Source: Triatoma infestans
Lineage: Eukaryota > Arthropoda > Insecta > Hemiptera > Reduviidae
Assembly: GCA_011037195.1 (NCBI GenBank)
Contig: JAAEAF010002648.1
Span: 1 to 64,000, forward strand
Length of the DNA: 64,000 nt
Direction of reading: 5' to 3'
The notes beneath the pieces were generated by a model. The model was given only the letters and a program-made list of their open reading frames with translations. It did no database searches and was not told the origin of the DNA. The translations under genes were made by a program, and so were the position numbers. Shown piece after piece: positions 1 through 64,000 of the stretch. Each line of letters opens with the position of its first letter. Positions within the stretch are counted from its first letter, which is position 1.

Positions 1-2048
1 ATTTTTTTTTTTATGTTAAGGCACAAGTATTTAACACAACACAATCTTATAGAAATTTTAACTTTTACTGAAAATGAGTCCAGTTACTTTTCAAATTGAA
101 GACAAGCTCAAAAAATATGTCTTATCTAAGAAACAAAAAAAAAAATAGTTTTGCTAAGATAAATTCTGTAACTCCAAATCGATTGAAAATGGAGTAGCAA
201 AATGTGTATGTATATTATTTGCAGATGAACTGTAATTTACCTGCATTTTTTTTTTTGAGTTGTCTAATTTCCTACCATTCTCCCGTATTAACATTAATAT
301 TTAATTTGTCCTTCATTCTCCCATACGATGTGATATTCCAAAAGCTTTAGGCGATTTTGTTGTTTATGAGTGATGATTTGTTATTATTTTGTTAGACACC
401 TATCTTTCCGATCATAATACATTCTGTGGAGTATTCAGGCAAGATGTATCAAACTGTGCGAAATTCTAGTAGCCAACCTAGGAAAAATAGTTCATTAAGA
501 CATAGTTTTTTTGAAATTCTTGAGGACGTATTACAGTTGTCTTCACTTTTCTTGACTACAGGACTTCTTTTTTTTAAATTAAGTTAAAGCATTCCTTTAG
601 CTTAAGCTTTTACTACAATGAGGTTTTCATTTAAAAAAATAGTTATTTGTATAGTTTTTAATAGTAATTAATTGGATTCTTTCCTTTGTTATTGAGCTAA
701 ATAATATACAACTATGTTTAATAATAGATGGTCCATTTTCAAATGTCAAACGTAAGAAAAATTCAAGTTATAACTAGAGGAAATTTCTTTATATACTTTT
801 GAAATGTCTAGTTTTCACCATGGAGGTTACATTTTTTAATTCTCTCAGTTTTGAAAATGAGCGTTTTCCATTGCAATTTGTAACCCACCCTGAATGACAA
901 AATATTTTCAAGTAATATAAATACCCCCTATGGGTTTAATAGTATTGATAATTTCCAATAGGCATCTTTACATAAATGTAGTCGTCCTCCGACTTCTAAG
1001 TCGAGAAAGCTTTTAGGTAATGGGCTTACAAAAGTACGAGGTTTGTAATAATTACTAAATAATTTTTTTTTATTTAGTAAATAATCAATCAACAATCAAT
1101 TGCTAAACTTACAAAATTGCTGGCTGACGTATCAAACAAATTATTATTATTATTATTATTTATAATTATTAAATAGTGTAAAGTGAATCAGTTACAAAAA
1201 ATGAATTTTCTGTAAACAATGAAATTCCAGTAAAAAGAGATGAAATGCTGGGCTTTGTTCTTAAAGTTGAATAGTATAATGTAAAAGTAAACATTTTCTA
1301 CATAATGAAGTCTTTCACATTTAACAGTATGAAGGCATGTGCCTACATTTGCAACTGAGTATACGATGTCGGCAAGTGTATATTTTCTATTGTACAGTTT
1401 TTTGTTTTTTTTAAGGTTACTTCTTTAATAGAGGGGAAGTACTTTACTCCTCCCAGCAAGGTTTCTCAGCTACCACTACCATCTCCTCTCTTGCATTTTC
1501 CCGCAAGTATGTTTCTTTTCTGTCAACAAGAAAACCCCCGCGTCTTGGGCTAGGACTATTCCTGCATGTCTATTGTATTCATAGTTACCTGAGACACGGT
1601 TATAATAACTTCCTATTCCAGTTGTAAGAATGCTTTCAATTAAGAGTATCTAGGCTGATTTCCTTGCTTCAGAAGATTCCATGCCCTTTGCCTTGGTGTT
1701 AAATATTCATATAAAGTCGGCTAGAACTGCACTACCATTGTCCAAGTGTAAAAAATGGCGGACGGACTCAGTGGTCAGAAAGTTCACAATTATAATCATG
1801 TCATTCACCTTCTATAAACCAAATACATGGATTTACAAATTATTTTTATGAAACCTACAGCAACATGAAGCGCTAGATGTTTCATCAATGGATTATTTTC
1901 TTGCTTGCTACAATAGTACTGTCTAGGGGAAGTATATTCAAAGAAAAATAATATTGTGCTTAATAAACGATTTAATCACTATGAAGTAGTTGGAACTGGA
2001 CTAGCATTTCTTAGTTGGATGTGGGCTACATTTCTTCAGAGTTGTTGG

Positions 2049-2124
2049 CCTTGCAGGCTTACCAATATGAATGGTATATTGACACCTTCAGCATGTTACA
2101 TATAGCCATATAGGGCCTGCAAGG
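2049..2124. repeat. short inverted repeat
   Basis: CCTTGCAGGC at 2049-2058 is matched by its reverse complement GCCTGCAAGG at 2115-2124, and the sequence between partly pairs (accaatatgaatgg against catatagg). It is about 76 bp and could be a small foldback or MITE remnant. No target duplication was found. Confidence 0.4.
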
Positions 2125-3237
2125 TAATTGATGAGTGCAAACTGGTTTAGCATACCCACACTTTAAAGTTATACTTTACGACGACTACATTTTATATAGA
2201 AACACTCAAGGAAGCGATAATAGATCTTTAAGTTTTTCAGCTTTGCAGTCACAGAAGAGATAATATACAACATAGACATGATTATGTTGGATTTTACTGA
2301 CAAGTAAAACGAGTGAAAATTGTACATAATCCCATAAATCAGTGATAATAGTACCGCGATATGATCCAAGTTTTTTTTAATTTACAGTAACATCACCATA
2401 GAAACAAGTCCCATATGAATTCTTTTCACATTTTGGCGTCCAGAATTTGCACATCCGTTTGATCTATCTAACCTATATAGTGAGCTGCCACTTATATTTC
2501 ATGTTTCTGCAGGGCCGAGTAATTTTATTTAGTCCTGATATTATTGAAAATTCACTTCTGATGATATTTGCATTTCTTCAAACATTTACCCTTAATATAA
2601 TAATATTGTATTATTTGTTTTTGTTTCAATATGACGCGCGAAGAGACTGCTATGTGCCTGGCTGCTACTTTGATGGCGTTGTAGAAAATTATAAACAAAA
2701 GGTTGATAAATAAAACATTCGGTAAATTTGAGATAGCCCTATCAATAGTATAATAAACAAATACATTTACAGTTGAGAATATAGCATAATTAGCGTTTCA
2801 CATGTCGATTGAATTCTCAATTATAATCATAGTGGTAGAAGTTATTGAACATTGGTTATTGTAAAGTGATTGAATTCACCCTTCGATGAATTGTTTTGAA
2901 GAGATCGAAGGTGTATTGAGTAGTAGTGCAAGTTTGTTTTGTGCATTTTAATAATACAATATAATATAAATATGATTCATAAAAATGTTTATCATTGAAT
3001 ATAATTTAAATAGAATCTTTGAAGGCCGATCCTTTACTTATTGCGTCTAGAACACTTCTCATCAATCTAGAACTATTCAATCTAGCACTTAGGCATCGAT
3101 TAATCATATCGCCCCGAACGTTATGATTATATCACATCTTAACCGGTTCCTTACTCCGTTGGCACTCGTGCCACTGACACGTTTTTCTTTTAATCAGTGA
3201 GTTGACACACCTTACACACATATGTAACTATTCTACT

Positions 3238-3499
3238 TCAGATATTGGCACCTCGAAGATTCACATTACAGAAAGCGTATATTTTAGATGTAGGAGGGGG
3301 AAGGGAATTGGATAAGGATAGACATTCCCTAGTATGGGGCCCCCTACATGACCATGCCCCCCTTATGAATTCTGAGGAGAGCTCCCTTCGCTGCCCTCTC
3401 AATCTCAGAGGGCAGAGGTGACAGATTGAGGATAACCTCAATCCCAATTGTGGGACAAGTTCTCACGGCCCCTGACATGCACAGCATGCAAAAAAAAAA
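3238..3499 (+). other. GC-richer island ending in an A-run
   Basis: This stretch is clearly richer in G and C than its surroundings and ends in a run of about eleven A (3489-3499). That shape suggests a retroposed sequence such as a SINE or a processed RNA copy. I do not recognise a tRNA, 5S or 7SL head and found no target duplication, so its nature is open. Confidence 0.3.
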
Positions 3500-5469
3500 A
3501 TCTTTATAAGAGAAGAAACACTAACATAAAATCAACAAAAAAATTGTTAGAAGACATTCAAGTAAACTTATTTATTTGGACGTTCTCAAACAATTTTTTT
3601 ATTTTATTTTATGTTATTTTCTTTTAAAGATTTTCATTTTTTCCTTGCACTAAACAAAAAAAAAGAAAAAGAAAATAGAAGCGCTTTCTCCTTAAAATAA
3701 CAGTGGAATAATTGCTCCCAGTTACAATATGGACAAGATGTAACTGTTGATAAGAATAGCGGCCCTGTATCTCTTATTTTTCCTTAATTACTTTCCCTAC
3801 AATTACCCTATAATTTTAATCATTTTTATGTAAAAACTTTAAAAAAATAATCATTAAGACCATGTTCTAAGCAAATATGAACAAAATACAGTATTAATAT
3901 ATGGTGAAATATATGTTTTACGAACAATAAACAATTTACATTGTAATATACTTTGTGATATTATTTTCCAAAAAAAAAAAAGCACAAGAAGATGCTAATA
4001 TTTTACAGGGCTAAATATGTAAATATAAAACATTGTAGTATAAAATTAATATATATACTTGATAGTTTTAAAAGTTCACTTTTAAGTATATATACATATG
4101 TCATTTAAGTTCAAATTAATCAGTATTATGGAATTATATTGAGCATCAAATTTATAAACTGTAGATATTGAAGAAAATATGTACATAAACAAACAAAAAG
4201 AAGATAGATAAAACATTAAAAAAAAAAAAATACCATTTTTAAGAATGATATAGAACATATATTTGATAACTGAGTATACTGGTAACTGAGTTCCCTATAA
4301 ACCAAAAACTTATAGAGAGACTACATATTTCTTATAAATAGTTGTAACAGCTTCATAATTATCATTTTACTTGAATTACTCTCAAATAATGCTTATAGAT
4401 AATGAGAAAAATATCAACTTAAGTATTAAAAAAAACTATTGAAATATCATTATTATAATTATTATTCTATTTGAAAGATTTTATTAGTGGTTTTTTATTT
4501 GGTCATTGAATAAGTTATATATATATTTCAATAAACAATCCATATTTATAACTTATTCAGTAAAAGGAATTTAATCAAATTATTTTTATTTAGACAAATT
4601 ATAAAATAGTCTTTGTGCCTTCTGATCTTTGTAGTATGTGATGATAAAAAAAACTATATATATATATATATTCCCACAAAATGTATCTACTATAAAATAG
4701 ACGTCAACATTGGATGGTTATAATAATATTATAAATTATTGTGTGCAGCCCAATATTGTAATAAACATGTTTCTTGATGGCTCTCATTTTATAGTTAATT
4801 TTTTATTGAATTGTTTCAAATATGTTGTTAATTTCATAAAAGGTGTAACCAATGTAACATCCTAAAAATAGAAGCTGTTGGTACTTTCTGTTTATGCCCA
4901 AACATTAGTAATTGTTTTGTCTATGCATATAAATTTTAATAGAACCCTGTTTGAGAATTAAATAGCTGTATCTGGGAATAAAAGTTATTGTTAATATTTC
5001 ATTGTATGATAGAAGCTTGGGACTTTGAGGTTGAGTAGACCATGGTTTATTTTCTAAGGATTCGATGAAAAATTAACTTTTAGTAACTTGAGATTATATC
5101 CTACACAAAAGTTTGCAGATATATAAAAACTAATTGTACCATCAAAAATGTGGAAAGCAATATTAAAATTTATTCTTTTAATGCAATTAAAACTGGTTTT
5201 CTGGATATCTATTCTTGAATCTCATAAAATTGGTGCTTTCATTTTGACATAATATCTTGATTTGATTTCGACATTTTGATGACAATATACATGTTTTCTG
5301 TAAAATATTGATAATAAATACTGAATCACGAGTATATATAGGTTTAATTTATCTTCATACATTCCTTAGATAAATATCTTTTGTTGAGTGAAATTGGATA
5401 AATCAATTAATGATACTTAATCTAAATTATAATTTACATTAAATAATATTCAGATAAAAAATGTAAAAA

Positions 5470-5560
5470 TGGATTTTGAAGTTTGGTCAGAAAAACAAAC
5501 ATTTTTCAAATGTTACCGACGTCTCGGCAAATTTACTGCCTTTTTCAGGGTGTGTGCAAA
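5470..5560 (-). repeat. decayed hammerhead-like repeat (Penelope tail type)
   Basis: Read on the minus strand, the segment has CCTGAAAA, a hairpin of the GGCA..TGCC kind and GAGACGTCGG, followed by TTTGTTTTTCTGACC. The same order recurs at 33991-34060 and 60795-61003. Two core bases differ from a hammerhead (G8 and A13 changed), so this copy should be inactive. Confidence 0.45.
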
Positions 5561-7829
5561 GGTTGCAAAGCACATTACAATCAAAAAAATAAAGAATTCT
5601 ACAAAAAATAATAAAATAGTTTGCAAATCTTTACTAATCCAACTGTACCGTAGCTCATGCATATGCTACAGAAGTTAAACACAAAACTTCACAATCTTCT
5701 ATAAATAAAAAAAAAAGAACTTATTACAATTTTTATTTTGTGCTGTAATTATTAATAAATACAAAATCTCATTTATTAAAAAAAAAAAATTGTGGAATTG
5801 TAAATTAACCCAATTTTTTATCCAGTTTAATAGAAGCGCAACAAAATTGCAAACTATTGACTAATAATAAAAATAATCACACTAAAAAAAAGTTTGATAA
5901 TTTTTCTATTGAAACTGCAATAGTAAATTGTATTCAGTAGGTTTTTTCTGTTTTAACTAGCTATTATATTTTATTACAAAAATTTCATTTTTGTAATATT
6001 TACATAAAGAAGAGTAAACTGGCAAAGAGATTCCTAACTAATATAGTTTTATATAACACAGAATGTAAGTTTTTAGGGCCGGTAATATTTTTTGTGCTAT
6101 CCTCTTTTATTCAAAACAAAACAAAAATTATTTTAACAAAGTAAATAATAACAACGATGAAAAAGTAAATTTATACTCGCGATTCGGAGCAATGTCAATC
6201 TCTATAAATATTTTCTAAACAAATACAATGCCATAACAGTTGCACGCAATTCTTTGTTCCAATACCCCTTCTAGAGGTTCCCTCCTAGGCTAGTATTGAT
6301 CCTATACATAATAAGTCCTATATACATAAATTAGTACTTCTGTAGTTATATTATTTGTTTATACTTCAATTCTATTGGGAACTTTACCTTGTTTTATAGA
6401 GCTTCTTTTACTTAAAATTCAAGGTCAAAACATTCATTCTTGGAAGTATGGGCGCCAACTTGAACAAATATATTGGGAACCCAAATTATATACTCCTATG
6501 CAGCTGCTCTTTTTATTAAATTTTCTAATTCTGCCCAGCCGTCTCCCTCACTTATTTACTTACTTATGTCTGCGGGCACATTTATTACTTCTTTTTTTTA
6601 ATAATAATCTGTAATATAAGGAGTTTTCCTGCTGATGGGCTTTCCGAACGTTATGATGGCTCAGGCTTTTGATGCATGTCTTGTGTCTTTTCAGGTTTGA
6701 AAAGCATTTTTTATCTGAAAACATGAGCGAGGACTCGATAAGAGAAAACGTCAGAAGCATGCCTCCCACTTTCGTTTAATATAAAAATGAAATTATATTT
6801 TATTTGTCCTTAAAAACAATCTGGCGTAAATACCTTTCAATTGTATCCTTCGTTTTTTAAGATATATCTTAATATCTCTTGATCAGAACCAGTCTTTCCA
6901 AATCTATGTCATCATGCTAAACATTCTTGAACTCCTCTGACTCTTCTAAGTGAAGAATTCAGCGTTTACCATGAATTCTTATGACTTGTAATGAGGTTTC
7001 AGACTCTCAATGATAGTGCAAATGACTAATTCTAGGAATCAGAGTACAATAAACTAAATGCTACTCAATCATAAGACTAGGCACTTACAGTGTTATTGTT
7101 AAAAATGCGAGATTATTCTATAAAATCAAGATAATTTCAGCAAAGTAGAATTTATATCGTTTATTATTTGCATTTTCAGAAATTTTTAGTTTCGAAATTT
7201 TATTTTTATTCATTTAATTATTTTTTTTCTATCTTATAGGTTTACATAATCCTCTTACAAGGAGTTGGAATTTTGTATACTGCCACATTATTTCATTAAT
7301 AAACAAATATAATCTGAAACAAAAATAGATATATATAAAATAAATTTAATTAATTTTACTTAAATTTGCGGCGTTTATAACAAATAAAATTAATATTATT
7401 TTACTTTTCTACTATGTTAATCAATAATCATCAAATGAGTAAAGTCTAATTTATCTTTCATCGATGACTTAGTTATCTGTTTCAGTAACTGGTTATGGCA
7501 TTACAAACATACAAAAAATGATATTCATTATCTTGTTTGTTTCTATTACCTAATTTAAAAGTCTCACACAGAAAAATTATAATTTGTCTTAACCAGTGCA
7601 AAATTCTACTAACTTGCCTTTTGTCATTAGAGAGTGACATTTTTATTTTTTAAATTTTTTATTTCTTATATTCGAAATATTATCTGGATTACTACCTAAA
7701 TATGTTTTCTTAGGATAATATTGTATTTAAAAATTATACCAAGTGGCATTTATATGTCTTTTTTATTGTTGTACAATATTATTCAAGTTGTTAAAAACGT
7801 GATTTAGATCAAAACATGTCAAGCCTGCA

Positions 7830-8190
7830 AGCCGGTCACGGCTGCAGAGATGAGGTTTCTTCGTCGTATTGAAGCGAAGACTAGGCGAGATAGCTAAGAA
7901 ATGAGAGAATAAGAAGTAGCCTGGAATTTGAATCCCTAGTGAAAAGGATGGAGACGCGCCAGCTAAAGTTAGGAAAATGAGATATTTGATGGAGATCAGA
8001 AGTGAAGGAAAACGGCCCAGAGGAAGGCAAGGAATACCTTGAGTATTCTATCAAGGTTTAAACACGGCAATCAATGGCTTCCATGAAAAGAATAGCACAG
8101 GATAAAGTCAGTGGAATGCATGGTTAGAGGCATGATAACTGGCTCGACGCTGAAAGCCATTAGAGTCTTAGAAAAAGAAAAAGAACATGC
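7830..8190 (+). mobile_element. LINE 3' end fragment inserted in foldback arm
   Basis: With frameshifts, the plus strand reads like the C-terminal tail of a non-LTR retrotransposon polyprotein: an LRRIEAKTRRDS-like start, then ETRQLK, then a basic EGKRPRGR motif typical of the region after reverse transcriptase in jockey/RTE-like elements. It is short, interrupted by stops and ends in AAAAAGAAAAAG. It sits inside the left arm of the foldback and separates blocks that are continuous in the right arm. Confidence 0.5.
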
Positions 8191-8787
8191 CAAGTTTAAA
8201 CATTATATCAAAATACTGGAAGAGTAGTGAATTTTTGATATAGTATGAGAAACACGTGCAATTAAGAAGTTAAACTTTGCATATTGTTGTTATAGGTTGA
8301 TTTTGAAAAGTGTTACTGGAGGCCTAAAAAGGGATATTATGATTGATTAATTAATAATTAATAAAGGATGATTTCAGCAAACATTTTTTCAAAGAGTGGT
8401 CGGTCTCATGGATCCATCATCGGAACTTGATAATGTAAAGTTGAGATGACACTCAATTTGTGACGTTAAAAGAAGCAAGATCCGGAGGGTAGTATTTTAT
8501 TTGCAATACGTAGGATACAATACATAGAATTTTTTATTTATTTCGCTAATTACCGCTGCAGTTAAAGCGACACTGAATAAAAACAAAAAAAATAGGATTT
8601 TTTATTTATTTTTCACTCACATATGTAATATATTACAATATATTTTTTTTTTTTTGCTATTGCTCACTGCTGATACTGTTAGCTTGAGAATCTTAAGTGG
8701 AGAAGCCATCCAGCGATGACACTCCTGGCATAGTTAGGGCATTTAGTTGCGAAGGTTATGCAATACAAACGCCACTTCACAATATAT

Positions 8788-8821
<34 letters not shown>
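8788..8821. repeat. (TAA)n microsatellite
   Basis: About eleven AAT/TAA units in a row inside the loop of the large foldback. Shorter trinucleotide runs of the same kind occur at 1141-1160 and 39421-39442. Confidence 0.9.
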
Positions 8822-8824
<3 letters not shown>

Positions 8825-9460
8825 TATTTAGCCAACATTTATAACAGACAAATGTAAAAAAGAATCTACAGCATTGGTACTAACCCCTCCAAATCATGCT
8901 TCTAATAACTTCACAAATTCAGTGTCGTCTCAACTTTCGAATATGAACATGAACATTACTCATGTCTTGTAAGTCCACAGTTTGAAAGTTTTTTCTATTA
9001 TTTTAAAAAGTCATTTAAATTATTCCTTATTCTGAAAATCATCCATTATAAATTTTAGGACTCCAATATAACATTCAAAATTATCCTGTAACAAGAATAA
9101 GCAAATTTTAACTTCTTGATAGCACATGTTTCTCATTCTATACATTAAACTTTTTCAAAAATTGATCTCAAATCGCAGTATGAATAACTCTTGTTAATTA
9201 CTACATGCAAGTATGTAAGTGCTTTCACTTATTTGGCAATGCTTTAAATCTAAATCACGTTTTCAGCAACTTTTATAATACTGCACAATGATAAAAAGAT
9301 AAATAAATACCACTTAGTATTATTTTTAAAGACCTTATTGTCCTAAGATAATTTGTATCCAAATAATATTACGCGTGTAAAAAAAAAAGGATTTTATAGT
9401 TTTTATTTTTTCATAGAAGTGACATACAAATTTCGGAGAATAAAATTGGTTCATTCAATC

Positions 9461-10968
9461 AATTTTAAAGTAATGAAAATTAGACTCCAGAACTTTACTA
9501 AATTATTTCTGTAAGCATTAATCATGTTTATTTTAGTACTTTTAATGCAATCATAAAAAAGATGTTGATAATTAATTCTAACATCGTAAATAGATGTTAG
9601 AAGTTTATACCAGTTAAAAAGCATCTTAAAACTGCAGTAATTTTGAACTAGTCGTTAAAAGCTGTTTTTCCAGCATCAATAAAATCTTTAGCCACAAGAT
9701 AATCATTCTTTTAAACACTTAATTGAAGCTTGTGTGTGTCCCGTATCTATTCGCACTTAAGCATTGGACCTAAACAGGTAATTGTAATATTTTTTTAAAC
9801 AATAACAATTGGCCTTAATCAATATGGAAGAAGCCCAAATTTCTGTAAGTTATAAAATTATACTTTCTGCTAAGTAAGTAAAAGTAATTTTTTATAACGC
9901 TTGTACACAGATTAAAAGCGACGGTCGCTCTCGCCTTTTGTGAGAACGGACAGGGTTCGATTGTCCAAGGTATTCTCGTGGGATTGTATTTACCCAACAT
10001 AGTGACTAAAAGCGTGGAACTATGTTAGTAGCAGTAGTACTCTGGTTACGAATGTCGAAAATCAGCGATAAGAACACGAGCGTGTTGACCTTGTTCTTAA
10101 TGAAACTCGACATGCAGGTCTTCACTCTTCATTGGCAGTTGCGTCAAGGGTTTTTATTAAAATATAACATCAGCGAAACATGACGGCTTCTAGCAATGTA
10201 ACCGCGACAAATTGAATCTACTTGCTCACTTATTTGGACAGAAAGTATTTGGGAGTCAATTTTACATTGAATATGTAAATTCAATTATTACTATATTGAC
10301 CAATATGGATTAAAGAATGGAACGCTAGGGTTCTGATAGCGTTCCAGCTTCCTAGGAATCTAAAATTCTTTGAACAATTACAGACAAAAAGAATCAATAT
10401 AGCTTAATGTCTTCAACAATAATGACGTCCAAATTCTTTCAAATTTGAAATAAACACCGCCATCCAAAATTGTTAAAAAAAAGTTTCTTATCTCTTTTAA
10501 CGCTTTCCGACTTGACCCTCTCCCGTCTCGTTTAGGTCTTCTACTTTTATCCCTACATTTACTGAGAATCTTCCAGACATTTCAAGCGCCGATAGCCTCG
10601 TGTTTACTCACAAATTTTATAGAGACCACAGTTGCCTGACCTTCTAAATTTTGGAGTGGGTATTAATCAGTAGCTTCTCCAATCCTTTATGTATAAATTT
10701 TGTATGTCTCAGTGATACTGCTTTTAGAAATGAGAATTAAAGAAGTATCAGTAAAATTTGTCATTTATTCATTCATTTTTAAAATATTAAAAACTATAAA
10801 TATTAATTAGAAATAAAAAGCGTACTTAATATTGAAACTGTATTCAGTTAAAAAGGCGGCAGGTTACTACAGTTTTTGTCCAGTTACCCAATATCTTGGT
10901 CCTTCAATACAGTTTTTAAATGGTTAATATTTTTACATAAAATGGTATTCAAATCTCTGGCCTTAAAA
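9461..10968. other. intergenic DNA, nothing recognised
   Basis: No coding exon, RNA gene or clear repeat boundary is visible. A GGTTCGATTG stretch near 9953 resembles a tRNA B box, but there is no A box or cloverleaf around it. Confidence 0.5.
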
Positions 10969-11395
10969 TTATAATGAGATGTTTGTATGGCTATAGCCAG
11001 AGGAGTTTTTAAAGAAAAAGAATTCTTTGTTGCTCTATGTTTCGGATACTCATTGTGCCCTTTAGGAGCTCTATAAAATTTATTGGAGAAAATACATTAT
11101 TGTACAATATTTTGGTTAAGAAAAGAAAGTTTTATAAGAAATAAAATAAATTTATATTCCTGTGTTATAATTTCTTCTGTTAATACTTCTTTAATTTAAA
11201 TTTTCCTTTTATTTGTTATAAATCGATGCACTTTTTCTTACAATACTGTACAATAATGAATTTTCTCCAATAAATTTTACAGAGCTCCTGAAGTTGAGCA
11301 CCAATGGTACGCGAAATGTAAAACAACAAAGAATTCTTTTTCTTTAAATACTCCTCTGGCCATTGCCGTACAAAATATCTCATTTTAATATTTTT
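10969..11395. mobile_element. foldback element, about 430 bp
   Basis: Left arm (about 10970-11125) and right arm (about 11245-11395) are imperfect inverted copies. GAGATGTTTGTATGGC pairs with GCCGTACAAAATATCTC, CCAGAGGAGTTTTTAAAG with its complement near 11345, and AAAGAATTCTTTGTTG with CAACAAAGAATTCTTT. The spacer is AT-rich and non-coding. This is the structure of a non-autonomous foldback or MITE. It shares no obvious sequence with the larger foldback at 7620-9460. Confidence 0.65.
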
Positions 11396-13224
11396 ACCTT
11401 TAATTTACCCCTCATGATATTATTATTTATTTCCCATGTCTTACAAAATCAATACCAGAGGATCTTTTAACTCATTCACATAATTTAAAAATAGTTAAAA
11501 TTCCAAGTTTTCCTTTTTCCAGAATTTGTATTAAAATTTTTTTTTCTATTTAATAAGAAAAAATAATTTTATATTTAATAGAAAGTATTGCTACAGTTGG
11601 ACAGTTTCTTGTATGAATAGTTATATAGTAAGCAAACAAAACATTAAAATCAAATTATTTATAACTGTTAAAGGAGTGTGTGATATTAATTTCCCCATGT
11701 GAACTAAAGTAATTTCTTCTATAAATTTTAGCTGCAAAAAAAGTACAATATTGTATAGAGAACTTTAAAATATCATCAAATTAATAATGAGGCTGCTATA
11801 ATTAAACATAATATGGTAGGATTTCGCCTTTGGAACATTAAAAAATATTGTTTATAAACCCTATGATTCCAATGATCCCACAGTGTTATATACTTTAATA
11901 AATAAAATTATAAACATATATGCTGATTCCAAAAAAAAATCTAAGATGTAATTATTAGGTGCCCAATGTGTTATTTATGAAGGCCGTTAAAATAAAATAC
12001 AAAAAATAAATATCTTATTTAATCTTATTAAATGTAATTTGTATGTGAAGAAGATCAAATTTTTAAAAATCTGCAACATGTCAATGCTGAAGATATTATA
12101 CCTTATGCTCATACTTCATGAATTTTGGTTTGATGTAACATCTCTGTAAATTTAATAATTTAAAAAACTATTAGCTGAATTGTTAATGTTATCAGGGTAA
12201 TATATCTATTACGGTGTTAAAACTTAATTCTCAAAATATAAATTGTCCTTCATTACATAAAAAAAGCTATGCATATTTTCTTATATTATAATTATGTTTA
12301 TATATAAAAAAAAAAAAATGCCCTAGCTAATTCAAAAATGATTCCCGATAATTATAATTTAGAGGGACCATAAATAGTAGCTTTTTGTTTGAATATTTAT
12401 TTCAAATTAAAAAATATATATTGTAAATTTACAACACTATCCTAACCTAAATAAAATATGCATCAACAAATTTCAAATTTAGTAAGCCCAGAAATTTTAA
12501 TACAGAGGACAGTTATATTTATATATTTTTAAATTTTATATTCATAAGTTTTTTCTAAAAAGTTTGAGTAACTAAAAATTTTATAATAAGCATTTGTAAA
12601 AACAACATGGAAAAATGTGTTTTTTTTTGTTGGGTTGGGTTAGCAGATACTTAAGGAATTTAAGTTACAGAAATATTAAGTTGAATTCAATTCTTCTTTA
12701 TTATGCACAGTACAGGAATATGTACTGGGTTCTTACAATAATATTAATGTTACTGAACGCAGCTACTAATTTTATTGCAACACACCCAGGCACAAACGAA
12801 TTAATACACTCACGTTTTCATCAAGTACATACAATATTAATAGATTGAATTAGACATGAACTCTTGCGACTACAAAAAGTGCAATGTGCGTGAAATAACC
12901 TAATCGATACTGTGTGTGTAATTCATGTAAACCTGGCTTCAAACATATTCACTTTGTCAGCCTTTAGATGCCATTTCAGAAGCCTGTATATTAGAAACCT
13001 TTGCAGAATATATCGCTTTTCTATAAAAGCACGTTGTAGTAAGAAACTGCGCGCTTCTGCTTTAAGTAATAATTTTTAAATTATTTTAATTGAAGTGAAA
13101 ACCATTTGATTAGGGATGAAGTTTTAAAAGAGCATAGTAAATAGAAGAAACCACATTTCAAGCTAAAATTATATTTCATTTATTACTGTTTATATTTAAA
13201 ATATTTGCTACTGAAAAACCTTAG
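11396..13224. other. intergenic AT-rich DNA, nothing recognised
   Basis: Poly-A/T rich, with no exon-like open frame, RNA gene or bounded repeat that I can support. Confidence 0.5.
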
Positions 13225-13660
13225 ATTTCCGGGTTGAGACCGCGTCAGTGATTTGCTATAAACCAACGTTTCGTCCATCGAAGTGGCTCTGGAAAACCGT
13301 CAATTATTCTTTCATTTGGTTTTCTCTCCTCCTTTTCCTGACAAAGGGCAGCAATGTTCTGCTTTGACCGAGTCCATCGCCTCTTTTTAGACAATATTCC
13401 AATTTTCTCTTCATTTCTTATGATATCTACGTCCGTGTTGTTTACTTGGGCCAGGACTTTGATCTCCTCAAAATTTATGCGTACCCAGTTGTAGACGAAT
13501 GTTCATTTGCAGACTTTTCCGTTTCGTTATGCCTGAAACAATATATTATGCTCTTTACTGCACATTTGACAAATCTTTTGGTATGTCCCACCTCAGCTGA
13601 AAGGAATCACATTTTAATTCTGTCTATGCATTTGTTGTTCTTGGAAGACGTATAGAAATG
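13225..13660 (-). mobile_element. Penelope-like element fragment (GIY-YIG C-terminus and hammerhead-like tail)
   Basis: On the minus strand, broken frames read a typical Penelope C-terminal series: ETEKSANEHSSTTGYA, then FEEVKVLAQ, then IIRNEEKIG and a final short arm before the stop. In the family this follows the GIY-YIG endonuclease. Just downstream on the same strand (13300-13262) is GGACGAAACGTTGG, the right half of the hammerhead-like motif seen at other loci, followed by TATAGCAAATCACTGACGCGG. The reverse transcriptase part is absent, so this is a 5'-truncated dead copy. Confidence 0.65.
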
Positions 13661-16249
13661 AGATTATACCTGATTCTTAGTACTTCATAAAATTTATAAA
13701 TTTCTGTTCCATAAATATTAATCCTCAGTAAGTTATGGTCATTTCTGGAATCTCTCTTTCTTTGATAAGTCATCCTTTAATGGCTAAAACAATGATCCCG
13801 GCGTGAAAGTAATTAACACTATATGTACTTTTAACAAAAAGCCTTAATTTATTATTCTGCTAATTTAGAAAGGGTGTAAAGATGCTGGTAAATGATGTGT
13901 GGGAACTGGGTATTTCTGTAGTGTGTATAACAAACTATGATTTGTGTTCAAGTTAATAGTACGGATTTTGTATTATAAATACCAACCTGTATTTGAAGTT
14001 TAGTAACAAATACCTTTAATTTTCTTTGTATTATAATATTTACAAATTTATTATTTTATAATAATGTCAATAATTATTTTTTAATACTATATAAAGGTTT
14101 TATTTAAAATTAAAGGCACATTAAACTGCTTTGTACAATGTATACTTACCTCTCTGCTTCTGATTAGTAATAAAAAAAACTAAAAATTAATTACATATCT
14201 TTTTTTTGTGTGAATACATTTTTGTTCATTTATGTGCGCGTGATATGTGAATATAAATATTTCTGTACAATATTTTGCACATTTAATAAATTTCCTTAAA
14301 ATGAAAAAAAAATTAAAAAAAATAAAATGAAATGTAAAATTAAGTATAATAAATATAATAATAGAAACTTTATTTATAAATTGTATCTGCTTACATAATA
14401 AGTACAAATAAGATTATTTAATCCATTATTGAATTCTATTTCTATGAGTTTTTTTTTTGTTTTTTCTTTAGAAATACACTTTCTCATCTCTTGATGCAAG
14501 CATTTAATGGTTAAAATTATAATTTTGTTTATTTTCTTGCTAAGAAATTTTCATTTTCATTTGAGGCAAGCATTCTAATGAGTAAATAAATTCTTAAAAT
14601 AGAGAATCAGTGATTGTTTCAACAGGCTTTCCGCACTAAGGAAACTCGCATGTCCATTAAATAGAAACTGAAGTAAGATAGAAACTGAAGATAAAATTTA
14701 AAACAATTTCAAATGTATACGCCTTTTCTGTTATCTAATTTTGCACTTTTACCTACCCAGCATGTAAACATCAATAGAAATATAAACTTTTCTGAATTCG
14801 GATTCAATGCCCAGTAAAGGACGATTACAAATAAAACAAGAAGAAAATGGTAGACTGTTTTCCAGCTTATTCTTTTTTTTGGCATTTTTGTTGTTCTGAT
14901 GAGTAAATATTTTATACATATCTCCATTTGGGCTAATTTCACATTTTCTAGTTAAACAACTGGATTCTATTGATCACCAAATAGATTATAAGTATTTCAA
15001 CCAATAGGCGTTTACACCAATATTATTGCTACACGTTTTATACTACGAATTATTTTCGGTGGATATTGGGTAGATCAAATGAATGAAATTGTTTTTGGGA
15101 TGAGATCAGTTTTTTTTTCGGGGAGAATCAACATTTTATTGGAAATACTGTATGAAATAATGTCATAAATAATTAATTCTTCAGACAATAATTCTAGCGT
15201 AAATGACCTTTTTGGAATATCAAAGAACGTTTTATTGCTGAAGATAATTTTTTTATCTCTAATTTTCTTAAGGGTTTGCAAAATTTCGGGGAATATATGC
15301 TCCCATTCCTTGTATGCGCTACTAATTAAATACGAATTTTTTTTGCATGGTAATTGCACCATTTCAGTAATAAATAATTGCACGAATGAGTAAAATAATG
15401 TCTGATTATTACTTCTACCACAAACAATTCAGGTTTAATAACGTCATATAAATTCGGAAAAAAAATCGTCCACTGTTAGTAATTTAATTGGTTAATTTCA
15501 TAAAACCATGAACTGATTTGATAATTACTATATCAAAACTTTTCCTTGGAAAATTCTTATAAATTAAATATTGATTAAAACATGTACCATTTAGTGAGGA
15601 GAGTCCGCGTTCTACGGTAGTACGGAGAATCAAATTTTTGAGATATTTTCATCTTGTAGTCACATACAACCAACACATATACCTACCTAAGTACACATAC
15701 TCGTACATTTCGGGTGAGGGTAAGGTTGAGCACACTTCTAAATAACAAGCAACATACATACATATATGTCTATAAAATGTACACTATTTTAATTAAAAGA
15801 ATGTACTAGCTCTCTCTAATTATATGTCCCAAGAAGATACTTTATATTTTTTAAAAAGTTTATCATTAAAAATATATATAACTTGTTCTAAAGTTCCGGT
15901 TAACTTCATTCAAACGGTGGCTCTAGACTCATGACCAAACGCCACACTTTAGTATGGGCTATCACTTTCAGCCAGCGTTGGACCACTTTACTTACAAACA
16001 ATCGTACTCGACGAAATATCCAGGCCGGTGATACTCAGGGTTAAGTTGTTAACAGTTTTCTTTTGCAGTTTCCTCTTTGCATTTACACACGCGATATCCT
16101 ACATTCAATGCTACTATTCTTGCCATCTACGCAGGGATTCACTTCTTCTCTCAAGACATCACAAACTTTCTGAAGCTATAGTTAATTTACAAACTTCATT
16201 AGACAAAAAAAACAGACTGATTTCACAAACAGAAACTTGAATAAAGGTA
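13661..16249. other. intergenic AT-rich DNA, nothing recognised
   Basis: Open frames of 70-100 codons occur on the minus strand (14709-14942, 15075-15383), but they are rich in Phe, Ile, Asn and Lys, match nothing I know and carry no splice context. I treat them as chance. Confidence 0.5.
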
Positions 16250-16920
16250 CAAAAGATAAAGGTAAACATTTTTACCCTCCATAGAATGCATCTAGCTAAA
16301 TCTTTAAAAATTAACAACACTGACATACAGTGAAAGAAAATGAACGAAACACTAAAATATCTTGGTTTATAACACGATATAATCCGGCCTCCACATATAA
16401 CTCAAAAATTAAGACATGTCTATCAAACGCTTAGCCAGCTCTATCCCTGATTAACATTCGGACACCACTAAAACCGCAATGCTTCAGACTTCTCTAAGCA
16501 TCTACATTTAGGCCTTTACTGAAATACACCAGCTCCGTATGTAGGCTAATTGACTGCAACTAACAAGTTACAAGAATTCCAAAATAAAGTACTGCGTATC
16601 GCATTGTAAGTACTGTGGTTCAGACGAAACGAGCAAATCCATAGGGCGCTAAAATTGAAAAATGAAAGACTTCATAGACAGGAGAGCACACGGATTTCTA
16701 AACAAACTACAGAATCTGAAACAGACCACCGACTCGGACAGAAAACAGCCGGACGACTAAAACAGAAATTACTCTAGGTCGTAAACCAAGACTTAATAAT
16801 CAATTAATATGTATTTAAAATTACATACTTAGTTATATTATTTAGATATTTATATTGTAAGGCAGAAATAAGCTGCCGGAAAAAAATGTGTCTTTCTTCT
16901 TCTTCTTGAAAAAAAAAAAA
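16250..16920 (+). mobile_element. decayed jockey-type LINE, 3' end
   Basis: Interrupted plus-strand frames read KYLGL (about 16351), then QKLRHVYQTLSQLYP, then a block ending LQ.FQNKVLRIA (about 16560-16610), RRNEQIHRALKLKNERLH and RLGQKTAGRLKQKLL. This order is typical of the end of jockey/I-group reverse transcriptase polyproteins, after the catalytic domain. It ends with a pyrimidine TTCTTCTTCTTC run and an A-run (16909-16920), as expected for the 3' end. Several stops and frameshifts show it is dead. Confidence 0.7.
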
Positions 16921-17003
16921 GTAAACACCAAACATTCTTTTTTTCTAAAAAGTGACGCTGCGCATCAAATATAACAGATTTCAATTTGATTAGCTATTAT
17001 AAT

Positions 17004-17304
17004 TGTAGGATGTGGGAGAAATTGTGTTGGCTGCCGCTAGAGGGTAGAGACAGAGAGGTTATAGAGACAGTCAGGTTAGTTCTCAAAAGTGTGTGTAAGT
17101 TGTTAGTGGTTTTCCTGTTGTTAACATTAAAAGTTGATTACTATTATATAGTCGTTTATAATTAATTACTTTAAAAGGAAGATAGATCTTGTGTTGTATA
17201 TTTTGTATAATTACATTAAAGTGAAACAATCACTTGTGCAAGAGAATAAATAAAATAACTTTATTCTTAGACAAGACTTGTTGGTTATGTCCCAATATAC
17301 TACA
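17004..17304 (+). repeat. 5' LTR
   Basis: 301 bp, TG...CA ends. It carries AATAAA at 17245-17250, a candidate polyadenylation signal in the R region. Differences from the 3' LTR: GGTAGA for GGCAGA, CTCAAAAG for CTCAGAAG, CCTGTTG for CCAGTTG, AGACAAG for AGATAAG, and one T fewer in the terminal AATATACTACA. Confidence 0.95.
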
Positions 17305-17312
17305 TATAATTT

Positions 17313-17330
17313 TGGGGGCCGCTCCGGGAT
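17313..17330 (+). promoter_or_regulatory. primer binding site, tRNA-Pro-like
   Basis: TGGGGGCCGCTCCGGGAT starts eight bases after the LTR. It matches 15 of 18 positions of the well-known tRNA-Pro primer site (TGGGGGCTCGTCCGGGAT). The three mismatches are adjacent. A host tRNA-Pro variant or another tRNA could match better; this was not checked against host tRNAs. Confidence 0.7.
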
Positions 17331-17374
17331 CATAATCCAATCAAGTCTTATTGTGCAAAGTTTGTGTGTTAGCA

Positions 17375-17551
17375 ATGTCTGAACTAGACATAAACGATAT
17401 TTATACTATGAAAGTAGTAGAATTAAAGGAACAGTTAAAAAAACGTAACTTGAAACGAACTGGTACCAAAAAGGAACTGGTAGATAGGCTTCGGGCAGTA
17501 GCTATTTATGAAAATTCCAAAATAGAAGATGATGAGGCTGGGTCAGGATAA
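17375..17551 (+). CDS. SAP-domain small ORF of the Gypsy element
   Basis: 58 residues from the ATG at 17375 (an upstream in-frame TTG at 17351 is not needed). Residues 11-42 form a SAP motif: a helix with VVELKEQLKKRNL, a turn KRTGTKKELV, and a second helix DRLRAV. SAP domains bind DNA, typically AT-rich or scaffold-attached DNA, so the protein may guide nuclear localisation or integration. Its end overlaps the start of Gag-Pol by 23 bases: the Gag-Pol ATG is at 17529 and the SAP stop TAA at 17549-17551. Gag-Pol is in the +1 frame relative to this ORF, so the two are either separate proteins made by reinitiation or one SAP-Gag joined by frameshifting. A single-base indel that split one ORF is also possible. 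Confidence 0.75.
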   Translation: MSELDINDIYTMKVVELKEQLKKRNLKRTGTKKELVDRLRAVAIYENSKIEDDEAGSG

Positions 17552-20500
17552 TTCCATAAACAGCGAAGAAGATGGGAAACAAGAAATGGAAAGTGACAGT
17601 GTATATTCAGGTAGTGATTCTGATAATCAAGAAAAAAAGGCCACTGGATTTCACCAAGTAAGTGCTCAACCTTTTATATCATTTAAAGATGTTGAAGAAT
17701 CCATAAGCAGTTTTAGTGGCGATAATAAAACGGAAAGTATTGTTAATTGGTTACGAGAATTCGACGAATTAAGTGAGTTATGCCATTGGTCTGAGGTTCA
17801 AAAAATTATTTATGCACGACGCTTGTTAAAAGGATCGGCTGCTTCATACATTAAGCACGAGAAAAACCTGAAAACATGGAAGTCAATAGCCAAGGCACTT
17901 AAAAAAGAATTTACCTCAGAGGTAAGCAGTAAAGTTATACATAGAGAGTTAGGTTCAAGAAAGAAATTTCACAATGAAAGCTATAAGGAATATTTCTACA
18001 AAATGCTAGATATAGCCTCAAGATGTAAAATAGATAAAAAATCAGTTATGCAATATATAATTGATGGAATAGACGATAGTGAGGCAAACAAAACTATTCT
18101 TTACGGGGCTGCATCTTATAAAGACTTTAGAACAAAATTGGACTTGTACGAAGAAATGAAGAATAGTAGTTTTGCTAGACGTCAAGTTAGTAAGGGTCAA
18201 AAAGGGAAAATTAGGAACAAGGAGCCTAAATCTACATCTGCTCACACCGCCAGCAAGAGTGCTGAAAAATTGCGCCGCTGCTTTAATTGTGGCTCGAAAC
18301 AGCATGTTATCGAAGAGTGTCCGGATAAGGCAAAGGGGCCTAAATGTTTCAGATGCAATAGATATGGACATGTTTCTTCTAAATGTGCAGCCACTTGTTA
18401 TGTGAAGAGTAATTATGAAGTTGTATCCGGTGATAGTAAGCCAGTTCTGGATGTTAAAATAAACGATTTACAGGTGAAAGCGCTGTTAGATTCAGGTAGC
18501 GATCTGACATTGTTAGACTTAGAAGAATATGAGAAGTTGGGATCACCTATGTTGACATCCACGCAAATTGATCTTCAAGGCTTGGGATCCAATTTAATTA
18601 CTACGCTAGGCGCCTTTCTTACATACATAACAGTCGAGGGCATTTTATATGAAATCCATATCCATGTTGTCCCAAAGCTAACCATGAAATATAAGATGAT
18701 TTTAGGCCGTAATTTCTTTAAACAGATTAGTATAACCCTCAAAAGAAATAATATAATTGAAATTAATAAAACTGAAGCACAAGTTCCCGATGTCCCAGAT
18801 ATATTCAATCTTAATATTTTTGATTCTAAAAATGAAGCTGAAGAGGTTGTAATACCAAAGGAGGTTCAAGAAATTATTAAAGTTTGCCAACCGGCAGAAT
18901 CAAAAGAAGTTGGGGTACAAATGAAATTAATCTTAACAGATGAGATTCCAGTATATCAGGCTCCCAGACGTTTTTCCCCCAAACATCAGGAAGATGTGGA
19001 TAATCAAATCAAGAAGTGGTTGGACGATTCTATCATAAGACCAAGCGTATCAGATTATGCAAGCCCCATTGTCATCGTGCAAAAGAAGAATGGAGAGTCA
19101 CGTATCTGTGTAGATTATAGAGCTCTAAATAGGAAGATTATCAAGGAGAGATATCCACTCCCCTTGATTGAGGACCAGATTGACGCACTTCAAGGAAGCC
19201 GGATGTTCACAACTCTAGATCTAAAGGATGGATTTTTCCACGTGCCAATTCACGAAGACAGTTGCAAGTATACGGCATTCATCATACCAAATGGTCATTA
19301 TGAATTCTTACGAGCGCCTTTTGGTTTATGCAATTCGCCGGCCGTTTTTCAGAAGTATATCAATGCAATTTTTAAGGATCTGGTTAAAGAAGGTATAATG
19401 AGAATTTACCTAGATGATATTATCATCCCTTCCAAGGATAAGAGAGAGAATATTCACAAATTGAAAATAGTTTTAAAGAGGACATATGAATTTAAGTTGA
19501 AGATCAATTGGAAGAAATGTAACTTTTTTCAAGAGACCATAAACTTTTTAGGCTTTGTTATAAACCATGGAAAGATTGAACCATCTGCTCAAAAGATTAA
19601 AGCTGTTGTTAACTTTCCGAAACCTAAGGATACCAAGTCTCTACAGAGTTTCCTGGGTTTGGCCGGATACTTTAGAAAGTTTGTTAGAGACTACGCTATG
19701 ATCGCCCGTCCTTTAGGTGATCTTTTAAAGAAAGACAACAAATTTGTATTTGGACCTGAACAAGAAGAATCATTTCAAAAACTGAAGGTCATCCTTACAA
19801 GTAAACCCTTGCTGAGATTGTATCAACCAGATGCTGAAACTGAATTGCACACAGATGCGTCCAAATTTGGTTATGGTATGATATTAATGCAAAGAGATTC
19901 CGAAGATAACCAGTTGCATCCAGTTTATTTTGCAAGTGGAAAAACAACTTTGGCTGAGCAGAAATATATTAGCTATGAGTTAGAAGTACTAGCAGTTGTG
20001 AAAGGCCTTAAGAAATTCAGAATTTATCTCCAGGGAATACCCTTCCGTATTGTCACTGATTGTCAGGCTTTTCAGATGACTTTAAGGAAAAAAGACTTGT
20101 CGGTACGTATTGCGAGATGGGCTTTAATGTTAGAGGGCTACAGATTCGAAATAGTACACAGATCAGGGTCTAGAATGAGACATGTTGATTCCTTAAGCCG
20201 ATATCCATTGCCTGAGTTTCTTGGTATTGAACAACATGACAGTGACTTTTTAATTTCTCTAAAAAATGCTCAACACCAGGATAAAGAAATTGAAGAGATA
20301 ATAAGGAATCTAAATAGAAAACCGAATTTTAAGATGAAAAATGGCGTATTATACAAGGAAGAAAATGACGAGTTACTTTTTGTTGTTCCTCGCAGCATGC
20401 AGGATGAAATTATTTCCAGAACACACGCAAGAGGACACTTTTCAATAGAGAAAACTATGCTGCTGTTGAAGAAAGATTATTACTTCCCGAAGATGAAGGG

Positions 20501-21680
20501 AAAGGTTGAACAGGTAATAAAAAACTGTGTTTCTTGTATTCTAGTCCAGAAAAAACAAGGAAAGAAGGAAGGCTTCTTACACAGTATTGACAAAGGAGAT
20601 CAGCCTCTACAAACATATCACATGGATCATGTAGGACCACTAACTCTTACCAAGAAGAGGTACAATCATATCTTTGTAGTTGTTGACGGATTCACCAAAT
20701 TCGTCTGGCTGTACCCAACGAAAAGTACAGGAACGGAAGAAGTACTGGCTCGTCTTAGGAAGCAAGCTGCAATATTTGGCAACCCATCAAGGATAATCAC
20801 TGACCGGGGCACCGCTTTTTCTTCCCATCACTTCAGGGCGTATTGTGAAGAAGAGAAGATCAAACATGTGTTGGTAACAACTGGAGTTCCACGTGGTAAT
20901 GGGCAGGTTGAAAGAATAAATAGAATAATCATCCCTCTCATTACTAAGTTATGTCACCCCAAACCAGAAGAATGGTGGAAACATGTGGACTATGCTCAAC
21001 AGATCATCAATTCTACCCCGAGCAGAAGTACGGGTATTACCCCATTTAAATTGTTAATAGGTACGGAAATGAAAGTGAAGGAAGACTTAAGGTTGAAGGA
21101 ACTAATTGAACAAGAGATAGTGGATAATTTACAGGTGGAGAGAGATGAAATAAGAAATAAGGCTAAGGAAAATATTATCAAAATTCAGGCGGAGAATCGA
21201 AAATGTTTTAATAAGAGGCGCAGGGCTGCAACAAGTTACAAGGTAGGTGATCTGGTTGCAATTAAGCGAACCCAACCAGGCACCAAGCTTCAGACCGCTT
21301 ACCTTGGCCCTTATGAGGTAATTGAGGCCAATCCAAATGAAAGGTATCGGGTGCGGAAAGTCGATTGTCATGAGGGACCAGTCATTACCACATCAGTCGC
21401 CGAGTTCATGAAACCTTGGAAGAAGTATCTGACGATAAGCAATGGAGCTGAAAACACTAGGAATGTCTCACTGATGACATCCGATGCTGACGAAGATGAA
21501 ATCGATGACAGTGAGAACGATTACCCCTCACCATCAGCATTCCATGATGTTCTGCACCACTCCTCGCCACCATCGCCTACCAATGATGAAAATGATGATG
21601 TTCCAATATCCACGAGGACGAGGAAGGAGTCAGGAAGGCCGATTGTAGGATGTGGGAGAAATTGTGTTGGCTGCCGCTAG
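17529..21680 (+). CDS. Gag-Pol polyprotein of Gypsy/Ty3 retrotransposon
   Basis: 1383 residues without interruption. Residues 45-215 are capsid-like. Two CCHC zinc knuckles follow (CFNCGSKQHVIEEC, 251-264; CFRCNRYGHVSSKC, 273-286). The aspartic protease has DSG at 321-323, reverse transcriptase has YLDD at 627-630, and RNase H has Asp776, Glu817 and Asp844. The integrase has an HHCC zinc finger (His966, His970, Cys1000, Cys1003), DDE residues Asp1033, Asp1092 and Glu1128, and a GPY/F-like module with LGPYEV. No chromodomain is seen; the tail is acidic and Ser-rich. The first ATG in frame is 17529; the frame has a TAG at 17523-17525 just upstream. The stop (21678-21680) lies 37 bases inside the 3' LTR, so the last 12 residues are LTR-encoded. 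Catalytic residues look complete, so the protein could be active. Confidence 0.95.
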   Translation: MMRLGQDNSINSEEDGKQEMESDSVYSGSDSDNQEKKATGFHQVSAQPFISFKDVEESISSFSGDNKTESIVNWLREFDELSELCHWSEVQKIIYARRLLKGSAASYIKHEKNLKTWKSIAKALKKEFTSEVSSKVIHRELGSRKKFHNESYKEYFYKMLDIASRCKIDKKSVMQYIIDGIDDSEANKTILYGAASYKDFRTKLDLYEEMKNSSFARRQVSKGQKGKIRNKEPKSTSAHTASKSAEKLRRCFNCGSKQHVIEECPDKAKGPKCFRCNRYGHVSSKCAATCYVKSNYEVVSGDSKPVLDVKINDLQVKALLDSGSDLTLLDLEEYEKLGSPMLTSTQIDLQGLGSNLITTLGAFLTYITVEGILYEIHIHVVPKLTMKYKMILGRNFFKQISITLKRNNIIEINKTEAQVPDVPDIFNLNIFDSKNEAEEVVIPKEVQEIIKVCQPAESKEVGVQMKLILTDEIPVYQAPRRFSPKHQEDVDNQIKKWLDDSIIRPSVSDYASPIVIVQKKNGESRICVDYRALNRKIIKERYPLPLIEDQIDALQGSRMFTTLDLKDGFFHVPIHEDSCKYTAFIIPNGHYEFLRAPFGLCNSPAVFQKYINAIFKDLVKEGIMRIYLDDIIIPSKDKRENIHKLKIVLKRTYEFKLKINWKKCNFFQETINFLGFVINHGKIEPSAQKIKAVVNFPKPKDTKSLQSFLGLAGYFRKFVRDYAMIARPLGDLLKKDNKFVFGPEQEESFQKLKVILTSKPLLRLYQPDAETELHTDASKFGYGMILMQRDSEDNQLHPVYFASGKTTLAEQKYISYELEVLAVVKGLKKFRIYLQGIPFRIVTDCQAFQMTLRKKDLSVRIARWALMLEGYRFEIVHRSGSRMRHVDSLSRYPLPEFLGIEQHDSDFLISLKNAQHQDKEIEEIIRNLNRKPNFKMKNGVLYKEENDELLFVVPRSMQDEIISRTHARGHFSIEKTMLLLKKDYYFPKMKGKVEQVIKNCVSCILVQKKQGKKEGFLHSIDKGDQPLQTYHMDHVGPLTLTKKRYNHIFVVVDGFTKFVWLYPTKSTGTEEVLARLRKQAAIFGNPSRIITDRGTAFSSHHFRAYCEEEKIKHVLVTTGVPRGNGQVERINRIIIPLITKLCHPKPEEWWKHVDYAQQIINSTPSRSTGITPFKLLIGTEMKVKEDLRLKELIEQEIVDNLQVERDEIRNKAKENIIKIQAENRKCFNKRRRAATSYKVGDLVAIKRTQPGTKLQTAYLGPYEVIEANPNERYRVRKVDCHEGPVITTSVAEFMKPWKKYLTISNGAENTRNVSLMTSDADEDEIDDSENDYPSPSAFHDVLHHSSPPSPTNDENDDVPISTRTRKESGRPIVGCGRNCVGCR
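21614..21638 (+). other. polypurine tract region
   Basis: A purine-dominated stretch (GAGGACGAGGAAGGAG then CAGGAAGG) ends six bases before the 3' LTR. It is where plus-strand DNA priming is expected. It also encodes the arginine- and glutamate-rich end of Gag-Pol. Confidence 0.6.
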
Positions 21681-21945
21681 AGGGCAGAGACAGAGAGGTT
21701 ATAGAGACAGTCAGGTTAGTTCTCAGAAGTGTGTGTAAGTTGTTAGTGGTTTTCCAGTTGTTAACATTAAAAGTTGATTACTATTATATAGTCGTTTATA
21801 ATTAATTACTTTAAAAGGAAGATAGATCTTGTGTTGTATATTTTGTATAATTACATTAAAGTGAAACAATCACTTGTGCAAGAGAATAAATAAAATAACT
21901 TTATTCTTAGATAAGACTTGTTGGTTATGTCCCAATATTACTACA
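21644..21945 (+). repeat. 3' LTR
   Basis: 302 bp, TG...CA ends, with AATAAA at 21885-21890. It is nearly identical to the 5' LTR. The first 37 bases double as the end of the Gag-Pol reading frame. Confidence 0.95.
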
Positions 21946-22240
21946 TAATTAACATTTTTTACGAAACTAAAACGAATATAGCACACTAAACATTAATATA
22001 ATCATTTTAAATTTTCTTAAAAACAAACTACTATGTTCCATTTTAAATAAGAAAATTAGTTCCAGTATCCGCAATTTAAGAGCCTTAATCATAATTAAAG
22101 TATCCAGACAAAATTAAAAAGTTCAAATGTTGCAATTTTTATCACAAACTCATACGTTTCTTTTTTTTCTAATAATGTTGGGTACATGTGAAAATGGCTC
22201 TTAATTTGATGCTGGATCAAAATAATTTAAAATTCATACA

Positions 22241-22480
22241 TACACGATAGTATGGTTCCGCATCGCTGGAAAGCATCAGAGATATTTTCCGTGATAGCCT
22301 GCTTCTTTTTGGTACAACTGTAATTTTTTGAGTGTATCAACTGTATTTGCTCTGTGCAAGTCTATGTTATTACACTGGTTAACAAAAACATCCTGATGAT
22401 GGGCAAACGTCCGAAACAGGTCGATGACCACAAAAAGAATTAGGCTATCACGGAAAATATCTCTGATACACGATAGTATG
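22241..22480 (+). mobile_element. foldback element with hammerhead-like motif and 14-bp target duplication
   Basis: TACACGATAGTATG occurs at 22241-22254 and again at 22467-22480 and brackets a 212-bp element. Inside, the 26-bp arm 22275-22300 (ATCAGAGATATTTTCC...) is the exact reverse complement of 22442-22467. The right half holds a hammerhead-like core at 22389-22426. The left arm appears shortened and lacks the mirror-image core that the sister copy at 44437-44728 has. There is no coding capacity. A duplication of this length fits target-primed reverse transcription rather than a cut-and-paste transposase. Confidence 0.75.
22389..22426 (+). ncRNA. hammerhead-ribozyme-like motif
   Basis: In order: CATC (stem I, 22389-22392), CTGATGA (22393-22399), one extra T, hairpin GGGC-AAAC-GTCC (22401-22412), GAAAC (22413-22417), AGGTC (to 22422), then GATG (22423-22426), which pairs with CATC. 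These are the core boxes and two of three helices of a type I hammerhead; stem III would be only A-U and C-G. The expected cut is after C22422. The extra base between CTGATGA and stem II departs from the canonical core, and activity is unknown. Confidence 0.55.
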
Positions 22481-23780
22481 TTCAAATAAACATGTAACTG
22501 TCATCTGAATTTATAATCTCCAGGGACGCCAACGACTTATTTTCGAGAAATGAATCATGGAGTAATGAGTCATGCCAATATTTATAAACAAATATTTATT
22601 TACACAAAATATTTTTTTTATTATTATCTAACATCAATGATAAAAATTTTAAAAATTATATATTTTTTTAAATGTTTATTTTAAATTTACTCTCTCGTTT
22701 GTTTTCTTATTATATTATTTGTTTTCTAATTTAATATTTTTTCTTCACTATTAAGTTCCTTTTATTTTTTAGATCATACCAATTTTTTATCCATCTGAGA
22801 TCATTATTAATATTTATATTTCAATAGATCAATATCAACAGTAATATTTACAGCACAATTCATTAAATTCACTTTACAGTTTAAATTCATTTAATACATA
22901 GTTTATGACCGAAAAGTATTTTTTTTTGTAATTTTATTAATAAAAATTACATTATTCTAAATCATAATATGTGATTCGGAATTGCGTTAATAAATTTAAA
23001 TTATAGATACAATACCTGGCAGAGATATATGTCCTAAAATTCTGAAGCTATTGCTAAAATTAAATCAAATCTCGTGCAAAGATGAACATTTCTTTATTAG
23101 AAATATTTTTTTTGTTTTGTTTGTTTTTCCTTGAGTTTGATAAGCTTATCAGGGAAAATCGACAGAGGAATAACTGGGTATTTAAACTGCTAAATTGTAG
23201 CTTACTTTCCCTTCTTTTGTTAAAACATTAAATTATCAATAATGTTTTAGAATTATTATTTTTTTAATTTATAAAAACAAACCAATTTCTCTGCTTTTAG
23301 TTTTCAAATATATTTGAAATGCAATACAATTCAGCATTAAATGGATGAGCAAACTGAAAATGAAATTCAGTTTCATTTTAGCAGATGTAAAAGCTTCCTT
23401 CCATCAATGAAAAAAGAATAAAAACATTTCCATCTCTTGATCACTGTTAAGTATGTAGCAGAACGTATTAAATTATTACGAAATTAGTTCTTTCTTAATA
23501 CTAAACCTTTCTACATATCAATCAATGGAAAGTATTAAATCATGAATTCCTTCATCATGAAATCATGAAGACTCTCATTTGTAAAGTCTTAAAGTACAGG
23601 AAAATTAACATTATGCACATAAAAATATTCTCGCCCAAAAGAAGTTGAAGACATGCTAGTAGATGTAGTGGCAGCTGTGCGAGATGTTGCTACTGTACGG
23701 TTGAATGTAGTCGGCACCTTCATTGTAGATGGTGGTATATTTTCACGCACTGATTCATCAGTCGTGTTAGTAGACGGACA

Positions 23781-26700
23781 TCACAAAGACGAATCAAACA
23801 TTGCTATCGCTAATAAAACATTTCTTCTTGAGAAGTGAAGAAGTACAAGTGGTGAACTCTTAGTAGCATATGACCTCAAAAGATATGTATCTGTATTTGT
23901 TCTGATATCTGGATTGTGTGATACGTTTACATCTTCTAAAGAAACTTCTTCGGCTAATTTTGTGAAATCCCATAATTTTACTGTACAATCCAATGAACCT
24001 ACACAAAAATAATTTTATGCTAATAAATGCATTATTGACATTAAATTTATCATCATACTGTATATGCATATATATTGTGAAAATTACATGATGTATACTG
24101 TGAGAAAAAAAAGAGATGATATTGACTTCATTGCAGTCAAATAATGGAAACATACCCGTATCCCATTTTCAACCTCTCTGAGTTGAAAACTAACTTTTTA
24201 TGTTTAACATAGTTCGATTTTTTTTCGAGGGATAGTAATATATCTTAGCTATACTCTAAGGGAATAAATGAGGTCAGTGATAGCGCCATTGGAGTTTTTT
24301 TTTTTCAGTATTTTGTAACTTTCTCGAAAACAGCTCTAACGATTTTCCTTAGTTTTCTTCTATACACATAAATACCTATTCACTTTCCGGGGAAAATTGA
24401 TTTTTTGAGGGTTTTTTTGGAGAACAGTAGCGTTATGCTTTTCCCTAATGTACCATTTCAGTACAATGTATGATTCTATCACTTATACATTACAAGCACT
24501 GGTAGGAATACAAATTTGAAGAAAATCAGTTAACCTGAACTGCAACTTTACTTTCAGAATAGGCTTCTGAATTTTTTTTTAATTTTCTCGAAAACGGCTT
24601 TAATAATTTTGTTTAACTTGGATTTATTAACGGCACAGATTATAAGCCTATCACATTTTTTCGAAAAAAATCATTTTTAGGTGTTTTGTGGAATATATGC
24701 CATTATATTTTAAATGTTATGTGTGTTTGTGTAATGTTTTGGTGCCCTCATCTGGTTTACAATTTAAAAACACATTCCATTTCTACCTGTCAAGGGTACT
24801 TACTAATCAATACTTTTGCATCCTTCTAATCAATACTTTTTATGTTAGGACAACTAAATGAAATTTTTTAGGTTTAATGAAAATTTGTCCATTTTATAAT
24901 CATTGTATTAACTGCAGTAAGGGAAAGTCGCATGAGTTTTTCACACAGATTTTTTACTTTAAGTTCCAAAAAACGTTCCAAATTTACACTGATAGGAGAT
25001 TGCAAATTAAAAAAAAAAAATTGTATTTAATAAACTTCGTTGCCTTCTATAGTTTTCCTACTGGAGAAAATTTTATCACAGTTTTTTCGTCTTGAGAAAA
25101 GCCCATCATATACTATCCAAGCCCCTCTGGGCCCTCATTGCCCACGCACAGTGTAGTGGAGGGTCGGTAAGTTGGGAGAGGCAAGTAGTTGTGGAGAGAA
25201 AGTGTACCCTATATATTTCTTCAGGAGTGCAAAGTTTTTGTGAACCTACCAACGGGGAAAGCCTAGCCAAAGGTTGGCATTAGCAGTCTGGTCAAATATT
25301 TTTATTTTAGGAATTTTTTTTTTTTGTCAAAGAAAACTAACTGAATTCCGCTAAGTTATGAAAAAACGTTTTCTTTGAGAACATTTTTGTGGAAATAGTT
25401 TTTGATTACTAAACTTTAGATCATGCAAGACTACCATAAACAATATAATAAATTTTTTAACTTAAACCACTATCATGTTTCCCGGCCAATCAACATTTTC
25501 TGCACATAAGGTTTCTTTATTGGAGTACTTTTTAAAAATACCTAATAACTGACTAAAACTTTGATTCATTCAATTAATATTTTTCATTACTTATTTTCTT
25601 ATGGATTGTTTATACTGTGCTCACTTAAAAGGTTTCATGAAATGTTGAATATGTAGTTGGGCCCGCAATGCTCAAATCTATGATTTTATCTATCGTAGAA
25701 TGCTCCATTTTTATTTTTTTTTGTTTGTTCTGACCGGTTTCAGATTCTCATCTATCGTCAGAGTAAGGTTATGAATTCGTGTAGAGAGATGACTTCAACT
25801 TCACGAATTGACACGCTGGATTTAGGATCTACAGCTTATTTGTGAACCTTCCCTCCCACTATCCACGAGCTGCCACTCTTGGAATGTTTAATAATGCTCG
25901 TTTTCCTTAACTATATAGATGGTGGAGAGCCGTACATACAACACACGCTGGATTTACGATCAGGAGCTAATCTTCAATTTGAAGTAAAAATCAATTCTCT
26001 ATACGAATTGATAGCCTTAATTTGACGATGGATTTCCTCACAACTTTAAAAATCTGTCCCAAGATGGGCGTTTCTACCTTTATCTCAATACTTTACTAAG
26101 AGATCTGTCAGGTCTCATTAGTTGTCTCTTTAACCCATAATGCTCAGTAAGGAATCCAACCACATACTTGAAAGAGGTCCTGAATTACTGACCTTGTCCG
26201 AACCCCATTGAGCATCTTAGACTGCCAACCCACTAAGCATTGAAGCATTGCTCTCATATTTTGCAGTCTTTAATTCTAAACAGTTCTCATAAATAATTTA
26301 TAAAAAAGAACTATTTAAATTAAAGAGAAATGAAAAGATCACCTGATGTGAGAATATTTCCATCCCTTGAAAATGCTAAAGTATGAATCGGCGCAGTATG
26401 ACTAGCCAATTCTGCAAGTAAATGTCCATGAGCTAAATCCCAAAGAAGAACTCTAGTATCTGCACCTGCAGAGGCCAAAAATCTACCATCTACTGAAAAA
26501 GCCAGTGCGTAAATTGGAGCCTAAACGAAAAATAAAATCATTAAAAAAAAAATCTCTCTTAGAGATGTCTGATTAAATCTTCTAAATATTAAAGCAATGG
26601 ATATCTTATCAAATACAATAGTAGTACAAGTTTAGACGGAAACTCACTTTATGACCTGTCATAACTCTCATCTGATTTCCATTAAGGCAATCCCATAATC

Positions 26701-29700
26701 TAACAGTTCTGTCACTTGATGCAGTGGCAACATAATTGGAATTTGGGTGGAACAGTACTCTCTGCAAAAAATGCAAACAAAAAAAATGCTGCTGGATAAA
26801 ATTGAGACTACCGCAGATTACAATACAATTTTAAAGTACAATTATTTCACCAAATATTTTAAAAACTTAGCTACTAACATCTACATCTGCAAAATGTCCA
26901 GCAAAAATTCTAAGAGGCTGGTGATGATCTGTGGCCCAAAGCCTAGCTGTTTTATCATGTGAAGCGGTAGCAAAATAATAACCAGCAGGTGCAAATCTAA
27001 CATCCCAAACTGGAAAAACATGACCTTTATACGCCACAAGACAAGTCCAAGTTAACAGGCTCCAAAGTCTCACTGTCGAATAAAAAAATGCCAATTCCAA
27101 ATTAAAGTTAGTTCCATTTTCATAAGTTGAAATAATCTCAAAAAGCTACGATTAAAAAATACCTGTTGCATCTTCAGAACAGGATAAAAGAAGTGTTTTA
27201 TCTGGACTGAACGCCAGTCTGTATACAGGGCCACAATGACCGTAGAATACTCGAGTTGATTCTGCATTTCTGTCATCCATTATTCGAGCCCAAACATCCT
27301 CTGTAATATAATAACTAATAAATTTGATTATAATATTAAATATTTGTGTGAAACATTCTCTCGAGCCTTATATCAATTTGAGTTAACACATTTTATTTAA
27401 ACTCCGAAAATTTAAAGAAATTTCACTGTCCATTAGACTTTGAGACTATTGCGCTACCACTTCTCAGGATACTTTCTACCAAACTCAATTTTATTGACTT
27501 CTATTCTTTGAGATGAACAGGAAGCCTAATGCTTGGACTAAAGTAGTGAAATGTGATTGGTGATGTATTGTTTGTGTATTAATAAGTAATGTGTAGCACG
27601 ACCGGTTTTGTACAGGGCTTGTGAGAGTGTATGTTTAAGATAGAGGTAGAAGTATTAGAAATAGAGAATAAGAACCACTTTTAAATAAATAATTTAACTA
27701 TATGTTAAATTAGTAAATTTACAAGATAATTATTAATCCTGAATCTTGAATTAACTTATGAATGCAAGGAAACAAAAACTAGTACTAGATTTTTTGAAAC
27801 TCAAATGTTAACACTTAAACTGGCACTGAATTTAAGAGAGCGATTCCTGATACAAATGTTCTGGTTTAATGTCTAATTCAGGCTGGTCGCTTGAGTGCAG
27901 AATTTGGACTGTCTTGAAAGTAAGCCTTCTCTCGGTAGTTCAAATCCTCCCCTGTGAGAAGGGGCAAAAAGACAAAAGGTGACTAAGTTCTATGAACTCT
28001 TCTGTAAGGTGGTCTTCTACCTGGGTTTCACCCTTTTTGCTAACCAACTTGCATTTTTCTCTCAAATCATCGTTTTCTTCAAATTATATTTATAATATAA
28101 TTTCTGGCATCCATTACAGTAGCATAAGATCAAAGTAACAGCTTGCTACTGTAATAAAATTCTAGCTTGCTCACTAAGGGACAAATGCTATCCACTAAAG
28201 AAACAGATATTCGGTCAATATCAAAAAGTTAGTCTGTCCATTGTTTGGCAGAGTGTCTACAATCTCTCAACGGAAACTATAGAATCCCTCCAGTAGAGAA
28301 TGTTCAGTTTTTACTTTCTCTTACTGTGTAAAATAAAAATACACTCAGAAATATTGTAATGGTATCAAAGTTTCGAATTGAGTTTTCATGGGAAATATAG
28401 GTTGCGAGAACATCTCACAGAAAAATATGTTTTTAATGAATGACTGGGTGCATACACGAACACAATACCTCAAAAACGAAAAATCGTAGGAAGCTAAAGC
28501 TTGGTATTCGCTTTAGATACTTCAACCGTATCAGAAACGAAGAGGTTTCAGACAAAATGTATCAAGAGCAAGTGCAACTTTAATATTTTTGTTTTGCGCG
28601 AATTGGTCGAAAACGAATCCAACGATTTTATTTAAACTTCTTATACTATCTATACACCTAAATACCTATTCACTATTATTTGAAACATTTTCCGAGGAAT
28701 ATTTACTTTATAGAAGGTTCTTAGGGAACAGTAGCGTTAAGCTTTACTCTAAAGTACCACGTCTGTAAAATGTATGATTTTTATTAGGTAGGTCTACTAC
28801 CTATATAATATTAATATACATTAGAAGCATTGGTAAAATTCCAAATTTGAATAAAATTGGTTAACCGGAAGTGCAATTTCACAGACCTGGTTTTGGAGTT
28901 CATTGGAATTTTCCCTAAAACGGCTACAACAATTTTCTTTGAACTTGGAATATTAACTGCACAGATAAAAACGTTATATATTTATTTGAAACATTTGCCG
29001 TAAAAATTGATTTAGAGGTGTTCCTGGAGACAGTGTCAATTACATTTAAATTTAAACACTGCCGCTATAAGCTTTGTTAATTGAGGCAGACGGCTTCGAC
29101 ACACTTCCGGCCACTTATCATATATAACTCCTATCACCTTTGTTAATGGAAAGAAATGTTTGTAAAGATTGCAATTTTAATTTGTCAATTAAAACGTATA
29201 ATTTAAAAAAAAAACCACAGGGATTTTTTAAAAAAATTGTAATACATAATATTAAGATATATTTAATTGTATTCAGATATATTAAAAAGTAATGAAGAGA
29301 ACTAACATTGCTTTTTACTTAATTTTAACAACTTTCTTAATAGTTAAGAGGATTAGGAAAATAAGATTTTCAGCCATTATGGCAGACCAACTTGATTTGA
29401 AACTTTTATGTCTTAGATTATTAAATTAATTTTTAGTTTTCCTTTGAAAAACATATATAAATTTCGAAAATCTGATAGAAATCGCATAATCCTCTTAAAG
29501 AAGCGATAGCATATAAAAAGAAATTATTATACATTTTAAGACATGAGAAGATAAATGAAAATAATGTTCAAAAATCATTAATAAGGAGTGAAATTAATTT
29601 TAAGCATCACGAAAATTGGTAATTGAAATGATTGTTGAAATAAGTAAACTAAAATAAAAATTGAGGTTAAAGCATTTGTTTATATAAAATTTTTCTGAAT

Positions 29701-32700
29701 AAAAAAAATAACAATAATAGTAAAAAGTTTCTTTAATAGCATAGGAAGCTACCTGCTTCATGATCTATATCTTGAAGTTGTTCAGCCGATTTCATGCCTC
29801 TAAGTTTTTGAGGCATCAAACTCCAAATTTTTATTTGGGAATTTGCAAATCCAACAGCAAGGGTGCTTGAATCATCAGATATTTCAGCACAAATAACCCT
29901 AAAATTAACAATTATAATAATTTTAAATATCAGATGAGTAAATATTTTATATAAATACTTGAAGCATTAATACTTACATTTGACCTGAATTAAGAAGTGT
30001 ATAGCAACATATTGAAGGAAGAGTTTCTGGACCCAATGTAATACGTTTTGATGCTTCTCTTAAGGCTTTTATTTTTTCTATCTTATCATTGTCTTTCCTA
30101 CACACACAAAAAAATCTGGTCGTGAAACACTACACTACTACTACTTACTCTTACTACTACACTACTTACTCTTACTGCAATATTAAAAGCTCTAAGTGAC
30201 AAATTTTCTTAAAACATTGAAATTTTTACTAATATTAGCAGAGCTAGGTATAAAAATTGACACTTTAGAGCGTAATGACACGGTTCTCCCAGAACCGTCC
30301 TAAAATCAGTTTTATTAGAAACATATTTCAAATAAAAGTGTTAGGATTTAGTATACGAAGTTAGTACGAGTTTAAAGAAAGTTGCTGGTGCTGTTATCGA
30401 GAAAATCGTAGAAAGCTTAAAACAAAATTCAGAAAAATCATACTCCCGGTCATCCGCTTTTCATGAACTCTGAATTACAGCAACATACTTTCCTATTAAT
30501 ACCGTTCAGATTATAGAACATCATTATATATTAAAAACGAAATTTAGAAGCAAATCTAACATCACTCCTTCTCCAGAATTAAAATCAATTTCATTTTCAA
30601 ATTCAATTTTAACGGAAAAAATGACTATCAAAAGTGTATGTATTATGAGTAGTTAGTATATAAATTTAAAGAAATTCTCAGCAAATTATGTATTCTGGTA
30701 ATATTTGCATGATACTAAAAGATTTGACTATATTACAGTCAAGAATAGTTAAATAAGTAAATATTTAGGAAACTACTAAACGTCTTAAATATTTTTAATG
30801 TAAGCAAATGTAAATGTCCTAACTTTAATCAGCAAAGTTCTCTAAAAATAAATTCCAAATTGAAACTTCTTTTATCATAATAAAAATGGTTTAAATTAAT
30901 TCCAATTTTTTAGCAACTGAATTTAGGATATCAATTACCAGCTGTTTTAAGAAGTAAACAGTTACGTAACCTACTCTAACTTTTTGTTTACTTACAACTT
31001 AGTTTTGTTATTTTATTTATCCATATTTTCTAGATATTAACAAGAATGAATAAAAAAAAAAAGGTATGGCCATTAAAGCATTTCATAAATGATAAAGAAG
31101 AGCTCATTAATCAAGTGTTTTCTTGTTTGTCTGAAAAACAAATTAAAAGAATGGTTCCTACAATTTTAAAGGTTGGTTTCCTTTTTTTAAAATTTTATAT
31201 CTGCTAAATAATATATCTTATCTGCTAAATAATAAATATTTCTTCATTAGGGTATGTCAATGGATGAATTGAAAGCTGAATGTTTAGTACAATTACTAAC
31301 GATGCCTAATACTACCATCATTGCTATTATAGAAGGTATGATTGAGGAATAAGTAAATAAAGAGATTACCAATTACCATATAATATAAAAAGAATTGTAT
31401 TTTAGGAAAGAAATCTTACTCTACAGAAGATGATCTTGCAGGTGAGTGTGCAAAACTGTCCGAAAAATATGATTTATTTATGCTTAGCTAAAAGAGAAAT
31501 TAATGAAAACCACTTATATGTTTTTGTATACATACACAAACAAGTCGTGTAAATTTTTTTTAAGGAAATCATGTTAGTGTATTATATTCCAAAAAGAAAC
31601 TAGAAATAGTATATTTCATGGAAAATATACTTCTTATTAATAACAGTAAAAGAATTTTCTAATATTACAGATAAAAATAACTTTAATGATTCCGGGAATA
31701 AAAGTTCTATCAGGTTAGTATTATTATATTTATTAAATTAAAAAAAGAAAAGGTAATTATTATTACGAAATAATTTTTTTCCTTTTTAGCGAAGACACTC
31801 ATACTTCTCGTAAAAAAATAAAACATGAAAAAGAGAATCAAACAGACAAATCATTAACACCAAATGAAATTGAAAACAAATTAAACAGCAGTTCGGAATG
31901 TAAGTTTTATTATCTATCTTCCTTAAAACTGCCATGAATTAATATAAATCTTATACTAATTTAAGTATAAAGGGAAAAGTCATCACACTTAACTTCCTGA
32001 AAGCCATTGCTAATTAAAATATATAGTTAAATGTTAATAACGGCCAATTATTTAAACGAAATTCTCTAAGTATTATTCGTCCATTTTTTTTTTTTTTAAT
32101 TCTAGATATTTAGAGAATAAAGTTCGCCAAGGATGCTTTGCAATGAGTTAAAAAAAAAATTTAAAAAAATTACGATGAACTCTTTTGCAAAAAAATTATT
32201 CTTTATATTATCAGTGCAAATATAGAATATATTAAATAAAAAACATATAACGCAAAAATCTGATGGGATAAACTTAAACGACTCTCTCTTTCAGCATTTC
32301 TCAATTTCCAAAGTGATTAATTTTCTTTAAACTTGGAAATATTAACAACACATTAGGCCACCCTATACAGATTGCTTACTGCCGTATTCCTAAAATCGCA
32401 TAAAACTCAATTAGTTCGGTTATGAATCTCCCGTTATTTTGTCTTATATGCTGTTCTCTTACTCTTATATAAAAATATAAGCATGGTTTTATACTAGTGC
32501 ACCTCAAAACATGACCCCTTTCTCGTAGTTTTACTCTCTCTTACTAATAAAAGTAATAGGAAATATTGCGATTTTGAAAATGAGTTTTCACCGGAAATAC
32601 ACGTTTTGAGGATCCTGAGTTTAAAAACCATAAAAGTGGTTTTTATAAAATGGTCCATGTGTGTGTGTGAAAAAAATATCTCAAAAACGAAAAGTATTCT

Positions 32701-35700
32701 GGTGTTCTGTTTAGGTACTATCTCCGCAGCAGAAACGAACATTTCGGGCAAAAATCCATCAACCGGAAGTGCCACTTTACTGAATGGTTTCTTCAGTTTT
32801 TGTGATTTTCTCGAAAACGATTCCAACGATTTTCTTTATACTTCTTATATCCACTAAAAATACAAAGAGCTACAACTTTTATTAGAAACATTGTTCCGGG
32901 AAAATTCATTTAAGAGCACTTTTGGGGGTGGGGTGGGATAATGGTTTCCACTAAAGTGCTATTTCAGTTAATTACGCAATTCTGTCATCTAAATAATATT
33001 AATTAGAATTAAATATGTTGTCCAAATCCCGAGTTAAGGGCACTTTTAAGGGAGGGGTGAGGTTATGTTTTCCTACAAAGTGGTATTTCAGTTCAAACAA
33101 TGTGCAATACAATTCTATCAACTAAATAATAGTAAGTAGAATTATATAAGTTGCCAAAATTCCCAGTTTGAAGAAAACGGATGACCGGAAGTGGGACTTT
33201 ACTGAATATAGGTTTTTCAGTTTTTTGTGATTTTCTCCATAAAAATGCCGTCGGTTTAAAACACTAATAAGAATTGTAAGTATGAAGAAAATTTGCCATT
33301 TCGCAGAGCAAGAGAAAGTCGTGTGAGTGTTTCACACCAGATTTTTTACAAAGGTTTCTTTAAAAATGACATTTAGACTATTATGTGAATAACTCCCAAA
33401 ATTTAGCCGTACGTTTTCTCCCTCGGTAGAAAGGACGAGGACATCTGGCATTGCCTACTTTCATGGTTCGCTAAGTCTTAATTTTTTAAATCCACTTTTG
33501 CGGCGCCAGTTGATACAATATCGCCCCCTCCCGTTAGGTTATTTAAAAATCAAGAGTCTTTCTTAATCACAAAGGCGCCTTGTTAAGGGGGGACCATGTC
33601 ATCTCGATAAATAAGTAATTTCTTATCACGGCAACATAAACGTAATAAACAAAGGATAAAATATTTAAGTAAATATAAAATATTTTTATTTTCGATTACA
33701 CCATTGTTAGACTCAGTTGTGATTCAAATATAAAAGGATTTTTTTTTGCTTTGTTTTTTGACAATTATTTGAAAACTACATTAATATTTTATCAACTAAC
33801 GCTATATAGAAAAAAAATGATACTTTCGCAATGACTATAGAAAGAGGAAATGATGCCACTAATCCTAAAACCATTTTAGTAACAATTTCTTTCAAGAAAG
33901 TAACTTTTATTTAAATATTCTATTTATTTGTGATCATATGTTACAAGTAAAACTACAATTTTTATGAAATTCATGAAGAAACAATTCTTAGCCCGAAGAA
34001 GACAATAAATTTGCCGAAACTTCGGTGAAAAATTGCAAAATTTGTTTTTCTGATCAAACCTCAAACATCCATTTTATTAATTTAGAATAATTAAAAAAAT
34101 AATGCCTAAAAAATGAGTTTTGCACCGAACAATATGCGCGCAGAAAAAAGAAAAAAAGAATATGAAGAAAAATATACAAATTCTTACATTTTTTTTTATT
34201 GCACAAAATAAAAAAGACAGGGCTATTGATGATAACACAGCTAATAAATTATCAGTTTAGATGAACAAGGCTGTAGTTTATCTAATCAAAGGAAAAATGA
34301 TGCATCAGAAATAGTAGATGAGGTAGTTCATCCATTAAAGAAATTGATGCATATCCAACTGATATGGAATGTTCGCAATACTGGATAACATCTGGATTTT
34401 ATCCGTCGTACTGTGTTTATTTTTGTTATTCCTGACTGGTTTCAGATTCCCATCCATGATATTGGATGTATCTTTGGATATATCTTCTAATTATAGATAC
34501 ATATTATATATCTCTATCTCTCTCTCTCTCCTAATATACATATTAGAAGATTTATTATTACATGTATACCACCTTTCGATCTTTAGAACCACTTAAAAAT
34601 ACCCATTACAAAATAATAGGCACTTTTCAGAAAATATGATTCAACGCAAAAACATGGTAGTTAAATATTTAATAAAGTTAAATTTTTAAACGTTATTTAA
34701 AATTAAAAAAGTTAATATAAAACAATTTGCAAATTTACTATTGGTTAAATATCCATTTATGAATTACAGCAGCATTACCTCGTTTAACTATACTGGTAAC
34801 AGTAGCACCTGCAGGACGTTCATTCAAACTAAAAGATTTTATAATAATTATCTAGTTCCTTAGTTTGTCTCCTTTATATGAGCTTTCCAGTTTAAGGTCT
34901 TGTCTAGTGTTATACTCAAAAATTTAACATTTTTTAAGTATGGGAAATTCAAGCCACTTAGTTCTACTACCCCAAGATGTGGAATTCTTCTTTTTCTCGA
35001 AAAAGGGCATCAAATTGACTTATTTTCTGATAACGTTATACAATTTTCAGTTTTGTTACAGCTTGTGATAGAACTGTTTTAGTGTTCGATAGATGTTCCT
35101 ATCACATAAATACATACGTCATCGGCGTACTGGATAATTTTAACCCGTATTAGTAATTGTTCTAGATCTGCTACATATAATGTATACAAAACTGAACTTA
35201 CAATATCACCTGAGATAAACCTAGCAGTTCGTTTGCTGTTTCCCTCTAATCGTATCGTTAATTCTGATGAAAATATCCCATTAGAGATCAAGGTAATTAA
35301 ACTACTACTACATTGGCACTACAGCCCAAAGTGGACTAGGGCCTCATCAACAACTTTCTTCCATCCGTCTCTGTTCGATGACACTCTTCTGCACCTTCTT
35401 ACACCCAGTTACGTAGGCCTTCCTGGACATCGTCGAGCCACCTCTTACGAGCCTACCTTTCTTTCTTGCTCCTCTTGGATTCCCATATAGGAATCTTTTC
35501 GAAACCCGCTCTTCCTCCATCTTGTCAACCACCTCAAACGGGCCTGTTTCACACTGGCCACTATATTCTTATTTCTATGGAGCTGGTACAATTCTACATT
35601 CGTTCTAACGCGCCACTGTCCATCCACCATCTTGCTACCAAACAGCTTTCTCAGTACCCTAGTACATTCTCAGAAGTCTTGGTCAAGACCCAGGTCTTAC

Positions 35701-38700
35701 ACGCTTATGTGACTGCCGTCTTTATTATTGTCTTACACAACACTATTTCGGCATCCCGTGACACCTTAAAGCGGAGCGCTTTAGACAGTGCAAATAAAAT
35801 TCTGTTGCTTGCTGCAATTCTACATTTTATTTCGTCTTCAATTTAATTTTTTTGTGTCATGACTGCTCCCAAATATTTAAATACGTCAGTTCCCTGGAAG
35901 ATGTGCCCCAGCATTTGTACACTTGCTGGATTTCTTGCTTGGTTCCTCGTAGTTTTCATGTCCTTTGTCTTTCCTTCATTCATCGATAAGCTTCTTTGTT
36001 TAGCCCTTAAATTCTTGCATCACACCAGCTAATGATCCTATTGTAAGTCCTATGAGCAATCATCATCCACCTACGCAAGATGCTGGGGTCATTCTATTGA
36101 AGATATGTCCTCCGGGATTGGTTCTAATACCTCTTATGGCGCACTCCAAGGCCAGGTTGAATAATATCGGTGATACTGGATCGCCCTGCCTGAGGCCGCA
36201 GGCTACTCTAAATTGATCTGACAGGGAATTCTGAATCTTCACCCGACAGTTGGTATCAGGCCAATCTTTACCAATCTAATTAGCTTTACAGGTGTTCCCA
36301 AGTTTCTCATAGCTGATAGCATTTCTTCCTGTCAATCGAATTATAGGCTTGCTGAAAATCTATAAACAAGTGGTGCAGGTCCACATTGTGCTCATAAGTC
36401 TTTTCAGCATTTGCCTGACAGAGAAGTTATGGTCAACTGTTAACCGATTCTTCCTAAATCCGCACTTGTGTCACCAATTACTCTCTCCCCCACTTGGACA
36501 GCCAATTATTTACTGCGTTGGAGAGAACTTTGTACACTGTAGGTAGCAATGAAATTCCCCTATAATTTTCACAGTTAAGTTTGTACCTCTTCTTATATAT
36601 GGACATAAGACCGCTATCTTCCACTCTTCAGGTATTTTCTCCTGCATCCACTTATCATATATCAATCAAGCTATCAGCACTTCCGTTATTGGTTCCCCTC
36701 CCTACTTAAGCAGCTCTGCTGGTATCTCATCAATTCCAGGAGACTGGTTACTCCTGATTGCCTGGATAATGCTATCTTCTCCCTCTCCGGCGGAACCTCT
36801 TCCTCCATCTCTCCCCTCCTGTCTATCAATTCCTCTCTCTCATTCGCCTCTACCTCTTCAGGCGTAATGAATTTAACAGTTCATTAAAGTAATGAGCCCA
36901 TCTTGAGAGAATTTCCATTCTACCTTCTATAACATTACCATCCTTATCCTTACAAGAGTTTACGCGAGGTTTGTATTCAACACTTATCTCTTTGACTCCT
37001 TGATAAAATTTACGAGTCTCCTTTGCTTCAAATTGTTCTTATACTTCCTCTATTTTTCTTTTCTCCCATAGTCTTTTCTTTTTTCTGCAGATTTCTTTTA
37101 CTTTCTTTCTTTTATCTTTATAATAATCATTAGACTTTCTGGTTCTTCTTCTCAAAAATGTTAATCTTGCCTCATTTCTCTCCTGTACGGCCAAGTCACA
37201 TTCTTCATCATACCCCTCGTTCCGTTCTCTTCGTTCTCTATATCCAATTACTTTCTCTGCGACAGATTTCAGAACGGACTTCATTTTACCTCATTTCCCG
37301 TTAATATCTAAGGTCGGCTGAATCTGCCCGATAGTAGTTACTTTCTCACGCAACTGTTCCCTATAGAGATTTCCTCTTACTTCCAGCAATAGTTTGTCAA
37401 CCCTCAATTTTCTTAATGTTTCTGCTCGTCCACTCCACTTTTTAGAAATTCGCTATATATACTTTGCTCCTACCATAGTTGATCAGTGTCACAATCAGCT
37501 CCCCGATAACTACGGACAACTTGGATGTTAGACTATAAGTTCACTTTCAAGTTGACTTTTGGTTTGACCATCTGGTGATATTCACGTTTCTTTGAGGATT
37601 TCTTTGTGTGGGAAATACGTGCTACTTACCCGCAGTCCTCTCGCCATCGCAATATCTACCAGTCTAAACCCATCCCCACTGGATACCTCGTGTCTATTAT
37701 GTATTCCTGTCGTGGGATAGAAAGCCAGTTCCTTTCCTATTTTTGCATTGTAATCTCCCATAATTATTTTTGCACCATATCTTGGCAGTTCATCCCACAC
37801 ATTTTCTAAACTCCCATAGGAAGTTTTTCTTCCTCATCCTTCTCTTTTGTCGGAGCGTGGATGCTAATTAGGGGGGTATTATACATTTTACCTCTCATAC
37901 GAATCAGGCACATCCTCTCATTTACTTCTTTATAACTTACTAGTGCAGGCTTCAGTGAGTTTTTAATCATGAATCCTGTACGAAATATGTTATTCCTACT
38001 CGTGCTGGTACTATTTATATTGTATAATCTTTTAGTCCTATTATATCTGAATGTCTCCATCTGATCTCTTGAAGAGCAGCAGTGCCTGTGTGATACTTCA
38101 GCAATTCTTTCTCTAATATTCTACTGGCTCCAGCTTGGTACAAACTTCTTATATTCCACGTGGCCAGTCGCATTAATCCGTGTCCTCGCCTAAGTCGTTT
38201 CCTTTTTCTAGTCTGGCTATTCTTTTGTTTATGCTCCATAACAATTATATTTTTTTAAAAGATGGGTCGTTAGCGCATCGTCCAACTCCCAACCTGGAGG
38301 ACCAGAGAATTTGATTTCGGGGTTCCTATCCCCTAGCCGAGCTGCCTTCACCACGGCTATGAGCCCCGTCTGCCCACGTAGGTCATTTAGTGATACCTAG
38401 GGTGCACACTCGGAGGCGACCTACCTATACCCCCAAGGTAATTATATTATTTACAAATTTAGCGGGAATTTTAAGATTACTCAATTTTTTAACCAGAATG
38501 GGAATTAGGTCGGAGTTGTAAGCTGGGCTTTAATTTTTTTATTTTTGTTTCTTACTGGTTACAAGTGTTCCGGATAGCACGGAGTGTACTGTATTTGTTT
38601 ATTTGTTTCTACTATTGGTATACATACGGATTTTTTTTTTAATTTATCAAAATAAACGGCTAAACAATAAAAAGGTTAAATACAAAAGTTATAACAAAAA

Positions 38701-41700
38701 AGGTTAAAATCTGTTATGAAACACTCATAATACTTTCTCTTGCAATTCTCAACTCCTAAAAATTTTAATTATTCTCACTAGGGAGTTTTATCTTACATAA
38801 TTGCCGTTTATAGTACACCATTTATGATTTTATCCGTCGCAGCATGCTTCATTTTTGTGGTTCTGACCGGTTTTGAATTCTCATCCATTGTCAGAGTAAG
38901 GGTATTAATCAATTAGGGCAGAGAGATGACTTCAACTTAATGTTTATATCTTGCACCATACTGGTTTATTCAATGAAATGAAGTAAAATAGAAATTCATC
39001 TATTACAAACTTTGGCCGAAAACATATCCGATTTTTCATTGCTGATTCCCAAACAAATTTTAAGCTTGAAATGTTATTACTTTATGTGAGTTATGCTGTT
39101 CTAAAAAGAACTAGAGGTCCCAAATCGTGTTTTCCGGTGAGACCCAATGTTGAAATCTGATTTGAATGTAAAAAAAATTATTTATTTACATCTGTGTTAG
39201 CCAATATTGTCGGAAGTTGCATGTATCAAGTATTTTCGTATAAACAATTTTAATATAATATACACATAACTACTATTATATAAAAATTATAAAACAAAAA
39301 AGTTCTCTTCTAAATTAGAGGAAAGTAAAAACTAGAAATAACTGAAACCTAACTAATCTTATTATTTTCATAGTAATAATGATTAAAAGTATTCCTACTT
39401 ACATCATTACTATATGTACATATTATTATTATTATTATTATTCGTCGTCTCTGGGGAGGGACCAAAGCATACGCTTCAAACCCCCACTGGGCCCGTATAG
39501 CTACCCCAAATATATATGTATACTAAACTGACTTCATTTACTAGTTTTAAGTATTATATAAAGTTAATTATTTTAAACTGTCCTGATGATTTTTATTGAC
39601 TTTAAAGATCGTACAATCTTATTGCCGAGTTCACTCGATGTTGTTAAATAGCATAATTCAACAGTAAAAATAATAAAATAAGTAAGTTTTTGTATTTATT
39701 ATATTATTTTAAACTATTTTCCTTAACTAGTAAATCTGTTCGTTAGGTACAACAAATACTTTAAAAAGGAAACGCAAGGAGAAAAAACACAAAACTGGAA
39801 AGAAAAAGAAAAAAAGCAATACTAACGAAAATAAAGTTGACGATGAAAATAAAGGGAAGAGCTTACTGGAACTGTTAGAACTGGAAATGAGAGCGAAAGC
39901 TATACGATCTTTATTAAAGCAAGAAGAAGAAGAAGAGTTGGAGAAACACAAGAAACAAAACGAGGAATCCAAAAGTCATGAAGTGAATTCAGTCAGTTCA
40001 AAAGATGAGAAAGAAATTTCAAGATTAACTGAAAAACTAAAAAGTAATCATAAAAAGGATATTAAAAACAAGGATAAAAATATAATAAAAACAGAAGTTG
40101 AGAAAAAAGTTTGTGAAACCTCAGACTCACGACACTCTCCGAAGGAATATGTTACGAAATTGAATGAGGAAATAGGACAACAAAAGGACATAAATGAAGA
40201 ACATCAAAATTTAGCAATTAATGCCACAAATACTACCAGTAGTAATGAGAATTATGATTGGAATGCTGAGGAAGAAAAATTGATTTATGAAGATGATGAA
40301 TATGACAGTGATGATAAAGTAGAAAATGAAACAAATAAAGAAGAGGAAAAAAGTGAGGAAAACAGTAGAAGTAGTTGGGCAGAACGATGGCTTCAGAGCA
40401 AGGATGTAAAAAGAGTTGTTGCAACCAGCAAGATGTTGACAGTTGTCAGAAATAAAATGAAAAACACTTTACGTTCAGGTAGCAAGCAAACAAATACAGC
40501 AGTACAATCTATACAACCTGAAATGGAAGGTAGCGTTAAGGAATATGATACTTTACTTCAAATGCATGAGGCCGTTATAGCTTCTGCACAAATTAATAAA
40601 ATAAATAATACTTAATTTTAAATATTTATATTTTATATTATATATATGCGTGTACAAATAACAATTGAAAAGTTCTTCATTCTAGTCAGTCTTTTTTAAT
40701 TTGTATCATCCTAGCTTGAAATAACTAGAGTATCTTTTTTGTTTTGTTAATACTTTGGACCAATAAAAATAAATCAAAAGAATAGACAAAATACTAACAG
40801 TTGTCAGACAATACCCTCGTTTTTCCTTTAACTCTCTTTTTATTAAAAGCAAAAAAAAATCTGGAGTTAAAGCATTCTTAAAAAAATTTTATTGCACAAT
40901 TTGATATTTATAATTTCATATTAATAACTAGCCAATCACACTTTAGAAGTCAAGGTATCAAATGTGGGCGTTGTCCACACGATAATTCTAAATTTCTGAT
41001 TGGCCAACATACAACCTCATTACACACCTTCTTTTCTACACTGTGTTTGGCTAATTTTTATACTAATTATTTCTATGAAAAACCTAGTTTAAAATATTTT
41101 TACTAATTTTTCCCTCTGTAGGTATTTCATAAATTATAAAATTGTGCAATAAAAGTTTATGTGAAGGATCTATGACTGTCGGGTAGTGGTGTCAAAATGT
41201 ATTTTTTCTGAAGAAATCACTGAACCTGTTGCGTCCGCTTCTTCAGCAATTGTCCGGCGTTCTTGCAGAAGATGGACATAGCATTATTAAGTATTTTTGT
41301 TGCTTCCTGAATTACTGAATCGCTCTTATGATAACAACATTCCAACGAAAAATTGCCACTAATATAAAACTATACTCTGAGTGATGAGCAATCATATGGT
41401 CAACCGATTTTCTTTAAACTTGGAATCTTGGGAAAATACTTAATTCTGGTTAATATTATATAATAGATTATAGAATAGTATAAGAAACTAAAACAGCAGT
41501 TTAGAAGTAAACAATCCCACCCCACCCCCAAAAGCTACCTTAAATGAATTTTCCCGTAGAAACGTTTCAAATAAATGTTGTACTTTTTATATTGAGTTAA
41601 GGGAAAAATCGAAGCCATTTCGAGAAATAGCAAAAAACTTAAAAATCTCTTGAGTAAAGTGATACTTTCGGTTGAGGAATTTTAGCAATTACTTCCTGTC

Positions 41701-44700
41701 GGATCCCCGGTGATACCTACAAGAAATGTCAAGTTCTTGCAAGTTTAGTATTTGAGCTATGTTGTTCAATTAAATACATACTTTATATTGTTATAGGAAA
41801 TATTGCACTGCGACCTGAAAGATCTATTGGGATACCTGGAGCCTTCTCAGAGCACTGCCTAGGGGCGTGAGCTGTAGAGACCATAGAAAGAGAAAATCTA
41901 AGGGCAGCATCGCTGGACTCGAACCCGAAGCCTCCGCGTTGCTAGTCCAGCGCTACCATTGAGCTAATCCATACATACACAGACATACCGAGAGAGACAG
42001 AAATATTTCCTAAGGCCACTTTTTCGAACTCAGGAGACCTCAAAACGTATATTTCCGCTGAAAACTGGTTAGAAAATTTGGCACGACTGCAATACTTTAT
42101 CTTAGGGGAATAAGAGAAAGTGAAAAAGCTACAGGTGACAAAATTAATGACCCGAGCAGAAATAATCGGGTTACTCTATTTTGGGTACCACCATGATGGT
42201 CTAAAGTAACTGAGACGGCCGACAGTTTGGAAAGGTCTGCTGCAGTAATCATCTTTATGCAGTGCAATTAATTACGGCACTATGAGATCTTTGGCACTTA
42301 AGCTACCAGAGGAGATGATAGCGCAAAAAGAACTGGTTAGGAAAGCCCTCAACCTCATGAAGAGGAGGGGAGGTTTCTTATACTAGACTCATTGAGACAG
42401 GCACAATAAGCCTCTATGACTGCTGTGCTTTGATCATGACCCACCCCCTTTCTAATCTAATCTAATTTAATATTCTATGCACTATATTCTCTCATTTCAA
42501 AAAAAAATCAAAGCATTTATATCTAATCTTCAGTAATAAGGACCGAAACAAAACAATTCATTACATCCTGTACACTCACCAATCTGGTAAAGGAAGTCTG
42601 TCAGATGGAGGGGCGTTAGGATCCGCTTTTGTTTTTTTTCCAAATGGTGTATCTTTTTTAGGTTTTTTCTTTTTTGGTTTATCACCACCCGCGGTTTCTG
42701 CTTCTGCTTCTTCGTCATCATCCACAGTGGCTATCTGATAATCAGGTTCCTTAGGCATTCCATAAAATACTCGAGCTTTGTTATCTAAAAACAGTATGTA
42801 TATCATTTTATTTTTTCCGGCCTATGAAACAAAATCTTACTTAAAAGAAAAAATAAGAAACAACAGCTTTCATTTTTTTACACCTTCAATTGGTTTAAGC
42901 CGTTTTGGGTTCCGGTCCCATGTTTGTATAACAAAGTTTCTAAATTTGATAAATAATTTATTTTCTGGAATACAATCAAATTTTACATAAATTTATTGAT
43001 TGCTTTATCAGGTTCTATGTACCAAACACTAACAGTCTGTCACACTGTGGATAGATAATACGATATATAGATATGCCACACTGAATTATAGATTTTTTTT
43101 ACGATATCAGCCTTTGGAAGGTTTTATTTTTAATAGCCTTGAATATACAAGTACGGCAGCATTTGTTTATCTGATGTTTTTTAGCTAAGCAATGAAGCAG
43201 TTTCTGACAAGATATTTGATTAAAAAAAAAATACTAATTTACATAAATTTTTAGTATCAATTTTAGGGAAGGGTTAGCGTACTGGACTCCCACGCGGAAG
43301 ACTCGGGTTCGAGTCCGCTGCGCTGCCCTTAGATTTTTTTCTTCCTAGGAGCCTCTACAGCTCACTGTCCGGTGATGGACAGTGTTGTCTGTAACGAGAG
43401 AACACTTCCGGAGGCCGGCAGTGCACAGAGAAGGCTCTGGGCGCCAATGACCATAGATGTTGTCGCCTTAAATTGTAAAAAAAAAAAAATCAGTTTTTAA
43501 ATGACTGTGTGCAGCGCCCGCTCTAGCGGTGACCGCCCCGGGCAAAAAGACAAATTGTCGCCCCTTAAGAATATATATATATATTTTCAGCAAGTCTATG
43601 CATGTTTAAATAGAAGTCGAAGCAGCGCTCTAGCTCGCGTGCTAATGCTTTTCTGTTTAGAGAAGTATATGCGTGTTCAAACAAGTTCAAGCACCGTCCT
43701 TTACAAATTATGCGTTAATTTTTCAATAATAGTGTAAATATTTTCAGCTTTTAGACATAAACAATATAAATACGCTGCGCATTGCAAATTTTTAGCAAAC
43801 GAAAAAATCGACATGCGAAATTTGCTATTGAGTACATATCACATCAATATTTTTCTCACACTTACAGCCAAAATAGCGCCCCGGACAAATGTCCGGGTTT
43901 CCCGCCCCTAGAGCGGGCGCTGCTGTATGAGGTAAAAAATGGCTAGTACTTTTTCATTTTTCACCTTGCACATAAACTTTCACCAACTTTCTAGTTGGAC
44001 AAAATGTCGCAGACTTAAGCGATAGCATTTTCTTCTTGCAATTAAAGTAAAATGTTCTTGCTATTTAAAAAAAAAAGTTTTAATTGCTATTCCCATAAAT
44101 ATTATCCCATTCTTTCAAACTTTTTTTCTATTGGGCACTTGGGTGTTACTTTGAAACACTTTATTTTATTTAATGATAATGGAGCTGAATCTTGCTTGAA
44201 ATTTGCTGTGATATGAGTTGTTATAAAATGCCACAATTTACAATTTTTATCTATACTTTATAGCAATAAAGTTTAATAATACTATGGCAAACAAAACCAA
44301 TAATAATTTAAAATGTTCTCCTTTTCTTTTTATTAATTAATTTAGTTGAGTGATTTTGAGAAAAGTTATGTATTAAGGGTTAAAAGGTAACATTTAAAAG
44401 TGGCCATGCAATGAGATACATTAAAAAATTAGTAGTTGTTGTGGTGGTTGGTTCCGCAGAGCTGGAAAGCATCAGAGACATTTTCCGTGGTAGCCTGCTT
44501 CATTTTGTGGTCATCGACCTGTTTCGAGCGTTCGCCCATCTTCAGGATGCGTTTTTCAGACAGTGTGACAACACGGACTTGCTCAGAGCAAACTTAGTTT
44601 TTCACACTAACTCAGTGTGCAAGTCTGTGTTATCACACTGTCTGAAAAACGCATCCTGAAGATGGGCGAACGCCCGAAACCGGTCGATGACCACAAAATG

Positions 44701-46488
44701 AAGCAGGCTACCACGGAAAATGTCTCTGAAAATTAGTAGTGTTTGCTAATATTATTAATAGTAGTATGCCTTTTGTTATAATAACTTGTGACGAATTTTG
44801 TTCTTGAGGCTTCTTCAAATTCAAACATAATTTTCGTTACATGTTAAATAGCTAAACATATAATTCTCAAATATTACACAGAGTGGTGGCTGAATGGGGC
44901 TATTCTTGACCAGCCACTCTGTATGATGAATGTTCTTCAGCACTGTAACGTAGTTATATGTTCCCTGCTTTCAAATTGTTGTACGATCAATTTTACATAC
45001 ACGTAGGTAATATTTCCCAAAATGGCTAAAAATCTGTCCCTGGTTCTAATACTTCTTTAACTGTATGTAAGACTGCTTTGATAATATCAGACAGAGATTG
45101 TTTCAGAGACTGTTTTAGGTACCACAGCATATAATTCCTACTTTCAATAACAAAATGCACAACATTTTAATGTTTTTTCTCTTCCTGAACAAGAAATTAA
45201 TTCATTTGCAGCCAGAAACTGTCACCGAAAAATGCGTGAAATAACGAAGTAAGTTGAACAGCGAACATATTAATAATGAATATTCTAGAAAAGTGTTATT
45301 ATCATATAATGAATATTATATTAATTTATAATAAGAGTTTCCACCTTGTCGTGTAGCTTCTCCGATAACAGATCCCGACACAGAGTCAATCTGCTGCTTT
45401 GTCCTCGAAACTCCTTCATACATATCAAAATAGAGATGTTCCTGAATTATATTTAGTATTATACTCTGATTCTTTTCCTGAAGATGACGCTTAAGTGTTG
45501 CTAGTGTATCACGCGACATCCTTATAATAAATTCATTTGACCTAAAGTAAAAAAAAATTAATGAATTTTTCTCATGGACTTGACAGTCAAATATGAAGAT
45601 AAGTAACCTACCAAATCATAATCATGTTTCAGAGGTTTATTTAATATTTCAACAGATTTTTTTGAGGAATGTACTAAATGTTTGTAAAAACTTCATTTTC
45701 GCTTTCGTCATATTAAGTAGTAATTGTATCCCCCCTCAAAAAAAAAAAAACACTAGATAACTTAATTCATTATTATTTTTTAATTTCTGCAAGATATTTA
45801 ACTACAATACTCACTTGAAAGTATCTGTTATTTCATTATCTATCATCTGATCTCTATTAGTAACTTGTGAAAGTCTTCTCAGGTCGTGTTGGTAGTAATG
45901 TTCCTGATCTTTACCGAATCTTTCCATTAATCTGATAGCTTGTTTTTCGTGTTTATTATAAACCAGCTCGAGATACATATGAACGAATACAGGATATAGT
46001 ATCATCCCTAATTCATGCTAAAATGTTCGATAATCACTTTCATTAAATTATTTGCATTCTTAACTGCTAAACTATAAGAAATAAAAATAGTAAACCTTAT
46101 AAACGTCCAAGGAACCATCAACAAATTTTTTGAGATCCATATAAGCTTCTTCATACTGATCTGGATTTCCTTCGCTTTTGTAAGTTGATAGGACGTTGCT
46201 GACTTCAGAATCTGCACCAGTTGTCGCAGATACATCAGTTAGCTTTGCTTCACGTTTTAAAAGATCCTCAGTTTCCTTAGTTAAAACGATTACAAAACAA
46301 AAACAGAACTATTAGAATATCTTTACAAAGGGAACAATATTTAAAAAGAAGTCTATGTTTACCTTTAGATTGTATTTCCGCAACACTTGAAGCACAGCTA
46401 ATAGAGTGTTTTTATCAGGTTCCGAATTGGGTTCATTTTTAATTTCTTTATTGTTTTGAAAAGGTTTTACATCGTCATTCACTTCCAT
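23781..46488 (-). CDS. Taf5: TAF5, transcription initiation factor TFIID subunit 5
   Basis: TAF5 is a scaffold of TFIID and SAGA that holds histone-fold TAFs in the nucleus. Twelve minus-strand exons join in frame with GT-AG sites: 46488-46363, 46275-46096, 46017-45815, 45541-45345, 42784-42580, 30097-29978, 29898-29753, 27300-27163, 27072-26879, 26761-26648, 26520-26343, 23998-23781. They give 672 residues plus a stop, close to insect TAF5 length. Residues 28-55 resemble a LisH helix pair ([13 protein letters not shown]). About 60-235 is the TAF5 N-terminal domain ([28 protein letters not shown]). An acidic-lysine linker with [10 protein letters not shown] follows. WD40 repeats fill about 330-645, with [20 protein letters not shown] and DRTVRLWD diagnostic. 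The start is the ATG opening [10 protein letters not shown]. Intron 5 (12.5 kb) contains the CAAP1 gene on the other strand. No disruption was seen. Confidence 0.95.
24160..25000 (+). repeat. dispersed ~1-kb repeat family, copy in TAF5 intron 11
   Basis: This copy has the family phrases TTTCTCGAAAAC, TTGAAGAAAATCAGTTAACC, TGCAACTTTACTTTC and a 3' portion with CACACAGATTTTTTAC. The same phrases in the same order recur at 28360-29060, 32280-33370 and 61690-62345 (plus), and 60240-60500, 41370-41690 and 30240-30620 (minus). No long ORF or terminal repeat is visible. Its class is unknown. Confidence 0.6.
25727..25765 (-). ncRNA. hammerhead-ribozyme-like motif in TAF5 intron 11
   Basis: On the minus strand: CTGACGA (25761-25755), one T, hairpin AGAT-GAGA-ATCT (25753-25742), GAAAC (25741-25737), CGGTC ending at 25732, then AGAAC. 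All core boxes are intact and stem II is closed by a GNRA-type loop. Stem III would be the palindrome ACCGGT. Stem I is weak (A-U, G-C only). Upstream on the same strand is GTTGAAGTCATCTCTCTAC, the same leader found before the motifs at 52320, 57596 and 38897. Confidence 0.5.
27881..27952 (+). repeat. tRNA-Ser-like relic, possibly a SINE head
   Basis: A degenerate tRNA-like stretch: GTCGCTTGAGTG resembles an A box, CTTGAAA resembles the anticodon loop of tRNA-Ser(UGA), and TAGTTCAAATCC a B box. A long variable arm could fit between them. The acceptor ends do not pair, so it is not a functional tRNA gene. It lies in TAF5 intron 7. Confidence 0.35.
28360..29060 (+). repeat. dispersed ~1-kb repeat family, copy in TAF5 intron 7
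   Basis: It shares CCTATTCACTATT, GAACAGTAGCGTTAAGC, AATTTGAATAAAATTGGTTAACC and GAAGTGCAATTTCAC with the copy at 24160-25000, in the same order. It is diverged and non-coding. Confidence 0.6.
31046..40615 (+). CDS. CAAP1: CAAP1 homologue, nested antisense in TAF5 intron 5
   Basis: Six plus-strand exons join in frame with GT-AG sites: 31046-31171, 31251-31335, 31406-31441, 31671-31713, 31790-31899, 39747-40615. They give 422 residues plus TAA. Residues 1-70 resemble the N-terminal CAAP1 domain ([20 protein letters not shown], then [16 protein letters not shown]). A lysine-rich block follows ([17 protein letters not shown], about 140-156). Residues 173-191 carry the family signature [19 protein letters not shown]. 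The rest is acidic, Glu/Lys-rich and probably disordered or coiled-coil. In vertebrates CAAP1 is described as a caspase activity and apoptosis inhibitor; the mechanism in insects is not something I can infer. The whole gene lies within one intron of TAF5 on the opposite strand, so the two primary transcripts are complementary over this span. Its own last intron is 7.8 kb and full of transposons. Confidence 0.85.
32280..33370 (+). repeat. dispersed ~1-kb repeat family, copy in CAAP1 intron 5
   Basis: The copy contains TTTCTTTAAACTTGGAAAT, two tandem variants of a GGGGTGGG-containing block (32920-32945, 33045-33065), TTTCTCGAAAACG, GACCGGAAGTGGGACTTTAC and TTTCACACCAGATTTTTTAC near 33340. The same phrases occur in the other copies. 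Short open frames on both strands (32494-32857) are part of the repeat and not genes. Confidence 0.6.
33985..34060 (+). repeat. hammerhead-like repeat, decayed
   Basis: CCGAAGA (33993-33999), a hairpin with GACAA...TTTGCC, GAAACTTCGGTG and then TTTGTTTTTCTGATC. It belongs with the copies at 5516-5550 and 60795-61003. The U4 and GUC positions are changed, so it is presumably inactive. Confidence 0.45.
34428..34465 (-). repeat. hammerhead-like repeat, decayed
   Basis: The minus strand reads ATGGATG, GAATCTGAAACCAGTCAGG, matching the right half of the copies at 25732 and 38865. The left CTGANGA box is lost. Confidence 0.35.
34780..35288 (-). mobile_element. old LINE, part 1 (RT catalytic region and downstream)
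   Basis: On the minus strand, a broken frame reads [17 protein letters not shown], then a degenerate [17 protein letters not shown], then [16 protein letters not shown], the RT catalytic box, is encoded at 35129-35118. Further downstream come [10 protein letters not shown] and [20 protein letters not shown], typical of jockey/I-group elements. The reading continues on the far side of the RTE insertion at 38445-38560, so one older LINE was split. Confidence 0.7.
35289..38444 (-). mobile_element. RTE-type LINE inserted in an older LINE, 11-bp target duplication
   Basis: CAAGGTAATTA flanks the element at 35289-35299 and 38434-38444. Reading on the minus strand from 38433, a 5' leader precedes an endonuclease frame from about 38239 ([16 protein letters not shown], then [19 protein letters not shown], then [13 protein letters not shown] near 37760). 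Next is a basic linker (37284-37039). Reverse transcriptase pieces cover 36900-36100 ([13 protein letters not shown] near 36750; the palm region is frameshifted). A C-terminal arm with a basic ARKKGRL block lies near 35450. Stops and frameshifts break it into at least five frames, so it is not active. It sits in CAAP1 intron 5. Confidence 0.85.
38445..38560 (-). mobile_element. old LINE, part 2 (upstream of the RTE insertion)
   Basis: The minus strand reads [20 protein letters not shown] then [10 protein letters not shown], the RT palm segment that should directly precede the part at 35288. Together with the 11-bp duplication this shows the order of insertion. Confidence 0.65.
38862..38940 (-). 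repeat. hammerhead-like repeat with leader
   Basis: On the minus strand, GTTGAAGTCATCTCTCTGC is followed by CTGACAATGGATGAGAATTC and AAAACCGGTCAGAACC. The box G8 is changed to A and GAAA to AAAA, so the core is damaged, but layout and leader match the copies at 25732 and 52320. Confidence 0.45.
40762..40767 (+). terminator. candidate polyadenylation signal of CAAP1
   Basis: AATAAA lies 147 bases after the CAAP1 stop codon, in an AT-rich stretch. No transcript data support the choice. Confidence 0.4.
41370..41690 (-). repeat. dispersed ~1-kb repeat family, inverted partial copy
   Basis: On the minus strand this has CGAAAGTATCACTTTACTC, TTGCTATTTCTCGAAATGG and a GGGGTGGGGTGGG block, the same order as the plus-strand copy at 32760-33100. 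It lies in TAF5 intron 5. Confidence 0.5.
41800..41970 (-). mobile_element. tRNA-derived SINE
   Basis: On the minus strand, the head (41970-41908) has the A box TAGCTCAATGGTAG (41966-41953) and B box GGTTCGAGTCC (41925-41915), the internal RNA polymerase III promoter. The body that follows (TGCCCTTAGATTTT, CTCTACAGCTCAC, GAGAAGGCTC) is shared with the SINE at 43265-43489. The tRNA-like head does not continue into a normal acceptor stem, so this is not a tRNA gene. Confidence 0.75.
42130..42330 (+). mobile_element. LINE RNase H fragment
   Basis: A plus-strand frame reads NRVTLFWVP, then (after one stop) [13 protein letters not shown]. This matches the RNase H ending seen in R1/I-group LINEs (VPGH...GNE.AD..A). 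Short and interrupted. It lies in TAF5 intron 5. Confidence 0.5.
43265..43489 (+). mobile_element. tRNA-derived SINE with A-tail
   Basis: Head: GGTTAGCGTACTGGA (A-box-like) and GGTTCGAGTCC (B box, 43306-43316). Body: TGCCCTTAGATTTTTTTC, CTCTACAGCTCACTG, CAGAGAAGGCTCTGGG. It ends in an A-run (43477-43489). Head and body match the minus-strand SINE at 41800-41970, so they form one family. It lies in TAF5 intron 4. Confidence 0.75.
43512..43922. mobile_element. MITE with CAG...CTG terminal inverted repeats
   Basis: CAGCGCCCGCTCTAG (43512-43526) is the reverse complement of CTAGAGCGGGCGCTG (43908-43922). GC-rich subterminal blocks frame an AT-rich, non-coding interior. The termini look hAT-like. 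The flanks CTGTGTG and CTGTATG are a possible imperfect duplication, one mismatch in seven, which does not prove the class. Confidence 0.65.
44512..44549 (-). ncRNA. hammerhead-ribozyme-like motif, left arm
   Basis: On the minus strand: CATC (44549-44546), CTGAAGA (44545-44539), T, hairpin GGGC-GAAC-GCTC with one G-U pair, GAAAC (44525-44521), AGGTC, then GATG (44515-44512) pairing with CATC. The predicted cut is after C44516. The core boxes are intact, apart from the one extra base before stem II. Confidence 0.55.
44652..44689 (+). ncRNA. hammerhead-ribozyme-like motif, right arm
   Basis: CATC (44652-44655), CTGAAGA (44656-44662), T, hairpin GGGC-GAAC-GCCC (44664-44675), GAAAC (44676-44680), CGGTC (to 44685), then GATG (44686-44689) pairing with CATC. 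Stem III is the palindrome ACCGGT with no loop, which suits dimer formation by two cores, as described for hammerheads with very short stem III. One extra base precedes stem II. Confidence 0.6.
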
Positions 46489-47869
46489 GACAATATTTTA
46501 GAATAGACAAAATTACTCAAATAAATTACTTTAAAAACATAAATCAAGGCAAAGTATTAGATATGTTAATATATAATGCAGTATCCTGCCTTCAGCAGGA
46601 TATAGGATGACTGCTATATTGTTTTTAGTAAGCAGAGGTCCAGTAAATTTGATACAACTATACTGTTTACGGGGAGTAGAGAGGTTTACTATTATAACCC
46701 CCTCTCTCTTACAACCTACGAAGAGGTTTCTAAGGTTTGTAGTGTAATTATCGATATTTCTGTAAATCTACTGTGAATATCACTGCAGGCTGTAACAGTA
46801 ATTCTATATTACCGCAAATTACTTAAATAAGTATATTATTTTCTCTTACTCCTAATAAGAGGAAGTATTTACTTTTTCTAGTTAAATGTGATGTTCCTAA
46901 AGATTGTGAGTTTATATATTATCATAGGCAGTTGGTTTTATTTTATTCCTATGTACTTGAGAATATCAGTCTAATTAAATTAGCCTCAATTTTGGGTGAT
47001 TTCTTAAAGTCGTAGTGTTGAAAATTATAACATTTGTTTTTAACCTTGAATGAAAAAAAAGTACTTCTTTTAATCTAGTATTCCTTTAACTGCTAGATGC
47101 AATATACTATTGCAATAATTTAATTGGGATTATTAATGGATTAGGTAAAATATGATGGGGTGATAAAGTAAAAGATATACAGACTGGAAATACTTTTTTA
47201 CTTTAAAGGTTTTGGGTAAGGACATTTACAGAAGAATACTTTTTAATTTACTGTGTAAAAGTAATATGTTTGCTGAAAAGTCCTGTAAAAGCTAATGCCC
47301 AGAGAATCTTATCTTTTCATTATTTTATGTTGCTTAATGAAAATTAGGCTTTTTACTTAACATGCCTTTTTATAGATCAAAAGTTGACCAGAACTTTTTT
47401 TCTATAAAATAGGATGATCAGTATTAGATATTTTTGCTTTAGCAATAAGCATAAAAATTGAACCTTATTATTAAATCAAATGTAAATGACATAAATCTTA
47501 AATCATGCCAATAAATCTCAATTTTTTTAAAACTGAATCATTTCGTTGGTGGGGGCATACTTTTTAGTTAATTGGAATAACGAAATTTTACATCTAACTA
47601 CTTAAAATAAAGTCAAAACCTTAAAAACATAGGTATATTTAACCATTCAATTAAAGTCCATTAGAAAATTTTAATTTTGAGTTTATTTAGAAACTTTAAC
47701 AATTTTTTGTCTTAATAAAATTTTTAACATTATCCAATAACCGAACTTGCTATATAGTGGGCATTGAGCACATGCGCATCCAACTGACATCTGAGGCGAA
47801 TGAATCTACCGTCACTGCTGAGTGGAGATCTAAGGACTGTGTTGGTGATAAGTTGCTCGGGAAGTCATC
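46489..47869. promoter_or_regulatory. head-to-head promoter region of TAF5 and HADHA
   Basis: 1381 bases separate the two start codons, and both genes are read outward. The stretch has no coding exon or recognisable transposon, unlike the introns around it. A GC-richer part at 47760-47869 probably holds HADHA's 5' UTR and start site. I cannot point to a specific core promoter element. Confidence 0.5.
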
Positions 47870-50800
47870 ATGGCTGCTTGCAGGTTATTTGGTGTTCTCG
47901 GAAATATTTCTAGAAAAAATATAAAATTATTTTCAGTACCAGGTGAGTAACTTACTATAAATCGAATTTATAGTAATTGATTTGTTTTAATTTTTCTTGT
48001 TACCAAACTATTTAGCCCAGTGGCCCAATTGACCTTTGGCTCCCTGAAGATTTGGACAAACCCCAATTGAATTATTTTGAAATATAATTCATATAAAACT
48101 CTTAATTCTGCTATTATTAATAGAAAATTTTACGATTAATTAATAAAAATCATTAGATGAGATCGATAAGGCATTTTATTTTTGTACGTAATGATAGACT
48201 CAATTTTAGACTATTTTTAAATTTCCTTCTTTTCTCACCTTAACATTCACAAATGCTAGCTGGGCTCCATCATTCATCAAATATTAGTTGAATCTAAAAT
48301 GAAAGACCTGGCAGATTCATGTTTTAAATATCGGTTCGATAAAATATGAATGCTTGAGATATATCGTACATTAAATATTATATAAAAGAATTTTAACATT
48401 TTTTTTTATTTGGGGTGGCATCTCCCGGACTTTTTGATTTATGGGCGCACCCCATATCCTCAATGATCTTAGTAGAATTCCCTCTAAAGAAGAAAAAGTC
48501 CTCACCGATTAAACTTGAAAATTAGTGCATCATCAGTTTTGTAGTCTTTTTTGCAGCACGTAATCCCAGTCCATAGTTATAATTAAAACAAACATTATGA
48601 ATTTATCGTTTTTATTTGGATAGAAGATTACTTTGGTTATCAAATTGACCATTCACTACTGAGTTTACTAATTCGCTCAATAGTATGTTGGATGAAACCA
48701 TTTATTATTTTCAAAATAGGAAATATTAGATTTCCTTACTTGTAAACTGTTGATATTAATCGTTTTACACTACTCAAGACTATTCTGGGGAAAATGTATT
48801 TGATTAAAAGAACAAACATTCGAATGTAATTTAGGGCGTTAGTTAATACTGGTTTGGGAACTGCATTGAATTTAAATATATTTTTTGTTTGCTAAACAAT
48901 TAACTAAGCAATTTCTTCTTTTGCCACCTTTGTGCCGCGGCATGGAAAAGCATCCCTAATCTAACTCTTTCATCTGTCCTTGTTCCAGCTAATCTTCTCA
49001 TTCCTACAAGGATTCTCTTGCCTAACCAGTCCTTTCAGTATATTTTCCTGCGAGACTTACATTCTGCTTACCAGGAAGTCTGCCATCAGCAGGTGTTTGG
49101 CCTTGTTTCAATTGTTATAATGTGGTCATACCATTTCAGAGCTGTTCTCCCATATGTGCAAGGAGTGTCAGAGAAGATTACAAAACTCCTGGCAAAGCAC
49201 AATATGAGAACCATACATCGGCGTATAGTAAAATGTCCCAAATACTTCCAGGTTTCAAGGGCATATTTCCACTACAAAAATGTGCTATATGATACCTTGC
49301 AGTTGTGGAGAAAAATCCTGGGATACACTAAAAGGTTAGTCACGATGCGTCTTAAAGAACACATATAATGTGTCAAACACAATAAAACCGATAAGTCTGC
49401 ACATGCAGAACATTCGTCCATAACTGGGTATGGAATAAATTTTGGGAACACCAGAGTCCTTGCCTAAGTGAGCAGTTATTACGAACGTATCGTAAGAGAG
49501 GAAGTTGAAAAATAGGAAAACTGTTTGAATAGAGATGATAGATTCCATCTGAGCAGAACATGGCTCCCCCTGCTCAGAGAAAGGAGAGAAACAGAAAATG
49601 AAAAAATATTTAACGGATTTCCAGACAGTTGCAACTTTAGCAACGAGGCAGTGGGAGGGAAGACTAAGACTCGTCATCTAATACTTAAGTATACGCAAGG
49701 GAGAGAAAATTAAGCCCCGCATTCTACGGGAAGCTAACCCCCACTACTGCTCTGCATTACTCACTCGATATCTTGTCAGTGTTGTTTTAGGTTTAGACAC
49801 TACCCGAAGAAGCCTATTATACTATGGGCGAAATGTCGGTCTACAACAAAGCATTGACGCAGTTTCAATCCGAAGACCTAAGTGTTTTATACATACTATT
49901 CCAGCTGTCCAGTCCAAAATTAGCCAGTCTGATTATGTCTGGAGCTCTTCTCTAATATCGTATTTCTGATGCAATCTCCCAGATTTCCTAGGATACGCCT
50001 CAGAAAACGTATTTAGCTGTTAACTTACTGGAATGCTTATCCCTCACCTTCCAACCTAGAGTACAGGCAGAAACACCGTCTTGAATAGCACCAGCTTAGC
50101 GTCAAGGCTTAACTCATACTTTCCATCAACAGTGATGCTTATTTGGTAGAATACGCCGATCGCCTTCCTTAACCTACTCAAAATCTCCTGGTCAATTCTG
50201 CCATTCCGATTGATAAAAGCACTTAAAAATTTTCAAAGTCAGTGCCAGTCTGAAGAACTTATCCATTGCATATAATATGGAGTGGCAATTCTTCACGTTT
50301 TCCAGTCCACAATACCTTACTTTTGGAAGTTTTTGATATCCTTGCCTTTGCGACGTAGCTCTTCCCACCACTCTGTTACTGCCATCTAGAGTGCATTTGT
50401 TAATTGCCTATGATATCATTCATAGCTGGGCTTGTACCGCAACCAATTAAAGCTGTAGGAGTTCTAGGCTTATATATTTTCCAAAATTCGTCCATATAAG
50501 AAACGAACAATAGCGGGCTTAAGCAGGCTCCCTTAAAGTTCCATTTTACTTATTTGCTCTCAGTGCACTTCAATTATTGCCCATATTGAAAATTATGTAA
50601 CTGTAGTTCAAGATCATCAGTTTAAGGGATTGAGACTGCAAAATTTTTAAAAATTGAGAAAGAAACTACACAGTTGCACTAAAGAGTTTTTAAGCAAAAT
50701 ATTTCGAATAGTATTGAACTTGATTTGATTATTTTTTAGGCACCTCTCAATGGCAGCTTTATTCTACTACTACTACCCAGAAACATGCTCGAACGAAAAT

Positions 50801-53800
50801 TGTCAATGATGTTGCAGTTATAACGATAGACTCACCAGATGCAAAAGTAAATTTATGTGTATTCACTTCTTTAGATATTTGTAAAACTATATTTTTTCTT
50901 CTAAATATTCGAAAATTTCTTAGCATTAATTAACTATAAAAAATTTTAAACTTCTTGTGAAACAATAGGTGAACTCCTTGAGCCGGGAGGTAGCATATGA
51001 ATTGGAAGCAGCTCTTGGTAATGCGAATATGGACCCATCCGTGCGAGCGGCTGTGTTGATCTCCGGAAAGCCAGGATGCTTTATTGCCGGTGCAGATATT
51101 AATATGCTTCAGGCCTGTAAATCCGAAAAAGAAGTCACAGATGTATCTTTAATGGCGCAAAAAATTCTGGCAGGAGTGGAAGCAATGAAGAAACCAGTTG
51201 TAGCAGCTATAATGGGACCATGTCTTGGTGGAGGGCTTGAGGTAGATTATATTAAAATTTTATTGATACAATGCAATATCTTGGAAATGGTAAAAATCTT
51301 AAAGGTAGAGAATGTTTAAAGTCTAAGGTTGTTTTGGCATTGCTCTCTCTGCTATATTATCAGAAAGATCTATATAACCTTATATATATATATATATCAT
51401 CCTTTTATGTAGCGCATTCAATAACAGTAGCTACAACTGTGGATTCTTATTCTTCGAACGAAAAGAAAACACTAGATAAGGATGACACGTGGTTAAATAA
51501 GAGATGTAATTGTTATCATGGAAACCTCATTGGATAGTGGAATAAACTGCACAACAATTCTCATAGTTCCCGTACGTATGTAGGGCGAAGACTTATTTTC
51601 CCCCTAACTGTATTTTCGCGTTTTCATTCACTTTATTTCGTTTTGTCCGCAAGTCATTGTACCTGTCTTTTCGCATTTTTGTTTTGATATGCGTAACATT
51701 TCACAATTACATAATTCCTATAAAACATGAAACATTTATTATATAAATTTTCGTAAAAATATTTCAAAACTGTGGATGTCATTAGATCAATGCGAGCAGA
51801 TAGCTCTTTTTTGATTGTATTTTCTAGCCATTGTTTACTAATTTAGCTCTGGAGCTAACCACAACATGGGCTAACAAAATGGGATTTTTACTCTCCATTT
51901 GTAACTCTGGAGAGTGACTCTTGATGTAGTTAAAGGTGTTGGTTTTTCTACTGCGATATACCGAACTGCAGCCAAACAAGTCTTTCACATTGTCATTTAA
52001 AATTACGTTCTCTTTATCCTGGCAAAACGCCTGTATCAAACGCCTTCTGTTAATAACATTGCATAGTATGTGTTTTAAGTTGCAATGTTCAATAAGTAGA
52101 TCTACAGTCATTTCTGCCATCTCCGCCTTGAAAAGCGGAGTCCTTGAGAAGAAGTTGAAAAATAGGAAAACTGTTTGAATAGAGATGATAGATTCCATCT
52201 GAGCAGAACATGGCTCCCCCTGCTCCACATATGTGTGCAAATATATACAACCAACAAGTGTGAGTCTACAGAAACATTTCGTTGAAGTGAACTCTTTACA
52301 CGAACTTGGTGAATTTGCTCTGACGATGGATGAATATCCGAAACCGGTCAGGAACAAAACCAATATGCATGCTAGACGGATAAAATACCGGAAGATAAAT
52401 TTATATTTGGATTCACTTTATGTCATCTACAGATTAATTTATTTATTTAGACATTCTACTTTATTTGGACATTAGGACATCGTTATATTTTAACTCTTTA
52501 ATGACTAGGTATTTCAGCTTTATTGTTATGTCAGCTGTATTGATTAGTACGCTGTGTTTTGGAGCACCTCAGTTTAATTGAGCAGTCCAACTTGATTTTG
52601 ATTAACTGTTCTCTCTCTTCTAGTTTTATAATATATATAAAAAAAAAAATGAAATTGGGGTGTATGTATTTAAAAGAGCATCTTATACATACTTTGTCTA
52701 ATGAAGATAATTAATTTTATAGTTTAAAATTCAATAAATTACAGGTAGCTCTTGCTTGCCATTATCGAATTGCAGTGAAAGATAAAAAAACAACACTTGG
52801 CCTGCCAGAAGTAATGTTAGGACTATTACCAGGTGGAGGAGGGACTCAGAGACTTCCCCGCCTAACTTCCATACCTACAGCTCTTGATCTCAGTCTTACT
52901 GGTAAAATGGTTCGAGCAGATAAAGCTAAAAAATTAGGAATAGTTGATTTACTTGTCGATCCTCTTGGTCCTGGTTTGGTACCACCTGAAAAACGGTTAG
53001 TATTTCTTCTTCCTTTAAAACGAAAGTTTTTATTGCCTCTTTGTTTTATTCGTGGATATTTATTTAATAAAGAATATGAATCGGCAATTTGGATTTAAAA
53101 TTGTATGTTTTAGAAAATAACAATTTCTGAATATGGTTACTGAATTTATAAAAATGAGAACTTCATGGATATTCATTTTTTAACAGAACAATTGAATATC
53201 TTGAAGAGGTGGCAGTATTAACAGCTAATCAGTTAGCCAGAGGAGAGTTAAAGGTAGACAGAAATAGAAAAGGGCTGACGGATAAAATCATGAATTTCGC
53301 TCTTAAATATGATTGGGTAAAGGATCAGATTTTCAATAGAGCTAAAGGACAGGTATTGAAGTTGACTGGAGGCTTGTATCCTGCCCCACTTAAGGTAAAT
53401 ATAACCTATCTTTTTCTAAGTTATTTTAAAATTTACATTAACACTATTTTCGTGACATTAAACGACAACAGTCAGGATGTGGTTTTAAGAAAGCAACTGC
53501 ACATTGAAGATAAAGGAAAAAAAAGGATATTCTAAATTTATAAAATGGATGAGGAAATTTACATTTTTTTCATCAAATCTGAGCATTTCTCCTTTTTTTG
53601 CTTTCTAGGAAATATAAAAATTATTCAATCTTTCGGAATCATTTGTACATTAAAAAAAATTCAATGAACTTTTAATTTGAGACAGTTAATATTAGGAACT
53701 TTTATAATTCATGAACGAAAAAATGTAGCCATTAAGGTCGAAGTATATTGCTATTCATTTTAAGGACTTTCTGAAAGGTATATGTATATCTTTTGATAAA

Positions 53801-56800
53801 AAAGATTTAAAACACTAATAAAATTAATTTGTAAAGATTCTAGATGTAATTAGAACAGGCTTAGACGAAGGAGAGAAGCGAGGTTATGAAGCAGAAGCTA
53901 AGAGTTTTGGTGAATTAGCAATGACACCTCAAAGCAAGGGTCTAGTCGGTCTTTTTAAAGGACAAACCGAGTGCAAGAAAAATCGTTTCGGCAAACCCGA
54001 ACGTGAGGTCAAGTGAGTTTATTCATAAAGTTTGAGTTGTTTTGTTGAATGACAATGACGCTATCATTTAAAGCCTTATGTCTTTAAAGTTTTATATTGA
54101 AATTTTATCATTCATGCACCGCGCAATGCTTCGGGCTTTACATTGACAGAACCTATAACTTGGAATCCAAACAAAAGAAAAAATTAAGAATACCACGATG
54201 CTAATTCAAAAATCAAAATTAACAAAGGACTGTATGGCTTGTATTATGCTTTAAAGATATAATTAAGTATTCCAACTTTGAAGAGCATTCTGTTATGAAT
54301 TTCTCAAAACTTCACACTCAAAATTCAAAAATAATACTAACTATTTACTCCTTAGAAATATTCTATTACCATAGAGATTCCTCAGTACAGTATCATTAGT
54401 CTAAGAATTAATTCCGGCTCATAAAAGAAATTTCATTCTAGTCCGCTAATTTACGTTCCTGAACAAAACTTCCCTCATCTCCTGAACTGGAACTGACACG
54501 CGATTTACTTGGCAGTGGAAGGTTATAAAGTGATTCATTAGTAGAACACCAATTATTAGTAGATCTTCATTTGACCGGGCAGCGTTGTCTGGACATTTTT
54601 GGAAGTCGCATTCAGGATCGTCTTTATGAGGCTCTAGATCATTGAAGCCAGATCAAAATAAAGCTGATTCCACATTTGGTCTCCAATATTTGCCCAACCC
54701 AACCATTATATGCTAAATGGCTGTGTTGGGGCATTCACATTTGTGCAAAATAACAAATTTAACATTGATAGCCAATTGAGTTTGCGAGTTAAAGCCGCGT
54801 TAGTGGTTTGCTAGAAACCGACGTTTCACCCATATTGCAATGAGCCTCTTCAAGGTTCAGTGCGCCATTAACTTTCAAAATGTATCAACCCAAGAGGCTC
54901 ATTGCAATGTGGGCGTAACGTCGAAACTACTGACGCGCTCTCAACCCGGAAACTTAAGCGGTTTTCATGAAAATGGCCGCAGAAACCTAAAAGATCAAAT
55001 TTAACATTAACATCTAAATTCTCGAATACTGCTTCAATGACCATACCTACATTACCGAACTTACTATGCTAATGGAAGATGATCCAGATTTGCTAAAACT
55101 TTGTCACTCAAACTGAATAACTTCGTTTACTTATGTCGGTGTTAATTTTTTATACAACTACGGATATACTCGAAATATTAGAGAACCAATTGCTCCTGAA
55201 TATTTTGTCAACTGTAATACCAGGCTTAGTTAGAACGAAATGCTAATATACAAGTAGCTGTTGATTTTGCTGTATTCAGTGTAATTAAAAATGAAATAAG
55301 TTTTAAAATTTATGTGAATTTGTTGGATCTTTTCAGCTTCCTTAGGCACATTGTATAATTCTATAAACAGCACGCCCAATCTTAAGTGTGAGTGTGGTTC
55401 AAAATATTCAACTTAGGCAATAATAGTTATTAATTGGTTCAAAAAAGAATTAATTTGCGTAAAAACGAGGTTTGAATTATTCAAAATAAGGTAATAGATA
55501 GTTAAAAAAAACTTTACTGAATAATCAGAATGTTGAAAATAAGGGATTAAACGGATCGCTCTTATCATTAACAAATTGTATCTTTATTTTTGTCTCGCCT
55601 CTCTAAAATGGTAATATTAATTCATGCATACAGCTCTATTAAATACTTTCGAAATCTCATTTCAGTTATCATTCCTACAGTTAGGCTAATGAGACAGACA
55701 GCATTTCTCATTTTTTCGCGTTTAAATCTAGTTTTACTGCTGATCAGACAATGGTAAATGTACAAATTAGTCAATACCATGGACAAATGTAATTTTATTT
55801 AGATCATTTAATTTTTTTTTGTTTTATTTTTGTTTAGGACACTAGCAGTGCTTGGGGCCGGATTAATGGGAGCAGGTATTGTACAAGTTACTTTGGATAA
55901 AGGTCTCAAAGTCATTTTGAAAGATGCAACTCAAGCAGGACTTAACAGAGGTTTGGGGCAGATAACGTCAGGTTTCGATTCCTCCGTTAAGAAGAAGAAA
56001 ATTACCGCGTAAGTTTTTATATTATTAACTTCTATTGTATATGTTAATACGAATTTTGTACAAGTAACCTGATTTGATCAATAATTTTTAAATTAATCTT
56101 CCTTTTATAATTTATTTATACAGGTTTGAAAGAGACAGATTTTTAGCAAATCTGGATCTTACATTGGATTATAATAAGTTCGCTAATGTAGATATGGTCA
56201 TTGAAGCAGTATTCGAGGATTTAGGTATCAAACACAAAGTAATAGCCGAAACAGAAGCTGTTGTTCCACCACATTGCATAGTTGCTACGAATACTTCTGC
56301 CCTTGAGATTACTAAAATAGCTGCGAAAAGCAAACGCCCAGAGAAGGTAGTCAATAAACAAATTAATTTGAGATTGTAAAATTGAATTGTATTTGAAAGT
56401 GAGCTTACAATATATATATACACCTTGGACAAATGTAATTAAGATTGAATTATATATATAATATATATACTACTAAGTGTTCTTTAAATCTGTCTTTGAG
56501 GCATCTTCTCTCTCTAGCCAACGTACGGGCAGTTGCATTCTGGACAAGAGAGTTTGCATATACTGCTTTTGTCTTAGAGGTCGATTGTTTGAGAATGTTT
56601 GCATATTTTGATTACAAGTTAATTTTTTGCTCTGGATGTTGTTATCAAACCTAGTTTTCTGAAAAATTTTGTCAGCTTCAAAGGCTCGTATGTGAAAGTG
56701 GCAAACATGTTGGATGATGTGGGGTTTCGTCTTGTTGTGGTTTTGTATGTCCCTTCCTAATAATTTATTGACGATGCTGGGCATAGTATCCTTTTTTGTG

Positions 56801-59707
56801 GCTATGGTATTGTGTTCATGTTTGTAGTCGGTCGATGTGAGTGGTATAGTTTTTAGCCTATTAGTAAGGTGACTGAGGACTGCTGGTTTGTGATGAGTAG
56901 GATGTTGGTAACTGAATGGTATTAGTGTGTGACTGCTCGTATGTAGGCCAGACTGGAAGATGCCTCAAACACAGATTTAAAGAACACCTGCACTCATACT
57001 AATACAACAAAATAAGACTCCAGTTACGGTAACCACTTTATAAAGAACAGCCACGAACCACAAAGTAGCGTAAAAACAGTAGTACAAGTCACCAAAGATC
57101 ATTCTAGAAGAAGTAAAAATGTACAAACACAACACTATCCACAAAAACATAATGATTGACCAAATAAACTTAAACTCAGCCACTCTCTAAATACCATCTC
57201 TATCACAAATTTACCCATGCAGTTTCTTATACTAACCTTGTATGCATTTCAGTAGTTATTTATTGTTTACACGCTTTTAATTCGTACATTCCTTTTCTTC
57301 AATTTTTTATATCATTATATATTATTTATATAATGTAGTCTAGAAATTTTCAGTCGCTGTCCATATGAAAAATACTTGACAAAAATACCTTACCACGTCT
57401 TCTTCAAAGCAGCTATTTATTATACACCATCATCTAATTTGTAATCATAATTTTATAATCTTCCCATTTTTGTTATTAAACATTCACACATACTAATATA
57501 ACCTAATAAACCTTCTTGCATACAATCAACAAGTTTGTGTGTGATAGAAGCATAAAGTTGAAGTCAACTCTCTAAACGAACTTGATAGCTTTACTCTGAT
57601 GATGGATGAGAACTACGAAAATAAGCATGCTATGACGAATAAAATCCAAGCCATATACATAAATACATTCGTATATTTTTAGTTACATATTTTGTTTCAA
57701 TAAAGCTATATGGTTTTTAGGTAATCGGCATGCACTATTTTTCTCCGGTAGATAAAATGCAATTATTGGAGGTAATTACCACTGACAAAACATCAAAAGA
57801 TACAGCAGCTTCGGCAGTTGCAGTAGGTCTCAAACAGGGAAAAGTTGTAATTACAGTGAAAGACGGTCCTGGATTTTATACTACTAGAATCTTAGCAACA
57901 ATGGCTTCCGAAGCATTGAGATTATTACAGGTATTTTTTTTTTATGCATGTATGCCAAGGGTTTTGATGTGAAATGCTCTCTCTTACTTTATGACTTTTT
58001 ATTAGCTAAAGATTTCCGCTATTCTAAAATTAAATTCTTTAAAATCGAATACAGGAAGGAGTAGATCCAAAGCAATTGGACAAGTTATCAAAAAAATTTG
58101 GGTTTCCAGTAGGCGCAGCAACACTTGTAGATGAAGTTGGTATTGATGTTGCATCGCATATCAGTGATCATTTGTTTTCAGTGTTTGGTGCCAGGTTTAG
58201 CGGTGGTAACTCGGCAGTTTTGAAGGAGATGACTGATTCAGGTTTTCTTGGTAAGTTTTTTTATGCATTAAGTTTTTAAAAGAATTGAGTCCGATTGACA
58301 TGTTGGACAGTTTTTGAGATTTCATCCATCGTAGACCTGTTCTTTTTCTTTTTTGTGACGGTTGGTAATCATCTTAAGTGCTCTTTTTGTTGGGTGATTG
58401 TGAGTGTAATAATATAATAACTCAAACTTAATATTCCTTTAACGTAATCAACAACAAGAATGTCGATATGAAATTTTTGGTCAAATCCCATTAATGTGAA
58501 ATGCAATGGGTATTTCAGTTTTGCTGTTCTCTCGAAAATATAGTTACAAAGTTCTTTAAAACTTGATATAATAATTATACATATCAGTCTATGTTAATCG
58601 GAAATGGATTTTTCAGACCGTTTTTGCAATTTTATCGAAAATGTCTCCGAAAATTTGCCTAGGCAATTTACCTATAGGTATACCCTTTTAACTACAAACA
58701 AGTATACCCTATAGGTATACCCTTTTAACTACAAACAAGTATACCCTATAGGTATACCCTTTTAACTACAAACAAGTATACCCTATAGGTATACCCTTTT
58801 AAGTACAAACTTACCTATGTATATGTACTTCAAATTAATTAAATACACTCCCACACATATCAGGGAAAGAGAGGAATATTTACTAAATATAGAATATCTA
58901 CAAAATAATTTCTTTTATTTATATTTATAATTATTTTTAATTACAATGTATTTATAACAAAATCGCATTCTTTGATTTTAGGAAGAAAATCCGGCAAGGG
59001 AATTTATGTTTATACAAAAGGCTCTAAAGACAGAGATGTAAATGATGGAGCATTAAGTATATTTAATAAATTTCATCTTGATCCAAAAGGATTACAGGAA
59101 GATGAAGATATACAATTGAGAATGGTATCAAGATTTGTGAACGAAGCTATTGTCTGTTTGCAAGAAGATATTCTTAATGGACCAGTGAGTAAATTTATAA
59201 ACTTTATTTAATTTTTAACCCAACTTCTATCTAGATCTGGAATTTTGTTTTAATCTAATTAGCAATAAAAAATTGAAAATAAGTGAAAACCCGTTTATTT
59301 TGAGTCATAATATTCTAAGGACATTCAAGTAAAACAAACTATAGTTCTTCTTCAACTTTGTAAGTCATCGTATAGAGTACGCTTCCCGAATTCATACGGG
59401 TATATTTTATACCCGTCAATTTTATAATATACTTTATATATTCTTTCTTTTACAACTTAATATCACACTAGATTGTTTCACACGTATTTTATTATTATTG
59501 TCACAGGTAGAAGGAGATATTGGCGCAGTTTTTGGACTTGGATTCCCTCCATTTACTGGCGGCCCATTTAGATGGGTAGATACATACGGTGCTGATAAAC
59601 TTGTTAATAAAATGAAAGCATTTGAAAGTGCATATGGTGCACCATTTATGCCATGTCAACTTCTGCAGGATATGGCCAAATCCGGCAAAAAATTCCATTC
59701 CTCGTAA
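47870..59707 (+). CDS. HADHA: HADHA, mitochondrial trifunctional enzyme subunit alpha
   Basis: The protein carries long-chain enoyl-CoA hydratase and 3-hydroxyacyl-CoA dehydrogenase activities of mitochondrial beta-oxidation, working with the thiolase subunit HADHB at the inner membrane. Twelve exons join in frame: 47870-47942, 50740-50846, 50969-51241, 52745-52995, 53187-53394, 53837-54012, 55838-56008, 56124-56346, 57721-57930, 58055-58250, 58982-59184, 59507-59707. They give 763 residues, the same length as the human enzyme. The N-terminus is basic and Ser-rich without acids, a mitochondrial presequence. In the hydratase, the GADINML loop, Glu151 (GGGLE) and Glu173 (LPEVMLG) match the catalytic glutamates. 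The dehydrogenase has the NAD motif GAGLMGAG (369-376), His499 in [11 protein letters not shown], and [14 protein letters not shown] near the end. All introns are GT-AG; several contain Penelope remnants. No disruption was seen. Confidence 0.97.
49120..49860 (+). mobile_element. Penelope-like element 3' part with hammerhead-like tail, HADHA intron 1
   Basis: A plus-strand frame reads [20 protein letters not shown] then MRTIHR, the conserved link before the GIY-YIG endonuclease of Penelope-like elements, then TMRLKEHI and, after frameshifts, [10 protein letters not shown] and [17 protein letters not shown], the usual C-terminus. Some 230 bases downstream comes CCGAAGA (49804-49810), hairpin CCTAT...ATGGG, GAAATGTCGG (49830-49839) and a GCATTGACGCAG block. 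Reverse transcriptase is missing and frames are broken, so it is dead. The segment 49501-49575 is repeated identically in HADHA intron 3. Confidence 0.8.
49880..50540 (-). mobile_element. decayed LINE fragment in HADHA intron 1
   Basis: Minus-strand frames with stops read [17 protein letters not shown], then [13 protein letters not shown] near 50090 and [20 protein letters not shown] near 49950. This order resembles the RT-downstream part of LINE polyproteins (a helix ending RRI.G...D.IRN..I). The family is not assigned. Confidence 0.45.
52142..52380 (+). mobile_element. Penelope-like tail with hammerhead-like motif, HADHA intron 3
   Basis: Positions 52151-52225 are identical over 75 bases to 49501-49575 and encode the same Penelope C-terminal peptide ([16 protein letters not shown]). 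Some 40 bases later GTTGAAGTGAACTCTTTACACGAA leads into the hammerhead-like motif at 52318. The sequence upstream (51824-52140) is open on the minus strand for 179 codons but matches nothing I know and looks like a different repeat. Confidence 0.7.
52318..52355 (+). ncRNA. hammerhead-ribozyme-like motif
   Basis: CTGACGA (52320-52326), T, hairpin GGAT-GAAT-ATCC (52328-52339), GAAAC (52340-52344), CGGTC (to 52349), then AGGAAC. Core boxes are intact and stem II pairs perfectly with different bases from the copies at 44652 and 25761, so the hairpin is kept while its sequence changes. Stem I is weak. It sits directly downstream of the Penelope coding remnant. Confidence 0.55.
54776..54975. mobile_element. 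foldback with inverted hammerhead-like halves, HADHA intron 6
   Basis: The left half (54784-54858: GCGTTAGTGGTTTGCTAG, then GACGTTTCACCCATATTGC, then AATGAGCCTCTTC) is the inverted copy of the right half (54892-54955: AAGAGGCTCATTGCAATG, GGGCGTAACGTCG, ACTGACGCG). On the minus strand the left half reads TTGAAGAGG, hairpin CTCAT...ATGGG, TGAAACGTCGG. This is the same type as the tails at 13262 and 49804. The core is degenerate. Confidence 0.6.
56464..56790 (-). mobile_element. Penelope-like element fragment, HADHA intron 8
   Basis: Minus-strand frames read [20 protein letters not shown] and then, shifted, the [10 protein letters not shown] motif of GIY-YIG domains, then a segment ending DLKNT. 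Coding direction is opposite to HADHA. Broken. Confidence 0.6.
56945..57640 (+). mobile_element. Penelope-like element fragment with tail motif, HADHA intron 8
   Basis: It begins with the GIY-YIG region in broken frames (GRLEDAS, then [13 protein letters not shown], then [17 protein letters not shown]). At the end is GTTGAAGTCAACTCTCTAAACG and CTGATGA (57596-57602), GGATGAG, TACGAAAATAAGC, a decayed hammerhead-like motif. About 30 bases at its start (near 56957) are the inverted copy of 56472-56507, so two Penelope fragments face each other here. Confidence 0.65.
58672..58810. repeat. 37-bp tandem repeat in HADHA intron 10
   Basis: Units start at 58672, 58709, 58746 and 58783 with CTATAGGTATACCC and continue TTTTAACTACAAACAAG. 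The first three are identical and the last is partial with a C-to-G change. The identity suggests a recent expansion. Confidence 0.95.
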
Positions 59708-60062
59708 CATAGACACATTTAATTAATGTGCGAATGTTTTAGTTGTTTCTTGAAAAGACTGTTTTTATTTTTTATTTTTACAGCTTCTAACTTGTAGTTT
59801 TGGTTTTTGAACAATTTAAATCATTTTTGCAGAAATTTATTGTACAAATGTTATTTTTCTATAGAATATTGAATTGACTCTAAATTTCTGCAAGTGTTTG
59901 ATCTGTAAAACTGCCAAAAATACCAAAAATTGGAGTTGTGTAGCTATACAGTCCCACGAAATGGGTAATGTTAGCAGCAACAATTGAATTTATATATAAA
60001 AAATAATATATATATATATAGAGCGAGAGAGAGAGAGTATTTATATTTTATTACTTTATATA

Positions 60063-60068
60063 AATAAA
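60063..60068 (+). terminator. candidate polyadenylation signal of HADHA
   Basis: AATAAA, 356 bases after the stop, following a (TA)n and (GA)n stretch (60004-60037). It is the clearest hexamer in the 3' flank, but no transcript supports it. Confidence 0.4.
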
Positions 60069-60239
60069 GGTTGTTACATATATAAGTATGATTAATATGC
60101 ATATCTAATAGTTGAGTTTACGTTTACATATGTTCCACATAGTCCTTAGTGAATCAACCTTCTCTTATTGTAATTTACATATTGTTATTACAGATTTCGT
60201 TCAAATTTTTTAAGTTTTATATAATTTAACTGGCTTCAA

Positions 60240-60500
60240 TATTCAGTTAGGAGAATCTAAACTAAAAATTGCACAAGCGGGAAGCGTGATCTTCCAACTC
60301 CCCTCTAAAATCTATAACTCCGAAAATTACTTCGAACAAAAGTGATAGGTCGATAGATGTAAAATTAATGTACCAAGTTTTAAAAAACTCGTTGGTATCA
60401 TTATCAAGAAAATCGCAGAAAATCGAAAAAAAAAGTTCAGTGAAGTAGCACTTCCGGTTTATCGATTTTCTTCTAACAGGAATTTTTGCAACACATTTAT
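60240..60500 (-). repeat. dispersed ~1-kb repeat family, inverted partial copy
   Basis: The minus strand has CGGAAGTGCTACTTCACTG, TTTCTGCGATTTTCTTGAT and ACCTATCACTTTTGTTCG, matching the plus-strand copies at 28360 and 61690. Confidence 0.5.
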
Positions 60501-60794
60501 TTTTATTAATATTATATAAGTGATTAATAATAATAATAATTTGTTTTATTACAACTTAAGTACATGTACATTTTTACAAATTGTTTCAAACAGACTAACT
60601 CATGGTCTTTAAACCGTTAGAGGTGAGTTGATAATAAACAGAAACATAACATCCTCCATAAAGTGGAATAAAATATAAAAACTGAAATAAAGTAAAAAAT
60701 AAACAAATAAAAACATAGTATACAGAACACATTATATATAAGAATAGGTATTGTTTTGATGTTCTTTGTAACCTCTGTATTTGTTATTGTAATA

Positions 60795-61003
60795 AAAATA
60801 GATATTGAGGTCGGTCAGAAAAACAAATTCAAATTTTCACCGACGTTCGGCAAGTTTTATTGCTTGAAATTTTTAAAAACTATGGTTCAACTAGCGACAA
60901 TTACAAGAGTAAATGTTTTCCTGAAGAAGGCAATAAATTTGCCAAAACGTTGCTGAAAATTTGAAAATCTGTTTTTCTGACCAACCTCGATATCCATTTT
61001 TAT
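60795..61003. mobile_element. foldback with hammerhead-like halves downstream of HADHA
   Basis: The left half (60803-60865: GATATTGAGGTCGGTCAG, AATTTTCACCGACGTTCGGC) is the inverted copy of the right half (60919-60998: CCTGAAGAAGGCAATAAATT, TGCCAAAACGTTGCTG, CTGACCAACCTCGATATCC). The right half keeps CTGAAGA and the GGCAA/TTGCC hairpin but has GAAAC changed to AAAAC. Same type as 5516 and 33991. Confidence 0.6.
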
Positions 61004-61689
61004 AATATGAGAATAGTATTAAAACAATATGTCTACTGAGCGCTGCTATGGCCTGGGTAAAGGAGTATCTTTACAAAATACATGTAGAGTGTTATTATTA
61101 TTAAGACGAGATGTTGAAAATTTCGAGGAGAAAGTTTGAATTATAAAGTGTTGGTCATTAAAAGAAGCAAATTTGGACATATGATCACATTTCAGAAGAG
61201 TTTCATTAAATTATCTTCAGCTGTTGATGAGCTTAAGGGAAGAGAATGAGTTAAAAATAATGTCATTTCTTCTGTTTAAATAGATCATATTACGGGTGAA
61301 AATTAGTTAGATATAGTCTATCTAATAAGTTAATTTAAGTTAGTACTAATAAATAATATAAATAAGTTATTTACTTAATTTAAGTTTAAATTAGTGTAAG
61401 AACAACATACCCTAATTACCAGCTGTCGAGAAAAACGGCAAGTTGTAAGAACAATGCCTATTAAAATAACCAACTTAATTGGGAATAATTTTGAAAAATA
61501 TTGTTGAAATAAATTTTGGATAGGGCATAGCAGAGGAATGCACCTCTGCCTTTTACCCATAAGCCTCCAATCGACCCCAGAAAGAAGCTAGCTAAAAAGC
61601 CAAATCCATATGATGATTCAGCAGATCTATTGTAGCTTCTTGTATATTTCTATACATTATGCAATGGTCAGTCAAAGAATAGGAAAATA

Positions 61690-62345
61690 TATAGTATATG
61701 TGTATGGTGTGTCAGAGTTTGCCCTTGGTTTTAGTTCACCTCAAAAAAATCATATGGCCTGAGTGTACATACATGTGTGAAGAAAACACATTAAAGGCCT
61801 ATCACTTTTAGTCGATACATATATCCAGGAATATAGATTTTTTACAGGACTCTGGAGGCACCTTCAACCTGTTCTCTAAATTGCCATGTCAATGCAGTAT
61901 ACAAGTAATTATACCATCTATATTATATTAAAGTATCTTAAATGCATTGCTATAATGCCAGGTTTGAAGAAAATCAGTTAATCGAATGTGTAATTGTACA
62001 GAATGGATTCCAGAATGTTTTGTAATTCCTAGTAAACAGATCCATCGATTTCCTTTAAACTTGGAATGCTAACTGTGCAAATATCAATTTTATCAGTTTT
62101 ATTTTAAACGTTTTTCGAGGAAAAAAATAAATTTACAAGATAGCGTTACAAGTTCTGCTGAGAGGTGACAGAGGGCGCTACAATGTGGTCACATTTGAAC
62201 TTTGTTCCAAAAAAAATAATAAGTACCATTCCCACCATCTAATTCTGGTAACAGAATTAGTAAACATTCCAAGTTTGAAGTAATTTGCCAATTAGAAATG
62301 TAGTAATGACAGTAAGAGAAAATTATTTGAATGATTCACATCAGA
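61690..62345 (+). repeat. dispersed ~1-kb repeat family copy
   Basis: Contains AGGTTTGAAGAAAATCAGTT, GATTTCCTTTAAACTTGGAA and a 3' part ending AATGATTCACATCAGATAG, the same order as at 24160-25000. Confidence 0.55.
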
Positions 62346-62471
62346 TAGAGTTATAATTCAACACTAAACAAGAGAAATCCCAGTGAAACTGCTTGAATAC
62401 CAAGAGGCAATAGGATTGTGTATTTTTAGCCCCAGCATAGTTGCCATTATTAAACTTTTGTTTTATTAATA

Positions 62472-64000
62472 CTAGCTAAATCCGGCCACCCTTCGCTGTG
62501 GCTCAGTCTGATTTCTAGGAAAGTAAACAGAAGTATTACAGTTAACATAGATTCAGTAAACAGAAGTATTATAGTTAACATAGATTCAGCAAGAAAACAC
62601 ATCATTCAATGTAATACCCTACGTTGCGTTGCTGTGCACTGAAAGGAAAGAAGGAAAAATTGTTTTTAACTGAAAGTCTTTTTTCATTGTAAAGCTAGTG
62701 AATGGACTACATTTTTTGTTTTCCCATTTTCTGCATAAACATAAAGATCAGATGGTTTATCGATTCTGGAGCATGCGACATATAATTGCCCATGAGAGAA
62801 GCATTCGTTTCCTAAATCCAAACCGCACATTGCAAAGTTTGTCCTTGCGCTTTATTGATAGTCATAGCGAACGCAAGGCTTATTGGAAATTGAAGTCGTT
62901 GAACTCGAACGGCATATCTGTCGGAATGAGTGGTATTCGTGGAAGTGGCACGTCTTCACCTTGATGAGGTCCAATGAGAATTGTTGCTTCAATTGGATTA
63001 TTCATGAATTTTTTAGTACTAATCGTGTTCCATTGCATAACTTTGGCTGATTGATTTTTCAGAGTAATATAATTGGCACTCCAATTTTCAAATATAGAAT
63101 TTGAGGCGGTAATCCGGGAACATCGAACGAATTAAGAAATTCCGTTGGAAAATTCACTACTTCACCTTGGTCCCTCACGGAGTCAATGGATTAGTATGCC
63201 ACTGTTTCACCTGCGATTCTGTTTAGAATGATGTTCACATCGAGTACGTCGACATTTTTAGCAAATAGAATGGCTCTTCCGCTTAACCAAGCGTGATTTT
63301 GATAATTTGTTTCGATGCTTTGGAATACCTTGTCTAATTGTTCTTTTGAATGTACAATGCTGCAGAAATTAGATGGGTAGGTGATTTTTCCCGTTTCTGG
63401 ATTTGTAGGAGCGTGCCGTTACCGAGTACGAGTAATTGTCTTGAAAATATGGCAGCTGTTGGATCGTTTTGAAGTTGAAGTCTCATATTCGTTGTTGAAT
63501 GAATTTTTTTTACTGTGCTCCAAAGAGTTGAATATTTCAAGCAGGCATGCAATTCGTCAGCTGGTGTTGAGCGAGGTATCACTGGAAGCGTTTCCCTGAA
63601 GTCACCGGATAGTAACACCAATACTCCACTAAATGGAACCTGATTATTTCGCAAGTCTTTCAATGTATGGTCTAATGCTTCCAATGACTTCTTATAAGCC
63701 ATTCTATACTCATTCCATACAACGATTTTGCACGCCCGAATAACCTTTCCCATTCCTGATGTTTTAGAAATGTTACATGTTGGGTTTTCTGTGAAGTGCA
63801 TGTTTAAGTCATGACAGTTTAAGAGCTGAATGCGCTGTTCTACCTCCTTCCATCAATGTAGCAGCAATACCTGAAGAAGCAAGTGCTAACGCAATATGGC
63901 CGTTTGAACGGATTTTAGCTCGGAATTTCTCGTTTCCAATGGGAACTTCGGAATAGAGGTACTTGTAAGTAGTGAGAAAGAGGTTCAGAGAGCGCGCCAC
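62472..64000 (-). mobile_element. Helitron, 3' part with Pif1-like helicase, runs off the window
   Basis: The minus strand ends in TTTAGCTAGT, with the Helitron-type CTAG terminus at 62475-62472. A 5-bp stem hairpin (GCCAC...GTGGC, 62485-62502, 8-base loop) lies just inside it, the usual 3' signature. The helicase remnant is in pieces: NGHIALALASSGIAAT and GGRTAHSALKLS (64000-63809), then IVWNE and LLSGDFRETLPVIPR (63801-63334), then frames with stops ending CFSHGQLYVACSRIDKPSDL (about 62820-62760). The order is that of the rolling-circle Rep/helicase protein; the Rep half and Walker A lie outside. Walker B reads WNE where the family has WDE. Frameshifts and stops make this copy inactive. Confidence 0.85.
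62522..62587. repeat. 33-bp direct duplication in the Helitron 3' region
   Basis: AGTAAACAGAAGTATTA begins two adjacent 33-base units (62522-62554 and 62555-62587) that differ at one base (C or T). Confidence 0.9.

Follow-up and report, generated by a model that had tools for sequence, protein, structure and literature searches.

Minimal type I hammerhead-like motifs in four repeat families of Triatoma infestans and their probable place in Penelope-like elements

Short motifs resembling the hammerhead ribozyme are scattered over a 64-kb stretch of the Triatoma infestans genome (the whole of which is here called the window). A preliminary description listed them at 14 coordinates, and the question is what these motifs are and what kind of repeat carries them. 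Very probably they belong to the pseudo-LTRs (pLTRs) of several families of Penelope-like elements (PLEs) and represent minimal type I hammerhead-ribozyme motifs, a reading that explains about a dozen puzzling repeats together.

Motif copies in the window

The strict descriptor used consists of CTGANGA, a 4-bp stem II, a loop of 3-10 nt and then GAAACNGGTC, GAAACGTC or GAAATGTC. It has five matches in the window, seven when one mismatch is allowed and 11 when two are allowed, while 60 dinucleotide shuffles of the window gave none, none and a mean of 0.4 (maximum 3), respectively. Since the descriptor was written post hoc and the copies are related, this contrast speaks for non-randomness only. 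The type I core, CUGANGA...GAAA with a UH triplet, is present exactly at five loci, and the triplet is GTC.

All 14 listed coordinates could be assigned, some of them by eye alone, to one of four repeat families (F1, F2, F3 and F5), so that the claim of a motif family on both strands is borne out. The layout of CTGANGA, stem II and GAAAC was said to recur at all of them, and this is only partly so: it is found in strict form at five and with up to two core mismatches at ten, but has decayed at 57596, 34432 (where the core reads AATATCA), 33993 and, badly, 13262. The exact heptamer CTGANGA is present at seven of the 14 (22393+, 25761-, 44545-, 44656+, 52320+, 57596+, and 60921+). The 11th relaxed match, 14685+, lies outside the list; it has two mismatches and two extra bases and is at noise level. 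Inverted companion copies missing from the list were found at about 54890 (+) and at 60792-60863 (-).

An F2 element of 292 bp (44437..44728) forms a head-to-head pLTR pair in which the left arm has a tail extension and the right arm ends short. Its inverted-repeat arms (44472-44585 and 44616-44729) are 114 nt long and 96% complementary, and it is flanked by a target-site duplication, AAAATTAGTAGT (44425..44436 and 44729..44740), a 12-bp exact direct repeat where the longest of 90 mismatched controls was 10. Each arm carries a strict descriptor match, CTGAAGA-T-GGGC/GCCC-GAAACCGGTC at 44656..44685 (+) and a core with stem II GGGC/GCTC at 44516..44545 (-). As these motifs are inverted, one transcript of the element would form a long hairpin and not a dimeric hammerhead. 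In the other F2 element (22255..22465) the inverted arm is partly deleted, with a tail remnant at the left end and an inverted repeat at 22275-22311/22431-22467. Its strict match (22393..22422, +) has the stem II GGGC/GTCC, and the insert is flanked by a 15-bp exact direct repeat, ATACACGATAGTATG (22240..22254 and 22466-22480). The two F2 elements of the window thus have short target-site duplications, a PLE trait, with lengths of 12 bp and 15 bp.

F3 contributes two strict matches, at 52320..52349 (+, stem II GGAT/ATCC) and 25732..25761 (-, AGAT/ATCT), a core with two mismatches at 38865..38894 (-), and two decayed copies, of which that at 57596..57625 (+) keeps the heptamer but has lost stem II and the 3' core, and that at 34434..34463 (-) has lost the 5' core. 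The F1 copies are CTGAAAA-A-GGCAG/TTGCC-GAGACGTC at 5518..5548 (-), a two-mismatch match; CTGAAGA-A-GGCAA/TTGCC-AAAACGTT at 60921..60951 (+), of which the copy at 60792-60863 is the partial inverted partner; and a decayed copy with CCGAAGA and GAAACTTC at 33993..34023 (+), with two core mismatches and the second pair of stem II broken. The F5 core CCGAAGA-A-GCCT..GGGC-GAAATGTC (49804..49837, +), a one-mismatch match also read in L029, lies 169 nt downstream of an endonuclease (EN) remnant, while TTGAAGA-G-GCTC..GGGT-GAAACGTC (54820..54853, -) has the decayed inverted partner near 54890. No window copy carries an intact ORF: all are short inserts or remnants, and some form head-to-head pLTR pairs.

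The Rfam hammerhead models gave no match in the window at E up to 10 and none at gathering, and they likewise missed the hammerhead-like motif in the 5' repeat of L049, the PLE described below. As both were missed, the models seem not to cover this variant, and ribozyme surveys of genomes that rely on them may find too few PLE motifs. When five whole copies were folded, the z-scores against shuffles were -0.10 to -1.31, which is not significant, and other structures were favoured.

Paired stems and the extra base

The type I layout proposed earlier is supported not only by the exact core and GTC triplet but also by the pairing. Each motif has a proximal stem I (4 bp in F2), and in an alignment of stems I and II 92.4% of cells were paired, as against 19.7-41.7% in slid controls. 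Between families the stems thus co-vary: three of four pairs in stem I and three of four in stem II show changes on both sides, which represent few independent events, most of them a single F2-versus-F3 change for each pair. Stem III is a loopless palindrome, ACCGGT or ACGT, as would suit dimers, with the central pair broken (ACAGGT) in two of six copies. The suspicion that pairing merely reflects the symmetry of terminal inverted repeats does not hold, since the stems lie within a single arm and are present in copies for which no inverted partner was found (52320+ and 25761-).

Hammerheads usually, though not by strict definition, have no nucleotide between A9 and stem II. Here the extra base that had been noticed is confirmed as exactly one in all ten listed relaxed matches and in 35 of 35 matches at no more than one mismatch in 20 further genome stretches, chosen around one family. 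It is U in F2 and F3, A in the F1 copies, and A or G in most F5 copies. A natural exception of this kind has been published: the available part of the report on the CChMVd (+) hammerhead describes A9 and stem II as separated by one more nucleotide, and a U in that position raises the rate 3-4-fold (PMC3705267). The base after A9 therefore marks a variant.

Element anatomy and the Penelope link

The same genome, of 941 Mb, contains 15,614 occurrences of one exact F2 core. Among 100 listed places, inspected by eye, nine neighbour pairs lie within 400 bp of each other, all minus-then-plus. In six of ten F2 head-to-head pairs the element ends show direct repeats 12-14 bp long (control maximum 10 in 90 mismatched comparisons); those of L009 (10 bp), L013 (8), and L012 and L015 (9) are within the control range. 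L015 forms a palindrome of about 1.2 kb with arms 80.9% identical. A tail is found on exactly one arm in all eight pairs with placed ends, two of which (L009 and L013) were placed by repeats within the control range. With one measurement per pair, the distance to the A of the ATG is 98-107 nt for four tail ends and 65-67 nt for four short ends. The tails end in, or just past, the AC-rich stretch CCAACCACCACAACA, and the frame is open through motif and tail in the two F2 copies read. The ATG of F2 is formed by A9-U-G, with the predicted cut 24 nt downstream, and in both F2 and F3 the AUG has the extra U as its second base. F2 hence combines a tail on one pLTR arm with a pLTR that includes the ORF start. 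Published PLEs, in the part of the account available, can have a 31-bp tail on one inverted pLTR and display head-to-head pLTRs and short target-site duplications (PMC3846280).

A coding element with the same class of motif was found in L049 (contig C1030:8001-12000). Its uninterrupted RT/EN frame of 809 aa (276-2702) matches RVT_1 with E 8.5e-7 (29.3 bits, just below the cut-off of 29.6) and GIY-YIG with 28.1 bits (cut-off 22.6). The ORF lies between direct repeats (1-251 and 3016-3265) that are 96.8% identical; the left one, which may be longer, starts where the retrieved sequence begins. Each repeat holds CTGAGGA-A-GATTA.., with the extra base at the same place as in the window motifs and, in the 5' copy, a full stem II of 5 bp, of which one pair is broken in the 3' copy. 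The ORF starts about 150 nt after the motif. The two pLTR arrangements of PLEs are thus both represented, as direct repeats in L049 and as head-to-head pairs in F2.

F5 is linked to the same kind of ORF through EN. In the window a broken PLE C-terminal region, a GIY-YIG-type endonuclease remnant with three stops (49102..49635, +), resembles residues 664-795 of the 809-aa ORF (blastp, E 4e-4; best relative E 1.7e-14). A second, more decayed remnant (13316..13591, -; tblastn E 2.5e-12) is followed by the decayed F5 motif at about 13262-13283 (-). A C-terminal piece of 26 codons (52148..52225, +) lies upstream of the F3 copy at 52320, and as 52146-52225 and 49496-49575 share 98.75% identity over 80 bp, this piece is possibly a local copy patch and not the end of F3's own ORF. 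In the genome EN has at least 150 matches, the window's own included, with 150 of 1,998 candidates scored. An F5-type motif with no more than two mismatches lies 135-268 nt 3' of EN on the same strand in five of 20 loci, the window's own included (L029, L032, L037, L040, and L046), and a core-only scan adds L030, L045, and L048. The motif is on the strand opposite a neighbouring EN in L041+, L047-, and L045+. No GIY-YIG was found when EN copies were scanned with Pfam, either singly or as eight aligned copies; the assignment rests on the whole-genome profile search, with 38 GIY-YIG matches above the cut-off, together with blastp to the 809-aa ORF. Only a fragment of the F5 RT part was found, in L030.

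A single ORF with RT and GIY-YIG is accordingly linked to the motif in L049 and, via EN, in F5. Among the window and the genome stretches examined there was no full-length F1, F2 or F3 element, and the F2 stretches L006-L028 gave no EN-like sequence; the 809-aa ORF matches a PLE remnant in L001/L024. F1-F3, three of the four window families, would on their anatomy belong to PLEs as well. The connection to Penelope suggested at the outset is thereby strengthened into the main result.

Interpretation and relation to known systems

The near-perfect inverted repeat at 44437-44728 and the L015 palindrome could also be expected of palindromic DNA transposons (MITE or foldback) carrying the motif in their terminal inverted repeats by chance, without any ribozyme. 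This is most improbable, as the convincing target duplications range from 12 to 15 bp, the ends are asymmetric with a tail on one arm only, some copies have no inverted partner that could be found, and the motif recurs in the pLTRs of an RT/GIY-YIG element. Non-LTR retrozymes are SINE-like units of 170-400 bp, repeated in tandem, that carry canonical type I hammerheads and spread via circular RNAs. They share the type I motif in short non-coding repeats and overlap in size, as far as the available text on them goes (PMC7229834). However, head-to-tail tandem repeats of about 170-400 bp were not found in the window, where no such array was seen at periods up to 500; the close neighbours described above are head-to-head, stem III is loopless and minimal, and the tail/short-end structure and EN linkage point to PLEs. 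A retrozyme origin is very unlikely.

It is equally hard to believe that the motif is kept only as protein code (the start of an 11-residue peptide or of MDENPKPV) and not as RNA structure. F2 and F3 do have an open N-terminus running through the motif, but their residues differ (GER to DEY in 52320+) while the stem II pairing stays, the L049 motif is upstream of its ORF, and F1 and F5 cores are usually without such an ATG, with T at the extra place in four of 100 exact F5 cores. A further alternative shares the PLE origin and differs only on present activity: a hammerhead once functional in PLEs might now be catalytically dead, its copies merely inheriting it. In its favour are the decay of several window copies, the lower activity to be expected from a weak stem III, and a published PLE ribozyme that showed no cleavage in the absence of protein (PMC11167929). 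On the other hand, the abundant F2 family and the 5' repeat of L049 both preserve the core and its pairing, and the viroid hammerhead was faster with U at the extra place (PMC3705267, in the part available). Such a relic is rather unlikely, though it deserves consideration.

If the motifs act as PLE hammerheads, transcripts through tandem or partly tandem pLTRs would carry at least two of them. The loopless stem III of a single copy would pair weakly, while two copies could pair via the palindrome to give two active cores. Cutting after GUC would shorten the element RNA at a constant position, and reverse transcription might then begin in the initial ~65-107 nt of the frame, leaving two alternative 3' ends, short or tailed, and self-priming or template switching could produce head-to-head palindromes with a short target duplication.

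More tentatively, and with the balance tilting against it, the core and the start codon of F2 and F3 may be one object (A9-U10-G being the AUG), with the ribozyme switching between translated mRNA and trimmed template RNA, and the ORF-less copies, many of them head-to-head pLTR pairs, spreading as a SINE-like PLE derivative. The extra base would in that case be fixed by coding, as it opens the frame, and the cut 24 nt downstream would take the first eight codons off the message. Families without the overlapping AUG would carry A or G at the extra place, a U there also speeds up a viroid hammerhead, and the SINE-like derivative would be the one with its exact core present more than 15,000 times.

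The suggestion that the variant may be new is not supported. Cervera and De la Pena in 2014 and Lunse et al. in 2017 reportedly described minimal type I hammerheads from the pLTRs of PLEs, and the present motifs resemble what is said of those in the type I layout, the very short stem III, the pLTR location, the thousands of dispersed copies and the dimer-type architecture. The accessible parts of two publications also place such hammerheads in PLE pLTRs and state that they may self-cleave as dimers (PMC7761336, PMC7229834). Since PLE hammerheads were already known and an extra base after A9 is published for a viroid hammerhead, the window is a rich but expected example and not a new kind of ribozyme. 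Their role is called unknown in the part of a review available to us (PMC7761336), and the >15,000 exact copies of one core, with the linked RT/GIY-YIG elements, make a good test ground for their function.

The CChMVd (+) hammerhead likewise has a single unpaired base after A9, before stem II, but differs in context and in the base itself, the extra A10 there as against the family-dependent U, A or G here (PMC3705267, in part). Metazoan retrozymes likewise have type I hammerheads in short animal repeats and are described, in the text available, with tandem units, canonical loops and stem III, and circular RNAs (PMC7229834); no tandem array or stem III loop was seen for the motifs reported here. 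The Penelope families of Adineta vaga are closer, with head-to-head inverted pLTRs and a tail on one of them (31 bp there); the accessible part of that report also lists target duplications of 8-10 bp, first codons within the pLTR and captured host DNA between pLTRs, but calls the copy number low, whereas one exact core is found 15,614 times here (PMC3846280). In PAc, the Poseidon PLE of Anolis carolinensis, the ORF starts at stem II, after C3 and G8, the cut is 26 bp downstream and RT initiates 111-118 bp into the ORF, where the sequence is AC-rich (PMC11167929). Unlike that element, F2 is seen only as ORF-less copies, many of them head-to-head pLTR pairs, but in both the core straddles the ORF start and there are two 3' ends that differ by a tail, with the cut, predicted in F2, ~24-26 nt into the ORF and the RT start, proposed in F2, in an AC-rich stretch ~100-118 nt into it.

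Repeat families carrying the hammerhead-like motifs

The hammerhead-like motifs of the window are very probably the pseudo-LTR (pLTR) ends of several families of Penelope-like elements (PLEs) that carry the known minimal hammerhead. The preliminary description listed 14 such places, and all 14 can be assigned to four repeat families (F1, F2, F3, and F5; no F4 exists), some of the decayed copies by eye only. F1 is found at 5548 (-), 33993 (+), and 60921 (+), F2 at 22393 (+), 44545 (-), and 44656 (+), F3 at 25761 (-), 34463 (-), 38894 (-), 52320 (+), and 57596 (+), and F5 at 13262 (-), 49804 (+), and 54853 (-).

A strict descriptor of the motif matches five loci in the window and none in 60 dinucleotide shuffles, which rules out a chance origin. 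With one core mismatch allowed there are seven loci and still none in the shuffles, and with two there are 11, against a shuffle mean of 0.4 and a maximum of 3; given related copies and a descriptor drawn up once the motif had been seen, these figures are no significance test of ribozyme function. Ten of the 11 two-mismatch matches were already on the list, and in all ten exactly one extra base separates A9, the end of CTGANGA, from stem II, as had been claimed. The eleventh, at 14685 (+), has two extra bases and is at noise level, and the remaining four listed places are decayed copies.

The F2 element at 44437-44728 consists of two 114-nt arms placed head to head, 96% complementary, between 12-bp direct repeats, and a damaged version is found at 22255-22465 between 15-bp repeats. 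Ten head-to-head F2 pairs were compared, nine fetched from the same genome and one in the window; end repeats of 12-14 bp occur in six of them, whereas 90 mismatched flank comparisons averaged 7.6 and reached at most 10. L009 (10 bp) and L013 (8 bp) also have repeats at the element ends, yet within the control range, and the 9-bp repeats of L012 and L015, likewise no longer than the controls, are ambiguous. In all eight pairs whose ends could be placed, one arm, and only one, carries a tail-like extra stretch, terminating in, or just past, CCAACCACCACAACA. Measured once per pair from the A of the motif ATG, four long ends lie at 98-107 nt and four short ends at 65-67 nt. The longest form among the ten is L015, a roughly 1.2-kb palindrome at 3751-5020 that has F2 motifs at each end and is about 81% identical to its own reverse complement; it has no open frame of at least 180 aa.

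A search of the 941-Mb assembly (13,959 contigs) gave 15,614 occurrences (7,861 + 7,753) of the exact F2 core, CTGANGATGGGCGAACGCCCGAAAC, and none of its reversed control, while the core with A, C, or G replacing the extra T occurs 258 times. A constraint on the F2 extra base rests on this ratio, which may reflect just the youth of the family. When the extra base of the F5 core was left open, exactly 100 occurrences were found, with A in 64, G in 31, T in four, and C in one (counted by eye). Among the motifs with no more than one mismatch in 20 stretches that had been fetched around F2 matches, 35 of 35 have one extra base; one of the 35, in L024, belongs to an additional family. This motif, L024:4363 (+), is a further one of PLE type, CTGAGGA-A-GGAC..GTCC-GAAACGTC; a disrupted PLE frame, recognised by tblastn with an 809-aa ORF of L049 (contig C1030:8001-12000), lies nearby on the other strand. 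Hammerhead pattern scans gave no match in viral contigs and none in prokaryotic genome contigs.

Stem pairing and its alternative explanations

The 46-nt stretches of F2 and F3 align without gaps. In six copies 92.4% of the cells show the hammerhead pairing; the figure is 19.7-41.7% after the partners are shifted by 1-3 columns, and 84.1% if the two most decayed copies are added to make eight. The stem covariation proposed earlier is borne out by changes on both sides in three of four stem I pairs and three of four stem II pairs among the six copies, although the independent events are few because most changes separate F2 from F3. A larger set of 41 F2/F3 copies from the window and the fetched stretches was picked by the core (at most two mismatches) and not by pairing. 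Here the four stem II pairs are Watson-Crick or G-U in 40, 39, 41, and 39 copies and the first four stem I pairs form in 37, 38, 31, and 36, while the fifth fails (6/41); the scan used a fixed-length pattern assuming one extra base, and tests the pairing, not the number of extra bases. In a seven-row F1 set the rows L013 and L045+ are not F1, and these two were left out of use. Stem III lacks a loop and is palindromic (ACCGGT; ACGT in F1 and F5), and two of six copies have a broken centre. Five longer stretches, folded freely, were not notably stable (z -0.10 to -1.31) and favoured other structures, and the Rfam hammerhead models neither matched in the window nor detected the motif of L049.

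Symmetry of the terminal inverted repeats as the source of the pairing is ruled out, as the stems sit inside one arm. Conservation for coding only is another alternative. A9 and the extra U supply the first two bases of an AUG in F2 and F3. The two F2 copies read have no stop in this frame across motif and tail, and the frame likewise continues from the AUG in F3 copies, for example 52320 (+) and 38894 (-). From F2 to F3, however, stem II still pairs although the encoded residues GER are replaced by DEY, and together with the L049 motif this led to rejection of coding as the only cause. Coding rather than catalysis would still explain the extra base itself in F2 and F3; the explanation fails for F1, F5, and L049, where the extra base is A or G, mostly without an AUG. 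An arrangement as tandem retrozymes was likewise rejected. At least nine neighbour pairs less than 400 bp apart occur among 100 listed F2 places, counting exact cores only, and nine of nine are minus-then-plus (by eye), that is, head to head; a tandem-repeat scan of the window also speaks against it. A microRNA, mir-5985, was rejected as well, as the Rfam match at 44559-44641 (-) is below threshold (34.8 bits, gathering 100) and due to the inverted repeat of the F2 element.

Link to Penelope-like elements and neighbouring features

F5 and the L049 type are linked to PLE proteins directly. Positions 49102-49635 read as a C-terminal GIY-YIG-type endonuclease (EN) region with three stops. Of 1,998 candidates in the genome 150 were scored, giving 150 matches that include the region itself; a second relative lies at 13316-13591 (-) by sequence match. 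In five of 20 loci returned, that of the window included, an F5 motif with at most two core mismatches is found 135-268 nt downstream of EN on the same strand. A scan without the pairing rule added L030, L045, and L048, and found opposite-strand motifs near EN in L041, L045, and L047; L030 also has an RT-end fragment upstream of EN. The Pfam GIY-YIG model gave 38 matches over the cut-off in the whole genome, one of them within the 809-aa open frame of L049 (28.1 bits, cut-off 22.6). This frame also matches RVT_1 (E 8.5e-7, 0.3 bits under the curated cut-off). It is flanked by direct repeats at 1-251 and 3016-3265 that are 96.8% identical, the left one beginning at the edge of the stretch. CTGAGGA-A-GATTA... 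is present in both; in the first repeat all 5 bp of stem II pair and GAAACGTT comes next, and in the second one stem pair is broken. Eight of eight aligned EN pieces match the C-terminal part of the L049 ORF (blastp, E 1.7e-14 to 0.001), the window's own piece with 4e-4. Scanned singly against Pfam, the EN copies yielded no GIY-YIG match; the EN remnant, used as a protein query, gave no match among 11 and 7 candidates, and PDB searches returned nothing relevant.

For F1, F2, and F3 the PLE link is inferred from their anatomy and the shared motif. An EN piece at 52148-52225, beside an F3 copy, falls within 80 bp that share 98.75% identity with the F5-linked locus; it may be a local patch, and was left out of the PLE evidence. 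The two stretches, 49496-49575 before the F5 motif and 52146-52225 before the F3 motif, have different surroundings and may result from template switching or gene conversion.

Several other elements are present. An exon-like stretch at 55014-55120, which we take to be part of the HADHA gene, is duplicated in inverted orientation at 56116-56224 (83% identical), adjoining the F5 head-to-head pair near 54.8 kb, and an enoyl-CoA hydratase match lies nearby at 52715-53094. The duplicate may be host DNA that a PLE picked up on insertion, by analogy with reports from rotifers. A complete-looking LTR retrotransposon at 17002-21947 has 306-bp terminal repeats (98.4% identical) and one 1383-aa ORF with gag, protease, RT, RNase H, and integrase matches. 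Reverse transcriptase fragments at 35082-36275 (-) (RVT_1, E about 1e-4, under the curated cut-off) are probably from a broken non-LTR retrotransposon, and a PIF1-like helicase fragment at 63337-63852 (-) (E 5e-28) is perhaps from a Helitron. A tandem array at 58671-58810 has 3.8 copies of a 37-bp unit with 99% matches.

Comparison with published elements and hammerheads

Minimal type I hammerheads are described, in the excerpts of PMC7761336 and PMC7229834, as located in pLTRs and present in thousands in animal genomes; they may self-cleave as dimers, and their role is given as unknown. The motifs of the window may cleave, presumably acting as dimers, and might have a role in trimming template RNA.

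The CChMVd plus hammerhead has an extra A between A9 and G10.1; according to the excerpt of PMC3705267, U at this position increases the trans-cleaving rate 3-4-fold, while C or G is harmful. By comparison, F2 and F3 have U at the extra position and F5 mostly A, and F5 does not fit a simple activity rule because of its 31 copies in 100 with G. The U-of-AUG overlap of F2 and F3 appears mildly new; no statement of it was met in the hammerhead and PLE papers compared here.

The anatomy has close counterparts in Penelope, which, as the excerpt of PMC3846280 describes it, inserts with an adjacent inverted pLTR and 8-10 bp target duplications. A 31-bp tail is optional and found on one of the inverted pLTRs, the pLTRs take in the first ORF codons, and self-priming is given as a cause of the head-to-head palindromes (PMC3846280). 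For an Anolis PLE the excerpt of PMC11167929 reports cleavage only with protein. There the ORF starts at stem II, with C3 and G8 preceding the start codon, the cut is 26 bp into the ORF, reverse transcription begins 111-118 bp into it at an AC-rich stem loop, and the tail is explained by two RT start sites (PMC11167929).
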